From NCBI GenBank assembly GCA_032358255.1, contig JAULBX010005553.1:1-64000 (forward strand): a stretch of 64,000 nucleotides of DNA, in the 5' to 3' direction. The notes beneath the pieces are model-generated. The model was not told the DNA's origin. It searched no databases and worked only from the letters and a program-made list of their open reading frames with translations. The DNA is from Heterotrichella gracilis. Taxonomy: Eukaryota; Sar; Xanthophyceae; Tribonematales; Xanthonemataceae. Within the stretch, counting starts at the first letter, position 1. The number at the start of each line of letters is the position of its first letter. The position numbers were made by a program, and so were the translations under genes. Shown one piece after another: positions 1 through 64,000 of this stretch.

Positions 1-584
1 CCAGGCATGGCAACCTTGCTCACTCCATCTCCACTACCATAGGGAGTTCCAACGTTGGCAATTGCCTCCTGTTTACAAACGCAGAAACTCACCCACCCCG
101 TTACACACACCTACCAATCTGGCTAGTGCCCCCTCAGCACCACACCACCAAGCCTTATATTATCATGATCACCAGTGCTGACAAGAATGATCTGCATACT
201 CGGACCACAGCCTTGGCCCGAGCCCGCCGCAAGGACCACCACATTCATCTCCTAGAGGTCAAGTGCCTCAATAAATTTGGAATTCATCGCACAGTTCTTG
301 CAGCACTCAACCAGCACACAGGACAGGCCACCCATCTCAGACCCGTTGGCCTAGCTACCCACCTCAGAAACGATGGTTGGAGCGTCATCTGTCATGCACT
401 CATTATTGACACCACCGGCATTGTGCCAGTTTCTACGTTTGAAGCCCTGACTGCTATAGGTTTAGCTCCACGTGTGATTACCCAACTTATTCCTGAGTTG
501 CAACTCCTTGCTATTCAAGGCTCCTATGCATTGTGCACTAAACGCCAAACCCTTTTACATGCCATGCCTGCGGGCATTGGCTAA
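1..584 (+). mobile_element. 3' end of a non-LTR retrotransposon ORF (partial)
   Basis: One reading frame is open from the left edge to a TAA-type end at 584, about 193 codons without a stop, so this is the C-terminal part of a longer ORF that starts outside the window. The end of the protein (LLEVKCLNKFG, then a predicted helix, then WSVICHALIIDTTGIVPVSTFEALTAIGL) resembles the region after the reverse transcriptase domain in chlorophyte non-LTR elements, which often reads HLIEVKYC...VTLHTILLGVGGTIY..T...L..LGL. The catalytic reverse transcriptase motifs are not in the window. Composition is less GC-biased than the neighbouring host exons. After the stop come about 100 bp and a (TTTC)n tract at about 680-697. 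Assignment rests on remembered family pattern and is moderate. Confidence 0.55.
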
Positions 585-1764
585 CTAGGCCTCCAGGCCT
601 GCCCTTGACCAGCCGTTCTGGCTGGTGTGGTGCCCTGGTGCGAGCCAGTGGCCCCCCAACTACGCCTCTGTGCGTTCCCTTTCTTTCTTTCTTTCTTAGA
701 ATTGTCGCGGTGATAAGCGTGAAAGAAAGATAAAACGAGGTGGGGTGGCGGGAAGGGGGTGGGGAGGGGAATAATGACGTGGTGTGCGCTTTATGACGTG
801 AAGTTGGGGCCTGTAAAAAGGAATGTGGGACGCGTAGCGCCCTCGTGTCAGTGGCAACAAGGGTCGGTCCCATGCTTCCTTATATTATACATTGTCATGA
901 ATAGTATCCACCAGTTGACATTGCATGTTCAACACTTGCTGGCTCGTGGTGTGATGGTAGGTGTGTGTGTGGGGCAGGAGTCATGAAGTGTACTTCATGC
1001 AGTATGGATAGAGACAAATGCACTGGCGCGTCAACAATGACTGACCCAAAATAACTGCAAAGAAAGGAAACGCGCTGACGTCCACATTAGACAGCCAGGC
1101 ACAAGGCACACTGTGGCTGCCGCACACTCAGGGCGTGTTCCACGTTGCCATACACCAAGAAAGCGTCCTTGTTTTCAGAAACCAGTCAGCTGGCAGAAAT
1201 TTAAAAAGACTTCTAACTGAAAACGAGGAAGGAAGCTGCGCAGTCTAGACGTACTATGGCCTAGCTCAAGAAACATGCATACAAGTGACCCTTGCTGTGT
1301 CCTAAAATAGTGCACTCGGTCTGTCATGACTGCAGTGACAACGTACCACGGGAGTGTGTCCAAATGTCTCATGTGATATCAACATTCGGAGTTCTTCCAG
1401 CTTTGGAGCAGAGACATACCGCAGTATGTATGCACATGTGCGTTCAAACGCATTCACATTGCCACTGCAATTAGAACTGGCTGCATGGAATTGGTTTGAG
1501 ACATAAAAATCAGGGCTGAAGAAGACGGTAAACCATTGTGCAACACAGACTCCATTCCAATACAGGCATAGTTGCGGGGGTGCTGCGCCCTGCTCTGTGC
1601 ATGGGTTCCGCCGGAGGATTACCCTCTTCACCGGTGAACCCCGCCAGCCGCATGCACACCACTAGCGTAGGCAGATGTGGGAAGTTTATGAATGTTGCCC
1701 TACTAGCAAAGCTTGCGCTTTCCCCTCCTCGGTGTGTGTCCTCCCTCCCCTCCCCTCCGCTCCC
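585..1764. other. Intergenic, no gene seen
   Basis: This stretch probably begins with the 3' untranslated region of the retroelement, including a (TTTC)n microsatellite at 680-697. The rest holds only short unconvincing ORFs and forms the 3' flank of the kinase gene that ends at 1765 on the minus strand. Confidence 0.5.
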
Positions 1765-4700
1765 CTACCCTACTACGAGGCCCCCACCGCCTGCGAGGGC
1801 CGCCAATGGCCTCTTGCCACCCTCCAACCCCTTGCCCTGCAGCTGCAGCCGCTGGTAGCTGGCAAACTCCGGCACCACCATCTGCCCGTCCTCCAGTGCC
1901 TGCTGCAGCTCCTGCAGTTGGGCCAGCACCTCCACAAAGGAGGGGCGGTCGGCGGGGTCGGCGGACAGGCACTGCTCAACTAGCGACTGCGGCAAGGGGG
2001 GGAAGGGAGTGAGGGCCAGGGGGCGCACAGTTACCACTGCAAGGGCAGCCGCTACCAGCAGTGCCACGCAGGCAGGCACGAAAAGTGCCAATCAAGAGCA
2101 TGCAAGTAGTCCAAGTAGTGCAAGCAAGTTGCGCATCATGATTGATCGGCCTGACTTAGCAACTCGTGCAGGCCCCAGATACCAACTCCCACGCCGGAGG
2201 CACGCCTGGCACGCACCAGCATCCTCCAATCCCCATCCACACACCCCTCCTGGTCCACCCACCTTAATCCCCTGCGGCGTGTTGTCCGGCAGCTCCAGCC
2301 AGTCGTTGCCTGCCATCTTGCGCAGCATGATCTGGTAGTACCCCTCGCCCCCCCAGGCCCGCTCCCCCATGTACATCTCCCACACCAGCACCCCAAAGGC
2401 GTACACATCCATGGACAGGCTCATGCGGCTGGCGCTGATCACCTCAGCAGGCATGTGAGTGATGGTGCCAAAGGCGCCGGTGAAGGGGGCGCTGGCCTCC
2501 GTGGACAGCATGCGGCTCAGGCCAAAGTCGCAGATCTGGGGGAGGGGGGGAATGATTTAATAATTAATCCCGTATAAACTCAATAAAATAAATTTACAAA
2601 TATACCTTCTATTTTTGTAATCATTCCAGGCTGATCATTCCTGCAATTATTAGGAAGATGGTCGCATGCACTATTGCGTATGGTAGAGACAGATTTGAGC
2701 ACCACCATTGGCATCACACCATGCCACATTAAACCAGGCTCGGATGCAGTGTGTTGGCATTCTTGCCCCCACACCTTGTGCACCACCACCCTGCCCCTAC
2801 AACCCACCCCCACGCCCCTCCCCCATACGTCACCCACCTTGCACACCAGCCCCGCGCGCACATCCAGCGACGACAGCAGGATGTTCTTGGGCGCCAAGTC
2901 AGCATGCACTATGCCCAGCGCGTGCAGCTCCGCCATGCCGCTTGCAATCTCCTGCCCAGCCCTGAGGATGCGCGCAAGGTGCGGGGCGCCCCTGAACTTG
3001 GACAGCTGGGAGCGGAAGTAGCCTGCGCCAGAAGAGGGAAATTTAGGGTTCAGTGTGAGGTGTTTAGGGTGAAGGGGGGAAGCGGATATAGCCTGCGCCA
3101 GGGAGGCGGAGAGGGTTGGATGGCATGCGTGGTGTGGTGTGGGCTCAGGGTTGATGAGGGGGGCCACGTGCACTGCACTGTCCCAATAGGTGGTTCAAGA
3201 TGTACAGGAGAGGCCGTGGAATCCAACAGATTGGCAGGGAGGCCGTGGGTACCCAAGTTGCCACAGCGCCGGCGACATGGCGTGCAAGCAACAGGTGGCG
3301 CACTGACGCGGCACCACACCCACCAGCACCACCACACCCACCACAACCACAACCACAGCCCGCTGCATTAGGCGCCATGTGGCCACCACCCCCCCTGCCA
3401 CATCCACCCCAGCGCCCACCCCACCAAGCACATGCACGCCCCCTCCCCCCCCCACACACCACACACACGCACCTCTGTCGATCGCCTCCTGCAGGCTGCC
3501 TGCGTCACAGAACTCCATGACGATCCACGACTCGTACCCGCGCACACCCTCCTCGTACTCCTCCGCAGGCAGCATGGCGGGCGGCAGGTCGACATGCACC
3601 TGGCGCTTCACGCGGTGCGCCACAGTGCTGTGCTTAAAGACCCGCACCACGTTGGGGTGGGCCACCTGGCTGGCCAGGGCCGCCTCGGTGGCTGCCGCCT
3701 TGTCCGCCGCCTCCTTGTGCACAACCAGCTTGATCGCCACGTGGCGGCTCTTCCACACCCCGTGGTACACCCTGCGGGTGGGTCAGGGGAGACTGGTCAG
3801 TGGTACTACTCACATGTTACTTTAATTGATGGCACGTGGTGTGTGGCAATGGAAGACGCCTGAACATAAGGGGCTCGGCCAGGCACGCTGTATGTGCGGC
3901 GCCACATGCAACGGCATGCACCGCCCCCAACCTTGAAGCACCGCTGATGCACCCCATGCACACAACCCCGCATCCTACTGGCCACCACTTGCAAAGCTGT
4001 GGCCTGGCATGTAGGCAGACTCATCACCACCACTCTTCCCCCCGCACACACTCACTTCCCGTAGCTGCCCATGCCCAACAGCGCCCCCACTTGCACGTCC
4101 GCAAACGGCATGGCCTTGATCCCATTGGGCCGCAGCACCGGCAGGTACTTGCTGCGCTGCCGCGAGAAGGTGGCGAAGTACAGGCCGTCGGTGCTGTGGC
4201 CGGGCGTGCGCGAGCATGCCTTGATGGCGATGCGCGCGGTGTTGTGGTCCAGGCGGCGCGAGGCGGCGGGCTTGAAGCGCACGTAGAAGCAGGTGTCCGG
4301 GGAGGCGGGGTCGCCCGGCGCCAGGTGCGCGCGGGCGCACATGACCACCGTGAAAGGCTCGGCGCGCGAAATCTCGTCGGCGTAGACTGACCAGGGGTCC
4401 TGCAGAACGGAGGCCAATTGGAGTGGGTACAGTGCTGATGGTGGGTGGGTGGAGGTGGGTGGGGTGGCGGGATTGGGTGGCGCATTTGTGGACACGCAGT
4501 ACAAGGGCAGGGGTGGGATAGCATGGGGCTGGATGCCCCTGCACTGTGTTCATTGACAGTGGCATGGCATGCACATGCCAGCTGCTCACAACATTATCCA
4601 GCGCCCTACACCCCAGCCAAGGGCACACGCAACATTACAAAACCTAGCCAAGGGCGTACCTTGGACGCCGGCTCCTTGGCGCCCCCCGCCACTGCCGCCT

Positions 4701-6620
4701 GCGCCACAAACAGCTCCCAGAAGGGGGCGCCCACCGCCTGCCCATAGCTGCCCCCCGTCAGCTTGCACCACCCCTCATCGGCATACAGCACAGGCCACCC
4801 CTCCGCATTCAGATCGCACAGGAGCACGCCCTCGGCTCGAGACCCTTGAGGGTTGCGGAAGGTGGGCCGCAGGCCGCCCGCCCTGGCCGTCTTGGGCGAG
4901 GGGGGCGGCGAGGCGCTGCGCAGGGTTGGGCAGGGTTTTTGCTTTGTTTGCCTGCCCGCCTCCATGTCCCGCAGCACCAGCTCAGCAAAGTTGAGCAGCA
5001 CCGTGCAGCACTGCGCGTCAAACTCGCGCGGCTTGAAGTCCAGCACGCACCTGGGTGGGGGGCAAGGGGGGGAAGGGGTGAGGGGTCACGGGGCAGGTGC
5101 AGGCTGCAGCAACGGGGCATGCATAGGGTTCTGGGTGGGCTGGTGCAGAGATGGAGACAGCGGCTGGCATAGCGACACCAGTGCGCTGATGCCCAGCCCC
5201 TGCCATCCGCCGCTGTCCAGCTGTGCTGTGGGTGTGTGTATGCAAGCCAGGCAGCAGAGGTGCGGCCAGTGCAGGGCCACCAGCAGCTTCTAAGCAGCCC
5301 CTGCGTGTGGGGTGGGTGCTGATACCCAAGGCTGGCCCTGCGTGGGAGCGTGGTGTGGTACTCGTATGTGTGCAGTGCAGGCCACTGTGCCGCGCTGTGA
5401 GCAACAGCGTGGCGTGGTGTGGGTGGGCAGTGCCAGGCCAGGGCACCATGCTGTGATGCACCCCCTCTCCCACCCCCACTCACAGTGTTCCCACGCTGTT
5501 CCCCTCCCAATCCACCAGCGGGCAGCCTGCGTAAAAGCGCAGCTTGGGGCCGCTCTTCACCAGCGGGTGGTCGCAGAACCTGCGAGGGGGGCAGCAACCC
5601 ATGTGGTCAGCAGGCGGGGGGAAGGGGAGAGGGGGTTGGGGTGGACGGTGTGCAGCAGACAGCAGGGCCGTTCCTACGTGCAAGGCCAGTGCAGGCGTGG
5701 CACCACCCGGAGGGCAACGGGCAGTGAAGGGCGTGCCGCACAGGCAGCGATAGGGCCACACATCGCAGCATGCAGCATCAGCACAGGTATCCTTGTTTGG
5801 GCGGGGCGCAGCACTGCAGGGCAGCCATGGCAGCCCGCCCCCCCTCCCGCCCTTGCGCTCACCTCCCGTCTGCCTCAGTGTCTGGCAGCACCATGACCTG
5901 CGGCTTGAGCGGCATCACAGTCCAGCTGCACAGGGACCAGCGCTGCAGGAGGGGGCACACAGCACACGCTCAGCGCCAAGGCCTGGGGTGGTGCCAACAA
6001 GAGGGTAGACATGTGTTCCCAACCACAAGCACAAGACGGCATTGCACCGCGGTTCAACACGCAGGGGCACAGGCCTTCACCACAGGTACACGCGAGGCTG
6101 CAGGGGCGGCTCACCCTGTCCAAGCAGCCGTTTGGGAACCCAACTGCGCTCGACACCCTGTTCACGTGCTGGCCCACCAGCGTGACGCAGCTGATGGGCG
6201 TGTCAAAGAGCTTGCACATGAGCGAGGTGATCTGCTCCCAGCGCGGGTCCACGTCGGGAGACTGCTCCAGGAAGAAGTTGGAGCTGGCGCACCGCTGGGA
6301 CTCGCCACAGGCAACTGCACAGGGGACAACAGGGTGGGTGAAGGGTCTGGATATGCACCAGGTGGTGTTGCTAGTGGGCAGTGCACTGGCACTTGAAAAG
6401 GGCGCACCTGGCAGTGCACTATTGGCAAGAGTGGCAGGTTCTTTGCAGTAGTGGGTGGCTTACCTGGCGCCCCGTGGTACACCTCCTCCTCAGCAGGCTC
6501 GTGCTCATACGTCTTCGGCAGTGCATGCTGCCGCCTGGCTATGGCTGCCTCGATGGGGCACTGGCTGCTCCACGGATCTGGAGATGCATATGCATCGCAC
6601 GCTGCCTGCGTGGCTGCCAT
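1765..6620 (-). CDS. GAF-PAS-protein kinase (tyrosine-kinase-like family)
   Basis: Ten exons join in phase to 748 residues: 6464-6620, 6115-6314, 5863-5942, 5484-5579, 4660-5050, 4056-4399, 3473-3771, 2838-3022, 2263-2535, 1765-1986. A GAF domain covers about residues 70-190 (CKLFDTPISCVTLV ... GTLCVLDFKPREF). A PAS-like domain covers about 250-300 (EGVLLCDLNAEGWPVLYADE). The kinase runs from about 415 to 720: glycine loop GMGSYGK, VAIK lysine near 437, catalytic loop HADLAPKN (D564), DFG near 587, MPAE in place of APE, then DVYAFGVLVWEM and DRPSF. The HxDLAxxN form is typical of tyrosine-kinase-like kinases, but the usual HRD arginine is alanine. The start is the first ATG after an in-frame stop near 6810; no targeting signal is seen. 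The role is inferred as a soluble small-molecule- or redox-sensing kinase; the ligand is unknown. Confidence 0.85.
3011..3101 (-). repeat. Duplicated acceptor and exon start with TTTAGGG units
   Basis: The 21 bp at 3011-3031, covering the start of kinase exon 8 and its 3' splice site, recur at 3081-3101 with 19 of 21 bases identical. Between the copies are two TTTAGGG units (3042-3048 and 3063-3069). The upstream copy keeps a usable AG acceptor. Confidence 0.8.
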
Positions 6621-8712
6621 GGCAATGCGCTGCCACTCAGGCAGCAACCATGGCTCGGTGCACGCCGAAGCAGCGGGAGCCAAGTGCCTTGTCCAAGTGG
6701 TGGCAGCCCCAGGCGCCTGTGGTGGATGCTGCGACTCCCCGTGTGAAAGATGCCGGCCTTGTGCTGGAGCGAGCAGGCAGTGATGAAGGCTTCTAAGACG
6801 CTTTCACTCTGCTTCGGCAGTAGTCAGCGTTGAGATGAGGCGGTGAGCGACAGGGCGATGACGGTTCCAAGTCTCCAGAGCGAGCTGCCGCCTGGCCTCT
6901 CCCCACCAAGATGGCTCCACACGCGAATGGATGGCGATTCTGGCTGCTGTCTTCTCGTTACGACCTCTGTTAAAGGGAGACCGCAACAAATCAAATCAAC
7001 CCTTGTCGCTGGAAGCAAACCAGGCCGGGGCCTACACAGGTTGAAAGCCACTTGCCTTGCTGCTGGTGGCCGTCCAAGTGTGCAAGTGGTACCCAATCAC
7101 GTCAGCTGACTACTACACCTTTGCCGGAGACCGCCAGCAAAGGCCGTGTACAGTAAAACACCAAGAACCTGTTACAAACGCACACAGCTTTCCTGTTGAG
7201 GTTTGGCAGGTTGCTGTGTATGTATATGTGCAGCTGACACTTTGCGGAAAAGTCTCTGCCAGAAGCTGGGCAATTGCAATTGCAGCACCCCACATGTGGG
7301 TGGCCACTGCGGAGCTATGACTCATTTCTGACACTTTTTTGAATTTGTAGATTCTGTGGTGACATCATCAGCGTGCGCTTTATTGCCAGCCTGGCACCTC
7401 GCTTTAGCGGCCCGGATAAATCGAGGCTTTTTTTTATTTCCTGGGAAAGGCTGGGCGCATGCATGTTGTGTCAGATGTCATAAATGGGCAGCAGAATGCA
7501 ACGGCAGAGGACTTCAGTGTAGGTCACAGTTCCCCCATGCAGGCTTGTAGTAGATATACTCCGCGCCTTGTGTCGTATCTACATAGAAACATGCATGTAG
7601 GAAGCCAACACATATGCATGCATATGGGAGATGTTGCTCACCAGTGAACAACGGTGCGCTCGCCCGCTTGGGTCGTTATCGGCCGTCGCTGCACCCCTAA
7701 AGTGTCGGACTTCCTACAGACTGCACAGGGGGGTTCAACCCCTCGCCCTTGGTCACTAGGTGGGTGGAAGTACCCCTAACGTTGGCAATGTGCCTACAAG
7801 GCTAACTCAGTAGCTGGGCCTCATATCGGACGTATCATGCCATTAGTGGGCACTTTGCATTTTTGCTTGCACGACACAAACATCTCACCTGGTCCGCTGG
7901 CCACTCACACACCGGCTGGTGGCTGTATACCCCCTGCTTTGCACTGCCTCCTCGTGTGCCTGTGCTGGGTGGGCTGCTGGGTGGGCCTGGTGGGTGGCGG
8001 TGAGTGATTCTTGACAGAGTGGCCGTCTCGTGAGCGGTACACATTCACCCCTGCTGAGGCGACCACCAGATACCCTGCAACCCCACCATGGCACCACCAC
8101 CATGCATGTGCCCAGACCACCGGTACCCACTACCCACCAACCTGCGCCAGTGCCTAGCCCCTTACCACGCAGGTCTGCTGCCATGCGGGTGTTGTAGCTG
8201 ACACCCCCCCCTGCCACCCACCTCCCCTCCCAGGGGGTGCCCCCATCCCGTACCTGTCCTTTTTCTGTTCTGCCCTGTTTCTTTCTGTTGTGCTGCTTGT
8301 CCGCTGCTCACCCTTGGCTTCGTTTGTCCCTGTTTGCTTCGTCTTGCTGCTTTGTGTTTGCTTGAGCTTGTTGTGTGTTCTGTTGCTTTTTCAGCTTACC
8401 CCTGCACCGTTTGGTCCTGTTTGTGCTTTGCCTGTTGCTGCTTGGTTCTACCCACTCTGCTTCCGTTCCTTTCCCGTTTTCACCATCTACACTTTTCTCA
8501 GAAGGGTTGCCTAGGGCCCATACCCCCTTGGCACGATGCACCACAACCCATGTGCAGCAGCACCCCCATTCGCCCACACCACCACTGCCACCTGCAGGGC
8601 TTGACGCACAGCAACACCCGACACACCTCTGCCGTAAGGTGTGGTGATGGCACCACACCACCACCACCTCCACATCCGGGTGTGTGCCAGTCGCACAGCC
8701 CTCCACCCCACT
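6621..8712. other. Intergenic, no gene seen
   Basis: Upstream flank of both the kinase (-) and the SET gene (+), so it should hold a bidirectional promoter region. The interval 7640-7830 is GC-rich with short direct motifs but no ORF I can assign. The interval 8270-8420 is a long pyrimidine/TG-rich tract on the plus strand. No tRNA or recognised element was found. Confidence 0.45.
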
Positions 8713-11700
8713 ATGCGGCACCCAGTCCTAGCCGCAGTGCTAGTGCTGGTGTTGGCTGCCCTGTGGAGTGTGCCAGTTGACTGTGCCTGGGGGCGTGGAG
8801 GTCGAGCCCCCAGCGAAACCCCTGAGCAGGCAGTCATCCGGTGGCTGGAGGGGCACGGGGGCAAGGTGCGTAGCGTGGGGGTGGAGGGGCGGGGGGCTGG
8901 GTGGTGGTGGATGGTGGATAATGGACTTGCACGCGCTGGTCCTGCGGTGGCACTGAAGGGTATCAACAGCCTGGTGTGTCGAGGTTCGTGGCTTGTGTGG
9001 GCGGTACACCCATGGGGGAGGTACTGATGGCGGGAGACAGGAGGTGCCTGAGCAGATATTTAGGGTTTCGGGTTTAGAAGATAGGGTTTTCATCACTGCG
9101 GGTGCCTGATTGGACTCTACTGAGCAAGGCCCCTACACTGCCTGAATCACTGAGGACCACCATCATGCTTGCCCGTCCCCCTCCCATGTCATGTCACATT
9201 TTATGACCACCCCTTCTTGCAGGTTGGGTTCCACATTGGCAAGGCGTGTGAGGGATGCATACGCGGCACCATCGCCAGCAGGGACTACAAGGTGGGGGGG
9301 GGATATGGGGACGGGTACGGAGGGGTGTGGTTGGGATCTTGCTGTGTGGCGGTGGTGGGTGGGTGTCGGGTTGGAAAGGGGCGTGTACACACCCTGTGGA
9401 AGCCTTTGGGTCCTTTAGTGCTTCCCAGGGTGGCAGCCACTTATGTCACCCCGCATGCATGAGCGATTCAAGTAAGAAACTGCATCTCGCTTTCCAGCAT
9501 GCAGGCCACAGGTCGTGCACTCCCTCCCGGCTGGGTGGCTGGCCTGCTCCGTGTGAACACAGGCCCCTGCCTGGTCCCCTTGCTGGGGTTCAGTTATCAG
9601 TGCTGGGGGTTAGTTGACAGCATGTGTGCGTGGTGTGAGCGAGGGCAACCGCATTGCCTTCGTCCCCATGAACTGCTTAGGGTTTGAGGTTTAAAGTTTT
9701 AGAGTTGGGGGTCTAGGGTTTGCTGACTGTGTGTGTGTGTGTGTGTGTGTGCAGGAGGGCGACATCATTGCCGTCATCCCCATGAACTGCACTATACAGC
9801 TGGCACCGGGGGGGTCATACTCAGCGGTGGGTACCCCTGCCCATGCCCATGCAGCGCTTGTCTCGCTGGCTGCCCCTGCCGCCCACCATGGGTTACACCC
9901 TTGCACATGCCCTTGGTCCATTGACGCAATGTGCCGTGCGTACCGCATCGCATCTTGCCGGCGTGCCTTGCTGGTTGCTGTCAAAGTTTGCGCTGACTTC
10001 TGATTGATACAAGCTAGATTGTGCGCTACCGCATGACCCCTGCCTTGCCACCCTACGAGGAGGTGCTAGGCAAATATGTAACAGTGAAAGCTTGAAACAG
10101 TGCACACCTCCCCTCTGTACATGTCCCTGTGTCCCCCCTTTGCCATGCCCTGGCCCTCGCGCCATTCCCACCCCTGCCCCACCGCTCCCACCTCCCTGCC
10201 CCACCCCTTTCCACCTCTCCTGTGCAGGTCTCGGCCACTGAGCTGTTCCGCATGTTTTACTTGGAACCTGGCTTCAACACTACGTACAGGGCATGGTGGG
10301 ACAGCCAACCGACCGCAGATGAGGTAATGTACTTCGCCATTGCACCTGATTGCTGGGCATCAACCCAGGAGGCTGCCGTTGGGGTTGTAAGACATTGAGC
10401 GCTGCTGCCATGCATGGTCACCATGCATGCATGTGCAAATGCCCTTCAGCTGCAGATGGTGAAAGCATACGTCAATGTACCTCCCTACTTTAGAGCTCGG
10501 ATGTATGCTATCATTACCTCTGCACGCTGAAATCTGCACCCTGCAGTCTGTTCTCCGTTTTGTGGCGCGAGAGTTTATGTGCGTACTTGTGACTACTCCC
10601 AGCCAATACCCAACAACCCCCCCCTGCAGGTGTTCGTCCCTGACCTGTACGAGCCGCACCACATCGAAATGCTGCAGAGCCACCACCTGGTGAGGACCAA
10701 GAGGGGGGTTGGGAAGGAGAGGGGAGGGGAGGGATTGAAATGGGTTTCTCCAGTTCACCTTGAGTGTGACCGCTGTTCCGTCGTTGACCGATGTTGTGCA
10801 TACGGCATACATAACATTTAATATATGTGGTATATCAACAAACATAAGTACTCATGTCACATGCATCATGTGGCATCCTTGAATCAATACTTAGTCACAT
10901 GGCACGACACATGGCAATCTGCTCTCCACTGCCCCATGCCCTCCCTCAATGAACAGTCTACGAATACTCGTTTACATTCTCACTGCTCCCCCGTCACCAC
11001 ACCCCGCCCACCACCCACCACCCGCACCCACACCCACTTGCAGGAGAACCTAGTTGAGGCCAACATCTACGCCGCTGAGTACATCTACAACGGCTCGCTG
11101 GCGGGCACCCAAGCAGTGAACGAGATAGTGGCCGAGGCGGGGGCCACGGTGGGCTTGCGGGAGTACAAATATGTAACGGCGCTGGTGAGTGGGGGAGACG
11201 GGCGGGTAGGCGAGGGACTGGGGGACGCTCAATGCATCCTATACTCCAATATACGCTTCACGTTGCGGCCTCTACACCCCGCCACCCGATGGATTTATCC
11301 TCTCATCCCAACCAAGAAGCATTTAGATTTGTAAGGATCTTTGACATATACAAATCTTGAGATGACACTCTTAGACAGTTTTGTTCATAAGCATCAAAAT
11401 CTGTGATGACGGTATCAGGAGGACTTAAATGCATCACTATTCCTAATTAATACCTTAAAATTATGCAAATAATTTAATACATTTTTCAGTTTTTTGGGGT
11501 TGGTCCCAGGTCCTGAGCCGCGCCTTCAGCTTCGTTGACCCGCTGAATGCCTCCCTCACCCACACATACATGGTTCCCGTGCTGGACATGCTCAACCACG
11601 ACGATAACCCTAACGCCGAGCGCAAGCAGGCGGTGGAGGAGGGGGGCAGGCCGGTGGTGAACGTGGTGGCGCTCAGGGCAATCAAGAAGGGGGAGGAGGT

Positions 11701-12727
11701 GGGTGGGGGTGGGGGTGGGGGTGAGGGTGGGTGGCCGTATGCAGGGGAGGCAGTGGATGGAGTGCTCTGTCTGGCATTTGCACCACTTCAGGACATTGGC
11801 TGATTGCCTAGATGGAACCGCTGGAATGCTGTGACTAAATCTCTAGTCCCAGGGTACCTGCGGAACAAGTTGGCTGAGCCATCACAGCTGGTGGTGTGAG
11901 TGTAAAAGCAGCATTGATACGTGTGCCATCCTGACTCTCATGGGGGCAGTTCTTCGTCTCGCATCCACTCACTTCTATCCCCACCACCCACCACCCCTCC
12001 AGATTCGCCACACCTACCAGTGGCACATCATCCACCGCAACGACATGGCGCTGCTCATCTACGGGTTCATAAACCCTACAGACCCTCCACTGCTGGCGGC
12101 GGTGGACCTACCGGGGTACAGCCCTGAGAACCCATACCAGGCCACCGACCCAGATGACAGCGCATATGGTACGGACCTACCAGATAACTCTAAACCCTAA
12201 ACCACAAATCCCTACCAGGCAACTGATCCAGATGACAGCGCATCTGGTATGGGACCCTACCAGCTAACCCTAAACCCTAAACCCCTACCAGGCAACTGGC
12301 GCAGATGACAGTGCAATTGGTACGGAACCCTGCTGGCCGATCCACAACCCTGCACCAACGCGGCCCCTCTTGGTCTTGGCTGTGCACCCCTTGCACAGCA
12401 TGTCACCTTAATCCAGTGGCCCATCATGCATCAAAACGCCAATCTTGCACCTAGCATACAGCCACACAGGCACCCTTGCATAACCGCAACCCCCTCCCCC
12501 CCTGCCCAGAGCACTCTGGGCGCCTTTTCAACCGGGAGGAGATGGCCCGCCTGACCGGCATCTGGTCAGCGCTGCCCACCACCGAGGCCGCTGACGTGGC
12601 GTTGCTGGCGTCGGGGAACGTCACCGACTGGCGAGACAGGGCGCTGCTGGAGTTCAGGATCAAGCGCAAACGGGCGCTGCGCAACACCATACACGAGCTG
12701 TGGAACACGATACACGAGCTGCGCTAG
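8713..12727 (+). CDS. SET-domain protein with signal peptide (LSMT-like)
   Basis: Exons: 8713-8865, 9223-9291, 9755-9826, 10018-10062 (tentative, or to 10077), 10228-10323, 10630-10689, 11044-11184, 11510-11698, 12003-12168, 12510-12727; about 402 residues. The SET signature is clear: DMLNHDDNPN near residue 240 matches the NHxxxPN cofactor motif, and NDMALLIYGF matches the catalytic-tyrosine region of the Rubisco-LSMT/SETD3-like group. A C-terminal helical part (RLFNREEMARL ... WRDRALLEFRIKRKRAL) resembles the substrate-binding domain of this group. Family members methylate lysine or histidine using S-adenosylmethionine. Residues 1-26 form a classic signal peptide (MRHPVLAAVLVLVLAALWSV), odd for a family that usually acts in plastid, cytosol or nucleus. 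The substrate cannot be deduced. Confidence 0.8.
9641..9790 (+). repeat. Pseudo-copy of exon 3 start, TTTAGGG-like spacer
   Basis: The first 36 bp of SET exon 3 (9755-9790) are matched without gaps by 9641-9676 at about 31 of 36 positions. The copy even translates in frame (EGNRIAFVPMNC against EGDIIAVIPMNC). The spacer at 9675-9720 is built from degenerate TTTAGGG units, followed by a (TG)n tract at 9730-9750 that leads into the real acceptor. Confidence 0.8.
11697..11730 (+). repeat. G-rich tract at a splice donor
   Basis: Immediately after the donor of SET exon 8 the intron begins with repeated GGGGGT units (GTGGGTGGGGGTGGGGGTG). Four or more runs of three or more G could form a G-quadruplex in the pre-mRNA. 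Confidence 0.5.
12135..12330 (+). repeat. Triplicated exon end plus donor with CCCTAAA units
   Basis: The end of SET exon 9 and its donor (12135-12175) are repeated at about 12213-12250 and 12286-12325, spaced 78 and 73 bp apart. Each copy keeps TACCAGGC..AC....CAGATGACAG and ends in a GGTA donor-like site. CCCTAAACCCTAAAC-type units lie between copies (12190-12203 and 12268-12283). Confidence 0.85.
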
Positions 12728-13820
12728 GGGGGAAGGGGGGGGAGCACGCGGTGTAGGGTGGTGCGGAGACTCACAGGGGCATGCTGGTGAAGGGGGCAGC
12801 GCAGGGGGTGGGAGGGAACACGTTGGGTTGTGGGGAAGTGGGCGGGGGGTCCCCTGTGTTCATATAATGTGTGGCTGGTTCCACCATCAATGTGTCAACG
12901 CGATCCTTGTGGTGATGAGGCTAGGTGGGCTGGAGGGGGGCAGGCAGGGAGGACGCTTTGGCTCTCGTTCGTGAGGGGGGCGGTTCCCGGTGCCGATAGG
13001 TGCAGCAGGGTGGGTGTGGGTGGGTGGGTGGAAGTTCTGCCCAATGTGAATGGCCGACATGCACGCCTCTGCTGCCCACGATACAATCAGCGCATGACAA
13101 CTTATTGTACCATTCGCGATCAACATCAAAAAAGTCAAATGATGTCCAATTCACAGCTTATGTTGCAGTTTCAGTACGGTTATTTGCCACAGCTAAGCCA
13201 CAGCCACTTTAAAAGAGATGATGCATCTTAGACTGAGGCAAGTTTGCACGCTTGCCTGACTAAACCTGTGACCTGGCAGTGAAGAAAGGTGCCCTAGGTC
13301 TGCATGCTCACAAGGACCTGCACCACTGGGTGGACATAGAAGCTGTGTGCCCTGGAATGCCTCTGTGCTGCGCCACTCACCCTCTTTGAGCGCTGGTGGC
13401 AAACTTTGATGTGACTCGTCATGTCATCCGTTATGGGTTGCTTGGTAGTCAGTATGTTGCTGCTCACCTGCTGCTATACCAAAAGCTGTGTCTCTCGAGC
13501 TATAGCCTACAGCAACCCACGCGCCAAGCATACCGCAAAGTCATGGAGCCTGCCCCATACCCTTCAGGACGATCTTGTCAACCCCAGCAAGGGTTTCATC
13601 GGGCAGTGCTAATAACAATAGGCGACAACTTACATACAGTAATGGCTTGCAATTGAATGCGTTATAGGTACACAAACTAGCGCAGCGGTTCAGAAGCAGT
13701 GGCTGCAACTACAAATACACGGGCGGATGCTCTCGATGCGAGGGGGTTGATTGGTACGCCATGCAGCTGGGCACCACCACCCCGCCCTAGGCTTGTCCAT
13801 CGCGTGCGCCTTGCCGCGCA
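12728..13820. other. Intergenic, no gene seen
   Basis: Holds the 3' untranslated region of the SET gene and the promoter of the first GT32 gene. A GGGTGGGTGTGGGTGGGTGG tract lies at about 13010-13030. No convincing ORF. Confidence 0.45.
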
Positions 13821-16154
13821 ATGCCGAACTCAAGTTGGATCAGAAAGGGTCTATCTGTCGTCAACCTGTCGCTCCTGACGTTAGGCCTGGCAGTGGGTTT
13901 GCTTTTGGCGGGCAACTGGTGGCACTTCCACTCCATCGCGAGGCCAGTCAGGGGACCGTCGCTGCACCTGGAGGTCTTCGGTGGTGTGGATAGGTGCAAA
14001 GTGCTCCAAGGGTTGCAGGGGAGACCGCTGGCCAAACGTGAGTGTGCACCCTTCCCACTCCCTAGCGAACAAACACATCCATTGGTTGGGGACCCTACCG
14101 GCGTATCCTCATTGTGTCTTGTTCTATCAGCACCCTCCTTGCAGCAAATGGAAATAAACTCTCTTTTCATGGCTGACAGCGCTCTCGCACGTTTGCAAAA
14201 GATCATCTGCAGTGGCATATGCATGCCTTTGTGCCAGTTTAAATGCATGCATGCATGTGCGCATACGCACTCCAACCCCTACCAGCGGCTCCCAGGTGCA
14301 TTTTGCACTCACTCAAGACATACTATGGTACAATAATCGGACTTTTGATCATATGCGCTGTCTAGCCATTGCCAAGCGTCTTTCTTCACCCCAGGGTTGG
14401 ACCCATGCCATGGCACCCGTGGTGAGCGGCGCGTGGCCTGCCTGTGCGCCGACCAACCCATGGGGTCCTACCAGAAGGACGTGTACAAGCACTGCCGGGC
14501 AGCGGCCTGGTGCCACGGCGGGGGCGAGGGGGAATACATCATGTGCCCCGGCAAACAGAAGCTGGACCCAGGGTCAGGCAGCTGCACCAACGAGAAAATT
14601 CAGTGTACGCCGCAGCACCCTATCTATGTGTACGCCCCACCACATTTGCACGTGCTGCCAGTCCCTCACGGGGTCTCGCCCCTGCAATAGGCACTAGCAG
14701 GGGCAACCATGTACAGGGTCCCAGGGCAACGTCCTGCGGGACTAGGAGTCTATTGCCATGGCTATGTCGTGTGGCAACCCTCTCATGATGCCTTCATAGC
14801 TGCACAACACCCAACGTTGTTTGCTAAAGACCGCCGTCCCTAGACTGTTCACCACCCAACCCCAACCCCACCAAAGCTGCCCCCTCCTCTGTGCAGGCCA
14901 GTGCGACGCCATGCCCCTTGTGCACCGGGTGATCGCCCAGTCCCAGGGCTGCCAGCACCGCAGCACCCACTTCCACGCCGACAGCGGCCTCATCCCCTAC
15001 CACACCTACTTCACGGGCTTCATGAAGCTGGACGACCCAGAGTCGGCGCTGGTTGCGGCCAAGGCCTTTTTGGCCACGCAGAACCTGGTGGTGGCAAGGC
15101 TGTGGGTGTGGACGACCCCAGAGGAGGTACGGTGGAGGCAAAGCAAGGCGGTGGTATGACGCCATGCTTGTGCAATACAGTAAGAATTTTGCAATGGTGG
15201 CCAGTGTGTGAGAGGCCATACATGTGCACTACAGTACAAATTTCGCAACCATTGAGCAGTGTGTGAGTGGCTTGGTAATTGACTAGGAGGCATTCCACAT
15301 ACCTGTATCTACCTGGAGGGCGTGCGATACTGGTTCCAACAAATCAGTGCTAATATTTGCTCTAATCACGTTCTGTTTCAATTTCAATGCAGGTGGAGGA
15401 CCTGTCCAGGCTGCCCCTGTTCCAGCGCTTCCCTGGCGTGCTGTCAGCCCGATCATTCAACTACACGGAGCAAAGGCATGGCACGCCGCTCGAGGGCGAC
15501 GCCTACCTGGGCCAGGAGCGGGTATGGGAGCAGATGCCCACGGCAACCTTCTCCGACGTGGTGCGCGCGCTGCTGCTGCACAACTACGGCGGGGTGTGGA
15601 TGGACAGCGACTCGCTCCTGCTGCGGGATATGGTGCCGCTGCTGCACACTGGCTTCCAGTTCATCCCCAGCTGGCCGGGCGGGGGCCTCAACAGCCACAT
15701 ACTCAGCTTCCATAAGGGATCCCCATTGGCCAAGCGGGTGCTCACCGCCATGCTGCTGTTCCCATACAACAATTGGGGCGCCTGGCCCACCAACGGCTCT
15801 GCGTGGCCTCCCCTGCAGAACTGGGCGTACAACGACCCCCTGTACATGTGGGTGTGGGAGCACAACCACGGCAGCGACCTGGAGGACCAGCTCATGTTCT
15901 TCCCCATGTCGTGGTTTGACCCCACGTGGGCGGGGTGCGTGCACGTGTCCATAGACGAGGCCTTCTCCAACCACTCGGCACACCAGGTGGACTACCAGGC
16001 GTTCTACAGCCACTACGTGTACCACGCGCGCTACCCCACCTACCAGCACAACGAGTGGCGGCGGCCCAAGCGAAACAGCCTCATAGAGGTGGTGCTCAAG
16101 CGGGTGGAGGCGAGGCTGGACCTGGTGGACCAGCAGCTGATGAGCATCTCATGA
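13821..16154 (+). CDS. GT32 family glycosyltransferase, type II membrane (copy A)
   Basis: Four exons (13821-14037, 14395-14604, 14897-15126, 15393-16154) give 472 residues. Residues 10-32 form one uncleaved transmembrane anchor after a short basic tail, typical of a Golgi type II enzyme. Exon 2 is cysteine-rich (CLCADQ ... HCRAAAWCHGG). Exon 4 carries the sugar-nucleotide-binding DxD site YGGVWMDSDSLLLRDM (D290, D292) of the Gly_transf_sug/GT32 fold, then FIPSWPGGGLNSHIL and WFDPTWAGCV. It presumably adds a hexose to glycoprotein or cell-wall glycan in the Golgi; donor and acceptor are unknown. Copy B on the opposite strand at 24557-26818 has the same intron positions and phases. Intron 3 carries a diverged tandem repeat. 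Confidence 0.85.
15170..15275 (+). repeat. Diverged tandem repeat in GT32-A intron 3
   Basis: Two units of about 55 bp, the first at 15170-15213 (GTGCAATACAGTAAGAATTT ... CAGTGTGTGAGAGGC) and the second at about 15225-15275 (GTGCACTACAGTACAAATTT ... CAGTGTGTGAGTGGC), lie head to tail. Confidence 0.7.
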
Positions 16155-18009
16155 GCATCAGCTGGCAGGTGCCGTCATCCTGGCATGGTGAGGGGCGGGG
16201 ATGGAGGGTTTTTGCAGGGTCTTTTGGCTGCCCGCCAAAAACCCATGCTGAGGCTTGTTGACCAATGGTGAGGCACAAACTGCGGGTCTGTCAGTGTAGT
16301 ACTCATAATCCTCTTATGCGTTTATTTTTTCCTTTTGAGGTTTGAAACTGTAGGGTTTGTCAGTACTGAACCTCCAATATGTGTATTGTTTTGCAATTGA
16401 CTGTCATACATTTTAATTTATATCCACTATCACAGCCATCATGGCGATAGGTGGTTGCAGACTTGGTGTAAAAAGGTTTCATTGTTCCTTGGCATTTTCC
16501 CCTGCCAGGTTAGGGCAGGTTATGGTCTTGGCGCAATAGCTGAGCTAGGCGAGTGGCACTTGCGAACTGCCTTGGCAAGTTCCTGCCACAGTGGCAGTGA
16601 GTGGTTAGTGTGGACACTAACCGTGGAAAGCGACCGGTTATCAGGCCAGATTCTGCATTGGTGAGCAACGTAACGCAAGCTCAATTGGCCCAGTTAACGT
16701 TACTTGTGCAACTTTTTTGAAGGTGTTCATCTGAACACGCTTGCGCCTAGACAGGTGCTCAAACAATGGATACCGTATTCGCGTGCACGAATTGGAACAA
16801 GACGCTTTCCCATGTCAAATCCCCTGTCAAACCCTCAACTGACAGGCCCTAGAGGTGTAGCAAGTGACCACAACCTTGGATGACACCTGGCCAGGGAGCT
16901 GCACTATTCTTGTACTGTAACAGCCTGGGTGGTAATTATCATCATATCCACAATTGTACTGCATGGTTAGGGAACGTGACAAGTGAGACATGGAGAGGGC
17001 GTCTGGCAGAACAGCGTTAAGCTATACGAGGTGCAATGCCAGCCACATCCTTACCTTCCCAGTCCGCTTTATGCTTGTATTTAGTCCGAGGGAAGAGGGA
17101 TTTACCATCACACTAGTACTGTCCTTCCTATCACGCGACTGCACAAGGCAGGCATTCTGACACCTGGCGAACCAAAGAATCTTGCCGATTGGTTGTAGCG
17201 AGATCAAGCGAGAATCAAAGGCTTGGGTCACAAATGGAGGTGGCGCGTCTTCCGGGTGTGAGCGCTGCGCAGGACCAGCGGCACGATCTTGCTCTTCGGT
17301 GGGCAGTGGTAGTGGACAGGCTGTGCACCCTTGCCGGGCAGGAGGCGACCGACAGGTAATCCCTTGCACATGTATGCTTATTGCTATTTGTTACAACATT
17401 TCTGCTATTTGTTGCTGTTGCCAACTGTTGCTGTGTAACTCCTGTTGCGGTTTTGCTTTGGGTTCGTCGGGTTACGTGACGTTCTTTGTTTATGGGCGGT
17501 GATAAGCGTGCATTATCCGTTAGTAACCACCTAGCTTCTTGGAGTTAACAGTGGTTTTTTACCTGGCTTTCACGCTCGATTTAGCCACCTCACCATACCA
17601 TCACGGCCGTGGTGGACCTGATATGTAATATGCATAGTTTCACAGCCCGGCGGCATGTGTACATGCCGCAGTTGATGAGTCTTGTCGGCAGTGCACTGCT
17701 GGGCCCCTCCTCTGGGGGTTGGGGTGGTGCTAGGCCGTTCTAGGACTTAGGGTTGAATTTGTTTACTGGATCTTCTATAGGGACTCCAGGCAAGCTGGGA
17801 GGTTTGAGGTTCTGCTATCTAGGGTTTAGGGTCCAGACTGCAAGGTGCGCATGGATACATCCTCCACCAGTGTCGCTAGGGTGTGGCTATTGCCGCAACA
17901 GTGGATGCTGATACCATGTGGGTAAACGTATTCCAACACTGCTCGCCTGCCGCGACCGACAAGGGACCAGCCGCTTGCCCAGCGGGCCCAACTGCAGCTT
18001 GAACTTGCT
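16155..18009. other. Intergenic, no gene seen
   Basis: Holds the 3' untranslated region of GT32-A and upstream sequence of the DUF924-peroxiredoxin gene. Degenerate TTTAGGG units occur at 16343-16357, 17747-17753 and 17819-17832. An upstream first exon of the next gene could lie in 17820-18060 but I could not fix one. Confidence 0.4.
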
Positions 18010-21000
18010 GTGAAGTGCATATTTGCCCAAGTCTCATGCCCCCACCCGGTCCCCCTCTGCAGCTTTGGCTATGTAGAGCTCCAGAAGGAGCTGCGGGCAC
18101 TGTTGGCACCCACCGGCCCGCTGCGCCGCCTGACCCCCGCGGACAATGCGGCCATCGACGAGATCATCCAGTATATGATCAGCGATGACATGGAGAAGGT
18201 GCGGTATGCAAGGCGGGCAGGCAGGTGGCTGCCGCCCGTCCTTGCCATCATGCATCACATTCTGCACACCAATTAAGTACCAGGGCAGCTCTCCTTCTCA
18301 CAAGCATGGATGCATGGCAAGTGGGGGAGGAGAGCTTGACTCCATCCCCATATTGTACAGAACCTTGAGCTATGGTTCGGCAAGGCCGGAGCCACGGACC
18401 GCGAGATCCTGCTGCGCTTTGGCGAGCACGTGACGCTTGCGTCCAAGGGGTTCTACAGCCACTGGGAGGCGGTGCCACGTGGCAGGCTGGCGCTGCTCAT
18501 ACTCATGGACCAGGTGGGGGGGGAATTATCAATTTTTTTTGTTTGTTCTGCATATGTGTTATTCTTCTTTATGTGGTACCTGAAAATGGGTGCACAGCAG
18601 CTGGGGATGAGTGTGCCACCGCAGGGGGTATGCCATGGCCCTACGCATTACAGCACGATCACTGGCTAGCCTTGTCTAACCCACGCGTCCTCTACCGCTA
18701 GGTGTAGATGTACATGTACAGGAGCAGACTTTGCTGTTATAGCGGATGGGCTTCAGTGGGGGGAGGCGATGCGGCCATTTGCGCAGGCTTAGGAAAAATC
18801 TTGCATCAGACTTACAAATGATGCAGGATTTAAATTTGGTAGAGCGCTACAAGGGCCAAGTGTGGTAGAGCGCTACAAACGAGCTGGTCACCGCACCCTG
18901 CAAGCTTTACCTGTGGTGGCAAGCAATTGCTGGTTCTGCCCCATGTGCCCACCATCAGCATATATAGGACCCGCACATACCAGCCCCCACTGTTCCTGCT
19001 GACCCCTTTTCCCCCTCCTGTGCACTCAGTTCCGGCGCAACATCTACCGCAACAGCCCCGAGATGTATGCGCTGGACCCAACATGCGTTGACCTGGTGCT
19101 GAGGACCATTCAGGACAGCGGACAGGTGAAACCCAACACCCTGCGCATTGGCCCACACCCCTTGCCCACTGTGGCGTAGCACTCAGGGTGCAGGGCGAGG
19201 AAATTGACTTGATTTTCTTTGATTTGATCAAGGGCTGCGGACAACACCATGCAATTTCATGTTCAAATTACCCAATATCAACAAGTCCTTAATTAGGCAT
19301 TTTTGGGGTAGTCAATGTCAGATGATACAATGGTGTGCCCCCCGATCCCCACCAGCGCCTGCGCACCCCCCCGCAGGCCTCCTTCGCCGTGATTGAGTGG
19401 GTGTTCTTCTGCCTGGTCCTGACCCACACTGAGGACGTGGTGCTGCAGCGTGAGTGCGTGAGCCAGTGGGACCAGGCGGCAAAAAGGCTGGATCGCGATG
19501 ACCTGCTGCACGTGTTCAGGGAGGTGTTCGTGAGGCACGTCAAAGTGGTGAGTGTGCAGGGTTGAGGGGGTAGGGCGCTGGTGAGGCGCGTCAACTTGAT
19601 GAGTTTCTATAAATTAGGAGTTGAGGTTAGCATGTTCGTGAGGAGCGTCAACATGGTGAGTGTTTAGGGTATAAATGGACAAATATGGAGGTAGGAGTCA
19701 GCTCTAAGGAATTTGTGTGCTGACATGCCCAAGCTCAGCTGGTAATGGTGTTGCTCTCCTCTACCCCATCTGCCTCATATAGTAGTGCAAGACCTTGCAT
19801 CACCCCAACATCACCTGCACATTCTCCGCCACATTCACTATATCCGCCCGCATCTCCCATCCGAGCACTCTTTATTGACCCTTGCAGGTTGAGCGCTTTG
19901 GCTGCTTCCCCCACCGCAACGCCCTGCTGTGCCGCCCCACCACCCCTGAGGAGCAGGCATTCATGGATGATGGGGCGTTCAGATTCGACCTGCCGCTGCG
20001 CAAGCTGCCGGACGGGCGCTTCACATTCATGCCACGCGGGCGCATTGCGGTGAGACGCGGGCGGCGGAGGGTGCAGAGGATGGAAAAGGGAAACATGCTG
20101 ATGCACATGGTCCTTGTGCAAGGATCATCTGTGTTTTTGATGCATGCATGTGGGGTTGTGCCATGCATGTCAATGCTGAATGCAGGAATCCCTGGTTGAA
20201 TCCCTCTGATTGTTTCCCCATGTGAGGGCTGTTTTGGCCATGCTTGCAGCTGCACGCCGCCGTGCACAGTAATGCCATGCGAGCATGACATGTACCTGAG
20301 TCCATCCCCCTCCATTGATCTTGCTTATCGATGTTGCGCAGTGGCAGAAGGCGCGCAGCGCCGTGCGCCGCCACCTCATTGCACGCAAGTTTGGGTTCAT
20401 GCTGACTCAGTCCAGCAGCGGCAGCATGGACGCTGCACTGGCTGAGCTGGAGACTAGCGAGGCCACTCACGGGGACATTGTGGTGTTCACCATAGACGGG
20501 GACCAGGGCACCCCGCCGGAGAACTCCATGTTCCTGCGCGTGGGTGACATGGCGCCAGACTTCAAGGCACAGGTGCGGACGTAAAATCTAGCCCCCAGTC
20601 CTGGCAGGGGTTCCTGGTCAGAGCTGCGCATGTCATGGACTGGCCGGTGTCCGCCTCCACAAATATGCATGCATGGCAATGTGCTTACTCGGGAGCATTG
20701 CTGCACCTGGAGCAAACAACGAGAGATGGCAGGGGAGAGCAGAACATGTAATGTTTTTGCTACAATTGAACTCCATGCCTGTGCCACTGCTGGTATACAC
20801 CTTCATGTCATCTGCTAATATCATCCGCCAGACCCCCAACTTCACATGATTGCTGACATGCCCCTGCAGAGCCAGCTTGGCCCCCTGTCGCTGTATGACT
20901 ACCTTGGCACCGGCTGGGGTGTGCTCCTCACCTTCCCGCCCCTGCCCACGGGTGTGTGCGGCAGCGAGCTAGCAAAGCTGGCGGCGCTGGAGGCGGCAGG

Positions 21001-22180
21001 CCAGTTCAGCAGGCGCAATGCAAAGGTAGGCGCATGGTTGTTCATGGATGCCCAGGTCAGTGGGACCAGGCAGACATCCAGTATTTTGCATGAAGTTGAG
21101 GTTTATTACAAACGATTTGGGTGGCAACGTTTGTCATTTTTCTCAGTGCATGGTCTCATGGGAGCTCCTCCCAAGCGTGCCAGCCAAATCTTGCTGCTCC
21201 TCCTTTCCCCTTCCCACTGTCTGCCTGTCAACAGCATTGGTCACAAGCGCAGGGAACAAATTGGTTTAAATGATTTATGTAAGAGCTATGTACTGAATGA
21301 AGTCATATACATCCCTGACTATGCACATTTCGCCTTTGACCCCACTGATGATCTGCTGCCTTGGCAAGATAGATGCTGAACACACAGAGTGCCGACCACA
21401 ACCTTGAAGCACTATAAGGACTATACTTGGCACGAAACCGCCACCGTGCTAGCCAAGCACACTGCCGCACACACCACAAACCATTACAAGTCATGGCCCC
21501 TAGATATCTCACACCATGTACCAACTCACCTACATGCAGGTGCTGTGCCTGAGCAGTGACAGCACCAGCGGGGTGGTGCGCCGCCTGTCTACCCTGCCGC
21601 CCGACTCCCCCTCCCCCCCACTTGTGCGCTTCCCCTTTGTATTTGACATGGACCAGGAATCTGGCCAGGCACTGGGCATGCTGGAGGCTCACGACCCAAC
21701 CAAGGAGGCGGTAAGACAACCCTACAGAAACCCTAGGGAGAGTTACCAGCAACTGCCCATCAGCTGAATGATCAGCGTAGTTTTTTTTGCGCAAGTATAA
21801 CACCTAAAAGCAGCGCCACAGTTGAGAATTGGCCTGGTAGGTCAGGGCCAATAGGGCGTCACCTGAACACATGTTGCCCAATCATCCCTCAGTGGGTTGG
21901 TGCTAATCTTCCCCTCCACTTTGGCATGCAGCCCTCCAGCTCAAAGTGGGGCCGCGCGGTCTCCGCCGTTGGGAAGTCGCGCGGCGCCATCACTCCCGTG
22001 CGCTCCGTGTTCATTGTGGACCCCCAGCACCGCGTGAGGGCAACCCTGAGCTCACCCGCGGGGGTGGGGCGCAGCCTGGATGAGGTGATGCGCCTGGTGG
22101 ACGCATGCCAGCTGGCACACACGGGAAAAGGCACGCCGGCCAACTGGCAGTACGGTGAGTGGGTGAACGAATATAGATGA
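18010..22180 (+). CDS. DUF924 - 1-Cys peroxiredoxin (Prx6-type) fusion
   Basis: Exons: 18010-18198 (start tentative), 18361-18513, 19030-19125, 19377-19547, 19888-20049, 20342-20572, 20870-21025, 21540-21710, 21932-22180; about 525 residues, in phase throughout. Residues 64-257 match DUF924: LELWFGKAGATDREI, GRLALLILMDQFRRNIYR, THTEDVVLQ and FGCFPHRNALL. Exon 6 then bridges directly into a peroxiredoxin: LRVGDMAPDFKAQ, and FPPLPTGVCGSEL fits PxxxTxxC with peroxidatic Cys near 364. VRSVFIVDPQHRVR and SLDEVMRLVDACQLA follow as in Prx6. The family reduces peroxides; DUF924 has no settled function. The usual Prx6 C-terminus after W(K)xGD is missing, and reading stops at 22180 unless a donor at 22155 joins a last exon near 22775. 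Two abutting genes are less likely because exon 6 spans the domain junction. Confidence 0.75.
19524..19668 (+). repeat. Triplicated exon end plus donor, TTTAGGG unit
   Basis: The end of DUF924 exon 4 with its donor (19524-19553, GTTCGTGAGG.ACGTCAAAGTG then GTGAGTGT) is repeated at 19577-19604 (donor mutated to ATGAGT) and 19633-19662 (intact GTGAGTGT), the last running straight into TTTAGGG at 19662-19668. Confidence 0.85.
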
Positions 22181-24556
22181 GAGATGGCTGGAGGGGTGAC
22201 TGCCACATGTTTTCTCACCATGGCCAGCTACACAATGTGTCATATGGCAGCCCAGTTATGGACCCAACTGGAAGTCTTTTAGGTTTTTGCACCCTGTCCG
22301 CATTAACGTGGACAAAAAATAGTCCGTAATGCTGATGCAAGTAACATGGGCAAAACGTGGACGCAAGAACCTGGTATCAGAGATCAGAAATCAACATCAA
22401 GATTTACAAGATTTATTTGACAATCATTTTCAGGGAGCCAACCCGGGCTCACAAGACTGTTGGGGGTGCTTGAAAAAGTCACCCGCTTACTAAATAAATT
22501 GTGAATTAATGGAGCCACATTGGCCCCACATTCACTACCAAAAAAGCTAAACAGGTTTCTTGAAATGCCATTATCATAACATCCAAATTAGAGATAATGC
22601 ATTGCATATCCATTTTGGCCATACTGAGCTACCTTGCTGTCATTGTATGACATGTGACCAATGTAAGGATGCTGGGAAATATATCCACACAAACACAGCT
22701 AGTCCTAGGAGCGGAGCTCCGCGGCCTGTGCATAAATCCTTAGTTGGCGCCTGACACTGCCGCTGTCCTGCAGGCACCCCCACACTGCTACTCCACGCCT
22801 CAAGCAGCCGTACAATGAGGGCAGGACCCTAAACCCAAAAACCCGGAAATGTTCCGAGGCAAAGCCTTTGCAAGCAGCCACTGGACCACCAGGACTTTCA
22901 GTGAAAATGAGAGGCGTTTATATCTGAACGAGGGGACCAGGGGGGCCAAGCTGCATGTATGTGTTGTGGTTATGCTGGGTGCATGTGCCAGTTGGCTCAA
23001 AAGCGGTGGGTTCCTGCCCTCTTGTCATCAGGCTTGTCAGCAATTCCCTTCAAGGTTTCTCTCAAGACATTGCAATTGCCCTGCGTAGTTTTGGCTTGTG
23101 CCTACCTGGCAGAAGTTCAGCAACACTTGTCAGTTCTTGAGCCACCAAAAACGTGCGCGTGTAGGTCCTGCAGTGTATGGTCAGGCCGGCAACAGGCAGT
23201 GATCACCCCCTCTGCATACTGCCGGCGTGGCGCACAAAATGGCACTCGTAGTGTGGTGCTAACTTGGGGTGAAAGCACTGTGAAAGCACCGTGAATCGCT
23301 GATCACTGGCAGTAGATGAGTGCACAACACCACTTACAGTATTGCGTATGTTTCAAGAATGCTTTCCTTTTTATCTCGGCATGTTGCTCAGTTTACATGT
23401 ATGAAGGGTCTGATCTGACATCTGTGGTTTATAATGCATTGTTGCAGATTACATTGCTAAGTTCAATACCTCACGCTACAAAGATCAGTGACGTTCTGAT
23501 TTCTGTGAAGGTCTGCACAGGCTAGTGCTTGTGCCCATCTGGACTCCACGAGACTCAATTGGCATGCCATCTGTATTCTCCCAGTCCCTGTGTTGACGCC
23601 ATATGCTAATATTTCGTCAAGTTGTGCCTGATCAGTGTCTGTTTTTAGATATTCACTGTCATCATGAATTCGGAATATAGCGTGCGTGCATAGCATTTGT
23701 GTGTGCATAGCATGCCACAGGTCATGCAATGCTTGGTGAGTGCAGCGTCACTAAATCTGTGGCTGAATCTGTTTTAGCTGCAATCAATTGTTTTGCACGA
23801 AAATGATGAATGCTGTCATCTGATATCTGATATACAATGTGCTTTAATTCTATTATTCTTCGTTGCTTCAGTTCTGCTGTTGAGCTACCATAATGGAGAT
23901 ATATCTACTCCCTGTAATTAAGTATTACAATTTCCAGGCCATGATGGACCTTGCAACCATGTTATCTGCCATCACTCACACTGTCAGTGCACTCCATCAT
24001 GATGGCTGAGGCAAAAATGCCTTTTACCTTGCGCAAAAGATCATAATGGCATATCCACAGCTACATTCATTGATTTATCCTATTGAGTAAAAAGCTACCA
24101 TCGTTAACGCTGAGTGTGACGGCAGACTAGTGAATTGTTACGCCTCAAAAGTAGCTATTGGAGACAGCGTGATCATATAATGGTATGCATCCATGGCAAA
24201 TTCCTAAAATAAAAAAAGAAAATGAACTTCACCATGGTGCAGTGAGCATAGTTTGCGCAGTAGGCTGAGCTGCTGGCAATAACCTAGATATATATGTGAA
24301 TAAAAACCCGTCTGAACTGAGGCCCTTGGCAGGGTGCACAGGGTAGGTGCAATTGGCAGCCTGCAAGGGCACAATTCGAGGAATGTCTAGTTTCTGAAGT
24401 TATGAGGTGGGATATAGAGCAAAAACAAAGGAGAGCTTGTCAAAATGCATTGTGTATAATACACACAGTGCTGATACTATCAACAATGAAGCACCAGCGT
24501 TGCCAAATCTATCAAGCAGTGCACACAGTAACCACAGAATGTATGCCACCTGCCCC
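22181..24556. other. Intergenic, AT-richer, no gene seen
   Basis: A 2.4 kb AT-richer stretch between the two convergent genes. A perfect palindrome GCGGAGCTCCGC lies near 22711-22722. A possible terminal exon of the upstream gene could start after CTGCAG near 22768-22773. No recognisable element or RNA gene. Confidence 0.4.
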
Positions 24557-26818
24557 TCACCGCCCTTGTCCAACCTCCACCAGCTGCGCCTCCACCCGCT
24601 TGAGCACCAGCTCCAGCACGCTGTTTTGCCTGGGCCGCCGCCGCTCGTTGTGCTGGTAGGTGGGGTAGCGCGCGTGGTACACGTAGTGGCTGTGGAACTG
24701 GCGGTAGTCCACCGCCTGGGCAGAGTTGTTGCCGAAGCTGCCCTCTATATTCACACGCACACACCCCGCCCATGTGGGGTCGAACCATGTCATGGGGAGG
24801 AAGACCAGGGTATCGCCGGCATCCCCGGGATCGTTGTGTTTGTACACCCAGGTGTATAGGGGGTCGTTGTACGCCCAGGATTGGAGGGGGGGCCATGCGG
24901 TGCCGTTGGTTGGCCAGGAATCCCAGCGATCATAGCGGAACAGCAGCATAGAGGTGAGCACCCGCTTGGCCAATGGCGATTTCTTGTGGATGCTGAGTAT
25001 GTGGTTGTTCAGCCCCCCTCCCGGCCAGCTGGGCATGAACTGGAATCCTGTGTGCAGCAGCGGCACCATGTCCCGCAGCAGGAGTGCGTCGCTGTCCATC
25101 CACACCCCACCATAGTTGTGCAGCAGCAGTGCACGCACCACATCGGAGAAGGTCACGATGGGCATCTGCTCCCACACCCGCTCCTGGCCCAGGTAGGCGT
25201 CGCCCTCCAGGGGCGTGCCCTGCCTCTGCTCAGTGTAGTTGAACACACGCGCAGACAGCACATGCGGGAAGCGCTGGAACAGGGGCAGACTAGCCAGGGC
25301 GTCCATCTGCATTGGCATTGGAGTCAATTTAAAGAAGGATGGGATACTAAGCAAGTTTGATGGGTACATGGGTATGGCCAGAGTGGAAGGAGTTTGACCC
25401 CATAGCAATAATGGAAAGAATCGCCAGCAGGCAGTGTTTGGTCAAATCCCGATCTTCACATGTACTGCTCAAATCACTGTCCTTGACAGCCACCAACAGG
25501 TACCTTACCTCCTCGGGAGTTGTCCAGATCCACAGGCGCGCAGCGCTCAAGTCCTGGCTGACCAGGAATGCCTTGGCCGCCACAAGCGCTGTCTCCGGGT
25601 CCTGCCACTTGGTGAACCCCGAGATGTACTGGTGGTAGGGGATCAGGTCCGAGTCTGGCCCAAAGTGTGTATTGCGCAGCTGGCATCCCCGGGATTGTCC
25701 CACCAGGCTGTGGACCAGGGGCATGTCGTCACAGCTGCCTGCGCAGGGACAGGTGGTGTAGCAGTGGGAGGCCTGGCAGTTGTACAGATGGGTGGGAACA
25801 TGCAATGTAGATTTATGAGTGTTCGGAGTCCTAGGGCAAAACAAAGAACTCTCCTACATCTATCCCACCTGGCATGCTATTCCTGCCATTTGCAAGACTT
25901 TGCAGGGGTTGATCATACGAAGATGTTTGCGAAGCGACCGCATGTACAGTGCGGTGGAGGGGGAGTGCCCGGCCAAGCCCACGGCACTGGTGGTGTTGGG
26001 ACTGCTTCACCACCTCAGTGCTGCCCATGTCTAGGGTTCAGGATTAGGGTTTAGGGTGATGTTGCATTACAATGCATAGCTTGCAACCACTGAATCGCAT
26101 GCATACAGCGCTGATGGTTGAGAAAAGCTCCACCAATACTAAATATAGAAGTGTCTACACTGCTGTATGGCACGCGTACTTGACACTTGCTTCTCTGTGC
26201 ACGTGCCCGTCTCTGGGTCGAACCACAGCTTGTTGCCACACGCCACGTACTCCCCGTGATCTCCACCGTGGCACCAAGCCCCCGCGTGGCACTGCTTGTA
26301 CAGGTCCTTCTGGAAAGACCCCTGGGGCTGGTCTGTGCACAGGCAGGCAACTCGATGGCTGCCCTTGGCGCCATGGCATGGGTCCACGCCTGCAGTGGGG
26401 TTCCCAGTATATGTTCATACTAATTTATATTGTGGAGAGTGCTGTGTGACGCTCAAGTCTTGCAGTGTGCCTTTCATTCGAGACGGAACCTCGAACGTGT
26501 CAGATGCATGCATGCATAAGTTGCATGCATATGTGGGCACCATATCCGACAGGCGCATCTGCAGGTACACTCACGTTTCGCCACTGGATGCCCGACCAAG
26601 CTTGACAGGACCTTGCATCTGTCCAGACCACCACGGACCTCTTGGCCCGCTCCTTGTGCCAGCCTCGATGGCCTGGAGCTGGTGCCTAGGCGCAAGTACC
26701 ACCAGTTGACCCCGCAAAGCAACCCCAACGCCAGCAGCAAACCTAGCGCTGTGTATATCTGCCGGGAGGGTACTGAACCGCCAGCTCTGATGACCCTTGG
26801 CAACCCTCGAGGTGCCAT
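24557..26818 (-). CDS. GT32 family glycosyltransferase, type II membrane (copy B)
   Basis: Four exons (26575-26818, 26180-26389, 25509-25738, 24557-25306) give 477 residues. The N-terminus has a single membrane anchor (TALGLLLALGLLCGVNWWYL), exon 2 is cysteine-rich, and exon 4 holds the DxD site YGGVWMDSDALLLRDM. It is a clear paralogue of copy A: exons 2 and 3 are exactly the same length (210 and 230 bp) and all three introns fall in the same phase, while intron sequence differs. It is inferred to be a Golgi glycosyltransferase of unknown donor and acceptor. A degenerate TTTAGGG run lies in intron 2 at 26030-26060. Confidence 0.85.
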
Positions 26819-27975
26819 ATATACAGCGGGGACCAGGGCCTGGGCCAGTTAGCCCTTGAGGCATAGGCCGAGGCCTGCACACACCCACGACATGGTTGGG
26901 CTCACAAACGCTATGCTCAAAGGTTGGACGCCATATCAGTTGCTGTGAGCAGGTGCAAAGCCCATGTCCCATTCCATGCTGACCATCAGACCACTGAAAA
27001 AGAACCAGCACTTTGGGCCACATATGTATAGCCAGAGTGCAGCTGGGGACGACAGGGATCATGGGCTTCATGCAATCTCTCAAGGAAAATACTGAAGACA
27101 ACCTATGGGGCAGGGATGATTAAGAGTGGTGCTGATTCTCACGTCAACCTTTCGGTCATCTCCACTCTCACCTTAATTGACATGCAACTGCGCCGTGCAC
27201 CATGCCATGTTGTCAATCCCCCCCGCGCTGATTGCCAACCAACGCTGCTTTTCTGTGGAATGGAACAACCCGTTCTATTAATCTCAATACTGCATGGGCT
27301 CCCAAACCTCACAGGGCAATGCCACCTGAAAATTGACGCTCACATGCACATGCCGCCATGTCTTTGGCATGTCGCTGCCCCATTCCCGTAACTGCGCCTC
27401 GAGATATATCTAAAAGGCATCTTGAAATCTGAACAACCTCGATAACTAAGTATATTGTTCATCCCTTCAAGATCTGAGACTTTAATAATTTAAGGATTTT
27501 GTGGAACTGCATTTTCAAACTAAAATTAATTTGAAGTTAATTTTCAAATGGACCAACCTTCATAACTGAAGGTATAGTCCATCATACTCAGGCGATTGCT
27601 ACGTATACAGTGCATTACAACATACAGTGATTCATTGCTGTCAGTGTGTTGTTACCGCATTGCCGCTATATAGCTGCCACTGGAATGTTTGCCACATCCT
27701 AGCAACGTTGCTTCTGCCACTATAAGAATCCTCCACACAAGGCTGCCCAGGGGTGCAATTAAGTCTCAACAGCCTGGTCTCAAGGTGCAGAGTTTCCCCA
27801 AGCCACCGGGTGGAGAGGAACCTACGGTATACTTATTAAATTGCACTCTGTTCACCTAGGCCAGGTAAAACCTTGCTATCAAATGCCACTCTAAAAGACG
27901 CAGGCGGACACAGAAACGAGTCGGGGAGCATCGCACACGCAAAGCTCCTCACGCCCACCAGGGGATGGCCTCAAC
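26819..27975. other. Intergenic, AT-rich, no gene seen
   Basis: AT-rich, particularly 27400-27600, with related phrases CGATAACTAAGTATATTGTTC (about 27440) and CATAACTGAAGGTATAGTCC (about 27562) that could be ends of a small non-autonomous element, though no terminal inverted repeat or target duplication was confirmed. Confidence 0.35.
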
Positions 27976-29071
27976 TCACTCCGTCTGCTGCAGCATCTGC
28001 TCTGCCAGCTCATGCGCCTGTGCCACCAGCTCGCTCAGGTAGGCCTGACCCTCAGGGATCTCTGCGAGGAAGAGCCCGGGGGGGTGTCATGTAGCGCTGT
28101 GGGAGCAGGAGAAGAGCGACATGCATGTGGGACATCATTTTGGTGAAGGCTGGGAGAGAAGGAGGGGTGGGATGGGTGTTCTGACACGGCACTGCAATGT
28201 GGTACATGGCCTAGCTGCCCTGCTGTGCATGCATGTGCAAAAACAGTGAAGAAATGTCCCCTCTATAAAAAAAGGGAGTATTCCAGAAGGCCTGGCGCCT
28301 CGCGCATACGCATGCCCCGCACACTGGTGCAGCTGCCCGAAATTGCAAGGCCTGGCGACTAATGTGTGCAGTTGCACACATTGATGCTGTGCCACATGAG
28401 CACCCCTCAGCAGAGCCAGTAAGTGCCAAAGCATGAGAGCATCAATGCATTACCATGATTTCTTTCACATGCCAGCGGTTACAATGTGCCACTTTGCGGC
28501 CAGGTCTGCATGCACCCTTTCTCATGCAAAAAATCTTCAGGATTGCAGTGCATTCACATGCGGCCCCTGCCCAGCAAAAAGCGCTGCACAAAACCGTCTC
28601 GCTGCAAGTGCTGCCCATGCACTGCAGTGGGCAATGCCCGCTGCAGCGGTGCTGGCAGGGCTGCACGCCACGCACCAGTCCTGTGTACAACATGTTGACG
28701 GTACTGCACAGCATGGTTTATGCCAGTGGTTGTCACTTATGCTCACACTGGGCCACCACCTGGTGTCACACACATGTACAGTGTGCAATTGCAATGCACA
28801 GTGCTGTGCCAAGAGGTTGGCGTTCACACCCAGGCAGGGCACTGCCTCCCCCCCACTTACTGTGTGCCACCTCGTATCTCGCATCGTGCGTCTTCTCGTC
28901 GACCTTGCTCAGCTTGAGCTGCAGCTTGCGCACAGCGTCAGGGTCCACCTTGCCCGCCTTCTGCAGCTCCTCCAGCCCACGGATCACGCCCAGCACGCGG
29001 TCCACAACAGGCTGAAGCTCGGGAGCAACCTGGGGGGTGTCCGGGGACTGGTGCTCAGCCGTGGAAGCCAT
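27976..29071 (-). CDS. Small helical protein, 98 residues, unknown function
   Basis: Two exons (28861-29071 and 27976-28061) join in phase to 98 residues starting MASTAEHQSPD. The splice joins EVAH to KIPEGQAYLSELV. The protein is mostly charged amphipathic helix: LQPVVDRVLGVIRGLEELQ, then DAVRKLQLKLSKVDEK, then AYLSELVAQAHELAEQML. There is no signal peptide, membrane segment or metal site. It looks like a small subunit that works through helix packing in a larger complex. I do not recognise the family. ATG context and the acceptor (CTCGCAG) are good; the intron is about 800 bp. Confidence 0.65.
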
Positions 29072-30361
29072 GGCGGGTAGGTGGGGTGCTGGCGGTAGGT
29101 GAGGGGTATGGGGAGTCACCAGTGGAACTCGAATCTTGTGAAAGTTGTTGTAAGCCAAGTGCGTGGGTATCTGAGAGATCGCTTTGTTGTGTTGGATGTG
29201 CTATGGGATGTGTGTTCTTGCTTATTCGATGATAAAGCGTCGGTGTCGGAACTCCGAAAGGGGTTTTGCAGGACAGCTGGTGGGATTCTGAGGTGGCATC
29301 ACGTGGACCCAATTGGCCATCGTTGGGTCCGATGGTGTGCGCTAGTGCTGAACCAGTGGGTGGATGAACTAGCGTCGGTTTGTTAACGAAGGTGGCTGCT
29401 CATAGGGTTTCTTAGCAACCACCCCTTATAATGAGACACCCCTTGTTCCCGTGGACACCAGAGCACATGCCGGAAGACATGCCGAGACCGCTCACGTTGC
29501 CACTAGGTGGTCCACAGCAAACAGCAACGGCGCTTATACTGCACAAATTACATCTATATTACGAACCAGTTTATCTGCAGAGTGGTAAAATACCCGTAAT
29601 ACATGCATACATATGCGGCCCCTGTGGCACTGAAGTGTGGGGCGAGGGGCGAGGCTTAGCTGCAGACCTATTGCTGCCCACGTTGGGCAAACCTACATAA
29701 ACGCTGCGCGAGCCGCCAAACCAGAAGGTCTCTACCGTCGGTACCTTTTACTGGTGTCTTGACGCCTTTCTGGCCGTTGTAAACCGCTGCCAGCAACCGG
29801 GTACCTGCGCTGTAACTGCCATTACGTCTGAGTTCAGATGCAGCGATGCAGACAAGCACAGTCTTGAGCTGGAGCCTGCTCACCCGTTCCTCCGCCCAGC
29901 CGTTTGCTTTCAACCCTAGCAGACAGTGCGTCGTCCGAAGAAGCGCCTCACCCACTTCGCCTTCGAGCTGGGGTGTCGGGACACACGTTCCTTGGTTGTG
30001 TGGAGGTTGGAGCAGGTGTCTGAACCCACGCGCGAAAGTGCAAAGGACGCTACAGGTGGGTTTTAGTGCTCGGAAGTTGTTGCGCTGCACCTTGCTGTCT
30101 GCACATTGGTGCAGCGACAATATCCTCACCAGGTGGCATTTGCTTTGAACTGAAGGGTAGTTGCTCAACAGCGAAGGCAGGCCTCTTCAGTAGCCTCTTT
30201 CTCACACAGTTCTCTTTTGGGCACGGTTGGATGCCGTCCCTGTCGTTTTTGCATATGCATGCATATGTAAAAGCGCAGTGGCTGGCCAGCTTTACCTATA
30301 GCTTTAGTGAGTGCTGGTGCCTGTCTGTCAGCAGGCGAGGCACGGCAAGGCACCCGATGTG
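29072..30361. other. Intergenic between divergent genes
   Basis: Shared upstream region of the small helical gene (-) and the lipase gene (+). It contains several ORFs under 100 codons on both strands (for example 29431-29700 +) with no splice continuity or recognisable domain, so none is called. Confidence 0.4.
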
Positions 30362-33300
30362 ATGAGCCAACAGCCTGAAGGAGGAGCTGCTGAGGCGGAG
30401 GTTGACACGGTACAGGAGGAGACTTTTGAAGTGTGGGAGAACCAGCGATTCTATGGCATCACCTGGTGCGCGGTGGCCTCCTGCATACGCATACAATAAA
30501 CCACCCTGTGCCTGCCACTCTCCCACACCCTGTGCGCCCAACTCCCGATACACACCCGCAGCGCTGAAGCCTCCTTAGCTCTGTTGCTACCCCATTCCTT
30601 CCACTCCACTGCCACCGCACTACCCCTGCAAACCCCACCCCCACCGCACTCACATCGCAGTCACACCCACACCCATACCACACCCATGCCCAATAGCCCA
30701 TTCACCGGTCCCCCCCGCACGCTGCCCTGCAGGCAGTCTCCAGCCCTCCTTGACCGCCCCGGGCTGAGCGATGCCGCTGGCCACCCGGTGCACATGGCCA
30801 AGCCCCCACCCCATGACCCCGACACCTGGGAGCTGGTGGTCAACCTGCGCACTGATTCGCATGGCTGGGAGTACGGCTCGGTGTTCAAGTGCGTGTGAGG
30901 GGATGGAGGGGTGGCAGCAAGGGTGGTGCAGGGTGTGGTGGCGAGTGCATGGAGCTGCCTTGGAAACGGGAGTTCACTGCACAGTGGGCAGTGGTGGCGC
31001 TGGATTGTCTTGCCAGTCAGTCAGGGGGCACAATCATGGAATGGATTCAGCCATGGTGGCATGGAGCGTGAGCATTGTGATCATCTGGATCCAATGCCCC
31101 ATGTCATCTGCAGCTGCGGAAGTCAAATGACACCAGGCGCATTTCCGCTCAGTGCCTGTCCACCTGCAACATGCACATGACCCGCCACCATGCAGCGCAC
31201 AATGCCACTCCACCTTGCCTATTAAGGTCCTCACCCACTCAAGGGAACCCACAAAACCCTAACCTGGTTCTTTGCATGCAGCCACCTGGATGTGCCCCGC
31301 CCCGGCGGCCGCGCCTCGCAGCGCGTGGGCGACTTTGTGCGGCGCAGGCTGTGGCGCAGGCGGTCGCGCGAGCTGCAAGGGGAGCACGCGTTTGTGGTGA
31401 AGGAGAGCGAGGGGGAGGCGCCTGAGGGGGGACCGCTGGTGGGCATGGTGGGCTCAGCGATACCCTCCCGAATGCGGTACGTGTGTGTGGGGGGGAAAGA
31501 GGGATACCCTTAGAGTGCGTGCGTGGGTTGACCCGGTTTGTAACACGATCCATTGGCATGTGCACTGGAGTTGATTCTTAATGTGCACATGTGAATTTGC
31601 ATTCTGTGGCTTGGGTACTTCTGTGGGTGTCGGGTTCATACATGCGCTTCAGCAGTGCAATTAGATGTGCGGCCATATAGCTGAAAGCTTGGCATGTGCA
31701 GCCATGACAATGCTGCGCTATGGGATGCAGCTAATGGGTTATAATCAAGAATATAAATGGACCTTCCGTCCTCTGCAAAAAACATGGGATTCCAACTCCG
31801 GGCTGTTGATCATGAAGCACCCACAGGATGGGGAGTGCATCTTTGCATCCCATGGAAAAGAATCTGCAGCCCTGCCCCTATGCCGTTTGTGTTTTTCACG
31901 CTACTACTTGTTGCATACCCAACCCCATGCACGATCCCCACTCAAATGTGAGCCCCTGTACCCACCTCCCCCAGAACCAGCAGGCATGCCGATGTAGACA
32001 AGCTGATGTGCGCCTTGGTCACTGATCATTATCACATCTCATATATCGACCAATGCCATGCAAATCCCATACCGCTACCCATGCTGCATACCGACCTCTT
32101 GCTCAATCGTCATGGGAACTTCTGCAACCTAAACCCCCCCCCCCCACCATCCCCCCCCCCCCCAAGGAGCAGCAGGCACGCGGATGTTGACAAGCTCATG
32201 CGTGCGGTGCGTGTGCTGTCCTCCCTGGTCACCAGCTCAATCCAGCGCCACTCGCTGTTCAACCTCATGCCGTGGGACCCTGCCGCGTGGCTGCGCGTGT
32301 ACGGCCGGCACCAGCACCGCCTGGCGGATGACATGGCTGCGCACGTGGGCAGGCGCATCCACACATATGGGGTCAGCCAAGACACGCTGGAGAAGGTGGG
32401 TGGGCCTTGGGATTTTTGGTTTAAATAGCAATATTATTTTTTGCTTTATTATTATTTTTGAACTACAAAAGGGTAATTGGCAGCATTGGAAAATAGACAA
32501 GGGTGGTGCGCATCATTTTGTTGGGATTGCTGGCAGTGGCATGCGGAGTGCTCTTCATATTGTTGTTGGGTGGCTGTCGCCTGAGCCACATGTGTTACAC
32601 CCCCTCAGCGTGTCTAGGCTCTACGCATGCCGCCAGCTGACTTGCTGTGCAGGCTGCGCCATCAGGGCAGCTTCCCCCGCACACACACATACAATCAAAC
32701 ACACCACCCACACTGCATACAGTGCATCCCCCCCACCTTTACACCCCCTGCACTCCATCCTCCCACCCCTACACCCCCTCCCTCCCCCGCCTACAGGATG
32801 GCGCCCTGTCTGTGCGTGGCGACGCCGCGCACACCCTTGTGGGCGACCTGCTGTGCGCCGCAGTGCACTCGCGCGCCGCCTACGGCTACGCCATGGCTGC
32901 CGGGCATATTGCCTCGGTGTCAAAGTTCCTGCTCATGCAGATCTCGGGGCAGTTTAGGTGCGGGGAGGGGGGGGGGGGGGCAAGAACACATAGTTGCTTG
33001 GATTTGTACCCTGATGTTGGGGCAGTAAATATGCGGATGCATGTGGTTGCAAGCATGGCAAACATGTTGTGGCAGTCAGCTCCTCCCACCAATAAATTTT
33101 GTGTTTTTTGCCCACAATGCCGATGGGCATCCATCTTCACCCTGGTGCTGCAACGTACCTTGCAGTGCACATGTATCTATAGCTGTGGCTTAAAGTGGAG
33201 CGGGGATGAGGCATGTATGGTTTGGGATAGCAAACGTGGTGAGGTGGTATGTGCATAAGGTGGATCTGCATCTGGTGCTGCTGTGGTGCTGGCCTGCACC

Positions 33301-36300
33301 TACCCTGAACGCGCTTGTTCAAGGCCAAGCTGCATGGATATGTCTACTTCCATACATGTATCTGTCCACCCTGGCCAAAAGCAGTGGCTGCTTGTGCACT
33401 GAGCTCCATGACCTACTGACTCGTTGTCTGCAGCTTTGACCCAGTGGGTGGGGTATCGGTGGAGGCCAACAACGAGGCGGTGGCCGCCCTGGCCGGCATC
33501 GACCCCTCCGACCTCATCATGGCGGAGTGGAACAACGCCGACTTCAAGCCCTGCCACTACCTGGCGGTGGACAGGGGCAACCAGGCCATCGTGCTGGCCA
33601 TACGCGGGTCGCTTCAGCCGGGTGACGTGCTGAGCGACGTGAGCGCTGACCCCATGGACTTCTCGCTGGATGGTTACGAGGGGCAGGTGCACCAGGTGCG
33701 GGGGGAGATCTGTATTAGGGGTTTTAGGGGTTACAGGTTTTAGGGTACACATATTGAGGGACAGGTGCACCTGGTGCGCAGGAAGATCTTCTGTTTTAGG
33801 GTAGGGTTTAGGGTTCTAGGGTTATACGATTTAGGTGCGAGGGGCAGGTGCACCATGGCTAATGTGATTTTCTGCATAACCTGCCCTCATCTTACCCCAA
33901 GGGCATGCTCATCGCCGCTACCTACGTGCGCTGCAACACAATAGCATCTAAATGGCCAAGATTGCAGGTTAATGCACTAACCTAACCTAAACCCTAAACC
34001 CTAAACCCCAAACCCTAAACCCTATACTGACGCCAAAGGGCCAGGCCAGGCCATACCTTCGACTCACCACCCTGATGCGTCACTGCTTCCTGTGTGCATC
34101 CCACCCCACTCATCTCCCCACCCCTACTCGCAGGGCATGCTCACCGCCGCCACCTACGTGCACTGTAACACCGCGCCCGCCATACGCGCAGCAGCAGCAG
34201 CCCTCCCAGGCTGGCCCCTCCTAGTTGTGGGCCACTCCCTGGGCGGGGGCGTCGCCTCACTCCTCGCCCTCCTCCTCCACCAGCCAGGCGCAGCCCCCGC
34301 CACCCTGGGCCCCATCCGCTGCATCACCATCGCCTCTGCTGCCTGCGTGAGCTACCCACTGGCTGAGGCCATGGCACCTTTTGCGACCTCTGTGGTGATG
34401 GGGTCTGATGTGGTGCCCCGCCTGAGCCACGCCAGTGTGGAGGGGCTGATGCTGGAGCTGGTGAGGGCGTCGCCCATCCGCCAGGCGGCGCAGGGCCTGA
34501 AGGAGATGGTGGTGAACGGGTGGTGCAAGGGGCCGGGGGCGCTGATCGCAAAGGTGCCCAGCATACGCGTGGACAGCTCACCAGGTGGGTTGGGTGAGAT
34601 GGGTGGGGGCTGACAGGCTAGATTTGTCTCAGTGAGTGTATGCATAAAGGCGGTAGTTGGCACATGGAGAGCAGTAGTGGTGTTGGTCAATGTCATGGCT
34701 GTCATCCCAAGTGGGTTGGCAGGGCGGAATGGGGGGAACGGGCAGGGTTTTATGGCACAACGCGGCATGTGCAGCAGGCGTGGTGGCATACATGTGTTGT
34801 GCCAGCAGAGTGGTTTGCAACACAGGCATGCTGGCAGTGTCTAGGTGAGGCAGGTCAGGTCTTGGTAAAAGCTCGTTATGACCAGATTTTTGTCAATGGA
34901 AGCCACGCGATAACGCGCTTAGACTGTATAGGGCATTCCAAGCTCGCATAAAAAACCGAATGATTAATTAATGCTAATCAACCTTGCTTTTGCCCCGCCA
35001 GGCCTGGCCAAGCTGTTGGGTGTGGCTGATGACGAGGCAGCTGTGCGCCAGGCCATCGCCGCAGCCGACGCCGCATCCCCCGCCAAGCTGGCCAACCCAC
35101 TGGGCGCCACCACAGGCATCCCGCCACCCATGCCCGACATTGAGATGATACACATGGACAGCGCCAAGCGCAGGCGGGAGGCGGCGGCGGCGGCGGTACA
35201 CTCGCACCCGCTGGACTCGGATGAAGGGGATGAAGGTGGTGGTGGGGAGGGGATGCCGCCAGAGGAGGAGAGCATGGAGGAGTCTCCAGGGGAGGTGGCT
35301 GGCGAGTCGTCGGGTGAGAGGTTGACCCGCGTGAAGCAGCGCATCACCAATGCAGCGGATGCCGAGGGACAGGCCATGGCAGACTCTGCGGGGCAGAGGC
35401 TGGCGGCGATGAGAGGGGAGGAGGCGAGCGGTGGTCCCAGTGGGGGCGACGGTGGCGGGGGGGAGGGGCGGGATATGGGTGGTGCCAACACGCAGGGGAA
35501 GGAGAGGGATCTGCCTGAGGTGCGCCCTGATGTGGCCCCCAGGCCCTTGGGCGCGCCGGAGCCTCTCTTCCCCGCAGGTGCGCATGCATGCACATGCAAC
35601 GCCCCCTCAACAACAATGCCCCTTTTAAGTGTAGGCACCATGCGTGGGTTGTTTTCCAAAGTAGTGCCTGTGGTACCAACCCTCCTGCTACCGCCAGCAT
35701 AGCATGTGGCTATGTGCATATGACTGCTGCCTGTGGCGCTGCAAGTTGCGCAGCAGCATGGCATGGGGGGCAGGCATGCATCACCATCCCTGGCATCATG
35801 CATAAAACCTGTTTCCATGCATCCATTGCAGTACGGCCAGATAAGCAGTCACCCTTGCACAAGCGGCGCCAAGCAATACCTGCTCGCTACCCCCTGTTAC
35901 GTACCCTGTGTTCAGCTCACGTGAGTGACGCAGCCAGCCCCATCGACGTGCCTCACCTTGCACCGCAGGGCGCCTTGTGTGGCTCATCCCAGACCACGAG
36001 CTGCCCACAGACCCAGCCACAGAGCGCACACTGGAGGCCACAGAGCCAGACAACCAGCCAGCAGGCAGCGGAGGGGCCGCGCAGGATGGCGGCCCGCCGG
36101 CAGCCAATGGCGCGGGGGATGGCGGTGCCACGCGTGAGGGTGAGGAGGGGGGGGTGGAGGGCGGTGCGACAGAACAGGAGGTGGAGAGTGATGCTCAGCC
36201 CGGAGGTGGTGGTGGTGGTGGTGAGGGCGGTGACGCGGGGAAGGGCAAGCGTCCGCGCATGATCCTCGTTGAGGCTGACCGGCGCTGCTTTGAGCAGATC

Positions 36301-36369
36301 CTGGTGTCTCCAGACATGGTGAATGACCACATCCCGGATACATACCTGCAGGCGATCAGGCAGCTGTAG
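30362..36369 (+). CDS. Dysferlin-domain / class 3 lipase fusion
   Basis: Nine exons, all in phase: 30362-30465, 30733-30888, 31282-31476, 32173-32395, 32797-32957, 33434-33695, 34134-34584, 35002-35577, 35969-36369; 842 residues. Residues 14-130 resemble the DysF/Pex24-type domain (EVWENQRFYGITW, DRPGLSDAAG, DTWELVVN, DSHGWEYGSVF, DFVRRRLWRRR). Residues 280-520 are a lipase class 3 / DAG-lipase-like hydrolase with nucleophile motif GHSLGGG (Ser402), a candidate acid in GSDVVPRLS and a C-terminal candidate histidine in NDHIPDTYL (H830). A Gly/Glu-rich disordered insert (about 560-790) separates the last two. It probably hydrolyses acylglycerol or phospholipid at a membrane, with DysF inferred to recruit it to peroxisome or other membranes. 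No signal peptide. Confidence 0.8.
31975..32205 (+). repeat. Decayed copy of lipase exon 4 start
   Basis: The start of lipase exon 4 and its acceptor (about 32167-32205, AGCAGGCACGCGGATGTTGA) has a diverged copy at 31975-32013 (AGCAGGCATGCCGATGTAGA). The copy keeps the AG acceptor but has an in-frame TAG. A CCTAAACCCCC tract at about 32130 lies between the copies, followed by long C runs to 32163. Confidence 0.75.
33676..34172 (+). repeat. Both ends of lipase intron 6 duplicated inside the intron
   Basis: The donor side of exon 6 (ACGAGGGGCAGGTGCACCAG at 33676-33695) recurs at about 33755-33774 and 33837-33856, separated by TTTTAGGG/TTTAGGG runs (33714-33745 and 33793-33833). The acceptor side (GGGCATGCTCACCGCCGCCA at about 34133) has a copy at 33901-33938, and (CCCTAAA)n lies between acceptor copies at 33982-34024. 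Telomere units face opposite ways on the two sides. Confidence 0.9.
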
Positions 36370-37214
36370 GAGCATCCGCAGGGGGGGGGGGGAAGGGGAA
36401 CTGTTTCAGGCTGTATATGCATGTGGCATGTATAATGAATGAATCACTGGCAGTCTTACTGGGTTTACGTAGACAGTGGGCTCGGGGCATGGCACTGCAC
36501 TGCACTGCACTTCCCCTGCTTGGCACTTCCCATGCCTAGCCGAGCAACTGGGCCAGGCGCCGCTGCTCATGGGCAAAGACAGCCTGCCCATGAGTACGTG
36601 CACGTGCATGTGGCTGATTACAGGTTTACTATATGACTGTATATTAGATGATAATACCATCTAATATAATATTCAATCATTGTCAGCTCATCTGAGTGCA
36701 CATGGTTTGTAATATTGCATGCGCAACGCAGCTCAGCCAGCATGCACTGCGTACTGGCAGGTGCAGGGCTGCAGATTGCTGACAGCCTGGCCACCGGCAG
36801 TACTACATAACTCGGATGGGGCCTTGCCGAGTCTTTGCAAAAACATTTGAATTTCAAACCACTGCAGTGGCAGCGCCATAGCAGTGGAAATCATACTGGA
36901 AAACGCGCATTAGTTATTTCAGCAGATGAATTCAGAAGGTATAAATGATCTACTCAGCAGCCTGCCAGTGGGAGTAATCACTCCACGATGATTCAATCAA
37001 ACATTTTGATGGAGAGAAAGACTTTGTCAAACCTAAATCAATCCGGTTTCTGGAAGTTATGTTGCTTATATGAGTTATATCTTGCCAATGGTAAAATCCA
37101 TCCCTACAAGGAATGCAATCCACACTCTCATGTATACACCAATTCCAAAATGCACCACTCATGCGCCAGAGCCCTGTGCTGCACAGCCCTCAAGTCTCCG
37201 TCCCCCTCCAGCTC
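36370..37214. other. Intergenic between convergent genes
   Basis: 3' flank of the lipase (+) and of the AIG1-like gene (-). Contains GCACTGCACTGCACTGCACTT at 36493-36513 and an AT-rich stretch near 36640-36680. No gene seen. Confidence 0.45.
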
Positions 37215-38577
37215 CTACGCTGCCTTGGTCCGCTCACCATTCGCCACCGCCCGTGCCACCCCCCCAACTGCCCGCTTCACCCCCTTGCCCACCCAGAAGG
37301 CCGCCACCACCACCGCCATGCCCGTGCCAGCAGTGGCGTACCATGCGGGCATGCCATACTTGTTGAGGTAGGGGTAGGGGAAGGCGCCGTTGACGCGCGC
37401 GCACAGCAGCTGCCAGGGCATGTACGTCAACAGCAGGGCGGGGCAGAGCAGGCTGGCGCGCCGGCTGTGTGTGTGTGGGGGGGAGGGGTTATTGGGAGCG
37501 GGGGGAGGCGTGAGTGGCATGCACAATGGGGCCTGGGTGTCTGACACTGGTGCATGTGTGAAGCAGGGTTTGGGTGTGTGGCAGGGACGCCATGCACTGA
37601 CAGAGGGTTGCCGCAGGGCCTGGCGTAGGGTTGAGGGCTGAACGCAGGGTCTGAGCGCTCTGTGGGCGTGCACGCGCGGCTTTGATACAGCAGGCAGTCC
37701 GGGCGGGGCGCATTGCACAGCACGCCCCAGGCTGCCATGCCTCCAATGCAATGCACACGCACCATTCATAAATCAGGCACAGCTTGCAGTTTGTTACCTG
37801 AAGGTGCGCGGTTCAGCCAGCAATATGTCCAGCCACGCCACCACCGAGTTGTATATGTGCATGGAGGGGGCCAGCCAGTCGGGCTTTGGGATGCCAGGTG
37901 CCACGGCGGCTTGGCCCCCCGTCAAAGCCTGCACACAGCAGGTGAAGTGGCGGTGCTGACAAAGTATACAAACACACCCAACAGATGACATATGGCGTAG
38001 AGTGCTCGAAACAGGGGGTTTTCAGTGCTTTTGCAACCCAGTGCATACAGGTTCAGAGCAGTAGCCATGCAGTTGCAATACATACACACAGCACCAACTG
38101 CACAGATGTGGCAATATCAATCGTCCACCCACCTGTATGAGGTAGAACATGATGCTCACTGCGTTGGAGAGCCCAAACATTGAGCAGCTGAGGTCGTCAA
38201 TGACCTTGCCCCACCTGCTGCCAGAGCCCTGTGGGCACAGTGAACGTATATAAAAGTCCAAATAATGCTGACCACGTGTACAGGCAGTGCGAGGGTCAGC
38301 ACCAGTGGGTTGTGAACTGGACAGGCTCTCAGTGGAGGGGTTTCAGAGCTGGGTCGGAAGGTTCGACAGCTGGCGCACGTCACGTAACCCTCTTTACCTG
38401 GAAGACGTGTATCCAGCAACAGAGCAGGAGCTGCACAAGCTGCGCACTGTACGTCCAGAAGGAGAGGTAGCGCGTGAACCACCCAAACCCGTTGCGACCA
38501 GGCATGGAAACGGCTGCGCCTGTGAAATGCCACACCACCACCCGCAGCCACCATGCCGTAGCAACCAGGTGCAACAT
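37215..38577 (-). CDS. AIG1/FAR-17a-like multi-pass membrane protein
   Basis: Four exons in phase (38398-38577, 38133-38228, 37798-37928, 37215-37464) give 218 residues starting MLHLVATAWWL. About five hydrophobic segments are visible: LHLVATAWWLRVVVW, YSAQLVQLLLCCW, LSNAVSIMFYLIQ, VVAWLDILLAEP, LLCPALLLTYMPWQLL and TAGTGMAVVVAAFWV. The order, including FGWFTRYLSFWT, MHIYNSVVAWLDILL and AFPYPYLNKYG, resembles the FAR-17a/AIG1-like family, whose animal members hydrolyse fatty acid esters of hydroxy fatty acids; this plus the 218-residue length is the basis of the call. The family's conserved Thr/His pair was not located with certainty (H in MHIYNSVV is a candidate). An acceptor lies just before the ATG, so a further 5' exon is possible. 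Confidence 0.55.
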
Positions 38578-39369
38578 GAAGGCCAGGTCACGCCTGCATC
38601 GGAATGGGCTGTTTAATTTAACAGACGCAGAAGCCAAGGCGCGGAAAGACCCTGGTTGCGACAATGGACATGCATGCATGCAATGCATGCAAATCACTCA
38701 GTTAGCAACCAGCACACTGAAGGACACCGGGAATTTGCCCACGACTAAGTAACATAACCCACCGTGTGCTTCGAGAACCCATGTCGTCTGACTTGCTGTC
38801 CGAGTATTTGAAACCAGTTTGAACTGCACGCTATATATCTGCTACAGCGACGACTGTTCAAGCCACAGGCAAAAGGATGTGTACCCAGTCAGGATGAACA
38901 TGTTATCAACCGTTTGAGGCGCAAGCCTTTCCTTTCCTTTCAGCGCCACGCATTCATACGGCGTTGTCCTGCACCGACTCCGAAACCCCTCCCCTCCTCA
39001 CCCGTTTCCTCTGATCCTGTTACCCCTACCACGGCCCAAAAAACTACGCCAGTGGTGCTTTAGGGCTTCTGTCAGCTAAGGAAAGGCGCAGGCATGAGCT
39101 CAGTTGCACCTGCAAACGCCCTTGTCGCTACACTGCTTATCAGGTCCCGGTCTGTACCTTGAACTGCGCTCACCCCTGCATCACTGGGAGGCGCATTCCG
39201 TGCCTTGGGTCTGTGTGTGGTTTATATATATGCAACAGTGACACCACCCGCGTTGCACTGAGACAGCTGGCGCCGAAGAATACGGCTGAAGCAACCTTAA
39301 TTGATCTGTGGCGACGTACTGGCGAGGCTGCCAGCCCGCGCAAGCAATTTCCCGCTTCCCACTCTTGGC
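38578..39369. other. Intergenic between divergent genes
   Basis: Upstream of the AIG1-like (-) and F-box (+) genes. TATATATATG at 39222-39231 is a possible TATA element for the plus-strand gene, about 140 bp before its tentative ATG. No gene seen. Confidence 0.4.
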
Positions 39370-42300
39370 ATGGTGATGGAGGAGTGGCCTGCGTTCCTTG
39401 TGCACAGGTAGGGTCACAGCGAGCTCCAGCCCTCGGGGTGAAGCGTATATAATCTTTCTCTGTGCTTCGCTTGCCTCCAGCGCCTACTTTGGGCGCTGGT
39501 GTTGGGCATGCATGCAACACCAAGCGGTACTCGCCAAGCCCTGCATCGTCACCTTGCCAACGTGAAACACCCCCCCTCTCCCCGTGTGACCTTCTTGTGC
39601 ACCACGTTGTCCACTGTCACGGTGGTCTGCCCTTGGGTTTGCCCCTCTTGCCCGCTGTGGTTCGTGCGCGCCCACCAACACGCACCTCCTCCAGGCACCC
39701 ATGCACCACCTCCCCCAGCCAGGCCCTGGAGTGCGATCCCCGGGATGCCGAGACCATCGAGGCAGAGCACTGGCTCACCAACCTGTTCGGGAGGATGCTG
39801 GAGGGCGCAGACATACTCCAGAAGCACTGGTGCGCAGCACGCCCCCCTCCCTGTGTACCCACATATGCATGCATGGCAAACACCGGTAACCCACCTATTG
39901 CATATGCATGCGTGGCACACACGTACAACCCACCACACACACAGAGCACGCAGCAACACAGCGGTACACCACAACACTACACACCCTCACTAATCCACCC
40001 CTGCCAAGTCATACGCACCCCCGCCGACAGCTGCCCCCCCACCACTTCATTTTACCCTCCCGCAGGGTGTCGGACAAGTCCTGGCTGTGCATGCTCGCAC
40101 TAGCAGAGTGGCTGCACTTTGAGTGCGACCTGGAGGAAACCATCCTGCTGGAGAGGTTTGGGCTGGACCACCGCGACCTCCTCTTTGAGGACACCTTCCC
40201 CTCGCGCTGGATCACCTTTGGCACCCCGCAGCACGCGCTGTGGTGGCGCTGCGCCTCACACTCCCTCCTCTACACCCCCACCCACCACCCGGTGGAGGTG
40301 CTCAACGAGGTCTGCCAGCGGATGATGCAGCGCCCATACACCAGCGCGCTGCGCACGCCCCTCCCCCCCGCAGCCCCCGCAGCCCCCCCTGCCCCCTCCC
40401 TCTTCTCCCTCCCCCTCCACACCCTCCAGGACCACATCCTGCCCCACCTGCGCGCCGCAGACAGCGCCCACCTGCGCCTGGTGTGCTCCGCCTGGCGCCA
40501 AGCAGCCGACCTGGAGGCCACCACCAGCCTCACCACCAGCTCCCTCCCCCCCTCCCTCCCCTCCACCTTCCCCCACCTGGAGCTCCTCACCCTGAGGGAC
40601 GACAGCCACCCGCTGGATGCCTGCCACCTGGCAACACTCGCGCGCCTGCCTGACCTGCGCAGGTTCCTGGGGGGCAACAACGTGGTCAGCAACCCGCACG
40701 CGCTGGCGCTGCTCACGCAACTCAGGGAGCTGGGGGTGGGTGCGGAGGGGTGGGGAGGGGGTGCGGAATGGTGGGGAGGAGGGGGAAACAGCGCATGGAT
40801 GCACCCTGGGGCAAAGCAATGCTGGCCCAGCATGCATGTGAAAACTAGGGCTGAGTGCCCGAGCTCCCTGCAAGGGGCTGCATGCACTGCACCCTGCAGT
40901 TACGTCCCCATGCACAACCAGCGCATGGCTATATACTCCCCGTGCCACTAACCATCACATTACTGCATGTACGGTGCGGCTTGGAGGGCTGGCCATGCAT
41001 GCACCCTCCTGCTCGCCCCTTCCGTCAGACCAGGTGGTGCCAGGCCCCCCATGCCACAACACGTGGCATCCCCATGCGTGCCACCCCGCGCCTCGCCGCA
41101 CCACATACAACCATCCGCCCTCTTTTTGCAATAGAAGCATCACCCTAGAACGCGACACGCTCACACACCCTGTGCCTCTCCAGGTGCGCCTGCCCCCTGT
41201 CGACTCCCGCAGCGGCGCCAAGTGCTGGCTGCGCGCCCTGCGCCGCCTCACCTGCCTCACCACCCTGGAGCTGCACGTGGTGCACGCGGGCCACTTTGAT
41301 GCCGCCGTGTTCCTGCTGCAGCGCCTGGACCACCACTGCACCTGGCTCAGGTCCCTGCAGGTGGTGGTGGACGCAAAGGTCAGGGTGGTGCTGCCGGACT
41401 TTACAAGGTTCAGCACGCGGCTGCAGGTGGGTGGCCACTGGCCAGGCCAGGGTTGGAACGGGTGGGGAGGGGAGGTGGGTGGCAGTGTTGTAGTGCGCAT
41501 GGCCCCCGTCCCCTTTGTCCCCCTTCCGCTCCAAACTACTGCTGGGTGGTGGTATTGGCGGGGGGGATGTGACCGAAGCTGGGTATTTTTGCAGCTCAGG
41601 AATAGCCTGGGAGCTAGTTGGTTTGTGTGTGTGATGCTGTCATGATCAGGGAAGGGCTGCATGCATAGGGGGGCTCATGGCGCCACATTACAAGAAAATG
41701 AGGATGCGGCGCCCAGGGGTGGTACTTGTGGCTCGAGGGAGGCTGCTCCACCAAACATGCGCACGAACATGAGGACATGCGACGTGCGCGTATGCATAGA
41801 AGCCCTTGTGATCACGGGTCTCAGAACCTTGAACGCGGCATGCTGAAGGCATGGGTCCAGGTTCCTACTGTGCCTGCACGCTCCCATGGAATGCATGCCC
41901 GTTTGAGCATGATGTGTCTTGAGCCAAGCTGCATGCCGCCTGACATACCTCCCTCCCATGCCACCACCCCCCGCCCACCCACCCTACCCTCTCCCTAGGC
42001 CCTTGAGTTCAACGACTTCAGCCTGTGGAGCCGAACCAGCGCCAGCCGCCAGCTGGTGGAGTCGATGGCGGGGCGACTGGTGGGGCTGCGGCGCCTGGAG
42101 CTGTTTGGTTGCGAGGTGGACAGCTACGAGTGCTTTGCGGCGCTGCGGGGCCTCACTCAGCTGACATACCTGCAGGTGGGGGCTGGGGGTTGGGTGGGGA
42201 TGGGTGGGGGTTGGGTTTGGGGTCCAGGAATGCGGCAGGCCTGCGCCCATTTTGCAACAAAGGCTGGTGGGTCTGCCTCCACATGGCGATACACACCCTA

Positions 42301-44469
42301 CCAGCACTGTCCCACCACCGCGCACACACAGTGTTGGTGACATGCCCCCAGTGCAATGCACATACATCTTGCAGCACGTGCGCCGCCACCTGGGCAGCTT
42401 GCCGATGCTGTTCCCACCAACCCTGTCAGCATACATACAAGGAGGAGACTACATGCTAACCTTTACAAATCCTTGCTGTAAGAAATTGAGTTAATGAAAT
42501 TTAGTTTAACCGAACATTAAGAATGGATTTCAATTACTGACATCCCCGCCCCTCTCCCCTCCTTGTAGCTTGGCTGTCTGAACCAGCGCGGCGATGGCGA
42601 TGAGGAGGAGGAGGACGCAGACAGCCACTCAGCCGCCCGCACCGCCTTTGCGCACCACCTGCCGCCGCTGCCCGCCCTGCGCAAGCTGCTTGCCTCCAAC
42701 ATGGTGTACGGCCAGGCGGCGGTGCAGGCGCTGGCCAACTGGCTCAGGCTGCCGGCAACAGCAGGTGCGGGGGGCTATTATCGGTGGGATAGCAGTGATA
42801 GTGCCATTGACGATTGCTGCTGCTGCTGCTGCTGCTGGTGGAGATAACCGCTGCATTCCTGCGCCTGTTCCTGCGCATGACTAAGAGAGGCGCTGGGCTG
42901 CATAGCCACGAATTGGCATGCATGTGACGTCCCTTGCATGGCAGCATGTGTCATGGCCAGTGGCCCAGGCGCCATCATGGGCGTGCATGGCTGCCGTCTC
43001 CCCTTTGCAACCCACTTACAAAGAGCAGCGCACACCCCATGCCCTGCCCCTCGCACACCAGTGCAGATAGTTGATTTTTGCGGCTACCACCCTAATGCAT
43101 CACCGGCATCTCCCTTCACAGGCCTCCAGCAGCTGGACGTGTCCTACTCGTGCGACGCGCTGTGGACGCCCCCCCTGGTGCGCGCCCTGGCGGCCCTCCC
43201 CGACCTCGAGAGCCTGTACCTCAAGGCCACCCCCCTTGCATCCGCACACATTCACCTGCTCAGCACGCTCACTGGGCTGCGCAAGCTGGATGTCAGTCAT
43301 ACCAGCGTGAGCAGCGCGGGCTTTGCGGCGCTGTGCGGGGCACTGGGCTCGCTGTCGCGGCTGACGTTCCTGGACATGCACCAGTGCAGCATGCTGGACG
43401 GGGATGAGGCGCGGTGCCGCATGCTGGGCCGGGCGCTTGGGCGGCTTGAGCGGCTGGATGCGGTCGACCTCACGGTGCATTACTGGTGAGGGGTGGGGGA
43501 GGGTTGGGTGGTGGTAAAGGTGGTGGGTTGGGATATCATAACTGTGGGCGTGGCTGCGGTGGCTGTTGCTCTGGAGGTACTATAGCGGCTGCTGTGGCGC
43601 TGGTGGTGGGTAGGGTTGTGTGCACTTCACATTGTGCTGTTTGTGGAGTGTATACATGGCACAGCTGTGGTGCATGCCACAGTTGAATAGGCCAGCTTTT
43701 AAATAGCGTGAATTCAGCTGTGATCATGACTGCACGGGTGCAGCATGGTGCATGTGTGCAGGTCATCTCCACTGACACCGCCACCTTCCCCCGCAGGTAC
43801 CAGTGGCAGACCTCCCCCCCTGCCTGGGCCGCCAGCGACTCCTCTTTCCTGCTGCACCACCTCATGCCGCACGTGGACCCGCGCCGCACCCTGCTGCAGG
43901 TGGGCTGGTGCTGCGATGATGACTACAAGACCAAGGCGGGGGACCACGCGCGCATGGGGGTGGAGGGCGCAATCACAGAGTTTGTGGAGACGCACCCCGA
44001 GGGGCACCCGTGGCTGGCCAACCGCTGCGTGACGCAGACCATCCCCACCATGTCTGACCAAGCAGACAAGTGGGTCACGGTGGAGGTGTTATTCGATGAC
44101 GAGGGGAGGGTGAGGTACCACGTGGCGGAGAACGTGCGGCGCTTCATGCACTGCTTCAAGCCCAGGTTCCCCTTTGGGTGCGCGCAGCTTGCGCGCAAGA
44201 CCGTGTTTTTTGGCAAGCCCTCCCCGTGCGACCCGCTCCAGTTTTCCACCTGGGCGACGTTCGATGCCGCGGGGTTCCCGGGCGGGGTGGAGCGGCTGGG
44301 GGCGGCGGAGGGCCAGGGGGCATGCTGCGGGGGTGAGGCGGCGCATGGACGGCTGTGTGGGCGGCTGCGGCGGGGCAAAGGGCGCAGCGATAGCGTGGCT
44401 GCGGGGTCCAGCGGGGAGCTGGGTGAGGTGCTGGGGGTGGGTGTGGGCACTGGGACCGTGGAGGCATGA
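39370..44469 (+). CDS. F-box / leucine-rich-repeat protein
   Basis: Body exons are solid and in phase: 39719-39829, 40066-40735, 41184-41426, 41999-42175, 42569-42764, 43122-43485, 43797-44469. The 5' end is tentative: ATG exon 39370-39407 plus an 18-nt micro-exon 39481-39498 fits the phase, giving 829 residues. An F-box lies at about 167-205 (LFSLPLHTLQDHILPHL ... LRLVCSAWRQAADL). Leucine-rich repeats follow (LPDLRRFLGG, LTCLTTLELHVV, LVGLRRLELFGC, LTQLTYLQ, LQQLDVSYS, LRKLDVSHTSVSSAGF, LTFLDMHQCS). It should act as the substrate adaptor of an SCF ubiquitin ligase, with the repeats binding the target. The last exon (about 200 residues, ending in a Gly-rich tail) matches nothing I know. Confidence 0.7.
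39846..39935 (+). repeat. Tandem 45-bp repeat in F-box intron
   Basis: Two units, each around a CATATGCATGC core followed by TGGCA.ACAC and ACCCACC, lie head to tail in the intron after 39829. Confidence 0.55.
42817..42840 (+). repeat. CTG trinucleotide microsatellite
   Basis: About seven CTG units (GATTGCTGCTGCTGCTGCTG) in the F-box intron after 42764. Confidence 0.8.
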
Positions 44470-45062
44470 GCAATGGTGGTGGCAATGTGTGTGAGGTTGG
44501 ACCACAGGTGGGAACTCCCTTTGCTGTGGAGGTGCTAGCTCATGCGCTGAAAGGAGGCGGTGCAGTTAGCTGATGCGGTGTATCCCATTGGGAAGCAGCC
44601 GAGTTGAGGCAGATTGTGTTTTTTATGGTACACAAAATGTATGCCAAAGAGGTATATATACGATGTACAACAAGACATCAGGCCGGTTCATTTTGTTACA
44701 GACTGTACTGAGTACTGATTAGTTTTGGTTAACGCCAATTGCAACATTGCCATTGTATGATATTGTCAAGATAATATGTTGAGTTAGAGATATTGTGCGC
44801 GCAAGCTATGCAACTTTGAAACGATGTTCACACCATGATGATACACTTTTCATCATTGACAAAATGGTGTACGGGTAGCGTATGGCCCATGCTACACCGG
44901 GGATGTGCTTGCTGCCAGGTCCTGGGAGGGGCCAAATCTAAAAGGGTTGCTGTCTATCTACTCATTGCTAGCAAAAAACCCTAAACATCTGCTTCGCGGC
45001 TAGCGATGATGAGCCCATCTACTGCTCTTTGAGCTGGAGTGCCAGAGGCAGGCATGGCCACG
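44470..45062. other. Intergenic between convergent genes
   Basis: 3' flank of the F-box gene (+) and the EF-hand-like gene (-). AT-richer; contains AAACCCTAAAC near 44976. No gene seen. Confidence 0.45.
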
Positions 45063-46145
45063 CTACGATGACACTCTCTCTACGTGGGGCTGGTTGGCCA
45101 CGGACCCCGCCTCCTGCTTCCCACTCAGCGGGCAGATGCCGCTCCAATAGTCAACCAGCTCGCTGTGAATGGCCTGCACAAAGCTGTTGACCACCTGTGC
45201 CGGCAGCCAGTCATCCAGGTCTGGGTTGTTGAGGTCAAGCAGCCCTTTCTCCTCCCCTGCTCGTTGGAGCAGGTCAAAGAAGGACTGGAAGTCCATGCTG
45301 TGTCCCATCTGTACACCCACCAAATGAACAAGGTTTCAAGGCAGTTTGTAGGGCAGAACTTAGGTACGAAGCCCGCGGCAGCTTGCATTGCATTGTCACT
45401 GGATGAGAACTCACCGCTGAGGTACATCATTGGCACAAAGGCTTTCAAGTGCCATGCCCTGGACTGCAATGACCAAGAGAGTAAGGTACAGCCAGGGTGA
45501 TCGTACCTGAATGTTGAGTAGCTGGTGTACTCGTTCCAACACGTCCCGGCTCAGGTAAGTGTGCCCAGGGTACTGCGAAAAGGTCGCTGTCTCCATACCC
45601 TCGCTGATGACACACGTGAACCTGCACGAAGGTTACCAACCCAGGTGAGCTCCAACCGGTGCTCCTGCTGGTTCAACAAGCAAAGGACCATCTGGATATG
45701 GTGTTGCTCACCAGTCTGCAAATGTGGCTGCGCCAGTGTCAGGCTGGCCCGCATCCTGCAGCAGCTGCAGCAGGCAGTAACCTTGCAGCTGGAACTGGAA
45801 CTCGTAGGGCTGGTACAGCTGGGACCGCTGCCGGCCCAGGTCTGCAAACTCTAGCAAGCTGGCCAGTGTGAACCTGCCATCTCGGTTGCTGCAGGACCCG
45901 GAGAGTGCTTCAGTGGATTGGGGAAAGCAACGCACCCTTGTTATACCTTTGGGAACAACCGGCTTCAAGACTTGCCTGTCGAGTACAAACAGGACTCCCA
46001 GGTGTGACAGATCCACCGCCCAGTGAGACTCGGGCAGGTGTAACTGCAGAAGCTCTTGAAGTACCAGATAATTCCGATGTGGTTTACACAGCCTCTTGAA
46101 CTCTTCTTCAATACAGTGCTTCAGGTTGGAGTTTGCTGCCCCCAT
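45063..46145 (-). CDS. EF-hand-like protein with N-myristoylation signal
   Basis: Four exons in phase (45976-46145, 45712-45888, 45507-45621, 45063-45308) give 235 residues. The N-terminus MGAANSNL fits an N-myristoylation signal, so membrane attachment is likely. The splice of exons 1 and 2 creates LDSNRDGRFTLASLLEF, an EF-hand-like loop with D, N, D and G in place but Ser instead of the terminal Glu, so calcium binding may be weak or lost. The rest is helical (MDFQSFFDLLQRAGEE, VVNSFVQAIHSEL) without a recognised domain. Intron 1 has a GC donor (ACAG|GCAAGT); the phase is continuous only if that site is used. Other identities cannot be excluded; the family name is unknown to me. Confidence 0.65.
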
Positions 46146-47197
46146 CGCCCTGAAAACAGCTGCGCTGTGGCTAAGAGCTACCCCGCTAGCTAACCTTGGA
46201 CGTGGTGATCACTCTGTGACCCAATGACATGCTGACCAGCTGCTGTACGGTATACTGACTTAGGTATCACATGGTGCCCCTGTTCAGCTTCTGCTACACC
46301 GCTGTTGCAAGGTCGGGGCATGGAAAGTCTTTTAGTCTGATAAAGAAGTGCGGTTTACAGGTAAAAACCCCAGGGGTTGCAGGTCGTTCTGAGCAGAGTG
46401 ATTATGAAGTTTTTCGGGGCGCCTAACTGCTTGGTAGTTGGCTAACAACGGTCCACGTATACTATGTCAAATAACGACCATTGCTTTGTGGGGGTAGAGG
46501 GTACGTGGAGCTTCAATTTAAGTGCTCGTTCAGTTGGTTTCGGTATGCATATGCATGCATGTGTGGTTCAAATTTGAACGTGGGCAGATGCATGCATGCA
46601 TTTCAATTATTTACATAGTCACAATGGCAGTGGCAGTATTTGAGCTCAACAACATATGGCTTGTGTCTGGATCGTTATGTTCACCCTTCCTGTTGCGGAA
46701 GCTATTGGCGGCATTTGTTCAATAAATCGCTTCACTAAATTGCAGCGTGGCTCACTTGGGGTTCGCATGTTTACAGTAAAGTTGTGGAGCTGACAACAAC
46801 GGGCAACTGCAACTTCAACTTCGCCATTATGGGACTGGCATGTGGGATGAACCACCTGCATGTGATTGCATTTCTGCAGACTTGGTGACGCCACAGCAGG
46901 TAAGAATGACGTAGTAGCGTCTGCTGGGTGTTCATGCTACTGTAAACTGATTTGTTCCTGTGCTAGAACGGCTGGTAATGATCCAAAGTCAGGCAACTCA
47001 AGATAGGTGTGTTCTCAAACAGCTGGGGGGGTGCTGCACTGAGAGGGTTTATACAAGGTCGGGGCCCAGATAAAACCTATTTAAGTGATCCTATTTGCCT
47101 CAACCTTCGCTGGAGGCCTGCATCGTATCCCCTGTCGGCGGGGTGGATTGCAAGTCGACAAAACCCTTGATCTGGTCCAACACAACAGGAAATGCCT
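46146..47197. other. Intergenic, AT-richer, no gene seen
   Basis: Lies between two same-strand genes and includes the promoter of the EF-hand-like gene and the 3' flank of the NEK gene. CATATGCATGCATG runs occur near 46545-46560 and 46589-46600. No gene seen. Confidence 0.45.
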
Positions 47198-50100
47198 TCA
47201 CATCTTTTCATACTGCCTTTGGAGTTCTCTTTGTGCCCGCTCATCTTCATCTGACCAGCCGCGTGTGACAGAAACCTGCTCTGATCCAACAAGACCCGGC
47301 TCCCGACTTTCTGCTCCACCCTGCTCAGCGGCAGTAGCTGATGTGCTCTCGGGGTTGTCGTTGGCCTCGTTTGCAACCTAGCAACAAGTCGCAAGGTGTG
47401 AGAATCGGTGTTGGCAGTCCAATGCGATATTTTTCCCAACAGCACAACGCAAGGTATCGTTTTGCCCGCAGCATAAGCCGCGGGTGGCCCACTAGTATGT
47501 TATGATTTCTCATGGACAATAGGAACAGGAGGACTTTAATATGTGATATATTAAAAGTCCTCCTGATAGGAAGGCATTTTATGGCATTCATTTATGTGCA
47601 TTTTTAAAACCCCACGTACCGAAAGGTTGAAAGGTTCCAACGATCTTCTGAATGATGCCTTGCGCAACTCCACAGCCTTCTCCACATGTGCCGCATAAAA
47701 TTTGAGGTGAGAGCGCACGTACTTTGTGGACAGCATGGTAGCGATGTCTGGCCGCTGCTCAGGGTTGAGGGACAGCATGCTTGCTAGCAGGCCTCTGAGG
47801 TCATCGCTGTATGCTTTGGGGATCGGAGGGTACTTGCCGCTGCATGCACACACAGCAACTGTTAATGACGCGACATCTCAAATCTTTACGGATGGCACTG
47901 GCATGTTAAACACAAATAGAACTGGAGCACATCTGAGTAGGTTAAGGTGGTGGCAGTGCGCAAATTAGTCATGTCAACGAATTCCAATGTAGAAAACAAT
48001 CCTGTGCATTTATCAATGTGTATTGCTGGTCATTGTTAAAAACAAACATAACAGGTGCTGGGTTGATACCTCATGATTTTGACCATTATGCCTGCAAAAG
48101 AGCTTCCTGAAAAGGCATGCTTCTGCGTGCACATCTCGTATAGTATGCACCCCATTGCCCACACGTCGCTCTTCTTGTTGTACGGTTTGTCCTGCGTTAT
48201 CAGCATGCCATTGTAGGTTGCACATCCATAGCGTTTAAGTGGACTGCAAAGTGCTGCAATGTAGCATTGGCAGCATTTTAATCCAGCACATGGCTGCCAC
48301 ACCATATACATGCAACATACCTGGCAGATTTCTGGGGACAGGTAGTACGGGGTGCCAACCACTGAATGTGCCACTGAGTGCTCATGGCCCATCACTTTGC
48401 TGATGCCAAAGTCGCCAATCTTGACAATACCAAACTTGGAGCAGAAAACATTGCTTGACTTCAAATCCCGGTGCATGATGCCCTGCATAATGTGGAACAT
48501 GTGTCTTGTACAGTGGCTGCTTTAAAACAAATCAACCACAGCAAAATGAGCATCAAGAACTTACTCTGTTATGTACATGGTGCAATCCCAGGCAAATCTG
48601 CACAAATTTTAGCATGATCTCTGTCTCGTCAAGTGGCTTGTATTGCCGCCTGATGTATGTGTGCAGGTCGCCTTCCTGCACAATAGCAGCCAAAAACATC
48701 AATGCGATTGTGCGCTTATCGTGACGAGCAGCAGTGTGTATCTGCAAGCGGAAAAAAATGAAGAAACGTATTTTGCTACTCAACTCCTCCAATTCCATAC
48801 AATTCGTTGCAATGCATTGTGGCCAGCAATTTTGATGGGTACTCACTGCTTCTTACCTCACAGTACTCCATGACTATTTGCAGTGTCCCTTTCTCCGCAA
48901 AGCAGTCAAAGTATGTCACGATGTTTGGATGGCTCAAAGATGCCAGCACTTGAGTCTCGGTCTGCATCTGCCACAAAAGGAATTTCATTTTCTTTCACCA
49001 ATCACGGGCGTTTGAATTTTTTCACTGTTGCATGTTCAAGTCAGAGCATTATAGCATGTACCCTGCCACACGCGTATTACGCTATGGATGGCACGATTTC
49101 TGTGCAAGCTCACATCTCTTGTCTCCTTTTCCCGCAACCCTGTAGATTGCATGATTTTGACAGCCACCACTTGTCCATCCTGCGCATCGAAACATTACTT
49201 GGCATGGAACATGATTGGCACAGGCTTGGTAGATAACGGCTTGCAATAATTTGATGCTTGCCATCTGAACCCATTATGTACTTGCCTCCTTGCGCTGAGC
49301 TTTCATGGCTGTCCCAAAGGCACCCTGCCCAAGCTCTTCAAGAATATCGTATTGACTACTGAAAGCATTCCTGCACAAAGATTCTCACTTAATGTACTAA
49401 GCCAAATTGCTTCGTATGGCCTTTGCTTGCTGATAGCCCATCGCTGGGGTGCTGACCATATTATAGTGCAGGCTGCCTGCCACTGGGTGCATAATGTAGT
49501 TTATAAATGTATCACAGGGGCTCAGCGTTGCAAAACACAGCTGATAACCTACAGGGACATACGTGTTCACCTTGGCTGAGCTGTCACAGCTTGCACATTT
49601 GGATTCTTAGCAGTGGATTCATGACAAATCAACAACGACTCCTCAAGCCCGCTGTGACCCTGCTCTGGAACATGTGCATCATCATGGGCATCCATCATCA
49701 CCTGCACCCACCAATGCATCATCATGTGACGACCAATGCAGACACTGGTCGCAATGGAGATTTTGCCAGTGACATGCTTTTGCATACGCAGTGAATGTCA
49801 GTAATAATCCAAATCACAATCCATGCCCACGCAATACTTATATGTGCTCTACGCAATGATGGTAGGTGGCATCCTGTGCTACCCACCATTTGCATTTGCA
49901 TGCTTAGGGCATAAAAAACGATTTTCCCTACTATTTATGTTGTGGTAAAATGGTGATTATAAGTAGATTGTATTGTGCGAGCTGTGATGTGCATGCCATA
50001 GTGGGGTATTCGTCATACATATAGCTCTCAGCATACCTGCTGTGCAATCATCCGCCACCCTGTCATCGAACCCACATTACTGCAGTCAAACTCGCTTGCC

Positions 50101-51339
50101 ATAGCAAGATCATCAGATGCCTTCTCTGAAAGATGGGAGATGCCAGCCCTTGTTTCCAATTCCACTCCCGGGACAATCATGGTTGCCAGCAGACTGCGCT
50201 TCTGCTGCTGGGCCGCTGGCATGCGTACGGTGCTATCTGCTGTGTCTGCCCCAAGATTTGATGCGCACCCCATTTGTGCACACTGCAGCTCTGAATCAGC
50301 ACACTTGTCTTTTGTTGGCAGAGCCTCAGCAGAAGCGAGTGTGTTCCCAGTAGACTCTGGTGCAGCTGGTGCTGGCAGTGCAGCGGCATGCGTGTCCAGC
50401 GCCACCTCTTGTGCCTCCATGGGCAGTGGTACATTTGCCACTCCCGTCGAACTGTCAGCCCGGCTGTACCCCATCTCAGGAGTTGCCATGCAATCCCCAT
50501 GTGCATTCTGAATGGCCAGCTGGCTTGTTGCTGGCTGTGATGTAGAGACCTGTTCCTCTTCATGGTGAGGCGCCAAGCTGATTGCATTGCCAGGTTGTTG
50601 GTGCGTACTACCGGCTTCTGAATAACCATCTCTCAATCCACTGACAGGGCCAGGGCTGGCGTCGCTGGTAAATGTGGTGGATATCTGGTGATCTTGAGAT
50701 ACTGCAGCGGCAAGAGAGATCAGCTGCTGCGGAGTGTTTCCCTCAGATGCTTGGTTGGACGGTGAGTTGGTTGGCAGCCTGGCTCTGAAGCTCTTGCTGG
50801 CAGTGCGCTCGTGCTCCTGCAACCCTGGCGGTTGATGGGGACTCTTTGGGCTAGTGCTGTGCTTGGCGCTGAGTCCAAAAGATGGAAACCTGAACAATGT
50901 TTTCTTTTGGATGAGCTTGGAACTGAAGCTGTCTGGCACTGCTGCCCTGATCTGGGATGCGTCAGATGCGTCAGATGCGTCCTCTGGTCTGTCCCCAGGA
51001 GCAACACCTGCTGAAATCCACCGCACCCAGAGGGAAGTAATTGAGAAGCAGGTATTGGATTTCCGGCAGGAAGCGCTCTAGGAGACCTTCTGGTCAGTTA
51101 GTAGCAGCCATAATAAGCAGCTGTACACACAGCCTGGTACAAACCCTTGCTAGACATCAAGATGGTCTCCAATCCAGGACCTCACCTAATTTAGCTGCTG
51201 CTTCCAAGGAGTGCAACAAAGATACTTTCGTTTGCAGTTTTTCTCCAGAAGGCTTGACGCTGATCGCCACCCTTGCTGAAGGTGTCGATGGAAGGTGTTC
51301 GTGGGGATCGTCCACATCTCTGCTCAAGGTGCAGCCCAT
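47198..51339 (-). CDS. NEK-family serine/threonine kinase with long N-terminal extension
   Basis: Twelve exons, all phases continuous: 51186-51339, 50037-51010, 49571-49701, 49286-49370, 49114-49179, 48857-48967, 48565-48675, 48321-48482, 48070-48191, 47620-47839, 47198-47377; 771 residues (eleven exons listed are those assigned). The kinase starts near 424: YDILEELGQGAFGTAMKA, VAVK (K456), SHPNIVTYFDCF, GIMHRDLKSSN (D550), KIGDFGISKV (D568), VGTPYYLSPE, SDVWAMGCILYEM and GKYPPIP. This set is typical of NIMA-related kinases, which act at centrosomes and cilia and set flagellar length in algae. The first 400 residues are low-complexity and Ser/Gln-rich, beginning MGCTLS, a possible myristoyl/palmitoyl signal. 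NEKs usually begin with the kinase, so this layout is unusual. One intron uses a GC donor at 49285. Confidence 0.8.
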
Positions 51340-52523
51340 TGTGTGGGGGCCTTGCTGAGGAGTAAGTTGCTCCTAGAGCGAGTAAAAGTGATGTTCAGAG
51401 TTTTACAGCTTATATTGACCTCTGTTAACTTTTCCTAGATAAGGACACTGTGTTGCTTGTCTCGGACTAATTGCAAGATGCAATTGCCGGGAACAATCCG
51501 GGATATTACAGATCTTAGAGTCACTCGTGGATAATAGGCGACTCGTCACATTCGACTGTGTCCCTTGCAATCATTCAGAGCTACACGCAGTATTGTTCTT
51601 GCGCTGTGACTAGTTCCAAGATTGTAAAGAGGTTAAAATGCACATGCCGGTGCAAACCCGGTTGCACGATCGAGCTGTACGTTGTTGTTAGGCTAACCTG
51701 GCAGTAGTCGTTTAATAAGATAACCAAGTACTGCAGGTTTGTGTGTGACGAGTGCACTGCAGCTTTACTTCTCCATTTGCTTTGAAGGTAAGGAAATCCT
51801 GTTAGGGAAAACCCTGGGAAAACCCTTGGCAAAAACCCCTCCCGACAGGATCATCCTGTGACCACCCATCGATGGCAACAGCTCCTTTACTCAGCCCAGC
51901 AGGGGAGAGAATTGGCTGAGCATTGGAGAACATTTCCGACAAACAACGTTACAGCACATAATATATTGTGCAACCAAAGGAATACAACACTGAATGGACT
52001 TTCCTCAACCGGTAAAATTACTGAACTAATATGGAAGTACTTGGGGGATGCATTTCCACTGTGCGTTCAGGTCAATGACATCGAACGCCATACTACCTCG
52101 GTGCCGGGCTTGCAGCCTTCTGTGCGCTTTGCATTGGCATGCCATGATAGGAGTGCAATAATTGTGTACACCGTTGAATCAACAATAGAAGAAAGGGCTG
52201 GCTGTGAGTTGAATCGTGGGACGTGGTGTTTCCTGCACTATGAAACACTTGCAGACCTATGCTATTTGATGCAGGCGCACAATGTTCATCCCCTTGTCCC
52301 ACAGTAGTACCTGACCCCACCAACCACTGCAATCGTGAACCCATCCCAGTCCATATTATGAACACTGTTGTCTAAAACGTTAAGGTAATCCAGAAACCTT
52401 GGCCGCAGTACGTACCCCGCCATTCAGACCCCATCACGATGACCCAGCCACCAAGCAGAGGGTAGACAAAACAACGTGTACTACAACCACCCAATTGCAG
52501 CAACCCCCCCTACCCTACTTGAC
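51340..52523. other. Intergenic with an unassigned open frame
   Basis: Contains a 450-nt open frame on the plus strand (51858-52307) that lacks an ATG at its 5' end but follows a plausible acceptor (CCCGACAG at about 51849). Its protein (WKYLGDAFPLCVQV ... CFLHYETLADLCYLMQAHNV) matches nothing I recognise. It may be an exon of an undetected gene, a transposon remnant or chance. Confidence 0.35.
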
Positions 52524-55071
52524 CTATGCCGCCTGACCCCTCCCCGTCTCCAGCAGCTTCACCGCAAAAGCGCCCCCCATGTACAGCCCAATCAGTGGCG
52601 CCGCCAGCAGCGTCTGGGTGAACGGGTCCGTGGATGGCGTGAGCACCGCTGCGGCAATGGTTGCGCCCACCACCACCCACCGCCACTGGCTCAGCATCTG
52701 TGCGGAGGTGACGATGCGCAGCTGGCCAAGCAGCACCTGGACCACAGGCACCTGCGGGGGGCAGGGGGCGGGGTCACATCAGGGCAGGCTGTGGGCCGAG
52801 CCAGTGGGTACAGTGGGGTGCCAGTGGGGTGCCAGTGCGTGCAGAGGGGCCAGTGCTTACGCACTGCAAGGTGCAGCCTGGCACCGGTGAAAATGAGTTG
52901 CCGTGGCTGATCCAGGTGTGCCCCTGTGGCATGCAAGCAAACACAAGGGCCCTGCCTTCGCCGAGGCAGGGTCAACTTCCAGCCTCAGCGGCATGCAAGC
53001 ATGGCATAGCAACGTCCCGTTGCGATCATTCATGTATGTTTTGAATGATGGAACCTACATGCAGCGCTTTTCAGCAATGGTGCACGATGCCACCAGCCCA
53101 ATCCCATCACCCGGGGCAGTACATGGCAATGCCACCTCCCGGCCGCCAGCCAACAGTGCAGCACCCTCCCCACCCTCCATCCTTGCGCCCACACCCACCT
53201 GAAACGACAGCCCTGTGCCCAGCATGAGCACCAGCACAAACTCAAAGTACTGGTCGATCGACCACAGGCTCTCCACCGCCCCCTCGGCGTACGACACAAA
53301 GAATGCCAGCGCGGCGGGGGTCAGCACCTCGTAGGAGAAAATGAGCCTGCGCGGTGTGGAGTGTGCTCGTCAGGAATGGGAGATCTGGCAAGGTGCTGGC
53401 CGCAGTGCAGCATTGTTATGCGGGCATTGTGCAGGCAAGATGAGCACACTGCAGGTGGCATGCGCAGCGGGGTGTGAGGTGCTGTTCGCGATGTGCACCG
53501 CCACATAACCCCTTCCCTGGCATGCCGCACCCAATGCATGCAATCCAGCCCCACCTCACAGATGCTGCATCAGCCCCCAGATGCTGCACCATGTGCCATG
53601 TGTGGTGGAAATACAAAACGTTTACCTTCATGAAATGAGTTGACTTTTGTGTAGGGTGCACTTGGCGCACAGAGGCATGCATGCACCATCCTGACAGATG
53701 CTGGTATGGGGCTAGCAGTTGTCAGCGGCTTGTGAGGGCCACGAGCCCATGCATGGTGTGTGGCCATTTGCCGGTGGATGCACCCCACATGTGGCATGCA
53801 ATTGTGTATGGACCTGCCCCAGCTGTTGACTTACCCCACCAGGAACAGCACCGTTGACCCCAGTATGACCGGCACCAGCAGCTTCTTCTCAGACACCGTG
53901 AGGCCGGGCAGGATGTATGCGATGACCTGGTACAGGATGGTGGGGGTGGCCAGCAGCATGCCCGCGTAACCACCGACCTGAGGAAACGCATGCGCTGTCA
54001 TGGGCTGCCTGACGGGAGGTGGTGTAGCGCGGACGATGCGTCAATGCAATGCACTAGCATGCAAACAAAGGGTACTATTGGCAAATACAAATGCTCCACC
54101 GCATGCACAGCTGTGGTCCACGGATAGAGGTGCAAACTCTGATGGTGAACTCCCCCCGTCCCCGTCGCCCATGACCACTGTGCCTAATATTTCCCTGGTA
54201 CCTCCAGGAGACTCACCAGGCTGGGCAGGAAAAAATACCCACCAAAGGGACTGGTGCCAGACAACAAACCACAATTTGCACCACCAGCGCGCCAGCGCCA
54301 CCCACCTTGAGCGTGGTGAAGAAGAACTCCCCAGGCGACAGCTGCAGGAATCGCACCCCCTGGCTGGCCACCGGCGCCTCCAGAAACACCACCAGGTCCT
54401 TGGAGAATGCGAAGCAGGTGAAGATGCCCACAGCCGCAGCCAGCGCTGCCACCAGTATGCGCTCCCGCAGCTCGTCCAGGTGGTCCCACACCGGCATCAC
54501 AAAGTTGTCGGGCAGCTCCTCCTGGGGGGGCTGCAGCCACTGCTCCATGGCGGTGGGGGGCGGGGGGTCTTGCGGGAGGGAGGCGGGGGAGTTGCGGGTG
54601 ATGCCTGGGGACAGGGGAAGGGGGGTTGATGGCTGGCGCTATGGCGTTGGGCATCAGCATGTTGCACGGTAGGTACCGCCAGTTCGTTAGTCACCCCTTG
54701 CACATCTCATGGTTAGTCATACCAGGCCAGAGGTGGATGTGTGCCTCGTGCAGAGGCACAAGCCTGATACAAACCCCTGGGGGAACATGGGTGGTACAGA
54801 CCGCAGTTGTTCCTATTCACAGGCGGTTGATGGTTGGGCATCCAGACCTGGCGGGGTGCAACCAAGTGGCACAGGCACTACGCACTCCCACATATGCATG
54901 CGCACCAGTTTCCTCCTTGTCTTCACTTGTAGAGCGTACACAAACCCTCCTGAGCCGTTCATGTCGCCGCGTTGTGGTGAGTGAGGGGACTGGCAGCCGG
55001 GAGCGGGCCAGCAGCGGGCGTGGTGCATAGGAGGTGGTGCCAGGCATGTGCCTGGCTGAAGCAACGGACAT
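52524..55071 (-). CDS. TATC: Chloroplast Sec-independent translocase subunit TatC
   Basis: Five exons in phase (54906-55071, 54306-54604, 53835-53977, 53199-53346, 52524-52751) give 327 residues. Exon 1 encodes a Ser/Arg-rich chloroplast transit peptide ([20 protein letters not shown]) and joins through ETG to ITRNSP. The mature part starts near [18 protein letters not shown], the conserved TatC N-terminal motif, and continues with [86 protein letters not shown] and [30 protein letters not shown]. Six membrane segments are expected. It forms the thylakoid twin-arginine receptor with Hcf106 and Tha4. An exon-1-less model starting at the internal ATG 54548 would lose the targeting peptide. Confidence 0.93.
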
Positions 55072-55660
55072 GGCTGCTGCTGTCGCTTGCAGGCTTGACT
55101 GAAAGGCTAGTTTAGAATAGTGGCTTGCCAGGGTTATTTAATGTGGTTAGTGACCGCCGAGTGGTTGGCGCACGCGTGTGGATAAGGTCCACAAAAAACT
55201 CCCTTGATGCTGTTCAGGTCAGGCTGTCAGTCGGTACGCTCTCTACTTGCCAAACATATAACAAAGATAAACCTTGTTCGGTGTGTATGTGTACCATCAG
55301 TTAGCTGGGCAGTATTACTGTGATACTTGTTGTACCGTCTGTACATAGGCGCATGCACTCGATGCCTGCCATGAGCTTTTTATTATATTTTCTATTTTTA
55401 TTTTTATGCCTTCAGCTTTTGAGCTTTTGGCAAGCGTTCATGAAGCCGCAGCCTTCCTTCTAGAAGAGCGAAGCTTTCTTCCTTGCCAGGACTTGTTTGC
55501 AGCTTCAGCTGCTTGTTTTGCGTGCTTGCATTGGCGGTAAAGGTGAAGAAGGTTTGTTAGCCCCACTACACAGAGGCAGCAAACACAGCTCTATGCTTGT
55601 TAGGAGCTACAGCTAGGGAATTTGCTACAGATACGGGCCCTCGAGGCGTGTCCGGCAGAG
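55072..55660. promoter_or_regulatory. Divergent promoter region TatC / SelK
   Basis: About 590 bp separate the two start codons, so both promoters must lie here or overlap. T-rich block at 55377-55410. No further element could be fixed. Confidence 0.45.
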
Positions 55661-56373
55661 ATGCCGTACATATCTGGAGGTGGGCGCCTGAAGTGGGAAG
55701 TGGGCACCTGAAGTGGGATGGAATGTCGCTTGATCACCAAGGGGAACTTGAATGCTAAATTGCTTCCGGGTGGTTGTCTACTGCAGGTCAAGTGTATCAA
55801 AAGCAGCACCCATTGAGTCCAAGAGCTATTCTGCAGTTTTTCAAGGGGCTATGGACAGCGATCGTGTTCTTGTAAGTGCTGGCTCCCATCCTCCCCACTG
55901 GTCTTGGCACCTACCCCACTGCTTCAAAACCTTTTCTCAGGCAGCACACAGATAAAGCTCACGGTGGTTTGTTGTTTTGCGCAGCTTCATGTCCATGATT
56001 GATCCTCAGGGAGCTGCAAAGTACACTGATTGGGGTAAGAAGCGTGGTGGTGGTGGTGGTGGCGGTGGTGGTGGTGGCAGCAGCGGCCGCAGACCTGGCG
56101 GTGGGGGCCCAAGGATAACGGGGATGGACAGCATCAAGGGTGCACCCTCTGGCACAGGTATGGAAGAAAGCACTACTTTCCTTACCTCTTGTGTCTTGCT
56201 TTGGCTTATGTAATCAGTTTGTGTTTAGTTGGGTCTTGTGATCCAGTCTGGGGACAGGGGCAATTCAGCTTTTGTTGTGCTTTCCCACTCATTTGCATGT
56301 CACATAATTGCACCTAAACTGGTGCTGTTGGTCTGCAGTTGGCGGTTGTGGAGGGGGAGGATGAGGTTCGTAG
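55661..56373 (+). CDS. SELENOK: Selenoprotein K (UGA-encoded selenocysteine)
   Basis: Four exons in phase (55661-55679, 55787-55871, 55985-56157, 56339-56373) give 103 residues. The N-terminus MPYISGGQVYQKQ, one membrane segment (AILQFFKGLWTAIVFFFMSM), then a basic Gly-rich tail (KKRGGGG ... SSGRRPGGG, PRITGMDSIKG) are the SelK/SelG pattern, and the length is close to the 94 residues of the human protein. The last exon reads VGGCGGGG, then TGA at 56362-56364, then GS and TAG at 56371-56373. SelK carries selenocysteine near its C-terminus, so the TGA is read as Sec (residue 101). A SECIS lies downstream at 56499-56574. SelK is a single-pass ER membrane protein linked to ER-associated degradation and redox stress. 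Ordinary gene callers would stop at TGA or miss the gene because of the 19-nt first exon. Confidence 0.92.
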
Positions 56374-56498
56374 GCATTTGTTCCACGGAACAAGTGCCGC
56401 TAAACTCCAAGGGACAACGCGCGTGCGTGTTATGCAACTGCTACCCAGCTTTGTGCCAGAGTTTGCTGCTGCAATGCTATGGTTCAGCTGGGGTGCAA

Positions 56499-56574
56499 GT
56501 TTCCAGGGTTTATGACGTTGCGCTGATAAAGGCAGATTTCTCTGCACTCGGCACCACTGAGAGTACCTGGAAGC
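56499..56574 (+). promoter_or_regulatory. SECIS element, type II
   Basis: Lower helix: 56499-56507 (GTTTCCAGG) pairs with 56566-56574 (CCTGGAAGC) over nine pairs with one G-U. The non-canonical quartet is ATGA at 56512-56515 against GA at 56559-56560. Exactly 12 nt after ATGA comes the unpaired AAA (56528-56530). Above it sits a five-pair mini-helix (GCAGA 56532-56536 with TCTGC 56541-56545, loop TTTC), which makes it type II. The element starts 126 nt after the TAG. The middle helix has several mismatches, so folding should be confirmed. Confidence 0.85.
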
Positions 56575-58105
56575 TGTACACAACCCCACGCGCTATTATG
56601 ACAGTTTTCTTTTTTGTACACACTTGCATAGTCTGGGGATACCTCTTCAGGAAACCCTTTTTACCGCCACAAGCCTTTCACGAACTGGCCCAGCTTTTGA
56701 GTCCATTCTTTTCAATATTTCAAAGTAGGCAACTTGTTGGACTTGCAGGCTTGCGCCACATCCTTGTACTAGGTGGTGAAGAATACTGCTTGTCTGGGAC
56801 CGGAAACACTTATTATAAGTCTTTTTACGCTTTATATGTGGACTCTGGCAGGTTGCGTCCACGATCATCGGTTGCAAGGGGAATTGCAAGGGGAAGAGTA
56901 TGCATGCACTCAATCTGTTTTCCTATCGTGTCTAAAGCTTTGGATGCTCTGGCCAATTGTGCAGGCTGGCTCACTGGAAGCATTATTGACAACCAGGCAC
57001 AGTTGACGACAGGATGTTAAGGCACACCCTTTGTAAAATATTTCTGCAAGGAAGCTCGGTTGTCAAGTGACTCGGTTTCTTACTGTTTGACATTCTTTGA
57101 CAACAATGCATAGGGGCAGAACCCCTTGGCACAAATAACTGCAGCCATGGGTCCTCGATGTGACCCCATGGGTCCTTACCGTCACTCAAGTTTTTGATTT
57201 CAGCTTCTGGACGTATGTTTACAAATACGTCTGGAAGGCCTCCAGGAAACAGGCTGACTACCATAGGTGTGTGTGTGTGTGGCCACATGCAGATGGCATC
57301 AACATTTTGATGCATAGTGCTAGCGGCATTGGTCTAGTCAGGATGCCGCTGACAATGTTTTTGGAACAGGTCGCCACAAATGCCACTTAAACGATGAAGT
57401 GCCTGCTGTAAAACTGCCAGCAACAAAGTTAAATCCTGTGTGTGCGTTGCCAAAGATTGTAAATTGTTAAAATGCAAGCACACACTGTGGAGAAAAGGTG
57501 CTTCAGGACCATGAGAAATTGCCCAGAGGGAAGGGCTATGATGCCAGCTACATGCACAGCGCTGTGCCTAGTATGCTGCAAACTTAGGTGGTCCCCTTCA
57601 TGAGTAGTGCAGCAAAGACACGCCGCAAATATAACCACAGCAGTTGCAGTGTGCAAAGGTCAGGCTTGCAGCAGTTGTCACCTAAACAACGAAAAGGAGA
57701 CACAAAATTCAAATCAAACTACCCCCCCCGGCAATGGAGCAACCACCCGTGATAAATCTTATAGTGACGTTCGCCAAAACTGCTGCTGAGTAAAAACTGC
57801 CACAGCAAGACAAAACCGTTGTCAAGGTTTCAACTGTTTCTTTTACCTTGCTATCAAGCACAGGGGTAGGCTAAGGAGCAACAATACAGAACCAAAAACG
57901 TCAAAAAAATATACTTTTTGTAGCCCCAGGAGCCCAATGTCAATAGGCGCAGAGCAAAGCAGCCTTGCAGGTGTGCCAGCAGGTGCGGTTGGCAGCCCTG
58001 CTGTGCGGGTGGAGTATCGGGTTCGGTATGGTACAAACCCCCACAGTGAGACAAATATGGTAGTACTGCAGTAAAAGAATGGCTGCTCTGCGGTGGCAAA
58101 GCCAC
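56575..58105. other. 3' flank of SelK and of the GATA gene
   Basis: Convergent intergenic space. TGTAA (the polyadenylation signal of many green algae) occurs at about 57041-57045. A short exon-like stretch at 57204-57270 (FWTYVYKYVWKASRKQ after TTTCAG) was seen but has no partners. No gene called. Confidence 0.4.
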
Positions 58106-59435
58106 TCACGTGGCACTGGCGTGGCTCACACTCTGGTCAGCGTCATGACCACTGCCGGCCACCACTAAAGTCCCCTCATCCTCCTGGGGTGCTGCTTGCA
58201 CCTGGGAGTCGCCCTGGCAGGTATCAGGTGCCACAACTGAAGTGGGCGGTTCCTCTGCGACTGCCACCACCTCTGATGTTGGCGATCCCACCTCGGCAAG
58301 TGCCTTCGTAGCATCTGGCGCAGTCAGCAAGGCGTCTGCAGGTGAACCGGGGGCGCCAGGAGTTGCTGTTGTGTCATCAGTACCAGGTTTGGCCCACAGC
58401 ACCCTTGGCCGCTTGTTGCTGTTCTTGCTCTCATACAGCCCACATGCATTGCACAGCGGTACGCCACTGAGCCTGTCCTTCCTCCAAAATGGCGTGCTGG
58501 AGGTGGCGCAGTTGCTGCAGACCTGAGAGAGAAGGCCAATCACGGATCAGCTGGGGCATCACGGGTTTACTAGGCCTAGGCTGGCAATACACATGTGGGC
58601 GAACAACTTTCAAATTTGTCGAGCACAACCCCAATTGAATCAACTTTTGGTCAATCAATGCACATAACGGTCGACAATTGCGTACTGATTGTGTAATGCT
58701 AGGCGCCGTCTTCAAGACGAGGCCATTGCTGACTTGGAATCATGACACCCGACCGACCTTGATGCTCACCTTTGACACGCAAGGAGCCTTGCGAGCCTTC
58801 TTCACGACAGGCTGCACTGCAGTCGAGGTGCTTGGATCGGAAGTCCCGCACGGCCCCACCAAACCAGCAGCGCACTCCTCTTTTGGCCGCTTCTGGCCGT
58901 GATCCTCCAGGGCGTTGGTCAGCAGCACTGCCCCAGGCTCATCGAGCAGGTCACTCGCCAGGAAGGTGAAGTGGGTGTCATCCGAGGCACTGGGCTGCAG
59001 AAACAAGGCCGAGAAGTCCACCTCTGCAGGCTGCTGTGGGTAGGTAGCGACCGGCAGGGGCTCTGGAACCTGCTGTGGCACGCCTTCGCCTGGGCCTTGC
59101 TGCGCATAGACGTTCTGCATGTAATTGTGCCACCAGTAGTACATCGCAGGGCCCTGCTGCATTGCGTACGCTCCGTATGGAGCATAGTTGGGGAACGCCT
59201 CATGTGGGGTGCCGGTGGGCGGTGCCGTGGCGGTGTACCCCATCGCTGCCATTGAGGGTACTGCGCCATACCCCAGGTCATGGTATCCGTACATATGGAA
59301 CGGGTACACCGGGACACCTTCCACGCAGCCCCCGATGCTCTCCGAGACGTCAGAAGAACAAGAAGGGGAAAGTGTCGAGGTGGGGACGGCCCTATCTAAC
59401 CCAGCCATCACAGGCAAGTTAGCAACCATCGCCAT
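58106..59435 (-). CDS. GATA-type zinc finger transcription factor
   Basis: Two exons in phase (58770-59435 and 58106-58522) give 360 residues. The second exon opens with the zinc finger: CSNC, an 18-residue loop ATSSTPFWRKDRLSGVPL, then CNACGLY. The C-x2-C-x18-C-x2-C spacing is the plant type. It is followed by a basic stretch (ESKNSNKRPRVLWAK). The first exon is Pro/Tyr/Gly-rich (VYPFHMYGYHDLGYG, YYWWHNYMQNVYAQQ) and ends with two basic clusters, HGQKRPKEE and VVKKARKAP, as possible nuclear signals. The protein should bind (A/T)GATA(A/G) sites in the nucleus; plant GATA factors control light, nitrogen and chloroplast genes. The start is the first ATG in the open frame, which continues upstream without one. 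Confidence 0.88.
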
Positions 59436-60393
59436 TGCTGCACACGATCTTGCTAACAGCCCCAAGGTGTTCACAGGCACAACCGTTCAACAACTACCGC
59501 TCCCACAAAGGCACGCGGCAACAACCAACACCCTGCCCCATAGCCTTCCGCACGCCAACAAATAAGGGAGCAGCTGTTTTCTGCGTTTAAACCCAGAGCT
59601 TCGAGAGCGTGCCTCAGCAAGGGTTCAGCGGAGCACAATTCGTGGTACGGGATGCAAAGTGGATGCCACGCTGGCACTCACGCCGTCATTGCTTCTGCCC
59701 ACATGGGTGCTTTCCTGCCACGTGTTGAACCAACGGTATGGCGCTTAGCATAGCAGCAGTAGCTTCGTTTCTTGCCAACCTGCTGACACACCGTTGCCCT
59801 TATCACGGTGATAGTTGCAGGCCTGCGGCAAGAGCTGCCAAAAACTTCGACCTCCAAGTGGCATGCAGCACATGGCCAGGCCTTGCAGGGTTGCTCCCAG
59901 CAATAAAAAGCAGAAAGCAATTTGCGTGCATGTTAAAATGTTGCTGTATGTGGGCAGGGAGACTGTAACGTGCAGCATACGCGGGGGCAGCCACTTGAAA
60001 GACACACTTGAGTGCGGGTATCCATACGGATGCAAGCCATTTGTGGTACCCAGGTTGGCCACCTGCAGCACCCCAACCCAGGGTTTTCCACAAGCTGCAG
60101 CACCAACTTCGGCTAGCCTTGGGTGCCATGGGCGGCACACCCCAAAAGCACTCCTCAAGCGCAGTGTCAAAACAAGGAGTGGGGCTCGAGCCAAACAGCA
60201 CGCCACTATGCGCACACTCTCTCCTGTGCCCACAGGCTGTGCTCAGCCATCGCACCTAGGGTATCCGCTGTGGCGCACCTAGGGTAACCCTGCTGCACCG
60301 CATACCCTAACACAGCTGCAGGGCACACAGCGTCACACACCTCGGTATCCATACAGCAGGGTTAATACCCATACACCAGAATCCCCAGTAGCC
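59436..60393. other. Intergenic, no gene seen
   Basis: GATA gene promoter and TRM7 3' flank. A pair of direct motifs GCACCTAGGGTA occurs at about 60257 and 60275, with ACCCTAACAC nearby, again telomere-unit-like. No convincing ORF. Confidence 0.45.
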
Positions 60394-62846
60394 TCAACCC
60401 CCCTTGCCGCTGCGGCTCAGCTCCATGGCCCGCTTGTACGCAGGCGCTGTGGGCGGCTGCACCGGCGCCAGTGGGGTGTACCCATCACTGGGGAGGTCGT
60501 AGGACTGATCCGCGTCCCACCCCGATAGATCCCCGCAGGCGATGAAGGGGACCAGCATGCGGGCGCGGGGCCCTTCCTCCCCTTGCTCCTCTTCCCCTTG
60601 CAGGAAGGTCATAGCGGCGTCATCCAGCAGTCGCCGCAGGTGGGCGGGGGCGAAGCCGGGGGGCGGGGCATAGGCGCGGCACACAACAAAGGCCTCTGCA
60701 GGGCATGGGTGGGGCTGGGTGGGTGGGTGACATGGCTGTGGCTAGGGGCTACAGCAGGGTGCATGTGCGCCTGCATATCGGTGGGACCCCTCTGCCTGGC
60801 CCCAGATCCGCACATGCCATGCATTTTAGTAAAGAGCATGGTGGTGGCTTTCTTGAGCAAAGCATACCCTGCATCACATGCAGCGCATGTCGTGACCTAC
60901 CCTCCGCCGGTGCATGAAGGGTCCCTGTGCACTGCTGCAAGTTGCAATCAGAGGCAGTGCACCTTGCCCGCACCTATGCTAGAATTCCTGCTGCTCTTAG
61001 GCTTTGCCACTGTCACTTCTGGGAAGAACACCTTGAGCTGCAGCCACATGCGCATGGTTAAGTGGGTCAGGCGGGGCGGCAGGTGGGCATGCATGTTGTA
61101 CCATCGCCGCGTATGGTGTGGTAAGGGCATGCCATCCTGCTTCTATTGCGGAGTGTGTGCCTACTACATCAGTGCACATGCACTGGTTCTCAATGCCGCC
61201 ATGCACTGCCATGCTGCCAGCTGGGAACGGGGCATTTGCTAGGCATGTTTCCATTCATGCACCATCAGCCACATCCCCAATCCGCATGAGACATTCAACG
61301 CACGCCTCACCACCGCTTCCAGTCCACCCTACACCCGGCAGTACAGCAGGTAAGTCCTGCCCCAAACCCTAAGCCCTACCCCAAACACAAACCCTAAGTC
61401 CCCACCTGCGAGTACAGCAGGATGATATCCTTGTCCCAAACCTAAATTGTAGACCCTGCACCCAGCCCCTACCTGCGAGTACAGCAGGCTAAAAGCCTGC
61501 CTATAAACACTAAACCCTCCCCCTCACCACACATACCCTACGCCCCTACCTGCGAGTACAGCAGGCTGATGTCCTTCCCCCTGAACACCTTGGCCACAAA
61601 GGTGCCCCCCAGCCGCAGCACGTGCGTGACCACAGTCATTGCAGCCAGGATGAGCTGCGCCTGAACAAACTCGTCGAGGTCGTGCAGGCCGGTCACTGCG
61701 GCATGGGGGGGAGTGCAATACATGGTGAGGGAAGGGAAGGTAGATGCAGGGGGCATGCCAGACGGTGAGAGGAGGGGCGCCACACTTGGTGCTGGGAAGT
61801 CAGAGCAACAGGAGCACTCCATGCATGCTAGGCCTGAAATACCATTCACCCACGCCAAGTTACGCGCTGCGCCTCCCCAGCTCAGCTCCCCTCACCCTTC
61901 GTATACCTCCCCCACCCCCAAACCCGCTCACCATCCGGCGCCCCGTCCGACACCACCAGGTCCGCCTGCTGGCCCCGGAAGTGGCTGATCACCTCCTGCG
62001 CAGTGGCCTCGCTGGTGATGTCCCCCTGGAGCTGAGTCACGCCCTCGATGGCCGCCATGGGCTGCAGGTCAACGGACACAATCTTGGGCAGGTCGGTGGT
62101 TCTGCGCGTGTGGGGTGTGGCGGTGGTGTTGGCACGCGTGCAAGGCTGGTGATCAATCCACGCCACGCACTGGTGGGGTGTGGCGTCAATAGATGCACTG
62201 GCACTCTGCTCATCCATGCATGCACAGGTGTGTTCATGAGTATATGGCAAAGCACCTCGCACCCTGTGCACCCCCCTACCTCCTCCCACAAGTCACGGAT
62301 GCCCACCCTGGTCAAGGGGCCATGTATTATACTCGCAGCCCGCTCGGCGCACACAGTGGGACACGCCCCTCCCATGTAGCCACCAACCCCGACAACCCGC
62401 AGGCAGCCCCACATGCACACACACCACCACCGCTCACCTCCCCTGCGCCAGCGCCGGCAGGTACAGCCTCCGGCTCAGCACCTGGCTCCAGCTGCCGGGG
62501 GCGGCGCACAGGTCAACCGCGTGCTGCACACCTGGGTGCGCAGGCGGTGGGTGGGGTTCAGGGGCGGGGGCAAGGGCATTAAGCACAGGGGTACACAGCG
62601 GTGGGTGCTACAGGCACTGTAGGCTGAGTGTGAAGCAATGGCGCCGGGAGGGTGTTTGCACCATGCCCACTGGCGACTAGCTTTGCCCCCAAGGGCGTGC
62701 AAGCTGCTTTGATGTAGCCACGTGCCTGTGAATATGTCGAACGCCTCATCTATCTGTAGCAGCTTGAAGGCGCTGCGCGCCCTCCACCCCTCCTCCTTGG
62801 CCTTGCGGTAGTAGATGTCGCGCTTGTCCTTGGAGGCACGACCCAT
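60394..62846 (-). CDS. TRM7: tRNA 2'-O-methyltransferase TRM7/FTSJ1
   Basis: Six exons in phase (62726-62846, 62438-62531, 61932-62101, 61550-61695, 60974-61037, 60394-60695) give 298 residues, the usual size. The N-terminus [19 protein letters not shown] and SAFKLLQID are TRM7-specific. [15 protein letters not shown] is the SAM-binding motif I. The K-D-K-E catalytic tetrad is complete: K28, D124 (SDGAPDVTGLHD), K164 ([11 protein letters not shown]) and E199 ([15 protein letters not shown]). The enzyme methylates the ribose of tRNA anticodon-loop positions 32 and 34 in the cytosol together with THADA/Trm732- and WDR6/Trm734-type partners. Intron 1 has a GC donor (ACAG|GCACGT), and intron 4 carries four copies of the exon 4 donor. 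The C-terminal part ([16 protein letters not shown]) fits the family. Confidence 0.95.
61336..61576 (-). repeat. Four copies of the TRM7 exon 4 end and donor
   Basis: On the coding strand the true exon end reads CTGTACTCGCAG followed by GTAGGGGC (61543-61576 includes more exon). Copies lie at about 61464-61490, 61400-61436 and a shorter one at 61336-61349. The 61400 copy keeps at least 15 bp more of exon. CCCTAAA-like units (plus strand) lie between them, for example at 61365-61372, 61392-61397 and 61510-61517. Confidence 0.88.
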
Positions 62847-63681
62847 AGGGGGGCAGGAGCGGCGGGGAAGAGGCTGGGGCTGGGGCTGGGTCTGGGGCTG
62901 GTGGAACTGGGCTGGGAGTGGGGTGGGTGCTGGTGGGGGGTGTGGGGGGTGTGAGGGGGAGCCCCACTTTAGTGTGCACGCCAGTCAGCCCTGGGTGCTT
63001 GTTTCCCTGCCCTGTCCAATGTGAAGATGGTACGCCTTTGCAAGGTCTTTAGGTGAGAAACTGGGGGTATTGACTGGGGTCCAACCTGGGTGGAGTCCAA
63101 CCGCGCTGGTTTGGAGTCTAACTCACTGACTCGCTTGCTACGGGAATGCCGGAACGCTGGCCGTTGATGTTCTCGACACAAGCGTCTACTTCACCGGTTG
63201 ATACCTGACTTATGACCTGAAAAGCGAAGCCGGTGTACATTGGTGGACACTTTCTGCTTGCTCTTGACGATAATAAACGGTACGCGCCGCATGCATGCAT
63301 TACAAAAGCAGGCACTGTGGTAGCCGTGCCACTTGATATGGGCCATCAAGTTCTTTCAGGTTCTTCACGCCAGTAGTTTCCCACGCCTTTTCGCAGGCTT
63401 CCGTGCTACAGACTCCTTACTGACAACCGTTCGGTGTTGCAGTGGGTCTGTATTAGCGTCATGCCATATGCATGCATATAACGCTGCACACTTGGTTGGG
63501 TTAGGAGAGTCCTAGCTGTTACATCTTGGCAGTGACACTGCTGTTTACTGGTTGCGTTCAAGACTGGGTTTGCGCGAGGAGTACTGGGCAGACCAGGGCC
63601 AGCTTGATCTAACGGGTTGCAGGGCACCATAAACAGCTTGGTGGTGCTGCTCTGCACCTGGGACACACCTCGTTCCCCGCC
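62847..63681. promoter_or_regulatory. Divergent promoter region TRM7 / CX9C gene
   Basis: About 835 bp between the two start codons. A GGGGCTGGGGCTGGGTCTGG G-run tract at 62875-62900 lies just upstream of TRM7 and could form a quadruplex. No gene seen. Confidence 0.45.
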
Positions 63682-64000
63682 ATGGGCAAGCAAACCAGCC
63701 GGCCCATCAAGGTCAACCCCAGGCGAGGTGCCAGGGGGTTTGACTGCTACGAGGAGCTGCAGTCACTGTTCGTGTGCATGTCGGTGAGAGCCTGTAGCAA
63801 CTGCCATCCTGTGTGCTTATTGTGCTACATCACATACAGATTTACAAGAATAGGAAACTACAGTAATACAGTTACAATAGTACTTGCATGCGTGCGCCCA
63901 AACAAGGGTGCAGCCACCTGCTGTGGCCACACGCCTTGCATTGCCAAACACAGTCAATGACATAAGCCATTGGACTCTATTGCCATATTCAGTGTAAGGC
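63682..64000 (+). CDS. Twin-CX9C (CHCH) mitochondrial protein, first exon
   Basis: Exon 1 (63682-63783) encodes MGKQTSRPIKVNPRRGARGF and then CYEELQSLFVC, a C-x9-C motif, and ends at a GTGAGA donor in phase 0. The rest lies beyond the window. Basic N-terminus plus a CX9C helix is typical of small intermembrane-space or mitoribosomal proteins imported by Mia40; the sequence recalls CHCHD1/mS37-type proteins. The second CX9C must be in the next exon. Confidence 0.6.

Follow-up and report, generated by a model that had tools for sequence, protein, structure and literature searches.

The stretch of Heterotrichella gracilis DNA analyzed here (64,000 nucleotides of contig JAULBX010005553.1; hereafter, the window) contains seven exon-intron junctions in five genes that are copied into the neighboring intron: acceptor 3022 (minus strand), donors 12169 and 19548, acceptor 32167, donor 33696, acceptor 34134, and donor 61549 (minus strand). 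These came from a gene model followed by a comparison of every junction with the intron it borders, without use of the coordinates given in a preliminary description of this DNA, and they coincide with the set of seven reported there (outer coordinates 3008 and 61576 here versus 3011-61576). The description had given pieces of 20-45 bp repeated one to three times; the aligned pieces measure 24-69 nt, with one or two extra copies at each junction.

The first junction lies in a protein-kinase-like gene, with a Pfam match (PK_Tyr_Ser-Thr / Pkinase) that runs through 3022. The original acceptor junction (3008-3031, minus strand) aligns with an intronic copy (3078-3101, minus strand), and a telomere tract that reads TTTAGGG on the plus strand (3042-3070) separates the two. 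The Pfam scan, which covered 3022, 12169, 33696/34134, and 61549, returned no hit for the 12169 segment. There, the aligned original donor junction with its first telomere units (12139-12205, plus strand; tract with CCCTAAA on the plus strand at 12190-12203) is followed by an aligned second copy with its own units (12207-12285, plus strand), by a minus-strand tract in the interval between second and third copies (12266-12284), and by the third copy (12280-12325, plus strand). At 19548, the original donor junction (19525-19553) and its copy (19633-19661) were both aligned on the plus strand, and the telomere unit (19662-19670, plus strand) is immediately 3' of the copy and not between the copies.

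Three of the copied junctions belong to a lipase gene on the plus strand. The acceptor junction at 32153-32206 aligns with a copy at 31961-32012, and a CCCTAAA unit (32128-32136, minus-strand orientation) lies between copy and acceptor. Further downstream, both ends of a single intron are copied (33696/34134), and a Pfam Lipase_3 match runs through both junctions and spans the joined exons. The donor junction (33678-33711) is followed by two TTTAGGG units (33723-33745, plus strand), an aligned first copy (33756-33789), further units (33795-33815, plus strand), and a second, 18 nt copy of the exon end on the donor side (33838-33855, plus strand); the acceptor junction (34132-34171) is preceded by an aligned copy (33900-33939) and a 39 nt CCCTAAA tract (33986-34024, minus-strand orientation). 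The last junction belongs to an FtsJ-type methyltransferase gene on the minus strand, with a Pfam FtsJ match that extends up to 61549. Here the original donor junction (61529-61576), a proximal copy (61465-61490), and an aligned distal copy (61385-61432) are accompanied by a telomere unit that separates the original from the proximal copy (61510-61518) and a degenerate tract outside the distal copy (61364-61397), all on the minus strand.

The broader analysis covered 304 kb of the 68.5 Mb genome, comprising the window, a second stretch (C2), and ten other contigs, with genes called by a codon model and a splice-aware HMM that were both trained on this sample. We aligned each of 412 junctions (206 donor and 206 acceptor) to its own intron, alongside a mismatched-intron control, and counted junctions with a match scoring at least 32 over 40 nt. 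Of the 206 junctions of each kind, 31 donors and 27 acceptors had such a copy, whereas mismatched introns gave none for either kind (0/206 and 0/206). This bears out the earlier claim that the pattern recurs across unrelated genes at both donor and acceptor ends. In all, 66 copies were recorded on the 412 junctions, in 24 of the 46 gene calls; 55 were located on C2, one contig (L031) held all four copies found among the ten others, and the window (seven copies on 48 introns) was poorer than C2 (55 copies on 139 introns). Matches at the same threshold were less frequent for control windows in exon interiors (4/206 and 2/206), in intron interiors (12/197), and for intron-only windows just inside donors (4/164). 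Better preservation of exon pieces accounts for part of this preference for junctions, as the last of these counts indicates, but the density of telomere tracts described below is independent of the copies.

The duplications are direct and local, with a median start-to-start distance of 139.5 nt (90th percentile, 217.5; maximum, 423), and many copied pieces include intron sequence. Inverted junction copies were detected for only 1 of 213 donors and 0 of 213 acceptors at a score of at least 32. Among 53 local duplications, nine had a spacer of less than 10 nt, and none of these nine had a telomere unit between the copies; the remaining 44 were spaced, and 27 of the 44 had such units. Part of the spacer may be decayed duplicated intron. 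C2 also harbors an array of six copies with a 63-64 nt period and telomere units in successive copies.

The exonic portions of copies had a median identity of 0.865 to their source, and mismatches between exon and copy by codon position were 0.111, 0.113, and 0.188. Positions 1 and 2 differ about as much as expected of neutral decay relative to position 3, and they lend no support to the idea that copies are functional alternative exons. Within copies, splice dinucleotides were kept in 46 of 54 cases versus 1521 of 2143 exonic dinucleotides, a comparison biased by the method through which copies are found. Introns with copies (n = 57) had a median length of 438 nt, compared with 351 nt in those without (n = 149; p = 4e-5), in agreement with the lengthening of introns proposed earlier.

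TTTAGGG is the true telomere repeat of this organism. Seven contigs have minus-strand (TTTAGGG)6 no more than 140 bases from their start, nine others have it somewhere along their length, and (TTTAGGG)2 was counted 2845 + 2784 times in the genome versus 2 + 3 for the reversed control and just 69 + 38 for the TTTTAGGG dimer. The window itself contains 20 TTTAGGG units, versus 4.67 (sd 1.96) in shuffled sequences. Tracts were very short (median 14 nt). In the sample, 104 tracts of at least 11 nt were detected, of which 72 were intronic, 32 intergenic, and none exonic; when annotation was conducted on telomere-masked DNA, six of the 104 fell in called exons. As to the phase of tract ends, 25 of 102 started at TAG and 34 of 102 ended at GGGTTT.

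Tracts are concentrated at splice junctions, with densities of 2.7 per kb over the 30 nt that follow donors and 1.1-1.4 per kb within 60 nt of acceptors, versus 0.22 per kb in intergenic DNA and 0 in called exons. An artefact of gene finding, whereby stop codons in telomere repeats force the call of a donor, was rejected as the cause of the near-donor excess: masked annotation retained 13 near-donor tracts (from 17), whereas paste-and-reannotate nulls yielded 4, 3, and 5. The donor-side excess was also present among 153 introns without recognized copies (1.74 tracts per kb near the donor versus 0.16-0.52 deeper on the donor side); on the acceptor side, these introns showed no clear excess of tracts.

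Copies were separated by telomere units in 32 of 63 cases, whereas 16.5% of control intervals contained such units. The enrichment of junction copies near telomere units that had been predicted is thus present in the 304 kb sample, whereas the statement that units lie between copies nearly always applies to the window (six of seven junctions, the exception being 19548) and not to the sample. Telomere repeats covered 13.1% of spacers, 3.6% and 3.2% of the copies themselves, and 1.6% of the whole sample, with 9.9% immediately left of the left copy and 2.1% right of the right copy. In 19 of the 32 cases units were also present past the copy, and in 13 they were confined to the spacer; offsets of tracts from the two junctions were often near-equal (11/11, 7/7, 24/24, and 20/19). 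When tracts rather than junctions were taken as the starting point, their flanks were direct duplicates in 28 of 89 cases at a score of at least 40 (random places, 33/800; shuffled pairs, 10/800), and inverted flanks were found in 0 of 89 at a score of at least 24 (random places, 32/800).

Both unit orientations occur, as described previously, but they are not free to vary with respect to junction type. In junction copies from 31 distinct introns, donor-side units comprised 13 TTTAGGG and six CCCTAAA (13/19 TTTAGGG), whereas acceptor-side units were exclusively CCCTAAA (13/13; Fisher test, p = 1.2e-4). Tracts in general within 30 nt of donors were not mainly TTTAGGG (six G-rich and 11 C-rich). 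Base composition in telomere-free introns was 0.384 G past donors and 0.437 C ahead of acceptors. The acceptor-side orientation could reflect selection against TTTAG as a false acceptor.

Repeated break repair with addition of telomere sequence, one of two processes put forward in the preliminary description, fits these data best; the other, template switching, was rejected in the form that would give inverted copies, given the near absence of such copies. We consider the chances evenly balanced that the copies are scars of recurrent repair of breaks at exon-intron borders, combining extension by telomerase with local tandem duplication. Such a process would begin when a staggered break in the intron, between a few and some tens of bases away from a splice site, leaves a 3' overhang. 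Telomerase, as the putative source of the units, would add a few TTTAGGG units to the G-rich 3' end that points away from the exon, and the G-rich ends of introns would be the cause of this choice of site. Fill-in and end joining would then leave two copies of the overhang, each consisting of an exon end, a splice site, and a short piece of intron, with telomere units as filler. If the outermost splice site remains in use, then the protein would be unchanged and the inner copy would be free to decay neutrally; repetition of the event at one place would produce a run of successive units, each made of an exon end, its splice site, and telomere repeats, and introns would lengthen. Family matches to TERT, Ku, and PIF1 were present in the genome, with Ku-family matches at two places; given matches to both Ku and PIF1, loss of either was discarded as the cause. 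Against the proposed sequence of events, telomere units lie between copies in only about half of cases, telomere coverage is also high beside the left copy, tracts near donors are in general not mainly TTTAGGG, introns without copies lack a clear acceptor-side excess, and most copies come from one stretch (C2).

Several results speak to where extension would be primed. The gap was shorter on the primed side in 13 of 21 pairs, which was not significant (p = 0.20) where break points are blurred by decay. The next 14 bases were equally telomere-like on either side of tracts (4.63 versus 4.70 matches), and the order of neighboring opposed tracts, used as a test for telomerase, was divided between three GC and three CG.

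A serious, if somewhat unlikely, alternative involves two steps, in which a tract is inserted near a junction by ordinary break repair and, being fragile, is later duplicated along with the exon end through slippage or unequal exchange. The presence of units past the copy in 19 of 32 cases fits equally well a subsequent duplication of a segment that already carried telomere repeats, and the near-equal offsets, the units in successive copies of the six-copy array, and the 9.9% coverage on the outer side of the left copy all point in this direction; spacer-only units in 13 of 32 cases and coverage of spacers roughly four times that of copies do not. The capture of ready-made fragments of telomeric DNA at breaks near junctions, without action of telomerase there, is improbable. 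While it would explain the presence of both orientations and the non-significant gap test, it does not predict that orientation follows the side of the junction or that tracts are so short. Selection on splicing must also be weighed, as G runs near donors and CTAAAC-like branch sites near acceptors have roles in splicing. Retention of telomere-like motifs as splicing aids, with copies being incidental, would be consistent with the concentration of tracts at intron ends and with the exclusive CCCTAAA of acceptors, but it leaves duplicated tract flanks and copied exon ends unexplained, and near donors CCCTAAA is no rarer than TTTAGGG; we regard it as quite improbable.

Reverse transcription of pre-mRNA or cDNA into the gene would supply pieces that span splice sites within genes, yet the copies are direct, close to their source, and in many cases include intron sequence, albeit in a search directed at own introns and mismatched controls. 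We view this source as highly improbable. Chance, low complexity, or assembly artefact is more improbable still: a single perfect pair (C2:222476) does adjoin an assembly gap, but mismatched introns returned no copies, and the divergence of copies from their exons makes them unlike assembly duplications. Intron gain by duplication was also examined and was not supported. Homology between donor and acceptor ends within an intron was detected in 4 of 213 introns at a score of at least 32 (mismatched pairs, 2/1065); one of the four pairs was in register and was judged to be a mis-called donor copy, and two weaker pairs in register scored 29 and 23.

Introns can be gained through tandem duplication of exon pieces containing AGGT, with the protein unchanged after splicing. 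The present case resembles this in combining exon duplication and splicing with an unchanged protein, but differs in that existing introns grow and that, with one doubtful exception in 213, intron ends lack homology in register at a score of at least 32. According to the accessible text of PMC7789003, introner elements, such as those of Amoebophrya, contain inverted repeats, have 3-5 nt direct repeats across their boundaries, and spread as elements. As at our junctions, their repeats are located at the ends of introns in numerous genes; each of the present copies, by contrast, corresponds to the exon of its own junction, and the search gave no indication of intron gain. Short interstitial telomeric sequences in horse and human, formed at double-strand breaks, are likewise short true-telomere repeats within chromosomes and, as here in called exons, those of human are absent from coding exons, their share in introns fitting random insertion; duplication of the target is sometimes seen and is ascribed to staggered breaks, with a simple duplication at 3 of 66 horse loci (available portions of PMC7215372). 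In contrast to that account, direct copies flank 28 of 89 tracts here, and tracts are concentrated at splice junctions. Fill-in of 3' overhangs by CST-Pol alpha generates small tandem duplications via joining that is Ku-dependent in the model system (PMC8355091), and these resemble ours in being direct, local, and tens of bases long. The word telomerase is absent from that paper; its accessible sections mention a role of CST in fill-in at telomeres and describe neither telomeric filler nor a tie to splice sites, whereas about half of the duplications here are telomere-filled. A duplication of that type would be expected to leave adjacent copies free of foreign filler, whereas 44 of our 53 duplications are spaced. 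A literature search, mostly outside subscription papers and including the available parts of PMC7215372, PMC6410037, PMC7789003, and PMC8226300, returned no description of telomere-tagged junction copies.

Exon ends in this alga are repeatedly copied into neighboring introns, about half of them with pieces of telomere repeat, and this recurs across the sampled genome. These copies are apparently scars of DNA break repair where exons and introns meet, a process that makes introns longer and creates decoy splice sites. The usual view of interstitial telomere units is that break repair leaves them dispersed through the genome; in the present case they are tied to splice junctions and duplicated exon ends, and rough extrapolation from 104 tracts in 304 kb would place some 23,000 in the genome. 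We tentatively propose, at somewhat less than even confidence, that in this lineage telomerase acts on internal breaks preferentially at exon-intron borders, where G-rich ends exiting exons are healed and the exon end recopied, and that this is a continuing process that has shaped intron length and created duplicate splice sites genome-wide, including in the telomerase gene. If the mechanism is true, telomerase, break repair, and intron growth would be linked, and copies would form a datable record of intragenic break sites, with the exon as a conserved reference and the copy as a decaying scar. Duplicate splice sites would then be raw material for alternative splicing, and the evolution of intron length would become directly testable through the repair pathway.

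Seven junctions in five genes that the preliminary description had reported as copied into their introns, nearly always together with TTTAGGG or CCCTAAA units, were found again, independently of its coordinates, by HMM gene modeling and alignment of every junction to its own intron (acceptors at 3022, 32167, and 34134 of the window; donors at 12169, 19548, 33696, and 61549). The codon model (GC3 = 0.86) and splice-aware HMM were trained on a 304 kb sample of the assembly (68.5 Mb, 903 contigs) that comprised the window (the first 64 kb of contig C57), 200 kb of a second contig (C2), and ten further contigs at 4 kb each, and yielded 217 introns with the splice consensus CAG|GTGAG ... GCAG|G. 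Ten joined-exon segments around junctions were chosen for comparison with protein families, and 9/10 had a Pfam match at E ≤ 0.001, including an adaptin match that lies under its curated cut-off. The match clearly crosses the junction in six segments (kinase, lipase, adenylate kinase, decarboxylase, short-chain dehydrogenase, and KH), and alignments of the adenylate kinase and the decarboxylase to their closest solved relatives, 1zak (adenylate kinase from maize) and 6n2a (chloroplastic diaminopimelate decarboxylase from Arabidopsis), are gapless at the junction; junctions outside these segments are supported by the HMM alone. Taken with the GC3 value and the splice consensus, these two relatives suggest that the genome is a green alga's. 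Judged against its relatives, the FtsJ-type gene model seems at 60715-61549 of the window to be without a short exon, which the 835-nt intron may conceal.

Across the sample, copies scoring at least 32 over 40 nt were identified in the junction's own intron for 31/206 donors and 27/206 acceptors, as compared to 4/206 and 2/206 for exon windows 60-100 nt inside, 12/197 for random intron windows, and 0/206 and 0/206 for the same junctions aligned to other introns. Inverted copies were nearly absent (1/213 and 0/213 junctions). When the entry score was lowered slightly, to at least 30, the total was 66 copies, of which 36 belong to donors and 30 to acceptors; they occupy 57 distinct introns and involve 24 of the 46 gene calls. 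By source, the window contributed 7 copies on 48 introns, C2 contributed 55 on 139, and the other ten contigs contributed 4 on 19, all four in one of these contigs (L031); thus, copy density differs between regions and the counts are dominated by C2.

In seven contigs, (TTTAGGG)6 lies in minus-strand orientation no more than 140 bases from the contig start, and nine further contigs also contain it; the heptamer TTTAGGG was therefore taken to be the telomere repeat. Few copies of the TTTTAGGG dimer occur in the genome (69+38). Direct copies scoring at least 40 flank 28/89 telomere tracts versus 33/800 random places, and a telomere 7-mer was detected in 32/63 gaps between copies versus 521/3150 control intervals; when degenerate repeats were allowed, 25/61 gaps were telomere-like versus 16/183 control segments. 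Likewise, tracts of at least 9 nt are present in 38/57 introns with copies versus 39/149 without. Spacers shorter than 10 nt separate 9/53 duplications and contain no telomere unit in any of these; 27/44 spaced duplications have a unit in the spacer. The roughly half of the copies that lack such units may have arisen as simple tandem duplications in which the intronic part, or the filler, has since decayed. Several other duplications were observed: one of ~44-54 nt at 9623-9790 of the window, with a spacer that is mostly a degenerate telomere array, outside every HMM-called gene; an array of six copies repeating every 63-64 nt at C2:264530-264870, in which telomere units alternate with an exon-like piece; and a perfect 77-nt duplication at C2:222476 that adjoins a run of N and is possibly an assembly artefact.

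Telomere tracts of at least 11 nt (n = 104) were 72 intronic, 32 intergenic, and 0 exonic, and their density was highest near splice junctions: 2.7 per kb within 30 nt downstream of donors versus 0.24-0.51 deeper, and 1.11 within 30 nt and 1.43 at 30-60 nt of acceptors versus 0.26-0.61 deeper, with an intergenic density of 0.22. As an artefact check, telomere units were masked in the DNA ahead of annotation and compared with three nulls; 13/66 intronic tracts then fell in the first 30 nt (nulls 4/38, 3/46, and 5/47), and called exons contained 6/104 tracts. In 153 copy-free introns, tracts are still in excess near donors (1.74 versus 0.16-0.52 per kb) and an acceptor excess is not clear (0.22 within 30 nt and 0.87 at 30-60 nt versus 0.13-0.32 deeper). 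Exact tracts (n = 102) end at GGGTTT in 34 instances and start at TAGGG in 25, where seven equal phases would give 14.6.

Published work provides precedents for the formation of such structures. Double-strand breaks can acquire telomeric repeats, in some cases with a duplication attributed to staggered breaks (PMC7215372), and fill-in of 3' overhangs by CST-Pol alpha followed by Ku-dependent joining produces small tandem duplications (PMC8355091). Combining the two, a 3' overhang would be lengthened by telomerase, made double-stranded by the telomere fill-in machinery, and end-joined to leave a duplication with telomere filler. Matches to the TERT and Ku families are present in the genome; the TERT locus (L041, G000:C626) has three tracts of at least 9 nt (180-194, 362-393, and 490-503), all flanked by direct copies scoring at least 32, and no such tracts were detected in the two Ku stretches (both on contig C771). 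The model predicts direct copies, filler in either orientation as set by which end was extended, and persistence only where the inner copy is spliced out, each as observed. The sole direct test of priming at the break asked whether the gap is shorter on the primed side and gave no significant difference (13/21, p 0.20). The chief rival comprises two steps, with telomere insertion preceding duplication. The repeat unit runs from exon end through splice site and a short piece of intron (from a few bases up to some tens) to telomere units, with a median period of 139.5 nt (10th-90th percentile 78-217.5, maximum 423); in favor of the rival, telomere units lie both between and beyond the copies in 19/32 cases, and in many cases they start nearly as far from the copied splice site as from the genuine one.

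Read in the sense orientation, the units are TTTAGGG for 13 donor copies and CCCTAAA for 6, and for acceptor copies the counts are 0 and 13, excluding the copy at 12169 (CCCTAAA), since its units were absorbed into the alignment. Introns without telomere tracts are G-rich past donors and C-rich ahead of acceptors, and the exon-exiting strand is therefore G-rich at both intron ends; this would suit telomerase priming and would yield the difference in orientation. The acceptor-side orientation may also stem from selection against TTTAG, which could be read as a false acceptor. Because such selection is possible, and because all tracts close to donors, taken together, comprise 6 TTTAGGG versus 11 CCCTAAA, orientation leaves the mechanism undecided. 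Intronic tracts in the 217 introns are mostly CCCTAAA on the sense strand (49 versus 21), for which the same selection is one possibility. Nucleosome edges or transcription-linked breaks are possibilities for the cause of the junction preference.

The literature searched yielded no account of exon-end copies with telomere filler at splice junctions; the component processes are already known, and it is their combination, junction preference, and scale that are absent from that literature. Introns with copies have a median length of 438 nt (n = 57) versus 351 nt without (n = 149). Within exonic sequence, original and copy differ at 0.111, 0.113, and 0.188 of first, second, and third codon positions (952, 958, and 952 sites), as expected if the copy decays neutrally and selection on the exon leaves its third positions freer. 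Identity between original and copy ranges from 0.70 to 1.0 (65/66 rows with enough exonic sites), and the process is therefore long-lasting.
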